Origin: Halichondria panicea
Taxonomy: Eukaryota > Porifera > Demospongiae > Suberitida > Halichondriidae
Assembly: GCF_963675165.1 (NCBI RefSeq)
Contig: NC_087392.1
Coordinates: 3,053,001-3,117,000, forward strand
Length of the DNA stretch: 64,000 nucleotides
Reading direction: 5' to 3'
Shown piece after piece: positions 1-64,000 of the stretch. Position 1 is the first letter of the stretch. The number at the start of each line of letters is the position of its first letter. A program made the position numbers and the translations under genes. The notes under the pieces are model-generated. The model was not told where the DNA came from. It worked only from the letters and a program-made list of their open reading frames with translations, and did no database searches.

Positions 1-3000
1 TGCTCTAGAAATGGCACCGGCATTGAACAACAAACAATTGTCCTTACAGGGTCAGTTTTTGATGGACCTGGGAGCTATAAATTTAATTTAAAGCGTTCAC
101 TAAGTTTACCTGCACCAGTAACATCCAATGATTATTGCAATATTAGTCTTCATGACATACTTATCACTGGTTCTGAAGTTATGGCTATACATATTGAACA
201 ACAATACACTGCCTTGTTTGTGGATGTGAACAATTGCTCAATACACAATAGTACGTTTGGTTTTAAAATGGTTAAAGCTTCCAAGGTAGATGTCTTTATG
301 ACAATAGCAAACTCCCACTTCAGCCATAACGGACTAGCTTTGTTTGTTATGAGCAACACTGATAGTTTGGAAACTAGTTTGCTTGATTTAACTGTTCTGC
401 ATACCACGTTTTTTCGAAATAATGGCTGTGGATCAATTTCGCTTGGTCCGAGTGGTATCAATCAGTCACTGTTGCTCGAGAATGTTTCAATTGTTGATAG
501 CCAGGGTAACCGACTAGGTCTAAAATCTATGGGGGCCTCGTTAACTGTCTATGGTCCTGGAGCGATTTCTGTAAAAGACTGCATATTCAAAAGCAATGTT
601 GGCGTTTCCGCTTTCGCTGCGATCGATGTTGATCTTTTATTCACTGGAAATAATCAGTTTGTGGGTAATATTGGAATTGATGGTGGGGCCTTGATATTGA
701 TCGATACAACAATGTGGCTAGACAATGGTACACACATAAACTTCACTAATAACTATGCACGTGAAGTGGGTGGAGCAATATGGATCAAGGAAGATACTCG
801 ACAACCAATCCTCTTCAATATGCGCACTAATCATTACTGCTTCTACCAACTAACATTTGACTTACAAGAACCATGGGAAAACCAATGGATTCCTGTATCT
901 ATTACTTTTGAGAATAACAGTGCTCTTGCAGGGGGTGATAACATCTTTGGTGGCAGTTTACAAAGTAACTGTAAAATGACTCCTAACAAACAGATCAGTA
1001 GCTTTGAAATTGCAAGCAACCTTTTTAAAATTAAACCTACAATGCCACGTAGTGTGTCTTCGATATCCAGTAGTCCTAAAAGGGTCTGCCTCTGTGAGAA
1101 TGGAGCACCTGTGTGTGCTAGGCATGATTTAATTTTACATGAGGTGTCTGTCACTTCTGGAGAAAGGTTTAATTTGAGCCTTGCTGTTGTCGGAGATGAT
1201 TTTGGTGTGGTAACTGGTAGTGTGTTTGCTTTAAACTTAAATGACTCAGAAAAAGAAATCACATTTTTGAATTTTCATAAAAACATAACTGATGCAGAAT
1301 GTGTTGACATTGAATACTCTGTTCATTCTGTAAATAAGAATGTCATAATTTTGCTTGCGATAGACAGGAATGCGGCAGCCATACTGCAGGAGTTCTATAC
1401 AGATGAATACATATTTGGTAAAGAGTACAGAGCTCAAATTGATCAATACAACTCTTCAGAAGAGATTACTTCTTTCCTTCTTGCTGCTCCTGTGCTTGTC
1501 AATGTGACCATTCTCCCTTGTCCCCTGGGTATGGTAGAATCAAATAGTTCTCTCTCTACATGCGTTTGTGATCAAAAACTGAACGAATATGTAAAGGACT
1601 GTATTGTAAAAAATGGCTCTGGTTTGATGAAGCGAAATGGAACCAATTGGATAGGAAGGGATAACACTACAATTTTGGCACATAGGTTTTGCCCGTACTG
1701 CAATAATAGTGTAATTTTTGTAGACATACAGAGTCCTGAAAGTACTGATAACCAGTGTGTTTTCAATCACAGTGGTTTTCTCTGTGGAGGCTGTGCACCT
1801 GGTCTCAGTCTGGCTATCGGCAGCTCTAGGTGTATACACTGTTCCAACAACAATGGGATTTCCTTTTTTGTTTTGTTCATTGTAGTCGGTGTTGCGTTTG
1901 TATTGTTTATCAAGCTACTAGACCTCACTGTTGTTCACGGAACTATAAATGGGTTGATTTTTTATGCAAACATAATTTGGATATTTCAGGGAATGTTTTT
2001 CCCCAACTTTAACCGAGGGGAGCAGCAAAACATCGTTTACGACATATTAAGACTTGTCATTGCTTGGATAAATCTAGATTTTGGTATTGAAACTTGCTTT
2101 ACTAACGGGCTTGATGCTTATGGTAAAATATGGTTACAGTATGTGTTTCCTGTGTATCTTTGGTTTTTAGCTTTTCTCATCATATTGGCGTGTCGTTACT
2201 CCCCCAAAGCTACGCAACTGTTTGGAAATAATGCTGTGGCTGTATTGGCAACAATGTTTCTTTTTTCTTATGTTAAACTCATCCGTACTAATTTGCAAGC
2301 TTTTGGACCAGTAGTGTTAAATAAGTTTACTAGTGTTCAAGCTTTTGAAACAGTAGAGTTAGATAGAAGTGGTGCATGGAGATGGTTGTTGGATGCTAAT
2401 CTCATTTTCTTCGAAAATCCTCATGCTTTTCTTTCTGTCGTGGCATTACTTGCATTTTTTTTTTTCTGCTTACCGTACACACTACTACTTTTTTTTGTTG
2501 GCTGGCTGAAATATATTCCTTTTGCTTGTGTTTCTCGCCTATTGGTAAAGTTTAAGCCACTATACGATACATACACTGGACCTCTGAAGGACAAACATCG
2601 TTACTGGGTGGGCTTGACACTTCTTGTGAGATTGATTTTTGCGCATGTATTATTGGTTTTTCAGGCTACTAGTGGACCAAGTATTAACTTTGGTTTTATT
2701 GTGATTTCATCTGCGATTCTGTGCATTCTGGTTGTTAAGGCTTACAAGAATTCATATGTGATAGCGTTAGAAATTTCACTTTTGCTCAATTTACAAATTT
2801 TAGGAATTGCGTTTTTGTCCACTACTGACATTGACAAGCGTATTATTTTTATTTGTGTATCAGTGAGCGTCAGCTTTTTAACGCTTCTTGGTGTTTTATT
2901 TTTCCATACCTATCAACTGGTGTCCAGTATTAAGTGTTCAAGTAAATGTAGAGCTAAAAAACCTTCTGAAACAAACAATGTGGAAACCGAAATAGCAAAG

Positions 3001-3057
3001 ACTATCAAAACTACCACTTTTATAGATTTGCGTGAAGATTTATTAGTGGAAAAGTGA
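1..3057 (+). CDS. Beta-helix / multi-pass membrane protein, 5'-partial
   Basis: The frame is open from base 1 with no stop before TGA at 3055-3057, so the gene continues off the left edge; about 1,018 residues are visible. The first internal ATG is at 181, but the codons before it are coding-like and in frame, so I do not treat it as the start. The N-terminal half is Asn/Gly-rich with beta-helix rungs of the F-x-x-N...GGA type (for example NNYAREVGGAIWI) and many N-glycosylation sequons. A Cys-rich stalk follows, including SGFLCGGCAPG. About seven or eight hydrophobic helices then run from about residue 618 to 970, with a short charged cytoplasmic tail. Right-handed beta-helix ectodomains joined to several membrane helices recur in sponge and cnidarian gene models of unknown function. 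No catalytic motif is visible. A surface adhesion or receptor role is inference only. The visible part has no introns, unlike most neighbours. Confidence 0.85.
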   Translation, partial: CSRNGTGIEQQTIVLTGSVFDGPGSYKFNLKRSLSLPAPVTSNDYCNISLHDILITGSEVMAIHIEQQYTALFVDVNNCSIHNSTFGFKMVKASKVDVFMTIANSHFSHNGLALFVMSNTDSLETSLLDLTVLHTTFFRNNGCGSISLGPSGINQSLLLENVSIVDSQGNRLGLKSMGASLTVYGPGAISVKDCIFKSNVGVSAFAAIDVDLLFTGNNQFVGNIGIDGGALILIDTTMWLDNGTHINFTNNYAREVGGAIWIKEDTRQPILFNMRTNHYCFYQLTFDLQEPWENQWIPVSITFENNSALAGGDNIFGGSLQSNCKMTPNKQISSFEIASNLFKIKPTMPRSVSSISSSPKRVCLCENGAPVCARHDLILHEVSVTSGERFNLSLAVVGDDFGVVTGSVFALNLNDSEKEITFLNFHKNITDAECVDIEYSVHSVNKNVIILLAIDRNAAAILQEFYTDEYIFGKEYRAQIDQYNSSEEITSFLLAAPVLVNVTILPCPLGMVESNSSLSTCVCDQKLNEYVKDCIVKNGSGLMKRNGTNWIGRDNTTILAHRFCPYCNNSVIFVDIQSPESTDNQCVFNHSGFLCGGCAPGLSLAIGSSRCIHCSNNNGISFFVLFIVVGVAFVLFIKLLDLTVVHGTINGLIFYANIIWIFQGMFFPNFNRGEQQNIVYDILRLVIAWINLDFGIETCFTNGLDAYGKIWLQYVFPVYLWFLAFLIILACRYSPKATQLFGNNAVAVLATMFLFSYVKLIRTNLQAFGPVVLNKFTSVQAFETVELDRSGAWRWLLDANLIFFENPHAFLSVVALLAFFFFCLPYTLLLFFVGWLKYIPFACVSRLLVKFKPLYDTYTGPLKDKHRYWVGLTLLVRLIFAHVLLVFQATSGPSINFGFIVISSAILCILVVKAYKNSYVIALEISLLLNLQILGIAFLSTTDIDKRIIFICVSVSVSFLTLLGVLFFHTYQLVSSIKCSSKCRAKKPSETNNVETEIAKTIKTTTFIDLREDLLVEK

Positions 3058-4037
3058 TGTGTGAGTTTCGTGCTATACCTCTTTTTGTACCTTTGTGTGT
3101 ATCCTCTTCAGGTAGTATTAAAATTTTGTTTGGAGTGTTATAATTAATTATTTTGGTACATCATTATGTGTGCAATCAGGAGTGCATGTCAGGCTAGCGT
3201 TTCACATCAAAATTCCCACATACACTAATGGGTAAAGTTTATCTAATGTTGTATGGCCGTACTGCATGGGTTGAGTGGGGGATACGTACACATGCAAGGT
3301 CTCATGATGTTTTGTATGAGGGTAGTTACAATTACAATGTGCTGCTCCCAGTGCAGTATATTTAAACAGACGTGTTCTGGTGATATAATTATTGAATACA
3401 GTAGACTCTCGTTAATCCGGCCATAGTCCCAGTGGACGTATTTACTCTTCAAATAGAGTGGGCGTGGCTAGATGGCTAGCCATTCATTTTGACCTCCAAC
3501 AAAGATACAGTGCGAACAAGGTTAAAATTGCCTGGCTACAGTTCTAGCCATTATAATTATAATGGCTAGTCTGAGATTAATGCATTGGGTTTTTGCGAGA
3601 TACAATAATGGTCCCAGAGCCACTACGTAGATCGACTTCATTGTAAAACATCATGTGAAGCACTTCCGATTGGTTAAAAGAGATCACGAGATGCGCATCC
3701 AATCTCAGCCAACATCTCGTGATCTCTTTCCAATCTTTTTTTTTTTCAATAATTATAGTGATCCCCATAATTATTAACTCTGTGACTAAGGCTTTTCTAC
3801 TGTCCATGATATCAGGGGAGTGCATGAATCCTGGTGGGTACAGTAGATGCATGGCCAGATTGGAAACGGAAGTGATTCACGCCTCCTAGATCCTGTATCT
3901 GGCAATGTCAGAGTGGCAATGTTATTCATAACATTCCAATTATGATCTATAAACGCTAGTAGTCTTCGCAGTTTATAAGTACAGTACGTTGCAGTATAAC
4001 ATTAGAGTATAGTGAACTGTCTCTACCTACCTCTATC
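3058..4037. other. Intergenic region with repeat fragments
   Basis: This is 980 bp between the membrane-protein stop and the kinase start, and I see no gene in it. It is AT-rich. Bases 3592-3665 are a diverged reverse-complement match to 27441-27520, inside the PDS5-intron transposon, and 3855-3880 match that element's terminal arm. It also contains the hairpin at 3668-3735. It probably holds the 3' end of the upstream gene and the promoter of the kinase, but I recognise no core promoter motif. Confidence 0.6.
3668..3735. repeat. Intergenic hairpin, 17-bp arms
   Basis: Perfect inverted arms at 3677-3693 and 3713-3729 (core GATCACGAGATG) are separated by 19 bp. A second short pairing, GATTGG at 3668 with CCAATC at 3730, lies outside them. 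It sits next to the fragment related to the 27415-27964 element and may be a remnant of that family. Confidence 0.7.
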
Positions 4038-7000
4038 ATGTGCAACCTACATCGATGTCTACTGTTTGCTTCTATCCTGAGTACTATAGGCATTCTGGAA
4101 GGATTGGGTATGTGTTTGTCAATAGCTGTTGTAGAAGTTGTAGATTGTAGGCAGCTCACGACTAGACTGTAAGGCTACACTCCAACAATTAACAACATAA
4201 AGTAGTCTATTAAACTTTCCTTTGTGCAGAAATGTGCTCAACTGATCATGAGGGTGAGATAAGATTAGTAGCTGGGAAACATCAATATGAAGGTCGCCTG
4301 GAGGTGTGCCTCTATCGACCCGAATACAGTTTGAGTCTCTGGGGTACGTTTTGTGTCAATGGCTGGGACTTAGAGGAGACTGTAGTAGCGTGTCGGCAAC
4401 TGGGTGTCCCAGCAAACAGTAAGCAAACCATTACAGCTACTGACATTTCAAATGATTTTTTGCATTTTAGTTACTATGAATGTTTTTGGAGTTTTATTCA
4501 TTGGAGAGCGTAGTTCCACACCTGTTCGTTGGACTAACACTAACTGCTCTGGAGAAGAGGGTCGCCTTGTAGACTGCTTTTATAACAATTTCTCCTGTCC
4601 AGAACGAGAAGATGTGGGGTTAATATGTGCCCAACCTAACCCTGGTAAATAAAACGGCACTATAATGAATCAAAGTGGTGTATAATTATATGCTGCTCCC
4701 TCTTTTTCTTATAGAGTGTAGTAATGGAGATGTACGAATTGTGGATGCGTTTGGTAGAAACTCCACTGAAGGTAGAGTGGAATTTTGTCGTGGCCGACGT
4801 TGGGGGACTGTGTGCGATGATGAATGGGATGATATTGACGCAGCAGTGGTTTGCAAACAACTGAATTTATCGCAAGCTAATGGTATTGGACATTTTTTGC
4901 TGCACGTTTACAGTTTATACCCTTAGGGCAGGAATTTGTTTGTAGCCAATTTTTTATTTATTCATGAACTATGTTTACAGTCCCTAAAACAATTCAGCAA
5001 GACTTAGTGCCATCAGCTGCTAACAATGTTCCCATCAGCCTGGACTTCGTACATTGCACTAAAGATTCCCAAGGTTTGAAGGATTGTCCTGCTCTTACTC
5101 ATGTGCAGCGGTGCACACACGTACACGATGCTGGGGTCAGCTGCCCCATTTCTTCTGGTGAGCTCAGTGCTTATTGCATGAAAGTTGATAAACGTCCATG
5201 TTTAGCTGTATGCTCCTGTAGATAATGCTAGCAACTGAATTTTTTCGTATTGTCCTAGTTGAAACATGTATATACATGAATCATCTTAAACTCTAGTGTT
5301 GATAGCTAGATGACAGTAATGTCACATGCAGAGTGCACGGTAGAGGCTTCGGTTCGACTGGTGGGTGGAAACGAGTCTACAGAGGGCAGAGTAGAGTACT
5401 GCCGAGACAATCTCTGGGTGTCAGTGTGCAGGGATTCGTGGGACCACAAAGATGCTCAAGTTGTGTGCAGACAACTGGGTTTTGGTCAGTTATTGTCCTG
5501 TCCGTACACCCTTTGTAGGTGGTATGATTATGTGTTCACTAACTATTTCTTGTCCATTGTGTTTACTTGGTCTGTCTTATTTACTCAGTTGGAGTCTCTC
5601 TAGCGGAAGTTTTAACATTTGAAATGAATTTCGATCATGGGATAAAAAATAACATTGGTCCAGTACAATGTGAAGGCGAGGAGAATAACCTCCTTGAGTG
5701 TCCTAGTGAAGGAAACTGTTACTTGAGCCATGGGGCTGGAGTCAAATGCTACAATGGTAATTTTATTGAAATTGAGATTGACATTACATACAGTTACTTA
5801 GCTCTGCACTAGAAATTTAGCTATTGGTAGCTGCAAGAGTAAGAAGAGAGCTGCAAGGCTCTACTGTATATACTGTACTGATGCAGCAGCCATTAATTTT
5901 AGGCTGTAATTGGTATCCTCATGATCGCATTACTAACCAAAATAAGAATCCTTTACTGTTGTAGCAGTATGGTTTTATGTGTTGACGGTATTGTGCAGAG
6001 TCAAACTGTGCTCCTGATTCGAGTGTGAGGGTTGTAAATGGTGTCATCTCTGATGAGATTGGCACAGTGGAGCTCTGCTATGGTGACTGGGGATACGTGT
6101 GTGGGGACTCATGGGGTGATACAGATGCTCAAGTGTTATGCCGACAACTAGGACTCACTGGTAATAATAATTGCATCACTATAATGCGAAACCTTATTTG
6201 TACTACTCTGTCCCCAGCAATAAATGGCTTTGCCTCATGCAATTAAAAACCTTGCCATTGCTTGTTACTCGTGCTATCCCTTATTGCTAATAATTATGAT
6301 TATTAACAGAAGTTTTGCTCCCAAGATTCCTTTAGTCTGAGCTATCGATTTTGGTATAATTATGTGCAAGCCATGCTTTCATGTGCAGTTTCCTCTTCCA
6401 GGAGGAATAGGATATCCTACTAGCCTGTTTGGCTCAGAAACAGGCAGGTTCAATCTTAACAATGTCAAATGCTTGGGAAATGAAACTTCCTTAAGTGATT
6501 GCTCACATGACGGGTATGGTGCTCACAATTGTATGGACAGGATGACAAAGCAGGCAGCAGTCATTTGTGGTACTTCAGCAGGTACAAATATTGAGAATTG
6601 AGAGGACTGAGTATGTATAATTATAATAACTCTGGTTGTATGTTTATTTGTGCCTTATATTAGGAGCTGGGGTATCTAGGTGCACAAAAGAGCAGCTTAA
6701 CAAGAGTGTTGCCACTAGCGAGACTTCACTCCAAGTTGGAAGGTAAAAACTGTTGCAGTATACATGTACATATATGTACACTACTATATATACATGTGTC
6801 TATATACTTATACTGATTTGAGAGTGACTTCTCTCTATCTTGTGTGCATGCAGCCTTGGCACTTGTGAGCGTTACCAGCGTCTTTCAAGTATCTGCAACA
6901 CAGTGTTCAATGAGTCAACAGGCTATGTGTTTATCAGAAACAGTAGCGGACTATTCAACCAGAGTTGGCTTTCCTACAAATTAGATCAAATACTGTCTGA

Positions 7001-9640
7001 CACCATCATTGATGGCAACACAACATGTAGTTTAATGATCAAGAGTGTGGTGTGCAATTACTTCATGCCCACGTGTGGGAATAGTGGGTTCGTCCATATT
7101 CCACGGGCTGTGTGCCCAAACGATTGCTCACTTGTTCAGAACGATTGTAGTGATGAGTGGAGTCGCATCAACACTGTGCTGGTAGTGAATGGAAATCTTG
7201 GAAAAATTAATTGTGAGGCCACACAACATTTACTGAGCCCTCTTCCTACTTGTTGCATCGAGATACCAGAAATCAACGTGCAAGGTGACGGACACATGTA
7301 CATTTATATTATTATCAACACCACTATATATTGTACATATAGGTACAACATCCTCAGAGGAGGCTACTATGCCAGCTCCAAGTAGTCAACATGGGACAAC
7401 TGTTGCCATTGTGATTAGTCTGCTTGCTTTGCTCTCAATATTGATAGTGGCCGTAGTGTTTGTTGTTTTGTATGTCATATCATCTAAGCGGAAGAAGGTC
7501 ACTCTCAGAAGGCTTCAGTTGGACCTGCTTTCAAGGTATTTGACCCTTATGTGTCATTGATTAATTTAGAGCTTCCACACCTAAGCTGAATAGACTAGAC
7601 AGACATAATTTTCCCTTTCCTTAGCTTTCATTTTGTGTAACAAACTATGTCTTTGCGCATAAATTCCTGCAGTGCCTCTACGCGATCTACTGATTATCGC
7701 TCCCCCACCTACCTTGTGATAGATGATGACGGTAAGCTGCTGCGCTCGACAAATGGATCCGTCAGAGGACCTCTAGCTGCACCCAACCCTTACACTACTA
7801 GTAAGTACATCTGGATCTAGTTGGCGGCTGTTAGTAGTATTGTTGTACATTTCAGGCATGCAGTCACCATGCATGCATGCATGCGTACATTACTCTCATA
7901 CGTACGTGTAGGACGATGTGCATATGTATTTACACGCGCTGTTAACCATGTATGTAGTACCCAGATTAAGCATTGACACTCCTCCTTCAGAGTCAGAGCT
8001 TCTGGCCTCTCCCTTTCTCACTCCTCAAGACTCTGGCATGATGGGTCGCATTAGTTCCAGTATTATTCGAGAGCTAACCAGCAACTTGCTCATCCCACAC
8101 TCACGTCTCAAGCTACTAGACTGTGTTGGCCAAGGTGAGCTTCCTCTACTGTACCATTTTGGCATACTAGATATGAGCCTATAATTATAAGCAAATTAAA
8201 ACCCATACAAACATTAGTGGCTTTCCCGACTAGATCTAAGGCACTGTAATTGTAGTATAATAATTAGAATTCAGGATGATTGTCCCAGTATTTGAGGTGC
8301 TCTAGATTCCTAGTGATCAGTCTTGCACAGTATATACATATACAGTCATGTAATCCGAGGAGGGAGTGTGAAGAATATGTTTGTACAATGGCCATTTTTG
8401 AAAGTTAAAATTCTAGGAACAACTATGTATGGAGTGTGTTGTTTTGTGTACAGGGGAGTTCGGTGTGGTTTACAAGGCCCATTACACTGAGCCCGAGGGG
8501 GATATTGGTTACAAGACCAGCATTGTGGCAGTCAAAACACTCAAAGGTATGTATGTAATTATTTTGACAGTATCAAGTTTATTATGCTCAGCTTTGCTTT
8601 TCAGTAGTTGATTATACCCTGTTGTATAGGTGTGTTTGACCAGATCCAGGTTGATAAGATCATGGAGGAGAGCATTAAGATGAAGAGTTTCGACCATCCT
8701 AATGTCCTCAACCTGATGGGGGTGTGTCTGGATGCCGGTCCCGCCCCTTATGTTGTCATACCCTACATGGCCAACGGGAGTCTTCTACACTACCTGAAAA
8801 AGGAGCGCAGGAACCTCATCCTGCCTGTGGGCACAGACGATGATGTGGTGAGTGGGTAATCTCCGTATCCTACATGTACATGTAAGTATGTGCATTGTGC
8901 CAAAAGTAAGCTCATCATTACTACCACAGTTAAGTGTTAAGGCGAAAAGTTTTCAGGGCGGTGGTCCAATATGTAGTTATAAAGCATGTAGTTAAAGCGG
9001 TGTGTTAATTGTACCTAGTGTTTGTTTTTGTATTGATTTCTGAATTTGGCTAGGTTCCTTATTCTTGGAAACATAAATATTACATGTGTATGTACGTATA
9101 CCAAGAACTGCAACATTTCAGGAATTGTTATTGCCAAGCGGTTGCTACCTACATACGTATATGCACTGTTGTCATTTCATTCGGATGAATGGGTGCTACC
9201 CATGCATGCATCTAGGAGTTGCCCTTGGTTAGCAATCCTATACTTAGCAATCCTATACTTAGCAGTCTGTTCCACGTACACCACCACATTTCTCATGTCC
9301 AGATACGTACTTGTCGAAGATATATTTATTACGGTCATTGCAAAGAATAGTTTGACAAAAACTTAATTCATAAAAGTTCATGAAGTTAAGGCTTCGTGGT
9401 TTCATAATTTAGTGAACTATTTTCCGGAACTGCTTCGCGAAGTCACACAAATTCTTCAGGAATACCTACCTGAGGCTACCGAACTCTTTTTAGTCAGCTT
9501 ACAGCATGCACATAATTATGTGCTATGCAAAAGCTAAACCGAAGCCAAAGCCTTTACAAACTTTTCTTCCAAGATTGCAACACGCCGTACAAGATCCGCA
9601 CATTCACCTACATATTTGCTCAATAGACTTTTCTCACACG

Positions 9641-9685
<45 letters not shown>

Positions 9686-11505
9686 CGATCTGAGGTCTGC
9701 AAACGACTAGTTGTAATGTGCATGCAGATATCCTGTGGCATGGAATACCTGGCTCATGAGAAATTTATTCATAGGGACTTAGCAGCAAGGAATTGCATGT
9801 GAGTATTTCCTTTCATTGAGGACTCGTCCTTCTACATCCAACATACACAGTTCCTTTAATGCTACTAGTACTGCATGTTTATTAACAGAAAACAATCTGT
9901 GGATACATGCATGTATATGTGAACTGCTTGTTTGGAGACTGTGTTGTTTTATACAGGATTGACATCCACTTTGTGATCAAAATAGCTGATTTTGGGCTCT
10001 CAGAGGATGTGTATGCCAAGAGCTACTACAGGCAGAGTGAAACAGACAAGAGTACCAAGCTTCCAGTAAAGTGGATGGCACCAGAGAGCCTTACAGACGG
10101 CCTCTTCTCAGAGAAATCTGATGTGGTATGCTGTGTTTACATACCATAAGTACATGCAAAATCTTCTAGGAATGTAAGTGCACTCATGCATATAAGTATA
10201 TATAGGAACAGTTCGTAGTAGTGCTTTTGTTAAAAATATTTGTTCTAGTAGGGCACTTGTAATTACATGGTATTTTCTCTGTTGATTAATTGAACCAACA
10301 GTAGCTATTGTCAGGAGCCCATAAAGAGAAGGAGCGGCTAACTTCAACGTATACTCGAGGATCACGTTTCGTAATTGCCTGTGAAACCGCACTTCCTTGT
10401 ATGGAAGCGACTAAGTGCTTGCAAACCGCAGCCTGCATGGTGTATAACACGTGTAGGGATTCAAGTGACTCTGCATATATGGCATATATGGAAATGCGGT
10501 CATAACCACTTACGAAACGTGATCCCCGTAGTTAGCCGCTCCTTCTCTTTATGGGCTCCTGCTATTATATATAGATGACTCTGAGACACTTTATTACTCC
10601 ATAATAATTATATTGTCGTGAGTAGATGAAACTTTACAGCGACTTAAAGGCATTTTAATCCACATGCGCAGTGGTCGTATGGTGTGACGTGCTGGGAGTT
10701 GTTCAGTGGAGGCAAAACGCCATATCCTGGAATGGACCCGATGTCACTCATTCGTATGTTAGAGGCTGACAAAAGACTCAACAAACCTCTCAACACAGCA
10801 TGCCCAGATGAAATGTAAGAGCATTATATACACAGTGCTATGTACTAACATACATGTACTTTTCACATAAGTAACGACGTTTGGTAACCATGTGTAGAAA
10901 TTAAGGTCAGATTATTTTTTTGCTGTAGGTACCAAGTGATGCAACGGTGCTGGGAAAAGTCTCCTGACCGACGACCGACTTTCAGTGACCTTGTGGAGAC
11001 TATTTCAGAATACACAGAGAAGATCGCTGGCTACTTGGACATAAGCTTATATAACCCTTTTGTAGCAACCTATGAAGAAATTAGATCACCAGAAGATGAG
11101 CAAATAGTTTCTGACCCCGACCAAGTAGTTCGTTGCATGAAAAACAAGGATAACAAGCTAAAATCAACACCCTGCAACTCAACACTAAATTCACCTGTCA
11201 GATCACCATATTTCACCCCCAGGGGCTCACCTAGGACATCTCCAATGGCCTCCCCTATTCTATCCCGCAACAGACCGGCCCCTGGCATCTTGTCATGGCA
11301 TGCTTCTCCTCAGCCACATATCGGTATAAGAAACCATGTCGAAACTCCCTCTCAAACTGGAGAGCAGACTAAAATCGCATTAAATGGGAGGCGACTCAGT
11401 GTGGGGGCTGGACCAAGTAGTCAGGTTTTTCATACTCCACAGAGAAGACTGAGTGCCAGTGCTGCAATTCAAATCAAGATAACAGAATCTGAAACCGATG
11501 TTTGA
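4038..11505 (+). CDS. Receptor tyrosine kinase with 4 SRCR domains and a Frizzled-like CRD
   Basis: Predicted type I membrane receptor of 1,253 aa. Exons: 4038-4107, 4230-4418, 4471-4644, 4715-4882, 4981-5157, 5332-5484, 5589-5756, 5999-6160, 6402-6581, 6664-6742, 6854-7284, 7343-7535, 7673-7800, 7958-8134, 8454-8546, 8630-8847, 9686-9798, 9957-10125, 10672-10814, 10929-11505. All phases agree. Residues 1-24 are a signal peptide. Four SRCR domains follow (about 25-480), each on two exons with phase-1 borders and motifs such as [15 protein letters not shown] and VVCRQLG. About 508-650 is a Frizzled-type Cys-rich domain (CNYFMPTC...CPNDC). A membrane helix lies near 668-692. The kinase (about 810-1085) has VGQGEFGVV, VAVK (Lys844), HRDLAARN (Asp951), DFG (Asp969), a YY activation loop and PVKWMAPE, so it should be active. 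The Ser/Pro-rich tail carries no clear docking motif. The overall kinase resembles Met/Axl/Ror-like RTKs; ligand and orthologue are unknown. Confidence 0.9.
5820..5900. repeat. Fragment of dispersed repeat family A
   Basis: A short stretch in the intron before the fourth SRCR domain contains GGTAGCTGCAAGAGT and ATGCAGCAGCCATTAAT. Related sequence occurs in reverse orientation near 12460-12510 and 61375-61430. It is a decayed fragment only. Confidence 0.5.
9634..9685 (+). repeat. (CA)n microsatellite forming the 3' splice site of kinase exon 17
   Basis: An imperfect then perfect CA dinucleotide run ends in CACAG at 9681-9685. Coding sequence for the kinase E-helix starts at 9686 in phase 0 ([19 protein letters not shown]), matching the phase-0 donor at 8847/8848. 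The microsatellite therefore occupies the position of the polypyrimidine tract. A later AG at 9726-9727 is also in phase but would delete 14 residues of conserved helix. Confidence 0.75.
10312..10561. mobile_element. Inverted-repeat element in RTK intron
   Basis: The ends begin CAGGAGCCCATAAAGAGAAG and close with its reverse complement. The arms stay recognisable for roughly 75 bp, including GATCACGTTTCGTAA on the left and TTACGAAACGTGATC on the right. GCTATT lies next to both ends and may be a target duplication. It is about 250 bp, has no coding capacity, and sits wholly inside the intron before the kinase C-lobe exon. Likely a non-autonomous DNA transposon (MITE). Confidence 0.75.
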
Positions 11506-11580
11506 TAATTTTGCAGTATCGTGTTTAATTTTTATATATAATAACTGAGTGTCAATTACATAATTATATTAATGTGTAAA

Positions 11581-11610
11581 CAGGAGTGCATGAATATTCA
11601 TGCACTCCTG
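11581..11610. repeat. Perfect 30-bp palindrome between convergent genes
   Basis: The half-site CAGGAGTGCATGAAT is followed directly by its reverse complement. It lies in the 225-bp gap between the kinase stop (+) and the GNPDA stop (-). It could act in 3'-end formation of either transcript, but its CAGGAG...CTCCTG ends match the elements at 10312 and 43551, so a transposon remnant is equally possible. Confidence 0.8.
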
Positions 11611-11730
11611 GTAATAGCCACAATACACGACACAAACAATAACTAATTAACCTATAAGTATTAAGTAACACAATCATGGTATATATAGTCATGTAAAATA
11701 ATTATTATGGGACAGAAGTACAATCGATCA

Positions 11731-12747
11731 TCAGTCTTGTACCTCCTGATTGTGGACATGCATAAGTCCCTTAAAGTACTTAACAGTTTTTACTCTCAGT
11801 TCCAAAGTTGCGTCTTCGTCACACACAAACAGGGCCTTGGGGTGTTGTTGGAAAGTGGACACAGTCCACATGTGACTAATACCCTCTTCTATTGCTTTGT
11901 ATAGAGCAAATGCCTTACTCACACCAGTAATCAGAATCATTACCTGCATAATTATATACATAATTATAGAGATCAAATGACACACAAACCAGAGGCAGAA
12001 AAAAAGGATTCGTACATGTATAGAGGTAATTTTTGTTGCACATTTTCATTGAAGTACCAAATATTATACGTACAGCTTAGAATGCATGGTGATGTAGAAC
12101 CTACTGCACATTAACTATAGAGCACTGAAGTGCAAACCCTTAATTGGCTTGAGGTTTAGTAAGTCTACAGCCTCGAGTCAAAGTCGCGTGTACATTTAAG
12201 CCAAAGTGCAGATTCGAGTTTTTAGTTTAATTATTGGGGTATAATAAATGAAAACACCGCGGGTGTTGATATACCTCGGTGGAGGTGTCAAAGCTATACA
12301 TAACATGCATACAACTGCTTTTATATACACATTATATCATTGATGTTAATTTTGCTGTCCTGCAGGCACTGCTGCAGAATCCAGAATCACAGGGAAAACT
12401 TGAAAAGTGGGTTATGATTGACCGATCGACGCCAAAAGTCTAAGTCTAAAATTAATGGCTGCATCAGCAGAGCATTGCAGCTCTCTTCTCACTCTTGCAG
12501 CTACCAATTATAGCTAGCGTTCTAGTGCAGAGCTAGCTACTAAGTAGAGTAGCAACACTCGGCGGACAAGTTTTGCTACGCACTCTTCTGAAAAGGCTAC
12601 AATGGCATCCCAAATAAGAAAAACTAGAGAACGAAGGATTAATTATTTTGCAAATCCACGAAATAAAATCCAAGAAAACATGACTAGAAGCCTTGAACTT
12701 CATTGATCCTTGAGCAGCTACTGCTCAAGGATCAATGAAGTTCAAGG

Positions 12748-12819
<72 letters not shown>

Positions 12820-14973
12820 GTCTACACACAGACAGACACACACAGACACTACCATATACCTAGCTTGTGCATGCGCACTGAGGCGCTAGGCATAATCAGA
12901 ACCCGTGGTATAATACTATTACTGCACTGAAGTGAATCGAGTCTATTAGCGTACGGGGGGGGGGCACAGCTGCATCATAACGATTCATTATGATTACATG
13001 TGCAACTAGCAATTAGCATTAATCCCTTATTGCACTCTTAACCATTCTATTAATAGTACCTCATCAGCGTCCATCACTGTTCCCACACCGACTGTGAGCG
13101 CCATCTTAGGTACCTTGTTCACATCCCCTCCAAAGAACCGGGCATTGGCTTGAATGGTGTCCACTGCTAACGACTTCACTCTAGTGCGGGACACGAGAGA
13201 TGACCCAGGTTCGTTGAAGGCTATGTGACCATCTGGTCCAATACCTGTGCATAAAAAAAGTTAAAGTCCTGTATCCAGCCATGGCATACACTAAATATTA
13301 TTACTAGCACGTCACGTGAATATTCAGGCGTTCTATTGACTTTTACATGCACAAGAGGATACCAGAACTACCACTGACCTCCTATAAACAAGTGCACTCC
13401 TCCTGCGTCTGTGATCCTCTTTTCAAAGCTGTCGCACTCTTTGACTAGGTCTGGAGCGTTGCCATCCAGCAGGTGAGCGTTAGCTGCATTACGAGGGCGT
13501 GAGCAATGCCACGAGGATGAAGTACAAGTTATTATACTACATGTAGCTGTCTACAGCAACACAATAGACTCCTGTACCCAAATGCTTTTCACTAAAAGAA
13601 TAATGTAGATGCTTATAATTAGATTCTGTCTTCACAAGACTTGCTTGGTATATGCACAGTTGAGCCGCGATTATCCAAACCACGATCATTTGAAATCTCC
13701 GGATGAAAGATTTGGTCGGCATATTCAAAATTTTGCGATCTTCCCACAAAACTACTTTTTATCCTAGATGAAACCCTGACGACTAGGCCTGGTAAAGATT
13801 GCATATAGGCGTAGTTTCAATTCGTTCAGATTCAACGAATTCCAATGATTTCTCCGTAAAAGCTGCTGTAATCACAAAAATAGCTCTGTGTTACAAAAAA
13901 AACTTGAAGAAGCTAATTAACTAGCTAACTAAGCTAGCTAACTAGTAGCTAAGTATTAGATCAGGTGGTAGCTATCAAGTGGCAAAAGAAGGCCTCCGCC
14001 CCTCAATGAGCACCATGCAGGTTTAGGCTGTCAACTCCAGTTAAAGGAAGGGACACTTTGTGTGGTTCCCTACTGTGCTTCCAGTTGCTGCAGACAAGGA
14101 ACTTGGAAGCCATTTATATGTAGCTCGATCTACCTGGGCATAGCAATAATTTCTTGAGATTTAATTGCATAATTATACAGTGTACATGTACAAGCCTAGT
14201 TGGCGACCTAGCGTTATTTTAGAGACATTTTGAGTTGTCAACAATAAAATCCACAAAACCTAAATTATTACTAGTAAATACACACGATCCTTGCCAGAAC
14301 GCAATAGCTAGATCACAAAGGGTCAAATTTTCTGCTGATTTGGCTCATTCGCAAAGGTTTTTCACCAGCAAAATATTCTAGTAATACGGTATATCAGTGA
14401 TAAATCAGTGGGTGTAAACCACAAGAGTGAACTGTGTGAGCCAACATGTATGAACACTGACGGAGGGTTATATAAAAACTCACCTGGATCGATGTCAATA
14501 TGCTTAAAGAAATTCTCGTACATGTAGTAATGGTAGCTCTCAGGATGGTCGCTGGGGATGCCCACGTATTCATCCATGTTGAATGTCTTTACATACTTGA
14601 AAGAAAGTTTACCCTGCTGGTGGAATTCTATCAGCTTCTTGTACATTCCTAGTGGGGTGCTACCTGTATTAATTTTATACAGAGAGGAAACCTGTTAGCT
14701 GACACAATTGGTTCGTTTCTGAGTAGGTTGTTCTAGCAGCCTACCAGCTAGAGATAGAGTTGATACAATGGTTACAGCTATTTATGAATGCATGATGTAG
14801 GATACCTGGAGGACTCAAGGATCGATCATATATATCTACACGACTGTACCTGTAGGTAGGCCAAGAACAAAATATTTTTCAGGCCCTGGCTTGAACTTGT
14901 GTATCCTGTTCCTCACATACTTAGCAGCCCACTCACTAGCCGCATCATAGTCGTCCAGAATCACTAATCTCAT
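11731..14973 (-). CDS. GNPDA: Glucosamine-6-phosphate deaminase
   Basis: Converts glucosamine-6-phosphate to fructose-6-phosphate and ammonia in the cytosol, the catabolic exit of the hexosamine pathway. Exons in transcript order: 14973-14850, 14663-14484, 13483-13379, 13244-13060, 11943-11731; phases agree throughout and give 268 aa. Animal GNPDA1/2 are slightly longer; the difference is at the variable C-terminus, which ends HNQEVQD. Family-diagnostic segments include [10 protein letters not shown] (phosphate loop), [10 protein letters not shown] with the catalytic-site Asp, [17 protein letters not shown] across two exons, and the C-terminal MILITG and [12 protein letters not shown]. It is head-to-head with PDS5 (467 bp between start codons) and tail-to-tail with the kinase. 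Intron 4 is inflated by repeat family A, a hairpin and a CA microsatellite. A single gene seems to stand for both vertebrate paralogues, so I do not choose a number. Confidence 0.95.
12689..12749. repeat. Perfect 29-bp hairpin with 3-bp loop
   Basis: The arm 12689-12717 (contains TTCATTGATCCTTGAGCAG) is exactly inverted at 12721-12749 around the loop CTA. The other family A copies have only the left arm (CACTTCATTGATCCTTGAGC), so the right arm is a local inverted duplication in this copy. Confidence 0.9.
12751..12818. repeat. (CA)34 microsatellite
   Basis: Uninterrupted CA dinucleotides directly after the hairpin. Other family A copies have much shorter, interrupted CA tracts at the same position, so this one has expanded. 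Confidence 0.95.
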
Positions 14974-15440
14974 GTTCTTACTAGAGAAGCACAAGTAGAG
15001 AAAACTGAAATGCTGTACAACCTTTAGGGCTTCGCTTTGTTTTTTCAGGTTGGGTCAAAGGTCATTTGCCAGGGACTTTCCCTTCCCTCCAAACTGGCGG
15101 TTGGAACAAGCCTGTTGCATCTTGAATTTTTACAAACTGAGTCTTACAGGTAAGCTGGGTTTTTTTAGGTAGTATAGTTTGTTCATTCTTTCTAGTTAGA
15201 CTCCAGCTAGATCTATGTAAATAATATTGTTTGTGGCAGGTGCTTTTCATTCAAATTATGTTCGTTGAATCCGAGCTGCGCTGGCTGTGTGTACGTGTTG
15301 GATAAAAACGCATGACTAACCATTAAAATTGATTATACCACACGCCACACTATTGTAATGATGTCTAGTGACTATCCATAGTAAAACACCTATTCTCATT
15401 CCTATGTAGATAAGGCTTATACTCAAGACGCTGTCAAGAA
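14974..15440. promoter_or_regulatory. Putative shared promoter region, GNPDA/PDS5
   Basis: 467 bp between two divergent start codons (GNPDA at 14973 on minus, PDS5 at 15441 on plus) must hold both 5' UTRs and at least the proximal promoters. I see no clear TATA box or repeat. Bidirectional activity is inferred from arrangement only. Confidence 0.5.
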
Positions 15441-18400
15441 ATGCCCCGTACTAGCAGCTCTCGTGAGTCACTTTTTCCAGAGCTCACCTCTAAACTGAGC
15501 ACTGACGAGCTTGTCAAAAGACTCAAGGTAGACATGTATATACATGTACAGTGTATGTACACGACATGTATTGTTCTTGATAATGCCCGTTTATGTATCA
15601 ATGGCATGTACATGTACATTAAGTCCTTTCATTAGTGGTTGGCTGGTATTTGTGGCTCACTGATGTGAAGTGTTTATTTGTGTGCTATTTTTCACTGCAC
15701 AGTTTTATAATAACATCGTCATGTATCTGTAATAACAAGAGTCTTATCTAACGCATGCATGCTGTGCATCAGATGTATTCGGAAAGGAACGTGACTTCCT
15801 GCTTGGTAACTGACCAATCCGAGCGCCTGGAGCCGCCACTTATCTCGAGGCAACAATAATGTTATTGCCAAATGTAATTATTGATCATGCGTTTCAGACA
15901 GGAAGTCACGTTACTTTCTTACACAGTGTATGCGTTCAATACTCTCTCTTTTATTATGGACTCTCGGTGATAGTAATGATCTTTGATTATTTGACTCAGA
16001 CATGCTTGAAATATTTGGTGGAGTGCGATGTGCTGAAAGAAGTAAATATCTCTCACCTGAACAAGCTCTCGTGTAGTCTGCTCCTCTCATTTCTGCACAA
16101 CCATCGCAGTAGGGATGTGAAGGCCCTCACTGCTGCTAACATTGTGGAAGTATTCAGGCTGTTCCATCCCGAGCACCCCTATGCTGATGACGACTTAAAG
16201 GTTTGTTCTACATGTACAATAAAGTGTGTGTCGTGGTATTTTGCTAAAGTACGTTTTAGATGATTAAGTGGTTGATTCTTGTGTGTGATGTAGGTTGTGT
16301 TTTCACTGTTTGTTTCACAACTGAGGGGGCTGGACCAGCCCAATGGAGCTCCATTCAAGCATGCATTTCAGCTCCTTGAGGTACTTACTGCAGTGTCTGT
16401 ACAATCATTATTCAGTAACACATAATTATATTAACGACCTTTACAATGTTTAAAATTGTATGTACATGTATGTACCGAATATTGTTGATGTGTTTACAGT
16501 CCCTGATGAAGCTGCAGCTGTTCTTGCTCTGTCTGTCACCTGACTTGTCAGACATTCTTGCTGACTTCTTCAAGATAGCTTTTCATGTTGTAAGGTACGA
16601 TGTACATAAAATGGTGTGTTGCATCAGTTGATGCAGTTCTTTCAGCAGTTCCTAAAACTGTTATACCATATAGCGCGAAATTTTCGAGAGTCTTAATTTT
16701 CGCTGATTTTGTGGGTTAGCAATCCTACACGAAAATTAAGTCCACGAAAATTGTTCTTTAATTAAAATTATCTGCGATAACGTGCAAAGATTAAAGGCGT
16801 GGCTTCCGGTTAGCAGTCATTCCACGAACATTGTGCAACGAAATGCTTTTAGAGGCCATTCCACGAAATATAAGTGCCTCGAAAATGTCGCGCTATACGG
16901 TATATGTCATCATATCACTCACGTAAGTCTTGTTTCCCTAGTGACATTCAGACGCCCAAGGTGAAAAACTACCTACTGGATATGCTAGTCCTCCTACTGC
17001 ACGAGGGAGAGATCGTCTCTCCGGATATACTTGACACTATGCTCACCAACATCATTGATCCAGTCAAGGTCAGCAGTCATCTCATCTACTTTCCTAAGGG
17101 CTATATATGTATTTGTGCGTGCTAGCTGCCTCATTTTATCTTGGACTACATTGTGTATGCTGATGTTTTTCAGATCAATTGTTATTTTCTTCTACAGTCA
17201 TCCAATAAACCTGTGTACAGTTTTACTGTCGAGTTGATTCGTAAGGCTAGCTCTTACATTGAGCCACATTTACACAAAGTGAGTAATATAATGTTATGAC
17301 GATTGTATTAAGGATGAGCCCTGAGTGAGCCCTATATCAATACCGCTTTTGTCTGGCAGCTTTCCTAGGAGACAACGGGTGCAAGAACCTTATATATTTT
17401 CTCATGTTATGGGTACAAGCATTCGTTTATCCCTCTAGAAACAGGCTCTTAATACATTTGCGTATCCTCACAAACAAATGCTCCTGGCAACTATAATTTA
17501 ATCCAATCGGGTTTGCCAGTCAGGGCTGCATCCAGGATTTTGGGTAGAGGGAAAATTTAGGAAAATGAAATAGTTGAGGGCCCAGGGGTACACTCTCCGG
17601 GGAAAGGTGGAAATGTGAGGGTCTAAGATCATTTTGGCTCAATTATCCGGACACCTACCATTTAGTTCATAAACAGCAGTGCAAATTTTAGGTACGTGGT
17701 TGGTCTGCGCATGCGCAGAAGATTAACAGGCCTGTCTCCATGGTACCAGCTGTTGTTTGCGCATGCACATTTAAGGGAAAGTTTTACGCTGTTGGAGAGG
17801 AATTTGCTCAGCCAAATAATCCAGGGTCTACTGGTGTCCAGAGATCACTTTTGGCAAATATTCTGTGGGATATTGTAGTACATGTAGTAAAGCCAACTAG
17901 CTCTAGTTAAGAAAACGACTTTGCTTGACTGTGCTACGTGTACTAATTTAATTAAGGCTTTATAGCAGTGGATATCCTATCATATTTTGGCTGTACCTCA
18001 TCCTCTGTTGAGGACATCCGATGGCAATATTAAACGTTTGGAGTGGAAAATGACGCAGAGTAGCTGTTTAAAACTAACTGTTTAAAACTGACCCTCATTA
18101 TAATGTCTGTGCCATCCTGAATGATAAATATAATTTTCCAAATCCTGGAGGGTGGGGGCGAATTATCCTTTTCTCCTCTACCTAAATGCAGCCCTGCCAG
18201 TCCTCATAGACACTAACTTGTTGATCAAACAACAGGCAACATGATTGCTATAGAATGTATGTGTTGCTATTGAAAGCCCAATACATTATGTCCACAATCC
18301 TCACGATAACAGCTCCCTCCCCCTTGCAGTCTCTGTGTGTGCATTATGTAGAGCACAATTTCACTCAAAATTGTCTTATTTCCCACCAGTTCTTTAACAA

Positions 18401-21400
18401 CATGTTGGTGGTGGGGAACAGCTCTGAGTCTGAGCTTGGCCTCCACCTGTACACGCTCATCTACGAGCTCTATGCCATTGACTCCTCTCTGCTGCTCTCT
18501 GTCCTTCCTCAACTGGAGTACAAGCTGACTGTGAGATTATCTGTAACTATTAATTATCTTGACCAACTTATAAGTGCATATGGCGCGCAGCTTACAATTC
18601 CTATTCAATTCTGCTCATGTAACTGTGTAGTACAATACTGAATAACGTTAAGTTATGTTGTTATTACCCGAGGCGCGTGGGTGGCCACGGGTATAGTAGT
18701 CCGTTGGTTTATTTGTTTGTCTGTTTGTAAGATCTGAGTCTACTCACCTGGATGCCACAGCACTTCGTTTACAGCATGGATAGTCTTCACACAACAAGTT
18801 ATTAATAGTGGCAGATTTTGATGTTAAACCTTCGTTGTCAAATAAAATGAGCAAAAGCTAAGAAGCTTGTGTGAGTGAGTTTGCTTACCTGGATTCTATA
18901 GCACTGCGTTTACAGCATGGGTAGCCTCCACACAACAAGTTAGTACTTTTAATAGTGACAGCTTTCGATGTTAAAGCCTCGTCGAATAAAAGCGAGCAAA
19001 AGCTGAACTTACACATTGGCCTCTAGCTTACAGGCGTCTTTTGTTCAAGGTACGTATTTACAGCTGAAGTGATCCTGTACCAGGAACAATGGAAAAGGGT
19101 CACTAAAATAGAAAGCTAGAATTATGATTCTTGCTTCTTTGCCCCTATCCCCAAAAGATACCAGGAGGCATATTTCTAAGACTAGGCTTCTTTGCTGTGA
19201 TCATAGTCCACAGTGCATGTCTCATCCATACCAAATCTCTATTTTCAAAAGTTTCAGCATGCCTCTAGAGTCTATAGAATTTCATTGCTCATGTTACTTG
19301 CTACTTAGCCAGCTTCCATACTTCATACATACAACTGCATTTATGTAAACAACCGAGGGTTAGCACTTCAGTGCTCTAGTGTCTTATAACATTGTTATAT
19401 AGGTGTTTTTGTTTCCTGTGCACAGAGTACAGACATCAATGAGCGAAAAGAAGTCACAGAAGTACTTGCAAAAATGTTCTCCCCCAAAGGTTCAAAATTG
19501 GCCAAAGAAAATCGACCCCTCTGGAGCTGTTTTCTGGGCAGGTGAGTAAAGTGTTCAGTATTTCTAGCGTGGATTTATTTGGAATAACTATTTTTTCAGG
19601 TTTTCTGATGCTCATACCCAGATTCGTATTCTGTGTACCTCATTCTCTAAGGTCCTTCTTGTCAACCATCCTCACCTTGCAGAGGACGTTGCTTGTGAGT
19701 TCATCGTGTTCCTGACTGACTATAGGTTAACACTGTGCATGTACAATGTACGTGGCTTGTGTGCGGGTGGCACCGTATATAGAGTCAAGGTTGCAATGGA
19801 GTGTATGGTGCCTTGATGTAGACAATGCAGTGTACACAGCAATTGTGTCAAATATGTACCGAAAGTGTAGTATGCAGACAACACACGATACTCTAAAAAG
19901 ACAATGTGCTACTTCCCAAAGCAACGCGAACGTTTCTACTGTAGGGTTTGGTACAAAGAGTTATGTTCTTTCCCCTTTTAGGGGGTGAATTTTTGTGAAT
20001 TTATCATAAAGTGTGATGACCCCCACTCAAAAATTCTTTGTGTTACTAACTTTCGCCTTAGTAACTGAGAGGAATTTTATTACAGTGATACAAAAATTTG
20101 ACCCCTAGGGGGAAATTATTGTGTGAGGGGTAAAAATATTTGCCTCTTAGGGGGAAGAAATTTGCTAATTGTATGTTAGTCTACAAGTGAACAAGTGAAT
20201 TGCTGGTGTTTATAATGGAAAGTAGCCAGTATCTCCTAGAGTGCACAAACCTGAGTGTGCCCATGCTACAAACTCTCAATCTTATCAGAGGGACCTCTGG
20301 ACTTCTATGCATGTTGACAGCCATTCTAGTGTTTGCCATTCTTCTAAGACTGTATTGTATCACGCCCAAGCTTCAGAGGTCCGTGATGAAACGGATGGTA
20401 CTCGTTCTTACAGCCTTCACAATTCCTCTCCAGGTGCTTTTTGTTTTACAGTTTGAGCACTACTTTCAGTACACAGGGCAGACCCAAGTGTGTGCAATGA
20501 TCGGATTCTTAAGCCAGTGGCTTAGCAGCATTGAGTACAACTATGCTCTGGGGATAACTATTTACTTGATGTATGTAGTCTGCAGAGTGCTTAGCAAGCA
20601 AGTTGTGATGGTATCATCATACCTGAAAAATATTTCTGAAGCGCTGTTTTATGTTGTGGTATTGTTTTTTCCTCTGTTGTACATGTGGGTCCCTTTTGCA
20701 AATTCAGGTTATGGATTAGATATGACATTCTGTTGGATTGTATCTTCCAACAAAAATTGCTCAGATTTGGGAGAATTGAACCGTAACATGTTCTTTGGTA
20801 TATCCGTAACAGAAGGAGTCATCAGCATCGGTTGTATATTCATTGTGTCCTTGATGTACTGTATGGTGTGCGGATACAAGAAGCTTGCTAACAAGAAGAT
20901 TTTGTCTTTATTGCGCCGCACACTGTTTCTAATGTGTTTACTCATTACTCGTTTGGCTATTGCTGTTCTAGGAACTCTTATAAAGACTCCACTTCAAACA
21001 CAAATGTTTATTAGGTGGATGTATTTTGCGGCATTCATACCAATAGCCTACATGATAGTACCTCTTGGGTTCCTAGTGTATGCTTGTGCCATTGGGAAAA
21101 GCAAAAAGAATAACATGTGTAGCAATTTCTGCAAGAAACAAGACCAATTTATCATGCCGGTTGAGCAATTGTCTGCTGTTACCAATAACCAGTCTAAGAA
21201 AGAGTATGTGCGTAGTTACACGTATTGGAGTGTTCCTTACACAAATGGATTCAACAGTATCAGTGAGCATGAGGAGCTGGAGCGATTAGCCGAGTTACAA
21301 CCATTTCGATCATCTTCAGACACTGGCTACTCTTCTCAACAGTGCAGTAACCAATCTTGACTTAGAACAAATTTATGATTAGTGTGCTGTGATTATATCG

Positions 21401-24400
21401 ATACATTTCAATGTTTCTGACCTGTATAGCGTAACATAATTGTTATACCGTATAGCGGGACATTTTTGCTATTTTGGCTCTAGAGCCGCCAGCAGAAATG
21501 TTTGTGAGTTCTAATATTTCCGTTTCAATGCCATGCAGGAAACCACAACCCACCAATAGTTTTGTATGTGAAATACCAGTGCGTGGGAGTTTAAGTTTTA
21601 ATTTTCGCGTTATCTGTTTTGCCCTCGAAAAACGCAATTTTGCACCCCACGAAAATTTCTCGATATACGGTACTCCCACTTTTGAGGGTTTCCCACTGTC
21701 GTAATGCTCTTATTGTTGGCGCGTAGCTGGTCAATCTGTCTGTTTGTCATTCTACATGTATGTATTCTAAGTCTGCTCACCTGGATGCGATTAGCGCTGT
21801 GTTTGTGCAAGTGTTGTATGTATGTACACTGTATTTCTATCTCTAGCTTGCAGTAACGAATATTTGAAATGTTTTCTATGTAGGCAAGCTTCAGGAGCGC
21901 ATCTTGGACAAGGATGAAAAAGTGAGGATGGGAGTGGTGAAAGTAATCTTGGAGACTGCTCAAGAAAACATCAAGTTACTGCCTCAGGAGGTAATTGATG
22001 TGTCACTGAATTCAACATTGTCTCTCTTATACTATGGGAAAGTTGTTGTTTTTCACTTTCCATATTACTGCTGTGTTTCTTTCCTTTAGCTCATCGATGC
22101 ATTAATCAATCGCTTAAGAGACAAATCGGTAAGGAACCTTGCTGGCCTGTGCGAGTAGTTTTCTATTATCTACTCTCTTATTAGTGGAATGTTCGAAGAG
22201 AGGCCATGATTGGTCTGGCTAAACTCTATCGTAAACTGCTATCTGGCTCCTCATCATCTGAAGTTGAGCTCAAGCCCTCTTTAGTTAGGTGAGTCAAGTT
22301 AGGGTTTTGTTGGTGTTTTATGTGTACCTTAGCACACTTGCCCGTTATCTAACAAGCTTGGCCTATAAATTACACACAACGAGTAGAAAATGATTATATA
22401 ACATCGCTTCCTACTAGCTGAGATGAATAAATAAACTGCATGTTCTTCAAAGTCTATATAAGGTTCTACAGGGCTTGCTTCACCAGTCCCAATATGTGCC
22501 CTGACCTCTACTGCAGTTACAATCAATCATATACATGTACATATTTATAACAGTATAGCACTTGGACAATTGTAGCACGAGATGATCGATGATCTCCAGT
22601 CAATTATCCCTATTCTCTCCCATCCTACAGAATGTACTCATGGATCCCCACAAAGCTCCTCCATTGCTACTATATGGTGTCAGCAGAAGACAGACTGTGT
22701 GTGGAGAGATGTATGCTTGGTGCGCTGGTACCTGTCAGTTATCGTTCCCAAGATCGCATGCAACGACTCGTGCATGTCTACGCCCGGCTGGATGAGAATG
22801 CTACCAAGTGAGCATGAACCACTGGTCGTGTTACAAACGTGGATGTTGTTTCTTTTTAGGGCATTTGATCAGCTACTTGTCTCAAGGCATCAGTAAGTTT
22901 TGTTGATTTTTACTCGAAATAACTCCTTACATTAATAATTACTTGTACGCTTATAAGTGGATTTTTCCTCATCCAATATCAGACTGAGGAAGCACATGAT
23001 GTCCGTTGTTACTGCTATTCGGTCTGGACAGATTCCAGAAGATGAGACGAAGGATCACGTGCTTACTAGTCTTGTACTTCCAATTGCACGTGAGTCCTGG
23101 CTAAGCCAGTGTTATAATGATGTGTATGCCAGCTATTCTCAAACAGTACTGTACATTGTACATGCATTGTACCTACAAGTATGAACTCATACAGCAACAT
23201 CAACATAATTATGTTTGTCTGCTTCTTAGGAAAGCTTCCTGAGCCAGTGAAAGCACAAGCTGCACTCAAAGAATTCGTTAAGATGCTGCTTGAGGACGAA
23301 GAGATGGTTGATACTCTTGCAAAGGCAGTTGACTGTGTAATACCATGTGAACATGTTCAGAGTGCAAAGGTGGTTATTACATCATCATTGTGATTGTATT
23401 TATCCCCCTGGATCAGTCACTACATTGTTGGCACCATTATTGTACTGTATAAAAATTATACGTAAAACTTTTTAGGTGTCTTTAATCTACTCGCAGTTAG
23501 CCTCGATCCCAGGCCGCACTTCCCGCTAGGGAAGTGGCCGGTGAAGGAGGCTAACTCGCAGTATTACATTATAAAGTACATTTGTACATGTACATCTTGA
23601 TAATTCTTACGCGAAGTAATGGAAGTTGCTTGAGCATGTTACTTTTTCATAGGTGGAAATGCTGAATAGCGTGAAGTCCAACGATGTGGTCATGGAAGTT
23701 ATGAAGAACCTGTTGGATTTCTGTGGCAAAGTGATGGTTGATAATCTGTGTATTGGACACCTTGTCGAACAGGTACCGTTTTACTTGTCACTGTAATGTC
23801 TAGATTGTATTGCAGCTTGAGGTCCCAGTGTGTAGGTTATTTTCATTTGCATACTACATGTAGCTAGCGCAACTGTATTCTGTACATGTATGTATTTCAT
23901 TGTAGTATTAAGTAACGTATAATGTATGTAAGTGATGGTACATGTATGTATTCTTATGACTACAATGACTACATGTGTATTATTTCTATGATAGGTTTCA
24001 CGGGCTCTGTTTGACTGCCCATTGTCAGACAGCCAGGAACAGGAGGCAGAGACCTTCATGGTTGCTAAGAAGGCTGTCAGATTGTTGAGGGTTAGTCCAA
24101 GGTCTTAATATCCATCTTGTGATATGTTGAGCCACCATGTACCGTCTATATACTATACGATATAATATATGCTCTTTTGTCCTCTTCCCCACTGATTCCA
24201 AAACTTTCGCTTCCCCTCCCCCCCTGCTGCTCCTACATGTAGATTCTTCTGTGCATATAAATAATTTCTCTTTGTAGGTTCTGGCGCCCGTTATTCCTGA
24301 GTGTTTTACCTCTAATGAAGTGTTCACCGGTTTGGTTGACATTCTCAATCACAAGGATATTGAAATTAGTGAGTGTGTGAATTTTTTGTCATCAATTAAG

Positions 24401-27400
24401 TGACATATTGCACATGTTTATATCCTTCAAAGCTAAGCAGGCACTGCAAGTGTTCATATCTATTGGAAATCAGGTTGACGCCAAGCTCGCCAGGTATGCC
24501 GTCTGTCGCTCAATGTGAATACCTACTAAGTGGTTTTTATGTAGTTGTCTTCAACCCATCCTCACCAAACTTGCCTCAAGTGGTCATGTCCAATTGGCCA
24601 AACTCGCTGTCAAATGTATCCACTGTGTTTTCCAAGAACCTCGTCCAATCTTTGATAAACTGTGCACTGTGAGTTATCTGTCGAAGGCGATGTATACTTT
24701 AGTTTATAACCGGAAATGGATTTTAAAGATCCGCACAATGAAATGTATTTCACTTCCAGACTCTGGTGGGGCATGTAGACTACGAGGATCCCCATTTTCA
24801 CACTGTCCTTGTTAGCCTGAGTCAACTGGCAAAGCTGCAGCCAGAGGTGTTCTCTCCTTTTCACAAGACCATTGTCAGGGACAACCTCGTCAAAAATCTC
24901 TTCGTTGTTGATAGGGCAAGTCATTGTGTCAGCAACGAAACTTGCACATGCATGTATACAATGTACATGTATATTATACATGTACGCTTACTGTTTAGCT
25001 AACCCACGAAAACAGCGAAAATTACACGTTGTACGGTATTTAATTGGCATTCCAAAATGTCTGACAAGCATTGTTATGCTTTTAACATGTACTTTTGAAG
25101 TGCTGTGCATGTGCGTGCAATTCTTTATGTACACGCTGAGTGCTCCTGCTGATACTCCCATCGAAGTCACAATGGATGTGTGTCTCTTCGTCCTTGGTAG
25201 TTGTTTGAGGGCATCTATTCCCTTCCAGGATGATACTGTGTATGAGTTTGATGTGAACTGTGACTCTGAGTGGTGCGAGGATGACCATGTGTCGTATGAG
25301 GCAAAGGCCAAGGTCCGTTTCATCCACCCTTGATATCCGCACAGTACACATTATACACAGTGTACATGTACGTATATAATAATAAATACTTGCATGCTCT
25401 ATTAATAGTATAAATAGGGAAGGCCCAAAGTGTATTATTTTTGATCAGGGTCATAAACTTGTTTCTGGATGCAGGTGTTTGCTGCAAAGCTACTGGTGAA
25501 CTGGCTGGTGGGGGACAATACTCTAGGAGAAAAGGCTGCCCTTCCTGTCATCAGGATGTTCATTAGCATCATTTTGAACAATGGCGACTTGCTGGAGAAA
25601 GAGCATATCAGGTGCTTCCCAGTGAACTCTTGGTATATATATAGAACTTTGCAAATCATTTAAACCCGGAGTTCCTAGTTAAATATGTGTGCAGCTGGCG
25701 TTAAAATTGAGTTTCTGTGTTCACAGTCCCCCTGACATGTCTCGACTGAGACTGGCCGCTGGCTGTGGGCTGCTGAAGCTGGCCTGCTGCCCACGATACG
25801 CTGAGCTTATCACAGCCGAACATTTCCAGTCTCTTGCTTACCTAGTCCAGGTATTGGAGTTTATGTTGTCCTCAGCATTCATGATGTGTTTGATTTTGCT
25901 CAGCATCCATGAGATGTGATATAATTACTGTTTAGCTAGTGCTAGTAAAAGAGAGCCTGGTGTTCTCTTGGTACCAAAATTGTAAAATAGAGGTTCTTAC
26001 CCCACTGTGTGCTATTTCTACATGTGACCTCAAATTAAAACCATTGTCTTCTTTGTCATAAGGACTCATGTTTGGAAGTGAGGCATCTGTTTGCTGTCAA
26101 GCTCAGTAAAAAACTTTTGTCTATAAGACTACCTCCTAGCTATCTCTCCATCTTTGTGCTGGCTGGAAGTGAGCCTCAGAAAACTGAGAAAGCAACGGTA
26201 TACTTAAAATTTACTGTTCTTGTACATAACCTATATTTATTTCAGTTTCGAAAGATGGTTGTCTCCACTGTGGACAAACGAAGGAAAGCATTTAGTGAGC
26301 TCCTCAAGGCTCAAGGTACATACATATATATACACTCGTTTCAATATCAGTATGATGTGTGTGTGCTGTAATCTCTACAGAGAAACATCACGCATTTCTG
26401 CCAGAGTATGCCATCCCTCATGCCGTATACCTCATATCTCACCACAAAGATTTCCGTAGGACAAATATTGAAACGCTCGACAACTTTAAGGAGTGAGCCA
26501 CTTTTTGATTAGTTGATTAGTATGGCATGCTATGTACGTAAAGGCTTATACCATAGTGCTGGAAATAATTTATATCCGAGGATAAAATTATATGTTTTGG
26601 CCAATTTTAAGGCTCTGAAAATGCGATCAAACGCCGCAATTACAATGGGAAATTGTACAGGCCTCAAATTAATTGTGCGATACAAAAGATGACAATATGA
26701 TAGCCGCTCGCATAAATAGCATTAGTTAGTGTCATGCATTAATCTAGCACTACGGTACTACTGTGCATTACAAGTATCAAGTACAGACTGAAATTAAGCC
26801 ATTATAATTATGAATCGTTACCCTGTACCATGGTTCTTGCACTCTGCACATGACAATGTCCGTCCATATTGATGAATGTGTTGTCTTCCGTTCACTGTCC
26901 TATTCCAGCTGTCTCTGGTTCTTTCTGGAGCCAATTGTGGTGAAAGGAGACAACTACAGCTTTGTGTGGAAATTATTGGAAACGATGAAGTCCACAGTGG
27001 ATGCTCACAATCCTGATGACCCTGAAATCAACAAGAACATTTACTGCACTTGTGACCTGGCAATGGGAGTCCTCTCAAAGAGAGTAAGTTTAGTTCAACA
27101 TTGACTAAAAGACTACTGCTTAATTTGTGCAGATGATGCACATAAAGCTTGGTGACTTTTCTGGGGAAGTTCTCCTGCCAGCCAAATTGTACTCTTTAAA
27201 GAAGGGGAAGGTACATGTACTAGTCCAATGGTACGTGTTGTCACAGCAACCTTCTTCTGCTATAGATTGCCAAGTCATCAGTGAAGTACCTGCCTCCTGA
27301 CTACGACTGCACTCCCTCCAAGCTTCCAGGCATCAAGACTGAGACTGATGGCTCCACTCCTAAAAAGATCACTCCTCGGAAAAGGTTTGTTCCGTAAACA

Positions 27401-29165
27401 ATTCAGTCATATCGGTTACATCATAGATAGAGTAGAAGAGGGATTGGAAACGGAAGTGATTCACGTGATGTTTTACAATGAAGTCTACGTAGTGGCTCTG
27501 GGACCATCCGTGTATCTCCTCATAACTCCCGCAAAATCCCGGGAAACTTATTGTGTCCAAAGCATACATCTCAGAGCTACCCCCATTACTGAATCACATG
27601 CCCCCTGATAGTAGGTATCAATTGGAAACAAAGAAAATATAATCTCGATTGTCGTGAAGTAGCTAGAGGTACACAGAGCGCTTTTTCATGCTTGTGTTCC
27701 TATAGTACCTTTGATATAGCTAAGGCTTTGTAACTAAATAGTGTCCTGTGTCCCAAATGGCCTCAAGTATTAGAGAAAGTTGATGTTTAGCAGCAGAACT
27801 GCTCGTGGACTTCTTACAGAGAGCAAAACAATTCTCATGAATTATTCATGTTTAGCCCTCGTGTTAAAAAGTAAGCCTCGATTAAAACCACCGCGGAGAT
27901 ACACGGATGGTACTTCGAGGTACTTCCGTTTCCAATCCCTCTTCTACTCTATCTATGGTTACATGTACTTCATTCTTGCTTTCTAGTATGTGCATACAGT
28001 TTGTTCAATAGTGAACTAGTAATGGGTTTAAATTTCATGTTTTCTGATTCTTGCCTCTGGTCCAATTTTTACACCCTGTTATGCAGTATTGCACTACCAT
28101 AAGTCTTCTTATTTGTACATACCCAACCCCCCCTCCCATTCATTATAATGTTACACACACGCTTCCCTGAGCAGAGCCGGTCGATCCAAGTCTCCAGTAC
28201 TACCTGTTAGACGAGCTAGGAAATTGCGAGGGTTTGCCACAAGCACTCCTGCAGTGAAGCCAATCAAGCCTTTTGGTGCTAGGTTAGGCAAGAAGGCCAC
28301 ACCCGAAAAAAAGACACAGACATACTCCAACAGTGATGAGAATGGACTATCTGATGTTGAGGTGTGTTGGCCACGTATATACACCCCAATAATAGGACTG
28401 GTTCATTTAAATGTATACCCCAAATGACAATATTCATTCCTATTTTAGGAAGCTGGTGTTGAGGCAAGTTCACTATATGTCAGTCCGGTGAGGAGTAGCC
28501 CAAGGAAAGGCACTGTGCCAAGGTACACTTGTTATAATTATATCACTGCATGGGCACCTACACCATTCATGCAAGTTTTTGTGTATGAATTACTCATAAT
28601 TATTTTATGCAGAAAACAAGGTGTCATTCGAAAAGTTCTTCAACACAAAGATAAAAAGGTTGCTAATGTTGCTAATGCCCTGCAGCTTTTAAACCATGTG
28701 CATATCCAGGAAGATGATGAGATAGACCCAGTCTGTGTTGGGGAGAGTGGAGCATCCCCTCCAGCAGAGCGAAAGGCAACGCGGAGGAGTCACAGGAAAA
28801 AGACCGCACAAGAGGCGGTGGTGAGCTACGTGGAGCCTTCATCCCCAGATGAAGATGATGCAGATGTGAGTTGATTTTTATCCAGCTATGTAAACTTTTA
28901 GCAAATCTGTTTGCAGTCTGAGGTCGAAGTAAATCCATCACCTAAACGAAGAAAGGTAAACGTAATCTCATTAGATTTCATTTTGTATCAACTGGGTGTC
29001 AATGCAGACGAAAGACGTGGCTGCTAAAGAAAAGAAGGTGTGTGCTGATGAACCCAAGAATGCAGCCACGGGTGTAAGTACTTGACATGAGATGTGTATG
29101 TTTAGGGGCTTATGAACCTTTTTAATTGTGCTTAGATTAAACGCAAGACAAGACACAGAAGATGA
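15441..29165 (+). CDS. PDS5: Sister chromatid cohesion protein PDS5
   Basis: HEAT-repeat regulator that binds cohesin with WAPL or sororin and controls its chromatin residence. The 37 exons give 1,355 aa (human PDS5A 1,337). Exons: 15441-15527, 16000-16200, 16294-16380, 16500-16594, 16942-17068, 17198-17278, 18390-18530, 19426-19541, 19600-19694, 21884-21990, 22090-22128, 22185-22288, 22631-22807, 22860-22892, 22983-23089, 23230-23369, 23653-23772, 23995-24090, 24278-24368, 24433-24493, 24545-24668, 24760-24915, 25229-25312, 25475-25611, 25727-25850, 26063-26197, 26246-26315, 26381-26492, 26909-27083, 27133-27210, 27266-27384, 28175-28361, 28449-28522, 28613-28865, 28917-28955, 29008-29073, 29136-29165. 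Every junction is in phase. Family landmarks: TDELVKRLK near the N-terminus, [38 protein letters not shown] and [10 protein letters not shown]. The basic, charged tail is diverged. Exon 22 appears to use a GC donor. Intron 9 holds a nested receptor gene. AATAAA overlaps the stop codon. Confidence 0.96.
16664..16902. mobile_element. TA-flanked MITE, CCATATAGCG...CGCTATACGG
   Basis: Ends read TACCATATAGCGCGAAA and ATGTCGCGCTATACGGTA, inverted, with TA at both outer borders. The interior repeats a CACGAAAATT-like motif. It lies in PDS5 intron 4 and closely resembles 43961-44170 (shared GTGCAAAGATTAAAGGC and TTAGAGGCCATTCCACG). Confidence 0.8.
18736..19005. repeat. Two-copy tandem duplication in PDS5 intron 7
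   Basis: Two roughly 130-bp units share blocks such as GTTTACAGCATGG, CACACAACAAGTTA and GAGCAAAAGCT. A partial third relative (GCTCACCTGGATGCGATTAG) occurs near 21775 in intron 9. No coding function is evident. Confidence 0.65.
20215..21360 (+). CDS. Seven-helix (GPCR-like) receptor nested in PDS5 intron 9
   Basis: Intronless frame of 381 aa starting at ATG 20215 ([12 protein letters not shown]). It has a short N-terminus, seven hydrophobic segments (about residues 22-44, 56-78, 92-120, 133-155, 190-218, 234-258, 264-290) and an intracellular tail of about 85 residues rich in Ser and Tyr. A Cys at the start of helix 3 (TQVCAMIGF) and a Cys-Trp pair in the second extracellular loop (MTFCWIV) fit the conserved GPCR disulfide. 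The Cys-Trp context and short N-terminus suggest a relative of the class B/cAMP-receptor-like group, but there is no class A DRY or NPxxY, and I cannot assign a ligand. It lies on the same strand as PDS5, inside the intron between 19694 and 21884, so it needs its own promoter. Likely a G-protein-coupled receptor; family is uncertain. Confidence 0.8.
   Translation: MESSQYLLECTNLSVPMLQTLNLIRGTSGLLCMLTAILVFAILLRLYCITPKLQRSVMKRMVLVLTAFTIPLQVLFVLQFEHYFQYTGQTQVCAMIGFLSQWLSSIEYNYALGITIYLMYVVCRVLSKQVVMVSSYLKNISEALFYVVVLFFPLLYMWVPFANSGYGLDMTFCWIVSSNKNCSDLGELNRNMFFGISVTEGVISIGCIFIVSLMYCMVCGYKKLANKKILSLLRRTLFLMCLLITRLAIAVLGTLIKTPLQTQMFIRWMYFAAFIPIAYMIVPLGFLVYACAIGKSKKNNMCSNFCKKQDQFIMPVEQLSAVTNNQSKKEYVRSYTYWSVPYTNGFNSISEHEELERLAELQPFRSSSDTGYSSQQCSNQS
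21446..21672. mobile_element. TA-flanked MITE, CCGTATAGCGGG...CGATATACGG
   Basis: Inverted ends TACCGTATAGCGGGACA and TTTCTCGATATACGGTA lie in PDS5 intron 9, just after the nested receptor. The interior (AATGCCATGCAGGAAACC, GTGAAATACCAGTG) matches 59029-59184, so both belong to one subfamily. Confidence 0.8.
23489..23561. mobile_element. 57-bp palindromic mini-element with 8-bp target duplication
   Basis: The palindrome 23497-23553 (TTAGCCTCGATCC...GGAGGCTA, inner arms CACTTCCC/GGGAAGTG) is flanked on both sides by ACTCGCAG (23489-23496 and 23554-23561). It lies in PDS5 intron 16. Its TAGCCTCG terminus is shared with 29798-29830 and 42491-42536. Confidence 0.8.
27415..27964. mobile_element. 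MITE with perfect 36-bp arms and GTTACAT duplication
   Basis: Arms 27422-27457 and 27922-27957 are perfect reverse complements, beginning CATAGATAGAGTAGAAGAGG. Each is directly bordered by GTTACAT (27415-27421 and 27958-27964). The 536-bp element has no transposase frame. It inserted in PDS5 intron 31, 30 bp after the donor. Sequence next to the left arm (GTAGTGGCTCTGGGACCAT) recurs in diverged form at 3592-3665. Confidence 0.9.
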
Positions 29166-29877
29166 ATAAACAAATTATTACTATACCCTATCCACTTCTT
29201 CATGATATTTAGTTATAGCAGTCACTCCAATATTATAATTATTATTAGTCCTCTATGATGCCTTTTTAAGATCAACGTGTACAGAACTCATCACCCTCAC
29301 TTCCTCCTCAAGAGCCTGCATAGATCTATGTGGCAGGTTCTAAACTTTCCTTAACTCAGACTACATATCACCAGTATTCACACGTCACCCTTTGACATTC
29401 TCATGTTAAACGATTTTACTGTCATTGATATATTTTATACTGCTGCTGTTAATTAAGTATGTGTAGGCCAAGAGTAATACCTTAAGGTGACATATTTTCG
29501 TGTGTATTGATTTCTGCTATTTCTGCAAATGAGAGTAAAATCGCAAAAATTAATACTCGCAAATAATTGACCGCCCTCTTGTTTACAGATTGACATTTCG
29601 CAAAAAAATTACACCAGCAAAATGTAAAAATGCAAACAAATCTACCTGTGAAAATAATATTATGTCACATACAAAATATGTAGTAAGTAAAGTCAAGAGT
29701 TCCTAATGAACTCTTGGTAAAGTAGATAAGGGAGTATCATACACAGAATGGGGTCAACATGCAGAATGTCGGCCACACCCATAATTATGGCACGGTCTAG
29801 CCTCGAATCATCGGCCTGGTCTCGAGGCTAAACCTTACCAAGATAGTTGTGTCTCTAGCTAGTGACAGTGAGTGGAC
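29166..29877. other. PDS5-DHDH intergenic region
   Basis: 712 bp between tandem genes with no coding sequence seen. It includes an element-like stretch at about 29486-29670 with inverted ends of the GTGACATATTTTC type, and the short palindrome at 29798-29830. It should contain the DHDH promoter. Confidence 0.6.
29798..29830. repeat. 33-bp TAGCCTCG palindrome
   Basis: TAGCCTCGAATCATCGGCC is followed by TGGTCTCGAGGCTA. The ends and the GGCCTGGTCTCGAGGCTA half match 42491-42536. No flanking direct repeat is visible, so it may be a decayed member of that mini-element group. Confidence 0.65.
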
Positions 29878-32800
29878 ATGGCTATACGTTGGGGGATATG
29901 TTCAGCAGGGAAGATTTCCCATGACTTCGTTGTTGGTCTTAAGTCTTTACCAGATTCTGAGCATCAGGTAGTGGCTGTGGCTGCAAGCAGATCACTGGAG
30001 CCAGCTACCAAGTTTGCAGAGACACATTCCATCCCCAGAGCCTATGGATCCTACCAGGAACTGTCCAGAGATTTAGAGGTGTGTTGAGCCCAATATAAAA
30101 TAATCTAGTGATTCTAGTGCACTGCATGCAAGCACTGTACCCATACCCAAGACCTTTAATAAAGGTCATGCGTGCGTACAGGCATGCATATAAAATAATA
30201 TCTAACTACCGAAAGCAATGGTAAGGATCGCAAATATTGAGCCCCACCGTCTAGATGAAGCATGTGAAGACTATACCAGCCCAGCACAATCTTGTTTGCG
30301 AATTTTTTGTGGTTTCAGTGCGTATGCATGCTCTTCCAACTCCCTACTCTCCCTCAATTTTTCACAAAATGTTTTTATGCCTCGAGGCGTAGCCGCACGA
30401 GGGATACGGTAAAGCTGACTGTGTGTGTGTCTGTCTGTCTGTGTGTGTGTGTATTCCAGCTATAACTGCTCAACGGTTACAATGCGACGAAAACTAACAG
30501 CTTCTATAGGCTTCTAGCCACGTTCTCTTGGATTTTGATTCGTGGATTAGCAAACTAAAGCTTCTTTCTCGAGTTATGGCTAGTTTGACTCACATTGAAG
30601 GCTGTTGCAGTCTCTTCAGAATCTTTCATAGCATCATCTGTTCGCACAAACTTTCTATTCAACTTATGAGTTAGCCTTGCACTTAAGCGCTAGCTTTTTG
30701 TTGGCTACAAGAGTTAGAAAGAGCTGCTAAAGAAGCTAGCTATTTTAGTAGCCATTATTGATTGAACTTGCAGACACACCCCTATTCCTGGATGTAGATC
30801 TAATGCGCATGCGCGCTCAATACCACGTGTAAGAGAATCCATTTTGCAGAATCAGAATCAATTTTCTGAGGTCCAGGTAAGCCACAAACCAACCTTTTCT
30901 ACATTATTTTCAATTTGTATTATTGTTATACTATGTTTAATGTTCATTCAATTGCTAACACCTATTTTGTCAATTTGAAATCATAATTATTAACCGGCCT
31001 TTCTATAACACTCTAATACTTTTAAGCGAAAGCAAAAACATGGCGAGAGGCATTAGCACAGCGCCAGCTTGAACACTAGTTTGCACAGTTTTTTGGTAAA
31101 ATTGTTTTATAAGGGATGATACAGTATAGCAAGTTGTAGCATAACAATTATATAGAGTTTTATAAATTAAAGTCTGAGGGTCCGGGTCCCTTACCCTTTC
31201 CTTTCTAGCATGCTGAAACGAAAGTCACAAACAGCTACCGTCAGGAGTAAATACCGTATATCTTCTAATTTATCGGACACTTTTCTGGGCAATTTTCGTT
31301 GTTCTAATACAGCGGACATTCGGGTGCTTTAATTTTACGTTTTGTTCTAAATATATATCTGGACAATACCTTGAAAAGTTGAGATACATTCCAAGCAACG
31401 TAGCTTTATAGCCAGCAAGAGTGCTGCAAGTTAGTAGCTTTGAGTAATTTTAGGTAGCTAGTGCAACTATTCAGTCGCACACTGTTCTATTAAACTTAGC
31501 TAGCTTGCATGCAGCTGCATGCTTATTCTAATTATTCTGGACACTTTGCATGCTCTATAAAGATCTGTTCCAATTATGCCTGGACAATTTCCAAAATAGT
31601 TATTTTTGCTGTCCGATACATATACGGTAACACAGTACGGTATTAAGTTGGAAACATTAAATCAGTGTGCACATGGTCATCTACATCTGTACAACAACAT
31701 GCATGGCAACTATACATGCATGGGAAAGCATGTCTTAGCCTCTATTGAATTCTTTCAGGCTGTGTACTTACAATAAGGGATGCAGGGTAAAAATGAAGGT
31801 GTACCCCAGACAGAGACCTTACACCTTATAGGTGGACGTTGTGTATGTTGGCAACCTCCATGGCCAGCACAAAACTGCTGTATTGATGATGATTGCCTCT
31901 GGGAAGCATGTGCTCTGTGAGAAGCCCATGACTATGTATGCAAAAGACACAGCGGAGCTGATAGCAGCAGCAAGAGAAAAGAACGTGTTTTTGATGGAGG
32001 TGTGTGTGTCTATCTAACTCTTTTGTTGTAGTTAGCTTTTGTATGAATCTGACCTTTACATGTATGTAGCATATACAGTATGCTACACAGTGGGCCACTA
32101 TCGTGTGAGGTGAATAATTATAACCTCATTGTGTAGCTGCAGCACTGCAGCAGAGCTTACTACTATAATTATTTCGTTGTTATAGGCTGTGTGGACACGA
32201 TTTTTCCCGGCTATAGTGGAGCTACGCAAAAGGATAGCTGCCGGTGAAGTTGGGGATGTTAAGTTCGTCAATGCCCATTTTGGTTTTCGCGTACCAAAGC
32301 GATCAGACAGGCTAACAGAGCCAGGTCTTGGAGGTGGGTCGTTGCTGGATGTTGGTGTCTACCCTATTCAGTTTGCGACTATGGTGTTTGGAGAGAGGCC
32401 TGAAAGCATCCATACTACTGGCTGGTTGATGGATACTGGGGTGGACGAGACAGCCTTTCTTACACTCAAGTGAGGACATAATTATAATAATTATTGTTAT
32501 GTGAATATTGATTGCACAAACAATTTTTCAATATTTAGTGGTAGCTCTCTGGCTGTCTAACAATTATTTGCTAATTATGGTTGTATGCAAGACTACGTTG
32601 TTATAATAATTATAGATACTCTGGAGAGAGAGTGGCACATTTGGCGTGTTCCACCAATCTTCGATTGAAGAATGAGGCTGTAGTGGTGGGGACAAAGGGG
32701 ATCCTCAAACTTCCATCCCCTTTCTGGTGCCCTACCAAACTAGAGACAACCTCTGTGAGTTAATTGGTTCCTTTGATGTTTGGACAAGCGATAATTAGTC

Positions 32801-33445
32801 TGGCCTGTATATACCAAGTGTATCAGAATTCTTACATCACGTGTCGAGGTAACAAGCGGGTAATTGAAGTCATACAGTCCCTTCTGTGTTATATTATTTT
32901 ATTACACTGTCACGTTGCCTAGAGACATGGGTCGTCGTGCATGAGAATCCGCGTGTTGTATGCAATAATATACAAGCAAACTCGCCCTCGAACTTGTGCC
33001 TTTCATACACCATTCAGTCTCATGCTACATCCCTAAATTTGCATGGGCGTGCTAGTTAACACTGTTACATTGAGCGGAGTTTTCATAACCTAGGCTCTCT
33101 ACTGTCTACACAAGTAAGCTTTGTCATTCCATTAATTGGCATTCTTGCAGTCTCCCCAAAACCCCAATTTCGCAAATGTTCATTTCACACAGGTTTTGCC
33201 AATTTAGAATTGCTGTGTTTATGATTACTGAATTTCATGCGCAGGAGGTTCTTGATTTCCCACTACCTGAACCCTACCTCCCCACAAACTTTCAAAACAG
33301 TGTGGGCTTGCGCTATGAGGCAAGTGCTGTGAGGGAGTGCATACTGGCCGGCAAAACGGAAAGTGAGGTTGCCCCATTGGATCAAACGCAGATTGTTGCA
33401 GACATTGTGGAGTCGGGTCTACAAACGCTAGGCGTTAAGTACTAA
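29878..33445 (+). CDS. DHDH: Trans-1,2-dihydrobenzene-1,2-diol dehydrogenase (Gfo/Idh/MocA family)
   Basis: NADP-dependent oxidoreductase acting on dihydrodiols and some pentoses. Exons: 29878-30078, 31832-31999, 32186-32469, 32616-32754, 33245-33445; all in phase, 330 aa against 334 in human DHDH. The Rossmann N-terminus reads [14 protein letters not shown]. The GNLHGQH segment and HVLCEKPMT (with the conserved Lys of the EKP motif) follow. The C-terminal sheet domain carries AVWTRFFP and [12 protein letters not shown], typical of DHDH. The start is the first in-frame ATG (29878); the GTG two codons earlier is not needed. Intron 1 is about 1.75 kb and holds a family B repeat and a TA-flanked MITE; the rest of the gene is compact. 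It follows PDS5 on the same strand and converges with AP5B1. Confidence 0.95.
30377..31080. repeat. Dispersed repeat family B, copy in DHDH intron 1
   Basis: Starts GCCTCGAGGCGTAGCCGCAC, runs through a GT-rich tract, and shares many blocks with 47073-47925 (CTTCTAGCCACGTTCTCTTG, CTCGAGTTATGGCTAGTTTG), ending with ATGGCGAGAGGCATTAGCAC. The middle is distantly similar to family A in reverse. No intact gene. Confidence 0.75.
31252..31629. mobile_element. TA-flanked MITE with internal CGGACA/CTGGACA motif array
   Basis: Ends TACCGTATAT and ATATACGGTA are inverted. About five diverged copies of a TTCTAAT...GGACA motif lie inside (near 31265, 31302, 31344, 31527 and 31570). It sits in DHDH intron 1 right after the family B repeat. 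Confidence 0.7.
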
Positions 33446-34658
33446 ATATCGTTGCTATAAACCTTAATTTTGTGAACGATTTTGAACTATAAATTATATA
33501 ATAGTACTGTTAATGACGTGCGTTGTGATGGATTGACATACGACTCTCTCTCACTCGTTTTTACCATGCTTTGTGGTGATTTACCTGGCCAATCAATTCT
33601 AGCAACTTTTACATTGCAAATGTTATTATAACGACGGGTCTCCATAGTTTATAATTGTCGCTTTCATTGTTCAGTACACTTGTAACCTTTCTATGAACAG
33701 TACACAGAGTGTATAGCACATTCACTGGTGGTGTACACTGGCAATAATTATGAGTCCTCTTAATAAAAATATAATTGACCAAAAATTGCTGCATTTGTGC
33801 AGACATCATGCTTTATTTATTTGGTGTGCACAGTGAAGCTACTCCTTAATTAATTGGAAATTATAACTAGATCTACCCAAATGGCCTTATTTCTACAGAT
33901 TTGTCAAGCTGTCTGTGAAGTACCTTACCCACACTGTATAGCTGCAAGATACCAGGCATAAAGCCTGAGACGCGCTGCTCCACTCCCAGAGAGAACACTC
34001 CTATAGGAAGAGAGTAATAATTATGTCTGTCTTGGTTACATGTAACATTATTTTACTGGTAATCATTTCGTTTCTAGTCCTTTGTATAATTATATGCATG
34101 GGTGTTAAGTACAAGTTGCCCAATGCTAGACTAGAGCGGTTTGTAAGTATTCATGTTTTGGCTTATGCACCAGCAAGTATGTGCTTGTAACACGAATTTC
34201 AACCAGATCCAGAGGTATATTTTATATTTATAAATTCTTTTTTACTGTTTAGTATATAGTCAATGCACTAATAGATCTACTGCAGATAGACATTGTAATC
34301 AGTGTCCTGCATCGATCCATGGTGGGTTATAAATTAATTCGAGTTGATCTATATAACATAATCATGTAATTATACACAAGTCATGTATGCATGTATAGGT
34401 AGGTGTCAATATCATTTATTTATTTATAATATTATACATGCATGTATATATTATAGCTATAGATTTTGAATTCTACAGCCCTTGATTGTACGTTACATAT
34501 AATTATATAATGTGTATTATGCATGCAGCTACAAAACCTTCTGAGTATATTTATTATGACTGTGTAAAACGTGTATTATGCAGCTCTGATCGTGAGGAAT
34601 AAAGTGTTTCATAACGAAAATTATTATTTAGCTGCACAACAAAACACAAAAGTATTCA
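33446..34658. other. DHDH-AP5B1 convergent intergenic region
   Basis: About 1.2 kb of AT-rich DNA between two convergent stop codons. Apart from the PDS5 exon relic at 33899-34012, I see no gene in it. Confidence 0.6.
33899..34012 (+). pseudogene. Degenerate copy of PDS5 exon 31
   Basis: The stretch aligns with PDS5 exon 31 (27266-27384) over its whole length, including the preceding acceptor-like CTACAG. Shared blocks include GTGAAGTACCT, CCAGGCAT, GCTCCACTCC and ACACTCCT/TCACTCCT. It has an internal gap of several bases and an in-frame stop (TAG), and lacks the GT donor. No other PDS5 exon was seen nearby. It is a relic of segmental duplication or misplaced copying, in the same orientation as PDS5. 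Confidence 0.7.
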
Positions 34659-37600
34659 TCAGTTTGAAACCAGTTGCTGTAGAAATCTATGAGCTAGAGG
34701 GAGAACATCCCAACTGTCCGTTGCTATGAACACGCTTGACATGTCTTCATGCAATTGAAACTGTAGCAGTAGATAGAAGGATGGAGGGAGGAAAATCATC
34801 ACCTTGTGCACATGACTATCTGCAGATGTGAAACGTGCTGTTAAAGGTCACATACAGACTCTTATGCATGCTTGGTATAAATCTGTTCCACATGTAGTTT
34901 CACTCTGTTATTTTGAGCTTATGAAGCTTATGCCCAAAGAATTGCGATCAATAATGTACCTTGGTTGAGTTCACAGTGAATTTCAAATGCATGAAGCTGT
35001 GCACAGTTGAAACTCCACTCATTCTGGTCTTTGGGAAGATGCTGGATCGACAGTACCCCTTGTGAGTCCTTTGTTCCTCTAGATACAGTACAAAAGATTG
35101 CTGATAAAATACACATAAATGAGTCTGCTAAGGAGGACTGGTATAATGGGGGATTTATGCAATCAACACTCACTTGTGATCTGATGCTTCAAGAGCCGTC
35201 CACAGTGATTCGAACAGTTTGCTTGCTGAAACCTGTATAAACATGACAGAAACTTTCAAACAAAATGTACTTCACAAACTTACTGACGGAGGAATGCATA
35301 CTGGTTGAAAGAGGTCACTAAACTCTAGTTTGATGGGATCCAGTGCCACAGAATAAGATAAACCGTCATCAGTGCTAAATGTCACACTACGTTAAAGAGA
35401 GGCAGAAAGATAAATTTAAGTATAGTAAAATTAAGACATTAAGACATTGCCTACTTGATATTGAATTCAGCAGGTACTGGTTGCTTAGGATAGAACGACA
35501 GAGTGATCATCTTTGAACCTAGTGGAACACCAGTGAAGTGTATTATACTTATTATTTCAAGGAACTCACTCTCAGAAGTAACCCTGTTGCTTGCACAAAG
35601 ACACGGTAGGAAAATATCTGCAGAAAACATGTGTGCTCTGGTAATAAGTATCATATAGGTCACTGGCTCACTATATATTATTATATACAGGTAGAATCAA
35701 AATCTATAACCTCTAGCTCTACTACGTGCTTGCCCGAGTGCTGATGTCTATTCTAACCTGGGGAGGAGTAGTAAGGTCCATTAGTGCTCAACTTTAAAAC
35801 CAAAGCAAATATCCTCTGAGAAATATCTTTAGGTTTTTTTTCCTTAGCAAAATAAAACAATGGTAATACAAATTCATCTAGTAAACAAGCATTATTATGC
35901 TTACATAGTGTACACGGTATTGCAGTTTGATTGGAAACTTCCTCGTGGTCTCCTCTCCTGAACCTGCCCTCTCACATTGCAGTGAGGAATCTGCACAACA
36001 GGAAACAAAATAATCACATGTAGACGATGTTACAATGTATTGTACCTGAGTCCTGTCCCTCAGATGCTGGTTGGTAATGGTTAACTGTCTCATTCCCTTC
36101 CTCTCGGGATAGTGACAGAAAAGTGCTGGACTCCAGTGCCCTAAGCACACGGACGGTAGGGGCAGAGGGGAAGGCGTTGTCAGATATCCTGGCTGTAAAG
36201 GTATTGCAGAGCATGTAAATCGAACGGGATGATAGGCTGACCTAGTTTACCTTCAACAATGGCAGCTAAGCTTGAGCCAGTGGCTGTGTCAGATGCTAGA
36301 GACAAGATGGCGAAAAGCTAAAAGAAAAAGCAAACAGTTAAAGTAGACTGACTATACACTGGTGCATCTGAATATAGTAGACACTTCGGGATCAGGAATT
36401 TTGTCCACTGCGGAGGTTGTCCCTTGTAGGGACTTTTATCATGGCTTGAAAAATATAGCTTTAGAAGGCTGCTTAAATTGGTTTTTCAAAACTAACTGAC
36501 TTCATATTTGGAGGCTAATTTACATGAATTTGTAATGAGGTGGCTGCATTTCAGAAAATAGCCGCATTTTAAGAGCATGCAATATTTCCTTCATCTAGAA
36601 TTTTGAGGAGTTTGCTCATTCTACAGTACGTTGAATTTGCAGAATACTTAGGTCGTTATTTTTTTAGAGGGTCCTGAGTATTGCAGTGAAAATGTATGCA
36701 TCTAGGTCTACCTTTTCTCCCGACACAGTAAGAAGAAGCTGGTGATAAAACCTAGATCTGTCACGAATGTCCAAGTCCTTGTATCGATGAGCAAGGAGCT
36801 GCAGCAAGGTTGACAGATCTGCACAGGTAACCAAAGGCAAAGTAATAATGTTGTTGGTATCAAAATTAATATAGAAGCAGAGCTTGTTTACCATTGAAGA
36901 TAAGCTCAGTTTGGTGCAGCTGCATCAGTGTGGTGCATATATCCAGAATTAAGTTGCCAATGTCCCAAACACCACTCTCACAAATTGAGCTCTCCTTCAA
37001 AATTCTCAGTAGTAGCTGGACCAGTACCTAAAAATGATTTTAGTAAATGTGTGAACTAGTGCACATACTGTATGCACCATTCTCTACTATCGACGTGGTA
37101 TAGATACATACAATGGGACTGATCTGAGGGTTGGTTGCAGCATGCCTGATGAACAACAAGTGGAGATAGAGATATATGAGGATTTGGGAGAGCTCAACTG
37201 TGACAAGATACTGAGTTATCTCTGAGAGAACGTTGAGAGGAAGGGAACTACAGGGATGAAGCAAATGCAGGAGGAAGCATTGTGTAATTTTAGTGAGAGA
37301 ATTAAGCAAACTAAGGTTATGTACAGCTATACAGCTTAGTTTCTCGTGCAAGCACACTATTAAACATTGTTAAATAATTATACACATTGTACCTGTCTGG
37401 ATGAGAATTGTGCACAGCACCTATGAAGTCGATAGTGTGAGGGATAAGCTGAGGGTGGGCTAAAGTGATGTCCAACACAAGCCTGTAGAGTCAGACACTA
37501 CGTAAATAGAACGTTGGTACTGAATGATATTTACTTTTCTACTTCTTTTGTTCTGCTGGAGTTGTGATCGGAGTCAACTTGAAGGTAGGCAAGCAGCACT

Positions 37601-40156
37601 TTGTAGAGGGTCACAGCAGGTGGACCACCCATGTCGTACTGCACCATCTTCAGCACATTGCTGGCTATCTGACGAATGGGCTTACAAAGAATACCTGAGG
37701 AGTGGTCTATTCTCAAACCGATTAAGCTAATGTGTACACGAATCAGCTTACTGTTAGCGTAGTAATCTTCTCTGAACAGTGCTTTACACTTGCATAGGAA
37801 GATATCTGAAACGATTCCTCTTTAAAAAATTCAATGTTCAATGTACACCAATATACACCCACCTAGTGAATCAAACACAGTTGGGGTCACAATCCTTTGG
37901 CTGAGATCCTCCTCCACTGAGAGCAGCCCCTCGTCCACAGGACTAGTTATCTCTCTCCCTACGTCGCCCTCAGTACGCAGCCTCTCCAGTAGCCAGCCCC
38001 ACACAAGAGCTCTCTGTTCGTCAGACAATCGTGGCTGACCAGCATGAATCAACTGCCTGCAAGAAGAATGGCATTAATAGCATGTCCAGACAAAACTAAT
38101 TCAAGAGGGAGCACCCTTAAATATAAAATCATAGGTGTTGTCTCTAGTATTACAAAACTGTACCTTGTATGGATATCTTGATTGTCACCACTGTCACATA
38201 TATCTCCACCAAACTTTCCCTGTACGATGCAACAAGTGCCACCAACATTGTAAATGGTTGCATGAACTCACCCTCAAAGAGAGAACTAAGTGGAAAAGTT
38301 GTATGTCATGTGAAAAGGAATGGCTGAGCAGTCTCTTCAGTACCTACACCGTTGCATGTAAAGAGAGTTATAGCCTAATAGGTATTGTTTAACTCCATGT
38401 GAGTTTTCTTACCTACAATAAACTCACCTTTGGAGACAGGGAACGGCAACTATCCACAATTGAGATCAACTACAGCGGTGCACATGTACGTATACGTGAA
38501 AGTACTCGTATACAACCTTACCTTGTGTGCGACATTTGATAGACATGGTGGAGAGAGCAGATATGAGTTGTCTATAACAGAAAGCACTCCTTTCTTGACC
38601 TCACTGAATCTCTCTGCTACCAGTGAGCTGCTCAATGCAGGCTGATAAGATAAAACAGTGGTGAATCGTTAATATATGGGAAAGGGAAAAAGTACTCTTG
38701 TTTCGTGTGCAGCTAGATTACAAAGCTTTGAGTAGAGATAATTCGTACCTTTGTTAAGATAGTTTGAGCATGTTCCTTGAAAGTTTCTGGAAGCTTGAAT
38801 GACTGGTATGAAGAAATAAATGGAGTAAGTTACATATTGCACACCAGGTAATTGCTAACCCTGAGAGGGTCTGAGTGAGAGAGGAGATCAACAAGATTGT
38901 CTTGAGCTTGAATGCTGTAAAGTTTGAAGATCAAGGCAGGCATTTACGATTACATAACACTGTTTTACCTGTTCCCATGCTGTTGCAGGATAAATAGCTG
39001 CACAGCATTATTCAGCACAGTTGTGAAGAGCATCTACGAGAAAAAACCACAAGTTAATACTGTTGTACAGTAGTACATACATAATCTCACAGTGTAGTGC
39101 TGATGTACATACGAGTTCTCAGCTTGACTCATACCGTAGAAATGGCCAACTTTAGATGCAAGCAAGCCCTAAAGTAAAGCACAATACTTCATTTTATATT
39201 AATTGTTACCATAACATCCACTTACTGGATATGACATCTCTAACTCAGTAAGGCAGTCACATGCCATTGACTTGAGCAGAAGGTTCGACTCTGACTTAAC
39301 CTGAATATGGAGTGTAGTTAATACAATGTACCTGTCCAGTATTTCTGAAAGTTATGTTAATACAGAGCATACCTTTTCAACGATTTCAAACAAGAAAACA
39401 ATGAAATCCACAAGGTACACTTGGTGTTCTGTCTGTATTGTATAATAGTTGTAAGTCACAATGAGACTTTTATTACACTGCATACCAACAACTCCTCCAT
39501 TTGAATCAAAAGAGATGTGATGGTACACAAGATCTGAGGTCAAAAGTAAAAATTCGGTTGTGTACATGTAATTTACAGTGATGAGTGGGTACCTGTGAGA
39601 GAAAGAATGCACCAGCTGTGCTTCGCTGCTGCCTAAATGCCTCATTCAGAGCTGAAATCACTGACTCCAATCTGAACTACCAAATTCACACTAATTTAGG
39701 ACTCGTCACACACTCACCTGCTAGACTCTTTAAACAGAACTTGGGCCTAAAGAGAGCATTAGAAAATAAAGACTCATGCACTAGTACTAGAGTGCATGCA
39801 TGCTCACAGTTTCTTGCCATGTTGTAAGGATGAGAATCTTCAGTTGCTCATCTTTCTCCTGCTCAGAACAAATAACCTGGGAAAGAAGTAAGGTTTGATT
39901 ACACAGTGTCTCTGAAGAGTTCAAATCTCAGCAATTTGACAGCCACTGTTTAGCTAGTTACTGGGTAGATATGGTACATGTAATACATTATAATAATTAT
40001 TGTGCCATTTGCCCACAGCTAGTTAAGTTGTCATGGTTGTACTGTAGATAATGTTCATACCTGTGTCATTGCTGCTATCAATGATTCAAGATTCCCCTTT
40101 CTTGTCAGCAGGTAGGTAGCAGGAGCACTACGAAAATCATTCCACTGATAAGCCAT
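34659..40156 (-). CDS. AP5B1: AP-5 complex subunit beta-1
   Basis: Large subunit of the AP-5 adaptor, which works with SPG11/SPG15 at late endosomes in retrieval to the Golgi. 32 exons, about 939 aa (human 878). Exons: 40156-40061, 39876-39808, 39739-39718, 39651-39593, 39533-39486, 39432-39373, 39300-39226, 39168-39091, 39033-38969, 38914-38860, 38802-38749, 38641-38522, 38469-38428, 38343-38272, 38219-38164, 38056-37863, 37805-37752, 37694-37535, 37482-37393, 37247-37112, 37027-36892, 36818-36712, 36317-36251, 36192-36046, 35990-35905, 35815-35758, 35617-35570, 35518-35455, 35386-35284, 35232-35174, 35137-34960, 34819-34659. Matches to AP5B1 include ACDCLTELE, VIDNSYLLSP, IFLPCLC, KLFESLW, and the C-terminal FLPPSFYLLLQ...DSWDVLPLAHRFL. 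Exon 3 is the least certain. The junction of exons 30 and 31 is out of phase as read. Head-to-head with RBM26. Confidence 0.88.
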
Positions 40157-40370
40157 CTTAAAAAGAATAGCAGAACAGAGTGCTAGTGCCAGAACTATAT
40201 TTTAATTAACAAAGTCTCCATATCAGGACCACGCCCACTATTTCATTAATGCTGACTTAGCTGTTTTTACAACCACGTGTGCTAGTTAGTTCGCTTGGTT
40301 TCTAAATAGCGCTACCATCATCCAAACACTTTTATAATAAAAATATAGATCAAATTGTGTACCAAGAGGA
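40157..40370. promoter_or_regulatory. Short divergent promoter, AP5B1/RBM26
   Basis: Only 214 bp separate the two start codons (40156 on minus, 40371 on plus), so both 5' UTRs and core promoters must fit or overlap. A palindromic CACGTG E-box lies at 40274-40279, near the midpoint. CACGTG is bound by Myc/Max-, USF- and MiT/TFE-type bHLH factors. Whether it works here is inference. Confidence 0.6.
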
Positions 40371-43300
40371 ATGCAAATAAAAGACACAGACAAACTGAAA
40401 GAATGGCTGCTGAAGAAGTTGGAGCCACTGTAATCACTATTACTTTCTCTATGTAGATTCCATTGGCTAGAGATGAATATAGCTTAGTGTTTTTCGAGCT
40501 TGGTGTGTGTTTATTTTGTATGATGGGATCCTTGTATGATTATATGTGGGTGCTTGTGTGCAGGTGTGATGCAGACCCTGCTGCCTTGGCCAAGTACGTT
40601 GTAGCGTTGCTACGAAAAGAGAAACCAAAAGCAGCTTTGAAAGAACTCTGTATTGACCAGCTAGAAGTTTTTCTAGCCAAAGGTGTGTCCACCATAAATA
40701 TAATTATTTCTACCCCTGTGCCCTCACAATTGCATACTAGAATGGCTATGCAGCTAGTTCATATAATGCCAACATTACCACTATATAACTTCACGTGTCA
40801 AGGGTGGAGTATTGTAATTGCAGGTCATGACTGATAGATGTAACCACCAGACATAATTAATTCTAAAGTGTGTCACTTCATTATGCAGAGACAGCAGGAT
40901 TTGTGGAGCAGCTTTTTGCTGGCCTGGACAACGAGTTGTACCTCAAGGGGACAGACTCTGTTCCACCCACCAACACCGGCAGCAAGACCCCACCTCCACC
41001 ACCGGCACCAGACACTGTTAGTGTGGAGAGGATGCAGTCAGAAGACCATAGCAGGAGGAATGAGGTACATATACATGTAACTACACTGTACAAGCTGAGT
41101 GTTCCATAGGTGTGGTACACTGTATATTAACATGATTTATACTAACTTGCATTCCTTGCCAAAAACTTTTCAGTTTAAAAACCTTCAGGTGTAAGTGCCA
41201 TGCTGTATCATAATCTGTAGGTGGATGATGAGGACAGGGATTTTCGTCGGTCAAAGCGATTGGGTGATGGTGGAGCTCCAAAGAGAGTGGTTTCCACTGT
41301 AACAAGTAGCACTGGACTTGGAAGAAAAAGGAGAATAGATGCTCCTCAGGAGATCAGTCAAAGTTCTGTGAGGTATGTTACAAGAAAAATTAATGTCCCA
41401 ATAGACTGTGTGTTTTTGTACCCTCTAGAAAATAATTGCTGTTGTTGTTTTTTAGGCGCCGTATTGAGCACAGTGGTGGCTCTGCTGTCAGTTCTTCCTC
41501 AGGTACTGCAAAAAGGCCAGTCAGAGAAAGGCTGGGAGTGAGGCAGGACGATCTGAGGAGGTAACAGAATACAGGGTTTTGTAGAATCTTTGCAACAGTA
41601 CTGTGTAAAGCTTAAGCGCCTATGTACACTGGTTTACAGATGAGTAACCTCAATACTTATTACCATTAACGACCACCTCCAAAGAGCAACCACACGCTTA
41701 TAACGGCCAAAAGCTCAGGTCCAGATTGAAACTACAATGACTTCAATGTAAAGCAACCTCTCAGGAGCGACCACCTCTCTACTCCGTATAACAAGCAGCT
41801 TTCTAGTCCCCAACAGCTTTAGCAATGGAAAATAACCTCCCAGAACGGACAGCCGCACCCAGAATTAGCAGGAAATTATTGCTGAGATAGCATTATTTTG
41901 CACAATCGTGAAAACTTAGCTGTAGCTTGTCCCTGCAGCCTTTTCAAAGCTTGTATGAGCTAAATAAGCAGTTAGCAAAACTCCAAGATTCATTTGCAGC
42001 AAGAAATGACTCATAAAGCGTACATAGCTGGCAATCGAAACCTCCCAAGGAAGACCACCACTCTATAACGGCCAAAAGGCTGTTCCCCAATGGTGTCCGT
42101 TTTATGGAGGTTCCACTTTATAACTACATCTGCAACATTTGCAGTACTAGAATATTTTTGGAGTGTTGATCAATTTGCAATATATAATCATAAAAACCTG
42201 TACTGGTACTGTTATGATACTGGTACTGTTATGACACAAGATCCTTCGTGACGCACTAGTTACACTGTATGTACTGTATTCTACAAGAAAAAAGTGAGGA
42301 AATTGTCTTGGGAGCCAAAGCCAAAGCAAACTAAGGTATACTCAGCAAGATGGCAGATTATAGGAAGGTTTGAGTAAGTCATGTGAGAATAGAAGTAGCA
42401 CACAATCTCTGTGTTGACCCATTACAGTAAGTATACGATATGTATGTAGAACACAGTCAACTAGCAATAATTACACAGCATGGTACAATGTAGCCTCGAG
42501 ACCAGGCCGATTAAAATCGGCCTGGTCTCAAGGCTAGGTACAATGATGTTTATAGCCTCTCATCTACAATAATAAAAGTGTCTATTACATAATAGTATTG
42601 AGTTTACTCATCTGTAAACCACAGTGTACAATAGGCTGCTTTACACAGCACTGTTGCAAAGATTCTGCAAAACCCTGTTATACCATAATTTTAATTTTGT
42701 TATACCATAATTTTGATGTTATACATGTAAATATGTATTACGTACAGGTAATGCATTGCGGTTGTTGCTCTGATGTGTACTACATGTGCATTCATATGTG
42801 TATAATTAAAGCGTGTATAGCAACATCTCTAGTTTGTCTGCTATGGTATATATATATATATATACCAAAATCTTAAATCTTACAAATGTATATGTACAGT
42901 GGTGACAGGCGAGGGAATAGGTACCAGCATCGTGGCCGCAGCAGCTCTTCTTCAAACTCTGACAGTCAGTCGAGCTCGGACAGTGACCGGAGGAGCAGGG
43001 GGAGGAAGAGAGTACATTACTCTAAGAACCGCTCCTCCTCCACTGAAGACATGAGGAAGCAGCGTTGCAAGGACTATGATGGTGAGATGTGACCACCTTT
43101 AATTCAACATGATAGTCCAGTGTGTATGACAACCTTTAATTCACCATGACATGTAGTCTAGTGTGTATGTCGACAGTGTCTGACTGCATAAACTTTACAC
43201 ACTCCACAGAAAAGGGAGTGTGTATCCTTGGTGAAAGCTGTCCCTATGATCATGGTGTTGACCATCTCGTTATTGGAGGGAATGAAATGCCCCAGTTTCC

Positions 43301-46300
43301 TGGTCCACCTGGGATACTACCCCCCCACGGCATGCCCCTACCTCCCAATGCTACAAAATCAGGTGAGCCTTCTGTACCATGGAAGCTATACAGTAGCTAT
43401 AAACGATACGTTGTGCAACCAGAGTTTCACATTGCTGTACATGTACTTACACCTTTGTAGACATGATAATTTCTCCTCTGCTGTCTGGACGACCACGTAA
43501 GCACTACGTTAATCAGCATCCATCATTAATAAATATACAATTAGATAGGATCAGGAGTAGAGGAATTCATCTGCTCCTGATAGGATATTTTTGGAAATTA
43601 TGGTTAACAAGTATCATCTGAGTCACATTTGCATGTACATGTATGTATGATCGCAGATGGATCAGTGCCGGTGACTGATGGGTACAACCCTGAAGATCCA
43701 GCTCTCAGTAGTGCCTCAAAGTCTGACTTCCTTCCTGTTCCGCTGATGTTGCCTATGGGTCCTCGGTTTGGCACATTACCCCCTCCAATTCATGGTATGA
43801 TAATGTCTAGAAAACAAATAATTATACAAATGTACTGTGTAGCATGTAGTTTCGTAAGTGTCAATTTTGACAGCATTAAAGAATGGATCGTACTTGCAAC
43901 CTGATTGGTTAGAGGTAGTGTTCTATCTAAGTGTGTTAGAACATTGCGTATAATATTATATACCATATAGCGCGAAATTTTTTCACTGTTTTCGTGGGTA
44001 CTTAAAATACTATACAAAAATTATTCCCACGAAAATTATTAGAATTATCTGCTGTAACGTGCAAAGATTAAAGGCATGGCTTCTGGTAAGCAGTTAACCC
44101 ACGAAATTTATTCAACGAAATGGTTTTAGAGGCCATTCCACGTGCCTTGAAAATTTCGCACTATACGGTATGTATATAAAAAAAATCATGTTAGCTAGAG
44201 TAGATAAGAACAAGCAAACATTACAGTGATGACCATTGTTGATACGTACTGTACATGTACAGTGTATGAACTATTACGTAGATACTGCCAGAAAGGCATT
44301 GCGTACAATGTACATGTATTTTGTACTGAGCCACTACAATCAATCATGCATGCCACTGTTAATTCAGGTGTGACAATTCCTCCACTGTCTCTGTCATCTG
44401 TACATCCTCGAGTGATGCGCTTTGACCACTCAAATAGTGCCCCACCCACTTTTACCCACCCTCGTCCATTCATGGGCCGACATAAACCATCTGATACTCT
44501 CATTGTAAAGAAGGTTCCTCGAGATCTGAACACCATCACTAAGATCAGTGGTCACTTTGAAAAGTTTGGATCTATAGTCAATATCAAGGTATGTATATGC
44601 ACAATGTAGTACATGTATAGTGGAACCTCCATTAACGACCACCTCCAAAGAGCAACCACACGCTATATAATGGCCAAGAGCTCAGGTCCGAATTGAAACT
44701 ACAATGACTTCAATGTAAAGCAACCTCTCAGGAGCGACCACCTCTCTACTCCGTATAACGAGCAGCTTTCTAGTCCCCAACTAGCTTTAGCAATGGAAAA
44801 TAACCTCCCAGAACGGACAACCACATCCAGAATTAGCAGAAAATTATTGCTGAGATAGCATTATTTTGCACAATCGTGAAAACCTGGCTGTATAGCTTGT
44901 CTCTACAGCCTTTTCAAAGCTTGTATGAGCTAAAGAAGCAGTTAGCAGGGCCCCAAGATTCATTTGCAGCAAGAAATAACTCATAGAAAATACATAGCTG
45001 GCAATCGAAACCTCCCAAGGAAGACCACCTCTCTATAACGGCCAAAAGGCTGTTCCCCAATGGTGTCCGTTTTATGGAGGTTCCACTGTAGTTATAATAC
45101 AGTGCAGGGTTTCATCTAGGATTAAAATTTTGAGGGGGAATGTTGGCAAAATGTTTGGCCACTCCCACATTTGTTGACCACACCCTCATTACATGCTCGT
45201 AGATCTAGTTACATATTGCACATACTACAGTAATGATGTCATTATTCTACAACATTTTGGGGGGAAGGTTCATCCCTGCCCTCCCACTAGATGAAACCCT
45301 GACAGTGGTATATTTACTGCACTGTACAAGTAATTGTGCGCACTACAGCTGCGATAATTATGAGTTTTCCCCCTTCATCAAACAACCCGCCATCTGTGGC
45401 ATGAATTTTTATTCACCCTCCCAGGTTCGTCATGAAGGTGACCCTGAAGCTGCACTAGTGCAATTCTCCTCACCAGGCGAGGCAACTAAAGCTCACAATA
45501 GTGCTGAAGCTGTGCTCAGCAATCGATTTATCAAGGTCTTCTATCTGAAGCAGAATGATCTGCCCAGACAAGAAGTCTTCTTGGAAGTATGTGTTTTCGT
45601 AATTCTCTTGAATAATTATAATTATTTGTCCACCAGACCCCAGTATCGTTGGCCGTATCTGTATGTGGCCCCCCTACCAGTGTGTCTTCCACTGTGGTCT
45701 CATCTAGTGATCAGAGTACCAAGGTTACAGCAGAACCCACACCTGATAGCAGTAGTGTGGCCATCAAACGGAGACAAGGAAGTGATAACCAGCCTGCAAA
45801 AATGGTGAAAAAAACGTTATGTGCACAATTGTATCTAGCATGACACATGTACAGAGGCTGCGATTTTCGCTCTCTCTCCTGCTATATTCTGTAAATGCAG
45901 TTGGTACATGATTATATCCACCCGCTCTCAGATCTTGCCCCAAACTGCTATCCTCCCGTCAGCTCTTCCTCAGGTTAGCAGAAAGCAACAAAAGAAAAAC
46001 ACTGAGGCAGTCAAGAAGAGCCTTGAACTGCAGAAAAAAACTCATGAACTTCTTCAAAAACAGATTGAGCAACAAAAGGTGCTACTGTACTTAGTTGACG
46101 ATCTCTCACATTGTAGTGTACATTTTTCATGATATATAATTATACAGTTGCTGATCTCTAAACTTGAAAAGAGTGGCAAGCTGCTGCCTCCTGAAGAAAA
46201 AACCAAAATACAATTGGTAATGACGTTAGTACATTACAAATAGTTATTGTTCCTGTAAATGTTGTGTACATTGTGTTGTACCATTGTGTTGTACCATGGA

Positions 46301-49300
46301 CCAAGTTTACATGACTTTCTAAAGGATATTGTTTGTTACGTGCAGACACTGAAGTCTCTGTCTACTAACATCACTAAGCTGAAAGAAGCGGCTACTACCA
46401 TCAAGAAGAGAGCTGATACAGCCAAGGAAGACCAGACAAAAAAACAACCTTCGATTGACGCAGCTGACCTGAGAAAGAAAGCTGATGCTCTCAGAAAAGA
46501 GGTACAGTAAAACAATGTATTGTGTAAGGTTGTGTAAGGTTGTGCAAGTTTGTAGCAAGGTTAAGAGTGAAATATGGGATCAACAAGTAACTTGCAAGTA
46601 AATGGTAATAATATAGGTAAGGCACTCGGCTTCGCCTCACGCCGCCTTAAGGTTACGGTAAACCTAAATTTTCTTGTAATGATTTTTGTTTTTGTGAAAC
46701 TATAAATGCCACGATAGAAAGTTACACTTACATCTTACATATAAATATATAGGTGTATCATTTTGTATGACAAGTATCAATCATTAAAACATTCCAGTGC
46801 AAGCTCTGAGCAATTATTAATGTTACTAGAAACAACACAAACTAGTAGTCAAATTGAACTTCTTCTAGCTCTGCGTTCTTGCTCTTTTACTGACCAGGCT
46901 ACACAAAGCGTTTTTTCGTTCCTGGCCAAGAAACTCTCACAACACAAGAATATGCACGTAAAATGGTTAACAGAGCCAAGGAAAGCAGCCTCTTGTGAGC
47001 TTTCAGTAGTGCATGAGGCGTGCAGTGAAAATTAATCTGGCAGCAAAAGGGTTAAACAGCTTAATACGCATAATTATGCCTCGAGGCGTATATAGCCGCA
47101 CGAGGGATGCGGTAAAGCTGACTGTGTGTGTCTGTGTGTCTGTTCCAGCTGTAACTGCTCAACGGTTGCAATGCGACGAAAACTAACAGCTTTTTAATAT
47201 AGGCTTCTAGCCACGTTCTCTTGGATTTTTATTCGTGGATTAACAAACTAAAGCTTCTTTCTCGAGTTATGGCTAGTTTGACTCACATTGAAGGCTGTTG
47301 TAGTCTCTTCAGAATCTTTCGTAGCATATCTGTTCGCACAAAGTTTCTATAAGTTAGCCTTGCACTAAAGCGCTAGCTTTTTTGGGCTACAAGAGTCAAA
47401 AAAGAGCTGTAAAGCTAGTTGCTATACCGTAGTAGCCATTAATTTTGTAAACGTGCAGACACACCCCTTATAATAAGGCGCATGCGCATTACATACACAG
47501 GAATAAGGCTTAAATTATTCTTGTGTATGTAATGCGCATGCGTGCTCATCCCCACGTGTGAGAGAATAATATCCAGATCCTGGCAGAATCATCTTTTTAT
47601 TGAGGGCCTGGTAAGCCACAAAACACTACCATATGCACAATAATTATAGATACATAAGTATTTTCTTCTTAGATATTATCAAGAGTAGATTATCTACTCT
47701 TGATATTATATAGACACTGAACTCCAGATCCTAGAAAGATCAATTTTCTTCTTTCTTGAGGTCCTGGTAAGCCACATAATACAATAGATAACAACAATAT
47801 AGATGCATGTAAATAAGTCTTTTCTTCTCAGTGAGTTTATATAGATAGGCTAACTTTAATATTATAGAAAGCATAACATGGCGAGAGGCATTAGCACAGC
47901 GCAGCTTGCAATACTCGTTATCATAAGTATTCAACCTTCTTATAGAAAATAGGCATAAGGCCAATCATTTTTATGTAATCAAGTGAAGCTTCTGTTCCCA
48001 ATCTCTAGCTCTCTTTCCTTTATAATTATGGTCTGAGTAAGTAAATAGTATGTTTCTCATGGAGCAGTTTTTCAAAGTACAACTAAAGGGCGTATAAAAA
48101 GAGAGAGGACATGCAACTGACTATCAAGCGATCGCTTTCACTAAGCAGATGACTGACCTCTTGTGTTTTACTTCTCCAGTCCAAAAGTAATACCCACAAA
48201 ACAAGCTGTAGCAGTGGTGGAAACTCTACTGCAATCTCCATTACTGCCCATTCTACTGATTATATAATACTACTGTCAAAATGTGTGTTATTTGTGACAA
48301 AAATTTTACACAATCTAAGTATAGCAGCTGTGTTGTCTGTTGTGCAGCTAGTGCATGCAACAATAATTATATTCTCCCCATGCTCTTTCAGCTAAGGGGG
48401 CCACTTAGCCTTATTTTCCCCATTCTTGAACTGTTAGCTAGTGCATGCAACAATAATTATATTCTCCCCCATGCTCTTTCAGCTAAGGGGGCCACTTAGC
48501 CTTATTTTCCCCATTCTTGAACTGTTAGCTAGTGCATGCAACAATAATTATATTCTCCCCCATGCTCTTTCAGCTAAGGGGGCCACTTAGCCTTATTTTC
48601 CCCATTCTTGAACTGTTAGCTAGTGCATGCAACAATAATTATATTCTCCCCATGCCCTTTCAGCTAAGGGGGCCACTTAGCCTTATTTTCCCCATTCTTG
48701 AACTGTTAGCTAGTGCATGCAACAATAATTATATTCTCCCCATGCCCTTTCAGCTAAGGGGGCCACTTAGCCTTATTTTCTCCATTCTTGAACTGTTAGC
48801 TAGTGCATGCAACAATAATTATGTTCTCCCCGTGCCCTTTCAGCTACAATGTAAGGGGGCCACTTAGCCTTATTTTCCCCCATTCTTGAACTGTTAGGTG
48901 CACTAGCTAACAATAATTTTAATGAACGAAATTCATAGTTTTCTAGGGAAAACACTGTAAATTAGAGTCAGCTGTTGGAGATATGAAAAGAAATTTGCTA
49001 CTGTATGTGCTAATTGGTTACATAAAAGTTTATGTACACCGCAACTACCAAATTTTCTCTGGATATCTGTATTAATTTTATGAATGCTTTATCGGCAGAT
49101 ATTGTCTACTCTGCTTGACTATATTTCTTTTGTCAGGCTCATGAACTTGGATTGTTGAAGAACTTTTCGCAACCCCTGACTGACAGTAGGAAGGGACCTC
49201 TAAGACCAAAGCAAGCAGCAAAACCCCGAAAGCTTCTAGTGATTGGTACACAAGAAAGAGACAAACTTACAGTCTATTTTGAAGTAAGCAAGAGAGAATA

Positions 49301-49915
49301 AATCTGTAGCTAGAATGTTCGCTTTTTTCTCTGCTGTAAATAAACTGTACATAATTATGCATGTAATTTCCTGAATTGTTATTTTACAGTCATTTGGTAA
49401 TTTGGAACAAGTAGAAGTCGATCCTGCAAATAATAACAACTTAATCTTCACATTCAGAAATGCTTATTCAGCTAACAAGGTTGGTCTTTTACATTTTTTC
49501 GTTTGGTAGAGTGTTATGTGTATTACATTGTCAGGTTTACACTTACATTTGCATTATTGTCTATTTTCAAGGCTGTAAAAAGTGGTTCTGTGTTCAACGG
49601 TAAGCCTCTCATAATGAAGTGGTACGCTCCAAAGCCGGTACATACTGAATCCTCTCCTACTCTCCCTCGGATGGTTGCTACTGACAAGCCAAACAATAAC
49701 GAGCAGGTACAGTGCAGTATAATCATAATTATTTACTGTCTACTCTACCTTCTATCATGTCCTCTTCTGTTACACATGTTCCTAGCAGTCTTACGTTTGC
49801 CGTGCAGATTATGCCTATTGCTGGTGCCATTCTGTTGAAGCCTGATCCAGCTGCCCTCCACCTGGCAGAGGACAGTGACGATGACAAGGAAGAAAGTCGC
49901 TCTTGGAAACGATGA
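40371..49915 (+). CDS. RBM26: RNA-binding protein RBM26/RBM27 orthologue
   Basis: Nuclear RNA-binding protein; the human proteins join the PAXT/exosome-linked RNA decay pathway. 18 exons, 828 aa (human about 1,000): 40371-40429, 40564-40682, 40889-41064, 41221-41372, 41456-41560, 42900-43081, 43210-43362, 43657-43794, 44368-44588, 45425-45586, 45637-45804, 45932-46078, 46148-46216, 46346-46501, 49137-49283, 49390-49479, 49572-49706, 49808-49915; phases all agree. The N-terminal PWI-like domain reads LKEWLLKKLEPLCDADPAAL and CIDQLEVFL. An Arg/Ser-rich stretch (about 205-255) follows. The CCCH zinc finger is C260-C269-C275-H279. RRM1 is about 404-480, a Lys-rich coiled coil about 560-665 and RRM2 about 700-775. 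The end SRSWKR matches the vertebrate SRSWRR. Part of the vertebrate coiled-coil linker is absent, so a small exon could be missed in the 2.6-kb intron 14. Confidence 0.95.
41662..42117. mobile_element. MITE with GGTTCCACT end, copy 1 (5' end degraded)
   Basis: Nearly the same as 44630-45087 along most of its length (ACTACAATGACTTCAATGTA, CCCAATGGTGTCCGTTTTAT), ending TGGAGGTTCCACT. The matching left terminus is not recognisable, so this copy is truncated or eroded. RBM26 intron 5. Confidence 0.85.
42482..42545. mobile_element. 46-bp palindromic mini-element with GGTACAATG duplication
   Basis: 42491-42536 is an almost perfect palindrome with arms TAGCCTCGAGACCAGGCCGA and TCGGCCTGGTCTCAAGGCTA (one mismatch) and a TTAAAA-like centre. 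GGTACAATG flanks both sides (42482-42490 and 42537-42545). RBM26 intron 5. Confidence 0.88.
43544..43585. mobile_element. 28-bp CAGGAG palindrome flanked by GATAGGA
   Basis: TCAGGAGTAGAGGAATTC is followed by an imperfect complement ending CTGCTCCT. GATAGGA lies on both sides (43544-43550 and 43579-43585). The ends match the elements at 10312 and 11581. RBM26 intron 7. Confidence 0.55.
43961..44170. mobile_element. TA-flanked MITE, relative of 16664-16902
   Basis: Ends TACCATATAGCGCGAAA and TTTCGCACTATACGGTA are inverted and begin and finish at TA. The interior shares GTGCAAAGATTAAAGGC with the PDS5 intron copy. RBM26 intron 8. Confidence 0.8.
44619..45087. mobile_element. MITE AGTGGAACCTCCAT...ATGGAGGTTCCACT, copy 2
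   Basis: Complete copy with 14-bp inverted ends, about 470 bp, no reading frame, in RBM26 intron 9. The interior repeats ACCACCTC(T/C) and AACGGCCAAAAG motifs. About 3 kb from copy 1 in the same orientation. Confidence 0.88.
47073..47925. repeat. Dispersed repeat family B, copy in RBM26 intron 14
   Basis: Starts GCCTCGAGGCGTATATAGCC and follows the DHDH-intron copy (30377-31080) to ATGGCGAGAGGCATTAGCAC near 47877. It is longer because the AGATCCT(G/A)...CCTGGTAAGCCACA segment is present twice (about 47573-47622 and 47723-47775). Confidence 0.75.
48347..48896. repeat. Six-unit tandem array, 90-91-bp period
   Basis: Units start at 48347, 48437, 48528, 48619, 48709 and 48799, each beginning GCTAGTGCATGCAACAATAA and containing a pyrimidine-rich CCCTTTCAG or GCTCTTTCAG followed by CTAAGGGGGCCACTTAG. 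Units are almost identical; the last has a short insertion after CAGCTA. The array is in RBM26 intron 14, which is 2.6 kb long against about 50-200 bp for many of that gene's introns. Confidence 0.92.
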
Positions 49916-51196
49916 GTGTCCCTTCATGATTGAATCAAGACTGTTTTCTTAGCGTTATTTACTGCTCTGTGTTATTTGTAATGTAGTTAGCTCTGTTGGT
50001 GCTTGTACCCTATACCTGCATTTACTCACTCTTCACAAGAAAAATCCATAATGTTAGGCTGTACATCTACATGTAAATGTGCAGTTGTTAAAATGGTTAA
50101 AGATGCGTGCAGGTATAAAAAATGACCTGGGAACAAAAGCATAATGAAGTAGTACTGATTGAAACATTCACCTTTTAAGAAGTCTACTGCTTCGTTTCTT
50201 GATTACAGCTTTCATGGAATTGTATGCTGTGGAAGGTATCAATATAATTGTTGTTGTGCAAGGGTCAATTAAACTGTGGAGTATTAATGAGGAAGAGCAT
50301 GCAAGTTTTGCACTTTCATTGTTCATATCTACCAGTAAAAACTACTGTAATACCTCTAATTAAAGTGACACTTTTGAAGCAAGAGGTCTCTAGCTTCTTT
50401 TGGAGGTAGAAAAATTATGTCAAATACCCGATGTCACATTTTTAGAGGGTCGTATCTATAAATTGGAGGCAGAGGAGGGACATGCACAATTAACCTTATA
50501 ATTATGACCTTTAAACGATTCTTTCTTGCATGTTGCTTATGTGGCATTCTTTAGCGAGTGGGTGGGGCGTGTCCAATAATGTAATAAAGAATCATTCATA
50601 AAAGGTCATATCGTGCCTAAAGTTTATTGTGTCCTAATTGGAGGTAGCTTTACTTTGCCTTAATTTCAGATCGTTTAAAGACGTGTATTCCAGTGGGTTA
50701 GAATAGAGACTAAGGTGTGGCTATAATTATTAATTTGCCTCCAACTAGGACACGATGTTAAAATTAACGCTACTTTTAGCGGTAAGAAAATTGTCTAAGC
50801 TCATTTATGGATGTCGCCTTAATTAGAGGTCTTTCTAGTTGCATCTATTAGGGGCCTTAGAGCAGGTAATCAATTATAATTACCAGGAGTTATAATTATA
50901 ATTATTATGCAATAAAAATTTTAATTTATTCGTGGCTCCGTGAGCACGTGAGGGCTCTTGCAAACACGTGCAAATCCATGTGGATGTTGAGCTACTAGCT
51001 ACAGTCTAGTCTAGTAGTACATGAGTGGCTGGCTGGCTAGCTCTATAGTAGGCTCAATAATTTACCTCTGATGCCAGTTGAAATATCAGACTATCCGGTT
51101 GGTTTGAAAAGAAGAAGCTCCAGTTATCTTTGGGATTTGGAAGCTTCCTATAACATTTGAGCTCCTATCAACTACTTACAGTGCATACTACTAGTG
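49916..51196. other. RBM26-NAA15 intergenic region
   Basis: 1.28 kb between tandem genes. No coding sequence seen. It contains the inverted-repeat element at 50351-50830 and must hold the RBM26 3' UTR and the NAA15 promoter. Confidence 0.6.
50351..50830. mobile_element. Inverted-repeat element ACCTCTAATTAA...TTAATTAGAGGT
   Basis: Ends TACCTCTAATTAAAGTGACA and TGTCGCCTTAATTAGAGGT are inverted with two differences. The interior has several diverged copies of the same motif (TAAATTGGAGGCAG, CTAATTGGAGGTAGC, GCCTCCAACTAGGACAC). No transposase frame. Confidence 0.7.
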
Positions 51197-54100
51197 ATGT
51201 CTGCGGCATCCAGTAATCAGCAGTTGCCTCCAAAGGAGGCAGGCATTTTCAAGAAGATTGTGGTACGCATGGGTTTTGTGTTCATTGTGTGTACCGTAAT
51301 TGAATGTATTTAATTACAGGCCACTAAAAGTGCTGTTAATTGCTTGAATGCGGAGAAATTATTATTAAGTGCCATCTCAAACTGAACGCAATTTTTGAGG
51401 TCCTAGAAGAAGTACCCACTGTCGCCACTATTTGATTTTTTACTCGGCTTAATATAAAAAGGTGGCAGGGATGTTTTCTATACATTTTGGCGTATAACAC
51501 TTCTATATGCGTGCATTTGATGCATAGCTGTGCTGTATTACTGTCCAGATACAGCTGTAAAATGTGGAGACCAAAAATCGAACCATAAATTGTCCTGCAT
51601 ACCTAAGCGCTAGCTCAGCTGAACGCAGTTCGAGGGTTCTATAATGTGCACCACTCCGAATTGTAATTTTTATGGCATTGTAAATTACATCAACAACGGT
51701 GACCTTGAATGTTGTCCATTTACAGCGTTGCTATGAATCTAAGCAGTACAAGAACGGACTCAAATTCTCTCGGCAGATCCTCTCCAATCCAAAATACAGT
51801 GATCATGGAGGTACATCTTTTATGGTGTTAGTGATTTCTTGGTGTTAAGTTTGATGATTGGATTTTTTCTGGATTTCTAGTATGTTACATGTATTCTGTA
51901 CATGCAGAGACACTGGCCATGAAGGGTTTGTTGCTAAGCTACATGGGAAGAAAGGAGGAAGCATTCGAGTATGTGCGTAGAGGGCTGAAGAACGACTTGA
52001 GGAGTCACGTCTGTTGGCATGTGTATGGACTACTTCAGCGAATGGAGAAGAAATATGATGAGGCAATAAAGTGTTATAGAAATGCTTTGAAGTGGGACAA
52101 GGAAAATGTTCAGATTCTGAGAGATCTCTCCTTGTTGCAGATACAAATGAGGGATGTCGAGGGATTCAGGGTAAGTAGAATATCTAAGTTGTATCAACTC
52201 TGCAAGAGTTTGAAGAGTCTGCAACAGCCTTAAAAGTAAGCAAAACTAGCCATAACTCGAGAAAGAAACATAATTGCAATCCAAAAAAAACGTGACTAGA
52301 AGCCTATAGAAACTTTTACTTGCACTTCAGTATCATTGAGCAGCTGTAACACTCCACACACACACACAAACATGCTACCATACACCTCGCTTGCGCATGC
52401 GCACCCGGGGCATAATAATTGTCTCAATGTTATTAATATGCATATTTCATGTATGTGTAGGACACTCGCTACCAGCTGCTTAAAGTGAGACCTGCCCAAC
52501 GGACCTCTTGGGTTGGTTATGCCCTTGCCTACCACCTGCTTAAAGACTACCCAATGGCTCTCAAGGTGGTAGCGGAGTACAGGAAGACAATGGTTGCCAA
52601 GGTAAGTCGGTACAGTAAATGCTTGGAAGTACATCTATCTATATCCATTGAGTCATGTTCATTCGTTACAATGTTAGTCAGTACACTAATAATTGACCAG
52701 CATCATTGGTAACTTTCATGCCTTTGTGTGTCCACTCAGGCCAAGCCCCCAGACTATGAGTACAGTGAGATGATACTGTATGAGGTGCAGTTGATGCTGG
52801 AGGCAGGACTGAAGGATGAAGCTCTCAAGCACATGAAGACATTTGAGAGCAACATCTGTGACCCTCTCTCAGTTATGGAGACTCGAGGTAAGCATTGCGC
52901 TCACCGTTTGAACTAACTAAGAGATTGCTAAGTCTCTATTCCCTATTCCCTATTATTTTATTCAATATGTAGAAGCAAGTGCATTTTAGATTTCAGTCTC
53001 GTTTTGATCTTGTATCCAGCTTCTGTTTTCATGGAGTATGGTCAGATGAATGATGCTGAGGTGATTTACAAAGATCTTGTTCACCGGAATCCCTCCAACT
53101 GCTTCTACCTTGAGCAACTAGAGAAATGCTTAGGATTGGATGATCCTGACTCAAGACTGAAACTCAACACCCAACTGCAGGAGGAGTACCCTCGATCACA
53201 TGTCATCAGGAGGATGCCACTTACATTCACAACAGGTAATAACATACCGTATTTACTTGATTAAACGCCCTCCTTGAATAAACGCCCATCTCGTTTAAAC
53301 GCCCAGGGTAAAGCTCTGTCTTTGTCAATAAACGCCCATCTTAAATAATCGCCCATATATGGGGCATGGCACTGTGGGTGGAGCTGAAATAGCACATGGA
53401 ACCCGTTGCAAGCATGGCAGCATATACTTTTTATGATGCATCGATGGCAGAGAGAGAGATACCGACACAGAGGGCACTCCTATGACTTAAATTTAAGCTG
53501 AGACAGCAGCCCAAGAAGAGCACAATAACTGCTGCTGTGCAAGAGTTTTGGAGTAGACATAACAATAAACGCCCCCTCTAAAGACTTCGATCTGAAATAA
53601 ACGCCCGGGCGTTTAATCAAGTAAATACGGTACCTGTTTTGTAGTTTATTTAATTACTATCGTTGATGACATATTAACCACCTCTGGGTGTTGACTTACT
53701 GCCGCGGAGGCTGCAAAAAGTCAACCTGTTGTGTTAAGGCTACCTGTATCCATACTGTAATCGCCGCTGTTTGGCAGCCTCAGAATACTTATGTAAGCAC
53801 AACGTTTTTTCTTTGTTAGGTGGCACATTTCATACCTTGATAGACGCTTTCCTCCGCCGGTCTCTGAGCAAAGGTGTTCCCTCTCTGTTTGTCAATGTGC
53901 GACCTTTCTATAATAACCCAGATAAAGTGAGTATGTTCAGTCCATCAATTTTTTTTATGTCTGGTGCTGTTTAACGGTAGGTGAAGACTGTTGAGGAGCT
54001 AGCATTGTCTTACTTGAAATCACTAGAATCTTGTGGAAGATTTAGTGATAATGGTGCGTTAATCATTCTAACCCCAGTTGGCTTTTCATATCTAACCACC

Positions 54101-55623
54101 CCCTAATACACTCATAAAGGTCCGGAGGAGTCTCCTTGCACTGTTCTATGGACAAAGGTGTTCTTAGCCCAACATTTTGACATAATTGGTAACTTCGGCC
54201 AGGCAATACAACTTGTTGACCAAGCAATTGACCACACCCCCACTGAAGTGCAGCTGTACATGACAAAAGCCCGTATTCTCAAAGTAAGTACTTCCATGCG
54301 GGAAAGTATTATACACATTGTGTTGCAATGCACAAAATAACAATTTGTGTAAATGTTCAGCCGTAATGTCCAAGCAAATAACACTTTGGTTGGCCATTAG
54401 CTAAGATTGGTAGGACATAATTATTTTGTTCTCACATCAATCAACAAGAACAAGAACAAGTACGTGTGATAGTAAAAGTTGTACATGCAAAAGATGATTA
54501 TTATTATTATGCATTAAAAAAAATGTCCCAATCAGCTAGCTAAGTCATTTTCACCATGAGTTAATATCAAAGGAGAAGAGGGCATGCAACTGGCTATCAA
54601 CCCTACGTGCTGAACAAAAACTAAAGCCACAGACCGGATAACTATGTACTGTAGTACACAAACTTTATATTACTGTACTTTTCCACTGCCCACTTTAGTT
54701 TTTGCTCGCAAGCTGTTGCATACCCCCTTCTCCTTTATACGCCATTGTTAATGTTACTTTATTGACATAGAATTTAAATGAAAGACTGGCTATGCCATAA
54801 ATAGATACAGACTTTTCCCCAATTTACGGAGTTAATAGTAGCTAGCGGTTCTTTTAGTTCTAGTGAGTGTATGTCTCTAGCAGAGCTAGCTAAAGAGCTC
54901 CAGGCGCATGTGTAGAGTCAAAGTGCATTTCGCTAACTACTAAGTAGAATACCGGGTTTACTCGCATTGCAACCATGGAGCATTTGTCGCTATACTTACT
55001 GTATTCTCGCAATATATATATATATATACATGCACCCACCCAGAACGAACAGTTTGAGAATACTGTATAATTATAGCTAACATATCACAATTCTACAGTG
55101 GGTTAATTTAGTGTAGTTTCTAAGATACCAGGCTGTATTTTTTTCTTCAGAAAAATTGGTCTGAACGAAGCTATTGTAGACGACCGTACTTACGACATTG
55201 TTTATGGCTTCTGTACTGCAACACCCTTTTAATAGCATGCTGGAGATCTGGCTGAGGCTGCTCGCTTTATGGAAGAGGCAAGGACCCTGGACACAGCTGA
55301 CCGTTTTGTCAACTGCAAATGTGTCAAATACCTATTCAGAATCAATCAAATAGACCAGGCAGTGGAGACAGCTGGACTCTTCACTAGGGTATGTGCTATT
55401 TAGTGCCAAGGTACTCCCTTGTGTTAGTATATTATTGATACGGTTAATTGTGTAAAACTTCTCGTTGCACGTACAGTAGTGTTGTGTTTTTTATGGCGTC
55501 AGAAAAAGGCGAACTAAACTGTAGCAAATTATTCACCCTAATTTCGTAAATATTTTCCAGAAAGAAAAAAGTAAAAATAAGGATTCCTCGGTGTGCACAT
55601 CCATGCGCAAGCGAGGTATACGG

Positions 55624-55667
<44 letters not shown>

Positions 55668-58600
55668 CTACGGCTGCTCAGGGATTAATTGTAGTGCAAA
55701 GTAAGAGCCTTCTAGTCATGTTTTCGATTTCAATATGTGGATTTGCAAAATAATGCTTTGTTCTCGTGCATTAGAACACTAGCTTTTGGTAGCTGCAAGG
55801 GTGAGAAAAAAACCTGCACTGCATGGTCTTAGTCTATCTGTGCTTGGACTTGGGCATTGTTTTTAGCAACAATCATAGTCGATCATTTCCCACTATTTTG
55901 AGCATTCCTGCAATGGCCTGCATGCAAAATTAATATTATGTGTGTATTTAATAGCTAGTAGCCTCCACCTAGTCTCGTGGGCCATACTTTGAAGAGGGAT
56001 ACTTGTAGTGTCCCCCTTGACTATAGTAGTATCCCCCTTTAAAGTATGGCATGCGAGACTAGCCTCCACCGAGGCATCAGCACTTGCGGTACTTTCATTA
56101 TTACATGTGTGCTGCTAACTAAAGTACAGTGCAATCCAGTGGCGTTTGAAAAGCTGCTATGGGGAAATTGCAGAATTTAATATATGGAAGAGGATGAGCA
56201 AGCTGGCATTACCTATTATTATTATTACATGTTCATGTCAGTAACTACATGCAGCTTGCTTGAATCACTTCTTACGGCTTTGTAATAATGGGATGCCGGT
56301 TTGTGTCAAAATTATTCTTTCACGATATTTACACACAGTCTTCTACACTTCGACCTTTAATTTAATGTTAAACTGGAGAGTGGAGGGAGAGGTGGAGCTG
56401 CACATAGCAGGCTGGAGAGAAACCTGATGAGTGATTAACTAATTCCAGCCTCTGCCCAATCTACATTCTCTAGTTTACCATTAAATTGAAATTAAATCGT
56501 ATTAATTAAAGGCCGACATCCTACAAAACACAGAAGACTAACGATTGGTAAACATCAACTGATTGTTAGAACTCCATGAAATAATAATTTGGACACAAAC
56601 AGCACCCCATAGTGAAAGATGAGGATTCTTTGTTTGGTATAATGGCTGACCAGCTTGATTTCTTGAACTCTGTAGCCATCATGCAGCAAGGCTGGAATGA
56701 AACGGCTAGTTTCCTTACTTTTTATGAACTATACCCCGTTAAACGGAAACTTTTATTTGAAGGCTGCCTCACTGTATTTTATTCCCGATAGTACAAGGAA
56801 GCTAGTTACAGTAATCTAAGTCTAAAGGTGAAACTTCTTCATTGAACCTATAGTCATTCGGCTTTCCAGTTTTTTTAACAACCTGTCCCTTCTCGTTTGT
56901 CATTGCTTTTCATAGGAGGGGCTCCCCACCCTTCAAACCATGGACGAGATGCAGTGTATGTGGTTTCAGAAGGAGATGGCAATGTCTTATTGGAGGACTG
57001 GTCAGCTTGGAGAGGCACTGCAGAAACTCCATGAGATGGACAAGGTGTGAGGTTATAATACTGTAATTCAGTTAAAAGATTTATTGGTATCGTTTCACCT
57101 TATCCAGCATTTTAGTGACATGATTGACGATCAGTTTGATTTTCACACCTACTGTATGAGGAGGATCACACTAAGATCATACATCAGGTTAGTCATTGTG
57201 TGCTTTGCTAATTTTAGCTATGGAACATGCAACATGAATTGTTGTAGCGTTCTGAGGCTAGAAGATACCATCAGGAAGCACCCATCGTATTTTGAGGCAG
57301 CTAAACTGGCTATTAAGGTATAAAAGTATAAGCACTCGGCTACTTTTAACCATTTCTTTTATAGATATATATCTTCATCCACGACAATCCAGATGCCAAA
57401 AATGCTAAAATGAATGGAGATTCTAACAATATCAGTTAATTGCACTTTATTGTGTTTGTTTTATTAATGTTAGTTGATTCATTGTGTAGGTGACTTGACA
57501 CCCTCTGAGCTTAAAAAGCTGCAAAGAAAGCAGAAGAAAGCTCAGCTCAAAGCTCAAGAAGAGAAAAAAGGTGCTTGCATATAACATACTTGTTACAGGA
57601 CTAACCAATGTTGATTTTCCATAGAGAACAAACCACAAAAGCAACACGAGGAGGAGAAGAAAGGGGAACAGAAGTATCCATTCTTTGATCCAAAAGAGTT
57701 ACTTGAGACCAAGACGCCTCTTGAACAGGCCCTGAAATTCCTGTCGCCGTTACGGCTGTTCTCCAGTGGGAGAATAGAGCCCCACTTACTGGGCTACGCT
57801 ATCCATTCGAGAAGACGTGAGTGGTCATGGTCATTGATCGATCACCTTTACTAATATGCAACATAATGCACATTGCTTTAGGAAAGTTTTTGCTGATGTT
57901 ACAGTCAATAAAGAGAGCACAATGCATAGATGCTGAAAATGGAGAACTACACTTGAACATCGTAAACTTTGTCGCAGAAGGTGTGTAGATTTTTGTATTT
58001 GTATTACATTCTCAAAGTTTCACCAAAACAGTTGAAAAAAGTCGTGACCGGCTACCTGACCCAATCCGCACTGTGATTGATGAGAGTCTCAGCTTGCTTA
58101 CACACGGCAACAGTCTCACAGAGCTCAACAGAGATTTTGTACAAAAACACAAAGAGTCACATGAGCACTTGATATATGGTAGGTGCAGCATGTTTATTTT
58201 TTATAAAACACTGTGTAAATACTACTGAGGTAGGTGCAACACTGTTCAAAACATGGTGTAAATACTACTGAGGTAGGGTGTAATACTACAATCATTGCTT
58301 TTTCTTGGAACAGGAGCACAGGCTATGTTTGCCATTGATCCAGCCAACAAAGATAAGGCGCTAGCGTATATTACTGAGCTCTCTGATAATATCCATGGAA
58401 GAAGCCTCAAGGTTTGAAATCTCCCCAGCTGTGTGTGTGTGATAATCCATGCGTTAACTTCTAGTCATGCAGCCAAGTGTTGGACTTGCTTAAGCAAGGA
58501 GTGTTAGGAAAGTGTTCAAATGAAGTAATTATGTTATACACCCAACAATGCTCAAAGCTATTCCCTATGGCAACTGTGTTCAGACCAGACCCATCTCCTT

Positions 58601-58788
58601 CCACACAATGTACAGACAAGAGTAAAGTGAGCAAACCGGACAAGTTTGGCCGAAAGACGCAGCCTGTTTCCAATGTTGCAATGTCTGTTCTGTCTGGTGA
58701 CATAAATGATGGCTCTGGTGCATCTGTTTCTATAAACTCGGTAAACATTATAGCATTAGGTGACGAACGAACTGATGGACCGGATTAG
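51197..58788 (+). CDS. NAA15: N-alpha-acetyltransferase 15, NatA auxiliary subunit
   Basis: TPR-rich scaffold that anchors the NAA10 catalytic subunit to the ribosome for co-translational N-terminal acetylation. 20 exons, 901 aa (human NAA15 866): 51197-51262, 51726-51810, 51908-52170, 52461-52601, 52740-52887, 53020-53235, 53820-53926, 53981-54053, 54120-54283, 55236-55388, 56916-57044, 57108-57187, 57248-57317, 57365-57434, 57490-57570, 57625-57816, 57882-57980, 58032-58178, 58314-58411, 58465-58788; phases agree. Family landmarks: [13 protein letters not shown] at the start, [56 protein letters not shown], the Lys-rich [11 protein letters not shown] segment, and the C-terminal helix ending CSKLFP. 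About 65 C-terminal residues after that are unlike vertebrate NAA15. One gene here appears to cover the vertebrate NAA15/NAA16 pair. Confidence 0.96.
52235..52425. repeat. Family A fragment in NAA15 intron 3
   Basis: Contains CATAACTCGAGAAAGAAACA, CGTGACTAGAAGCCTATAG, CACTTCAGTATCATTGAGCA, a short CA tract and GCGCATGCGCAC, in the same order as 61530-61700. Confidence 0.7.
53245..53632. mobile_element. TA-flanked MITE with AAACGCCC motif array
   Basis: Ends TACCGTATTTACTTGATTAA and TTAATCAAGTAAATACGGTA are exact inverted repeats, extending into AAACGCCC/GGGCGTTT. At least six TAAACGCCC-like motifs cluster near both ends. NAA15 intron 6, starting 10 bp after the splice donor. Confidence 0.88.
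54569..54735. mobile_element. Small inverted-repeat element in NAA15 intron 9
   Basis: AAAGGAGAAGAGGGCATGCA pairs with TGTTGCATACCCCCTTCTCC at the other end; an inner pair, ACAAAAACTAAAG with CTTTAGTTTTTGCTC, continues the foldback. A fragment with the same left end lies near 48098 in RBM26 intron 14. Confidence 0.75.
55600..55850. repeat. Family A fragment with (TG)n tract in NAA15 intron 10
   Basis: Starts GCGCAAGCGAGGTATACGG, has a (GT)n run at about 55627-55664, then GCTGCTCAGGGATTA and CTTCTAGTCATGTTTTC, matching family A in reverse orientation. Confidence 0.65.
55961..56069. mobile_element. 93-bp foldback element with GCCTCCAC duplication
   Basis: 55969-56061 begins CTAGTCTCG and ends CGAGACTA, with inner arms CCATACTTT.../...AAAGTATGG and GGGATAC/GTATCCC. 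GCCTCCAC flanks both sides (55961-55968 and 56062-56069). Inside NAA15 intron 10. Confidence 0.82.
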
Positions 58789-59028
58789 GTCTCTTAGCTG
58801 TAGGACTTTTGTTATAGTAGAGTTTATTTTATGAGAGAAAGATGTCTCTAGTAGATCACATTGATTGTGTTGTGTGTTTGTATATAATTGTTGGCCTAAA
58901 TATTAACACTATTCAGAGCATGAAGTCACTAGATCTAGTAATGTAATTATTATTCTTTATAAAAAAAGTCGTCTTCTGAAAGTGGATTACTGGAACATAC
59001 AAATGTTACATAATAAAATATATAATTA

Positions 59029-59184
59029 TACCGTATAGCGGGAAATTTTCATGTTTCAATGCCATGAAACCAAACCCACTAATATTTTGCATGTGAAAAT
59101 ACCAATGTGTGGGAGTTTATCTCAGTTTTAATTTTCGCATTACGCGAAATTTTGCATCCCACAAAAATTTCCCGCTATACGGTA
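59029..59184. mobile_element. TA-flanked MITE, CCGTATAGCGGGAAATTT
   Basis: 156 bp with exact inverted ends TACCGTATAGCGGGAAATTT and AAATTTCCCGCTATACGGTA. The interior matches 21446-21672. Confidence 0.88.
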
Positions 59185-59259
59185 CCCTGCATATACTGTA
59201 AATTTGTAAGGTGCCAATTTACCATTTTGCTCATTAATAATATTTTTAGTGGGAATGCA

Positions 59260-59580
59260 GTTTCAATTCCCTGTAATGGTTTGTTGTTGCGTCTCAATCA
59301 GTGGCATGGTTTAACCGCAGATAGGGCTTGGTAAATTATGCTAGCATAATAATTGCATAATTTTTGGAATAATAGGGAGACTTCTATAGCAAGCATAATT
59401 GAGAATAATACTGAATAGGGCATTAATTAAATTATAATAGTTTGACCCTCAGAGTCTTCACATCTTATAATGTAGCTATAGATAGACATGCATGCATCTA
59501 TAGCATAATTTACCAAGCCCTACCTGCGGTTAAACCATGTCACTGATCGAGAGACGCAACAACAAACCATTATTGAAACT
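59260..59580. repeat. Large inverted repeat with about 80-bp arms
   Basis: Arms 59260-59345 and 59503-59580 are inverted copies (GGTTTGTTGTTGCGTCTC versus GAGACGCAACAACAAACC; GGGCTTGGTAAATTATGC versus GCATAATTTACCAAGCCC). A third partial copy of the inner end (CATAATTTACCAAGGCCTAA) is at about 59987. Probably a foldback transposon. Confidence 0.82.
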
Positions 59581-60941
59581 GAAAAGTTGTGAATTCCACA
59601 TTATTTATGGCACCTTAATTATTATCAGCTGAAGACAAATTAGCAACTAGCAACTAGAATAATACTGAATAGGGCAGAGTCTTCACATCTTATAATGTAG
59701 CTATAGATAGACATCTATTTACAATAGATCTGTTCTGTACTGTAAGCACTAGCCACTATACTATAGGCATGCAGGCATGGAGGAGTATTTTCTCTTTCGG
59801 CACTGGAGGATTATATTCCACTTTCTGTAATGCTCGATCCCGGGCCGATTTTAGAAAGAAAGTTGAGCTAGAGACAACGAGGCTGGGAACGAGGCTACCT
59901 CAGGTAGTCCAACTACTTGACTGGAGTAATGGGTACACCAAACTGGAATAATAGGCTGAAAAAGAATAATAGGCAAAATAAAAACGCATAATTTACCAAG
60001 GCCTAACCGCAGGGCATACATGGCCATGGTCTGTGTTTTACCTTCAGAAGAAGTGCATCGCCACAGATAATACATAGCCCTGTACGTGTTCAAAATCAAT
60101 ATTAAGGGTGTGCGAGTCTAGAGAACGAAATATTTTATTGAAGGATACTATTATAATCAGTGCCACACTAGCCTCGATCGATCCACATGCATATGCATGC
60201 CATGGGGATGCTGTTAATAATTATATTCTTAATGTATTATTTATAGTGGAATGTTTTGCAAATGAACAAGATGAGCAGATAATTTGTCAAGTTGCGATCT
60301 GGCATGCAAGCATACTATACCAGTATAGGTTTTTGTGACAGTATTTTTGCGAAGTAATCCACACTCGCAAATTCCCAAGCACGGTATAAAGTATTATCGT
60401 ATTGCACAGCTAGTAGAATACTATACACTGTATGTATCATTTAATCTGTGTGCTGAGGATGGACTTTAACTTACGAGGTGCAGCTGAATGCATTACGTAA
60501 CCGAGAGTCCATCCGAGTTCAGCATAAAAAACATGTGATTTTGGCTAGGTGTGTTCTGGCGCTGTCATGTGATCTTTAGCCCCGTGTACAGCTTACCTCG
60601 CTACATTTCATTCAACGTCTTGTATATATATTATTAATTTTTCATTTAGGTGTGTTAAATGCACATGCACTAAGTGTGGATTAAGTTATTTAAAGCATGG
60701 TCAACTGACTACATTTAGACTGGCTGGAGATCATGTGATTCGCACTAAAATTATATACATGTTATAATGTATAATTATAGAAGTTGAACAAAACAGAACT
60801 ATCTTTGTCACAGTTGTGAATGAGTAGCTCGATCCTATAACAACATAAATCAGTAATGCAGAGTAATAGTACATAATCTATGCTGGACACATGACATCAG
60901 TCTGATTTGAAAGTTGATCTACTGCGAGTGCGTTGGGCACT

Positions 60942-63898
60942 CTAACTACTCACATCGCTCAGGGCAGTGACCCCAGGCAGCTGTTTTCCTTCCAACAACT
61001 CTAAGCTGGCACCTCCCCCTGTACTCACATGGCTCACTTGCTCTGCCATGCCAAACTTTTCAGCACATGTCGCAGTGTCGCCGCCACCTGTAGGTACATG
61101 TATATAGGAGTTACTTCACATTACACAGTTCGTACTCTGCAGACTATTGAATACTTCTAGAATGAAAGCACCGAGATGTCAAAGCTATATATAACATAAA
61201 GGTACTAATAGCTTATTTTATACACACATTATATCATGATGAACATTTTTGCATTTTGCTGTGCATGCATGCGCAAAGGCAGAATCCAGAATCACAGGGA
61301 AACTCGAAGAGTGGGTAATGATCGACCATGATTGTTTTTAAAAACGATCGTTGCCAAACATCCAAGTCTAATGAATGGCTGCATCAGCAGAGCCTTGCAA
61401 CTCTATTCTCACTATTGCAGCTACCAATAGCTAGCGTTCTAGTGCAGAGCTAACTACTGAGTAGAGTAGCAACAATCCGTGGACAAGTTATTCTACGCAC
61501 TCTTCTGAAAAGGCTGCAATGGCATTCCAAGTAGGCATAACTCGAGAACGATGCAAATCCACGAATTAAAATCCAAGAAAACATAACTAGAAGCCTATAG
61601 AAACTCTTACTTGCACTTCATTGATCCTTGAGCAGCTGTAGCAGTCTACACACGCACACACAAACACACTATCGTATACCTTGCCTGCGCATGCACACTG
61701 AGGCATAACTAGAGCACTAAAGTGCTAATTCCTCGGCTGTTGATAGGAGAAACCAAAGGAGTGCTATACAATATAAAATGCAGTGAGCATGGAATCTGGC
61801 TGGCAGCAACTAACAGGAGCAATAAAACAAACTAGACTAGAAACTTCTGAACTATGATGGGAAGCCTACAGAGGAAGTTGAGATCACGCGCAAAAATATC
61901 GTGCTGAGTCGGCGCTATTTTTATGTCTAGTCAGCAGTTTCACAGATAGCTACTGGCCATCAAGGAAATGAGCGATCTGACTTCTTCCTCACTCCAAGCT
62001 GTACAACATTGATCACTGCACCTGCTTCTAATTTAAAATCTCTCCTAAGGTTTCTCCTAGCCAGATCTACGGAGATGAGACTTATCTTCCTGGATTGAAC
62101 AGGAGTCTGACGTGTACATGTAGGTGACCCGAAGCCAACAAACCATTATCCTCCAGTTGTTAAAGATTAACTACTGTACTATCACCCATTTCTTCTAATG
62201 ACATACCAATAATGGAAGTGGCTCCTTTTTTAGTAGCAAGTACCACTGTCTCCAGTACACTCTTAGAACCAGTAGCAAACTTGTCCATCTCAAACACTCC
62301 AACCGGTCCATTCCAAATAACAGTGGCAGCACGTGTTATAATGCCTGAGAAGGTGGCTATGGAGTCTGGTCCCACATCTAGACCCATCCACCCATCAGGA
62401 ATACCCGAGCCCACTGTTGCTGTGCCAGTCTGTGGGGAGCATGTGAAGTATATTGTACCAAAGGTAATCGATTAGGACCTACAATAGCGTCTTTGTCAAA
62501 CTTGTCAGCAGTGATGAAATCAGTGGGGAGATGAATTTTAACACCTTTCTTCTCAGCCTTAGCCATTAATTTTCCAACAATGCTAGCCCCTTCTTCGTCA
62601 AAGAGAGAAGCACCAATCTGTGATAAAATTAAAAATTTTTAAGAGAATTAGAGCTCACTGTACCTTCATTCCATAAAGTGTCTTCAGGAACGTGTAAGCC
62701 ATTCCACCACCAATGATCATTTCATTGACCTTGTCCAAGAGATTATCGATAAGTTTAATCTTGTCATGGACCTTAGCCCTATTGAGGAAACAGCAGTTAT
62801 TGTATAATTATTAGGCTACGAGATTGTATGTAATTATCATTAGCAATATCTCTCACCCTCCTAAGATAGCCAAAAAGGGTCTCCTAGGGTCACCAAGAGC
62901 CTGTCCAAAGTATGTCAACTCCTTCTTGACTAAAAACCCTGAAGCTCTCTGTGGGAGGTCTATCCCCACCATGGAGCTATGGGCACGGTGAGCTGTCCCA
63001 AACGCATCATTCACATATACATCACCCAGTTTAGTCAGAGATGCCCTAAAAGCCTGCACATCTGCATCTGAAGCCTTGATCTTTTTCCCAGAAGTGTCTT
63101 TACCCTTGCCTTCTTCTTCCACGTGAAACCGAAGATTTTCCAGCAATATGACTGACCCTGATGAAAAAGTTATGTGCATCACACTACAATGAGATTTTGG
63201 ACTTTAAGTTTACTATGGTTAATTCACCTTTGGTCGGATTTAGACATGCAGCCTCCACTTCTGGTCCAACGCAGTCCAACAGGAAAGTAACCTCCCTAAA
63301 CAGAAGGTTGAGTGTTAAGTGCTTATCGGATTTTATCAATTGAAATCGATATGTACTATGATACCGATTGGTCTGCTGTACTAAATAATACAGAAACAGC
63401 TCTAGTTTTATTCTACAAAAGTTTTATACCACAACATTTGCTCCACATGTGTATATACCTGTCCAAAAGCTCCTTCAGCTCTTGGGCCACAGGTGCAAGA
63501 GAATACTTGTCATTCCTGGTGCCCTCTGGTCTGCCCAAGTGGCTCATGAGCACAACACTCTTTGCTCCATTGGTAAGGGCATACTGAATACTTGGCAGTG
63601 CAGCTACAATCCTTTAAAGATAGAAAGAGAAAATAAATGAAAGTTCCAGTGCTAGGGTGACAGTCTATTTCTAACAATGATTCGAACTATTTCATACAGT
63701 ACAATTATACATGTAGACTACCTTTGGTTGCTTGTGATAGTATTTCCTTCCAATGGCACATTGAAATCGACTCTGTATTGTTAAGGCTAAATTTAAAAAA
63801 TGTGTACCTGTACTGTATCTTAAAAACACCAACCTCATTAGAACCCTCTTGTCCCTAAGGTTCAGAGTATCAAGACTGAGCTTACTGAGGAAAGCCAT
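60942..63898 (-). CDS. PGK: Phosphoglycerate kinase
   Basis: Glycolytic enzyme that transfers phosphate from 1,3-bisphosphoglycerate to ADP. Nine exons: 63898-63834, 63772-63722, 63611-63459, 63295-63228, 63157-62857, 62778-62664, 62617-62483, 62429-62207, 61087-60942; phases agree and give 418 aa (human PGK1 417). Visible functional segments: VDFNVP (Asp24, Asn26), Arg39, SHLGRP (His63, Arg66), the hinge-proximal [24 protein letters not shown], nucleotide-site WNGPVGVFE, and GGGDTATC...[14 protein letters not shown] near the C-terminus. All expected catalytic residues are present. The last intron (1.1 kb) holds a family A repeat; the others are short. The start lies 102 bp from the right edge, so most of the promoter is outside the window. 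Confidence 0.97.
61160..61745. repeat. Dispersed repeat family A, copy in PGK last intron
   Basis: Aligns with the GNPDA-intron copy (12245-12905) from CACCGAGATGTCAAAGCTAT to GCATGCACACTGAGGC. It lacks the 29-bp hairpin right arm and has only a short CA tract. It includes a small GATCG inverted pair near 61322-61352. Confidence 0.8.
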
Positions 63899-64000
63899 TT
63901 TGATGTGTGCAGAATTACTTAACTGGAACTAGACTGTAAGTGTAAGGTCAAAGGTCAAGAATAATTGCACGTGTAGAATCTTCTTTCTAGCAAAGCCACC
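63899..64000. promoter_or_regulatory. PGK 5' flank (partial)
   Basis: The last 102 bp lie upstream of the PGK start codon. They probably hold the 5' UTR and proximal promoter; no clear motif is seen apart from CACGTG at 63969-63974. Confidence 0.4.

Follow-up and report, generated by a model that had tools for sequence, protein, structure and literature searches.

Very short palindromic inserts with 9-bp target duplications in a sponge genomic window, probably TIR-only derivatives of a Mutator-like transposon

Three short palindromic inserts in a stretch of Halichondria panicea DNA (64,000 nt, here called the window) raise the question of whether sequences of this size were inserted as units and, if so, what kind of enzyme inserted them. 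Their boundaries were set by a shared end motif, TAGYCTC, which was present at five of the six ends; the sixth, the right end of element 2, reads TAGCCTT. Element 1 (23498..23553) runs TAGCCTC...GAGGCTA around an inner ACTTCCC/GGGAAGT hairpin and is flanked by ACTCGCAGT at 23489..23497 and 23554..23562. Element 2 (42491..42536) consists of two 22-bp arms, 95 percent complementary and 2 bp apart, between copies of GGTACAATG at 42482..42490 and 42537..42545. Element 3 (55970..56061), TAGTCTCG...CGAGACTA, lies between copies of GCCTCCACC at 55961..55969 and 56062..56070. The flanking repeats are given on the plus strand, and no strand was assigned to the elements. The original prediction had placed the inserts correctly with lengths of 57, 46 and 93 bp; as delimited here they measure 56, 46 and 92 bp, and the ends it described as common to the first two are shared by the third as well. 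A probable further copy of 33 bp (element 4, 29798..29830) and a degenerate candidate of 69 bp (element 5, 59829..59897), both also without assigned strand, lack a target duplication, which is thus found in three of the five candidate copies of the window and missing in two.

When repeat lengths of 1 to 12 bp were compared, the flanks of elements 1, 2 and 3 matched exactly at 9 bp, with a further, trivial match at 1 bp for element 2. The direct repeats had been predicted to be 8, 9 and 8 bp long; they are exact, as predicted, and 9 bp in all three, two of the elements having been begun one base early. The three sites are unrelated and at each the duplication abuts the shared end, which suggests that a transposase or similar enzyme made a staggered cut. 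The three perfect 9-bp duplications give good support to the original proposal that the inserts arrived as units.

Several controls were used to gauge how often such duplications arise by chance. The window contains 756 inverted pairs with perfect 7-bp ends and a span of 30-120; among these, 9/9 flanking bases were repeated only at 23498 and 55970 (a single mismatch in the outer 7 bp keeps element 2 outside this filter). Two further pairs, at 12703 and 23883, had 8/9 flanking bases repeated; the former is nested in a perfect hairpin and the latter is mostly unpaired inside. A scan that required 9-bp repeats 30-600 bp apart around ends complementary at 9 or more of 10 bases found a single case in the window, element 2; none of 20 first-order random resamplings gave any. 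With 7-bp repeats the same scan gave two cases in the window and one in 3/20 resamplings, and with 8-bp repeats two in the window and one in 2/20. Relaxing the search to a 9-bp repeat with 7/8 end bases over up to 6 kb yielded seven rows, namely elements 1-3 and four with unrelated ends, so the looser filter alone is not specific and the shared end motif matters. Finally, look-alike TAGCCTCG/CGAGGCTA pairs of 31-61 bp were taken from 108 fetched contig loci outside the window; none of the 107 pairs had at least 8/9 flanking bases repeated (range 0 to 7), several of the loci being near-copies of one another, so that the pairs are not independent trials. A chance origin of elements 1-3 with their duplications is very unlikely.

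The ends were then considered as a family. TAGYCTCG occurs eight times in the window over both strands, against 1.37 expected, and none of 100 shuffles reached eight. In elements 1, 2, 4 and 5 most arms start with TAGCCTCG or a sequence one base different (three for the left arm of element 5), and in most of these arms GGCC follows some six bases further in. Element 3 has the outer 8 bases common to the others with one change and continues with its own sequence. A weight matrix built from five arms scored those arms at 23.7-31.8, the best of five random resamplings being 14.3. One arm left out of the matrix (59897, minus strand, candidate 5) scored 19.6 against the same best resampled value. 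The left arm of candidate 5 scored 13.4, within the shuffle range and under the resampled best, and a site at 57714 in NAA15-coding sequence reached 15.1; candidate 5 is therefore uncertain, with arms that agree at 20/24 and 18/24 positions with an arm consensus of our own writing. A lone TAGCCTCG at 60169 was not counted as a copy, since 1.37 sites are expected by chance, and neither was a hairpin at 12689-12749 with a AGCCTTGA end and perfectly complementary arms, since it has no flanking repeat.

Element 4 had been put forward as a probable fourth copy. It has the ends, and one arm of 21 bp is identical to an arm of element 2; the other arm is only about 9 bp, and there is no direct repeat. 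It lies upstream of a dihydrodiol dehydrogenase-like gene, 47 bases separating it from the apparent start codon at 29878. Elements 4 and 5 could be copies that are old or have undergone recombination or deletion; the available part of the paper on the Tm1 elements also reports copies without a duplication (PMC3169594).

The inserts had been called near-perfect palindromes, a description that fits element 2; complementarity is 75 percent in the 28-nt arms of element 1 (target repeat included) and 80 percent in the 44-nt arms of element 3. In element 1 a mismatched patch separates the paired outer 7 bp from a paired inner stem. The arms of both this element and element 3 lose pairing directly inside the outer 7-8 bp and regain it deeper in. 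Folded as single-stranded DNA, elements 1, 2 and 3 gave energies of -18.0, -21.8 and -26.3 kcal/mol (z of -4.5, -9.5 and -10.1), with 0/200 shuffles as good in each case. Candidates 4 and 5 folded less clearly (z of -2.8 and -2.1; 3/200 and 6/200 shuffles as good). By eye the cores of elements 1-3 are unrelated, and no second copy of any core was present in the window. The end is thus what stays constant among the elements, and the hairpin core is what varies.

Pfam and PDB matches in the window identified interrupted coding stretches for PDS5, NAA15 (a NatA subunit) and phosphoglycerate kinase, together with the dihydrodiol dehydrogenase-like gene and SRCR and tyrosine-kinase domains; with such animal-type matches in interrupted coding stretches, the window looks like animal DNA. 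NAA15 and dihydrodiol dehydrogenase were identified by PDB phmmer, which gave no match for 23241-23372 or 44208-44603. Element 1 is in an apparent intron, with PDS5 matches on both sides (about 22632-23396 and 26033-26200) and splice borders placed by eye at 23372/23652. Element 3 is likewise flanked by NAA15-coding stretches (55236-55388 and about 56895-57320). Element 2 is between apparent exons of one gene, which has no Pfam match and which, judged by eye, we take to resemble RBM26/27.

The absence of a transposase from the window, originally stated for the hAT type, was borne out by Pfam searches (E 0.01) of 20 of the 24 translated window pieces, comprising all six frames of 18052-63035 and two of the six of 3058-18052, and of 10 ORFs. 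A search of the window for larger elements of up to 6 kb that combine these ends with a 9-bp repeat gave none. Within that scope, the enzyme either acts in trans or is gone. A DNA scan of viral contigs gave no stretches for the arms TAGYCTCGAGACCAGGCC, TAGCCTCGTTCCCAGNCC and TAGCCTCGANNCCAGGCCG, the element 3 arm, or the end of another repeat of the window; a gapped end pair gave 106 stretches, 80 of them among the matches listed. Two genome-contig stretches that contained an arm were bacterial records with no palindromic partner and were taken as chance. One of four arm strings was found in the literature, in three unrelated papers, and another four were not found there. In the open-access literature, the titles and abstracts among the matches listed for sponge MITEs, Mutator or hAT elements in Porifera, the shortest MITEs and short palindromic elements held no description of elements like these; the available part of PMC3899998 contained nothing on sponge MITEs.

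Taken together, the elements are probably non-autonomous DNA transposons cut down to their terminal inverted repeats (TIRs), of the 'foldback' or TIR-only kind, with a Mutator-like (MULE) enzyme as the most likely transposase. A TIR DNA transposon has inverted ends abutted by a duplication of fixed length, which is 9 bp in 3/5 candidates. MULE and foldback elements have duplications of 8-10 bp, mostly 9 bp, and all three elements with a duplication have 9 bp; their inverted repeats are long or modular with variable cores, and here the cores vary but the arms are only about 20-44 bp. It is on duplication length and architecture that the MULE assignment rests, and on these we consider it likely, though well short of certain. 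In the part of the literature compared, the sponge Amphimedon is reported to have FHY3 genes derived from MULEs, which favours the assignment only for a sponge host. Several observations count against the assignment. Neither a transposase nor a longer relative was found in the searched parts of the window, and no core occurs there twice; two of the five candidate copies have no duplication, and the left arm of one of them, candidate 5, scores below the best resampling whereas the NAA15-coding site at 57714 scores above it; TAGYCTCG matches no MULE end in the compared parts of the papers; and the published MULE foldbacks described there greatly exceed these elements in length (about 200 bp upwards for MuTAnT, 431 bp on average for Tm1-ML). 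The kind of element is known; what is unusual is the small size.

In the proposed mechanism, the transposase, most likely a Mutator-like one, would be encoded at another place in the genome and act in trans on an end of about 18 bp, made up in its commonest form of TAGCCTCG, about 5 variable bases and AGGCC. It would excise the unit and insert it at a target opened by cuts staggered by 9 bases, whose repair would leave the 9-bp duplication. Template switching or internal deletion may have produced the palindromic cores, either ahead of the last move or following it. For such elements, the compared part of one paper offers a model in which the core changes by template switching at stalled forks or in gap filling (PMC8277862), and it may apply to the elements of the window.

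A somewhat less than even chance is given to the view that the elements, with the same mobile origin, arrived as longer MITEs and were later shortened on site, replication slippage removing the interior of the hairpin but sparing the ends and the original duplication. The view refines derivation from a MULE and is compatible with it. It agrees with cores that all differ while ends and duplications are intact, and with the resemblance of element 4 to element 2 with one arm trimmed. It is harder to reconcile with arms in element 2 that pair almost perfectly 2 bp apart, and element 4 would have to have lost its duplication as well. For element 2, the choice is between movement of the unit as it stands, mechanically awkward though this is for a duplex of 46 bp, and the shortening of longer foldbacks once inserted; the window, which holds no two same-core copies, is compatible with either. 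We regard it as less likely than not that a 46-bp unit made of two transposase-binding ends only 2 bp apart can itself move; if it does, it would be among the smallest eukaryotic transposons. A duplex of 46 bp hardly bends its own ends together, and a mobile unit would need another route, such as ends paired from two copies, recognition of the ends on an extruded cruciform, or a hairpin. Should units of 33-60 bp be mobile, some of the hairpins in the introns of animal genomes may be transposon debris that has gone unrecognised, and it becomes testable how small a substrate a transposase with a 9-bp stagger accepts. Common MITE-finding programs have a length floor above or near this size. If instead the elements have merely become shorter since insertion, they are remains of an ordinary kind.

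A driver from another superfamily with 7-9-bp duplications, such as P or Merlin, is improbable. P elements make duplications of 7-8 bp, which argues against them. Merlin has duplications of 8 or 9 bp and, in the part of the source compared, three Merlin sequences are reported in Amphimedon, but the new and all earlier families described there start with GG (PMC8101967), whereas the elements of the window start with TA. Less probable again are the hAT-type miniature elements of the original prediction, whose case lies in short inverted repeats and a duplication of roughly this size. The hAT target duplication is 8 bp and the terminal rule is YARNG; here the duplication is exactly 9 bp in 3/3, and the ends, TAGCC or TAGTC (TAGYC), have C and not G as the fifth base. 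Chance palindromes, or insertions of non-transposon origin such as templated repair patches, can point to other short hairpins of the window without a convincing flanking repeat (12689-12749, 47479-47542) and to the four unrelated pairs with 9-bp repeats from the loose scan, but this explanation is barely credible with three exact 9-bp repeats abutting one end motif and none from the resamplings or look-alike pairs.

The probable MULE derivatives can be placed against known short elements. Typical eukaryotic MITEs have no coding capacity, inverted repeats, target duplications, a shared core and usually a length of 100-600 bp; the elements of the window measure 33-92 bp and share no core. The systems below are compared as far as the available parts of their sources describe them. 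Among the Tm1 Mutator/Foldback elements (Phantom subclass) that root-knot nematodes carry, duplications of 8-10 bp flank 45 of the 53 that are complete (PMC3169594). As in the window, 9-bp duplications are commonest, the outer motifs are short and conserved, and some copies have no duplication; MITE-like forms are the largest class. Tm1-ML elements differ in their average of 431 bp, in arms with tandem repeats of about 14 bp, in asymmetric 7-bp end motifs of other sequence, and in having a known transposase-encoding copy (PMC3169594). The Muta1 MULE of Aedes aegypti is similar in its 8-9 bp duplications, its many variable-core non-autonomous derivatives and its genic insertion, and unlike in its 145-bp inverted repeats with tandem repeats and its 3198-bp autonomous element (PMC5225508). 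The MuTAnT foldback MULEs of Medicago share the modular foldback structure, 9-nt duplications and gene-near sites, but are about 200 bp and up, have GGGG ends and insert in TA microsatellites (PMC4486113). Merlin elements resemble those of the window in their 8- or 9-bp duplications and differ in the GG at their ends (PMC8101967). The bacterial mobile repeats RUP and Correia are likewise very short and non-coding, with target duplications and, in many cases, TA termini; they differ in being bacterial, about 105-168 bp long and driven by bacterial transposases (PMC2229807).

A 536-bp inverted-repeat element was located at 27422-27957, downstream of where the PDS5 matches end. It has perfect inverted ends of 36 bp starting CATAGATAGAGTAGAAGAGG and a flanking 7-bp repeat, GTTACAT. 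Pieces matching this element were also found near 3.6-3.9 kb. The element is a DNA transposon, separate from the family of tiny palindromic inserts ending in TAGYCTC.

For the 388-bp inverted-repeat unit at 53245-53632, the inverted ends (TACCGTATTTACTTGATTAAACGCCC, 26 bp) were perfect. Four inverted-repeat units (16662-16904, 21446-21672, 43957-44174 and 59029-59184) exhibited similar, TACCRTATAGCGNGAAATTTT-like ends, and a resemblance reaching past these ends was observed only for the pair beginning at 59029 and 21446. The region 48346-48897 consisted of a tandem array of six copies of a 90-bp unit, with 96 percent matches.

Pfam matches to SRCR, Fz and tyrosine-kinase domains were clustered on the + strand at about 4270-11500, and together these possibly correspond to a single receptor kinase gene. 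Directly before an (AC)n run, a hairpin was present at 12689-12749, comprising 29-bp arms of perfect complementarity and a 3-bp loop. No flanking repeat was seen at this hairpin; its end, AGCCTTGA, is reminiscent of the tiny TAGYCTC-ended palindromic family.
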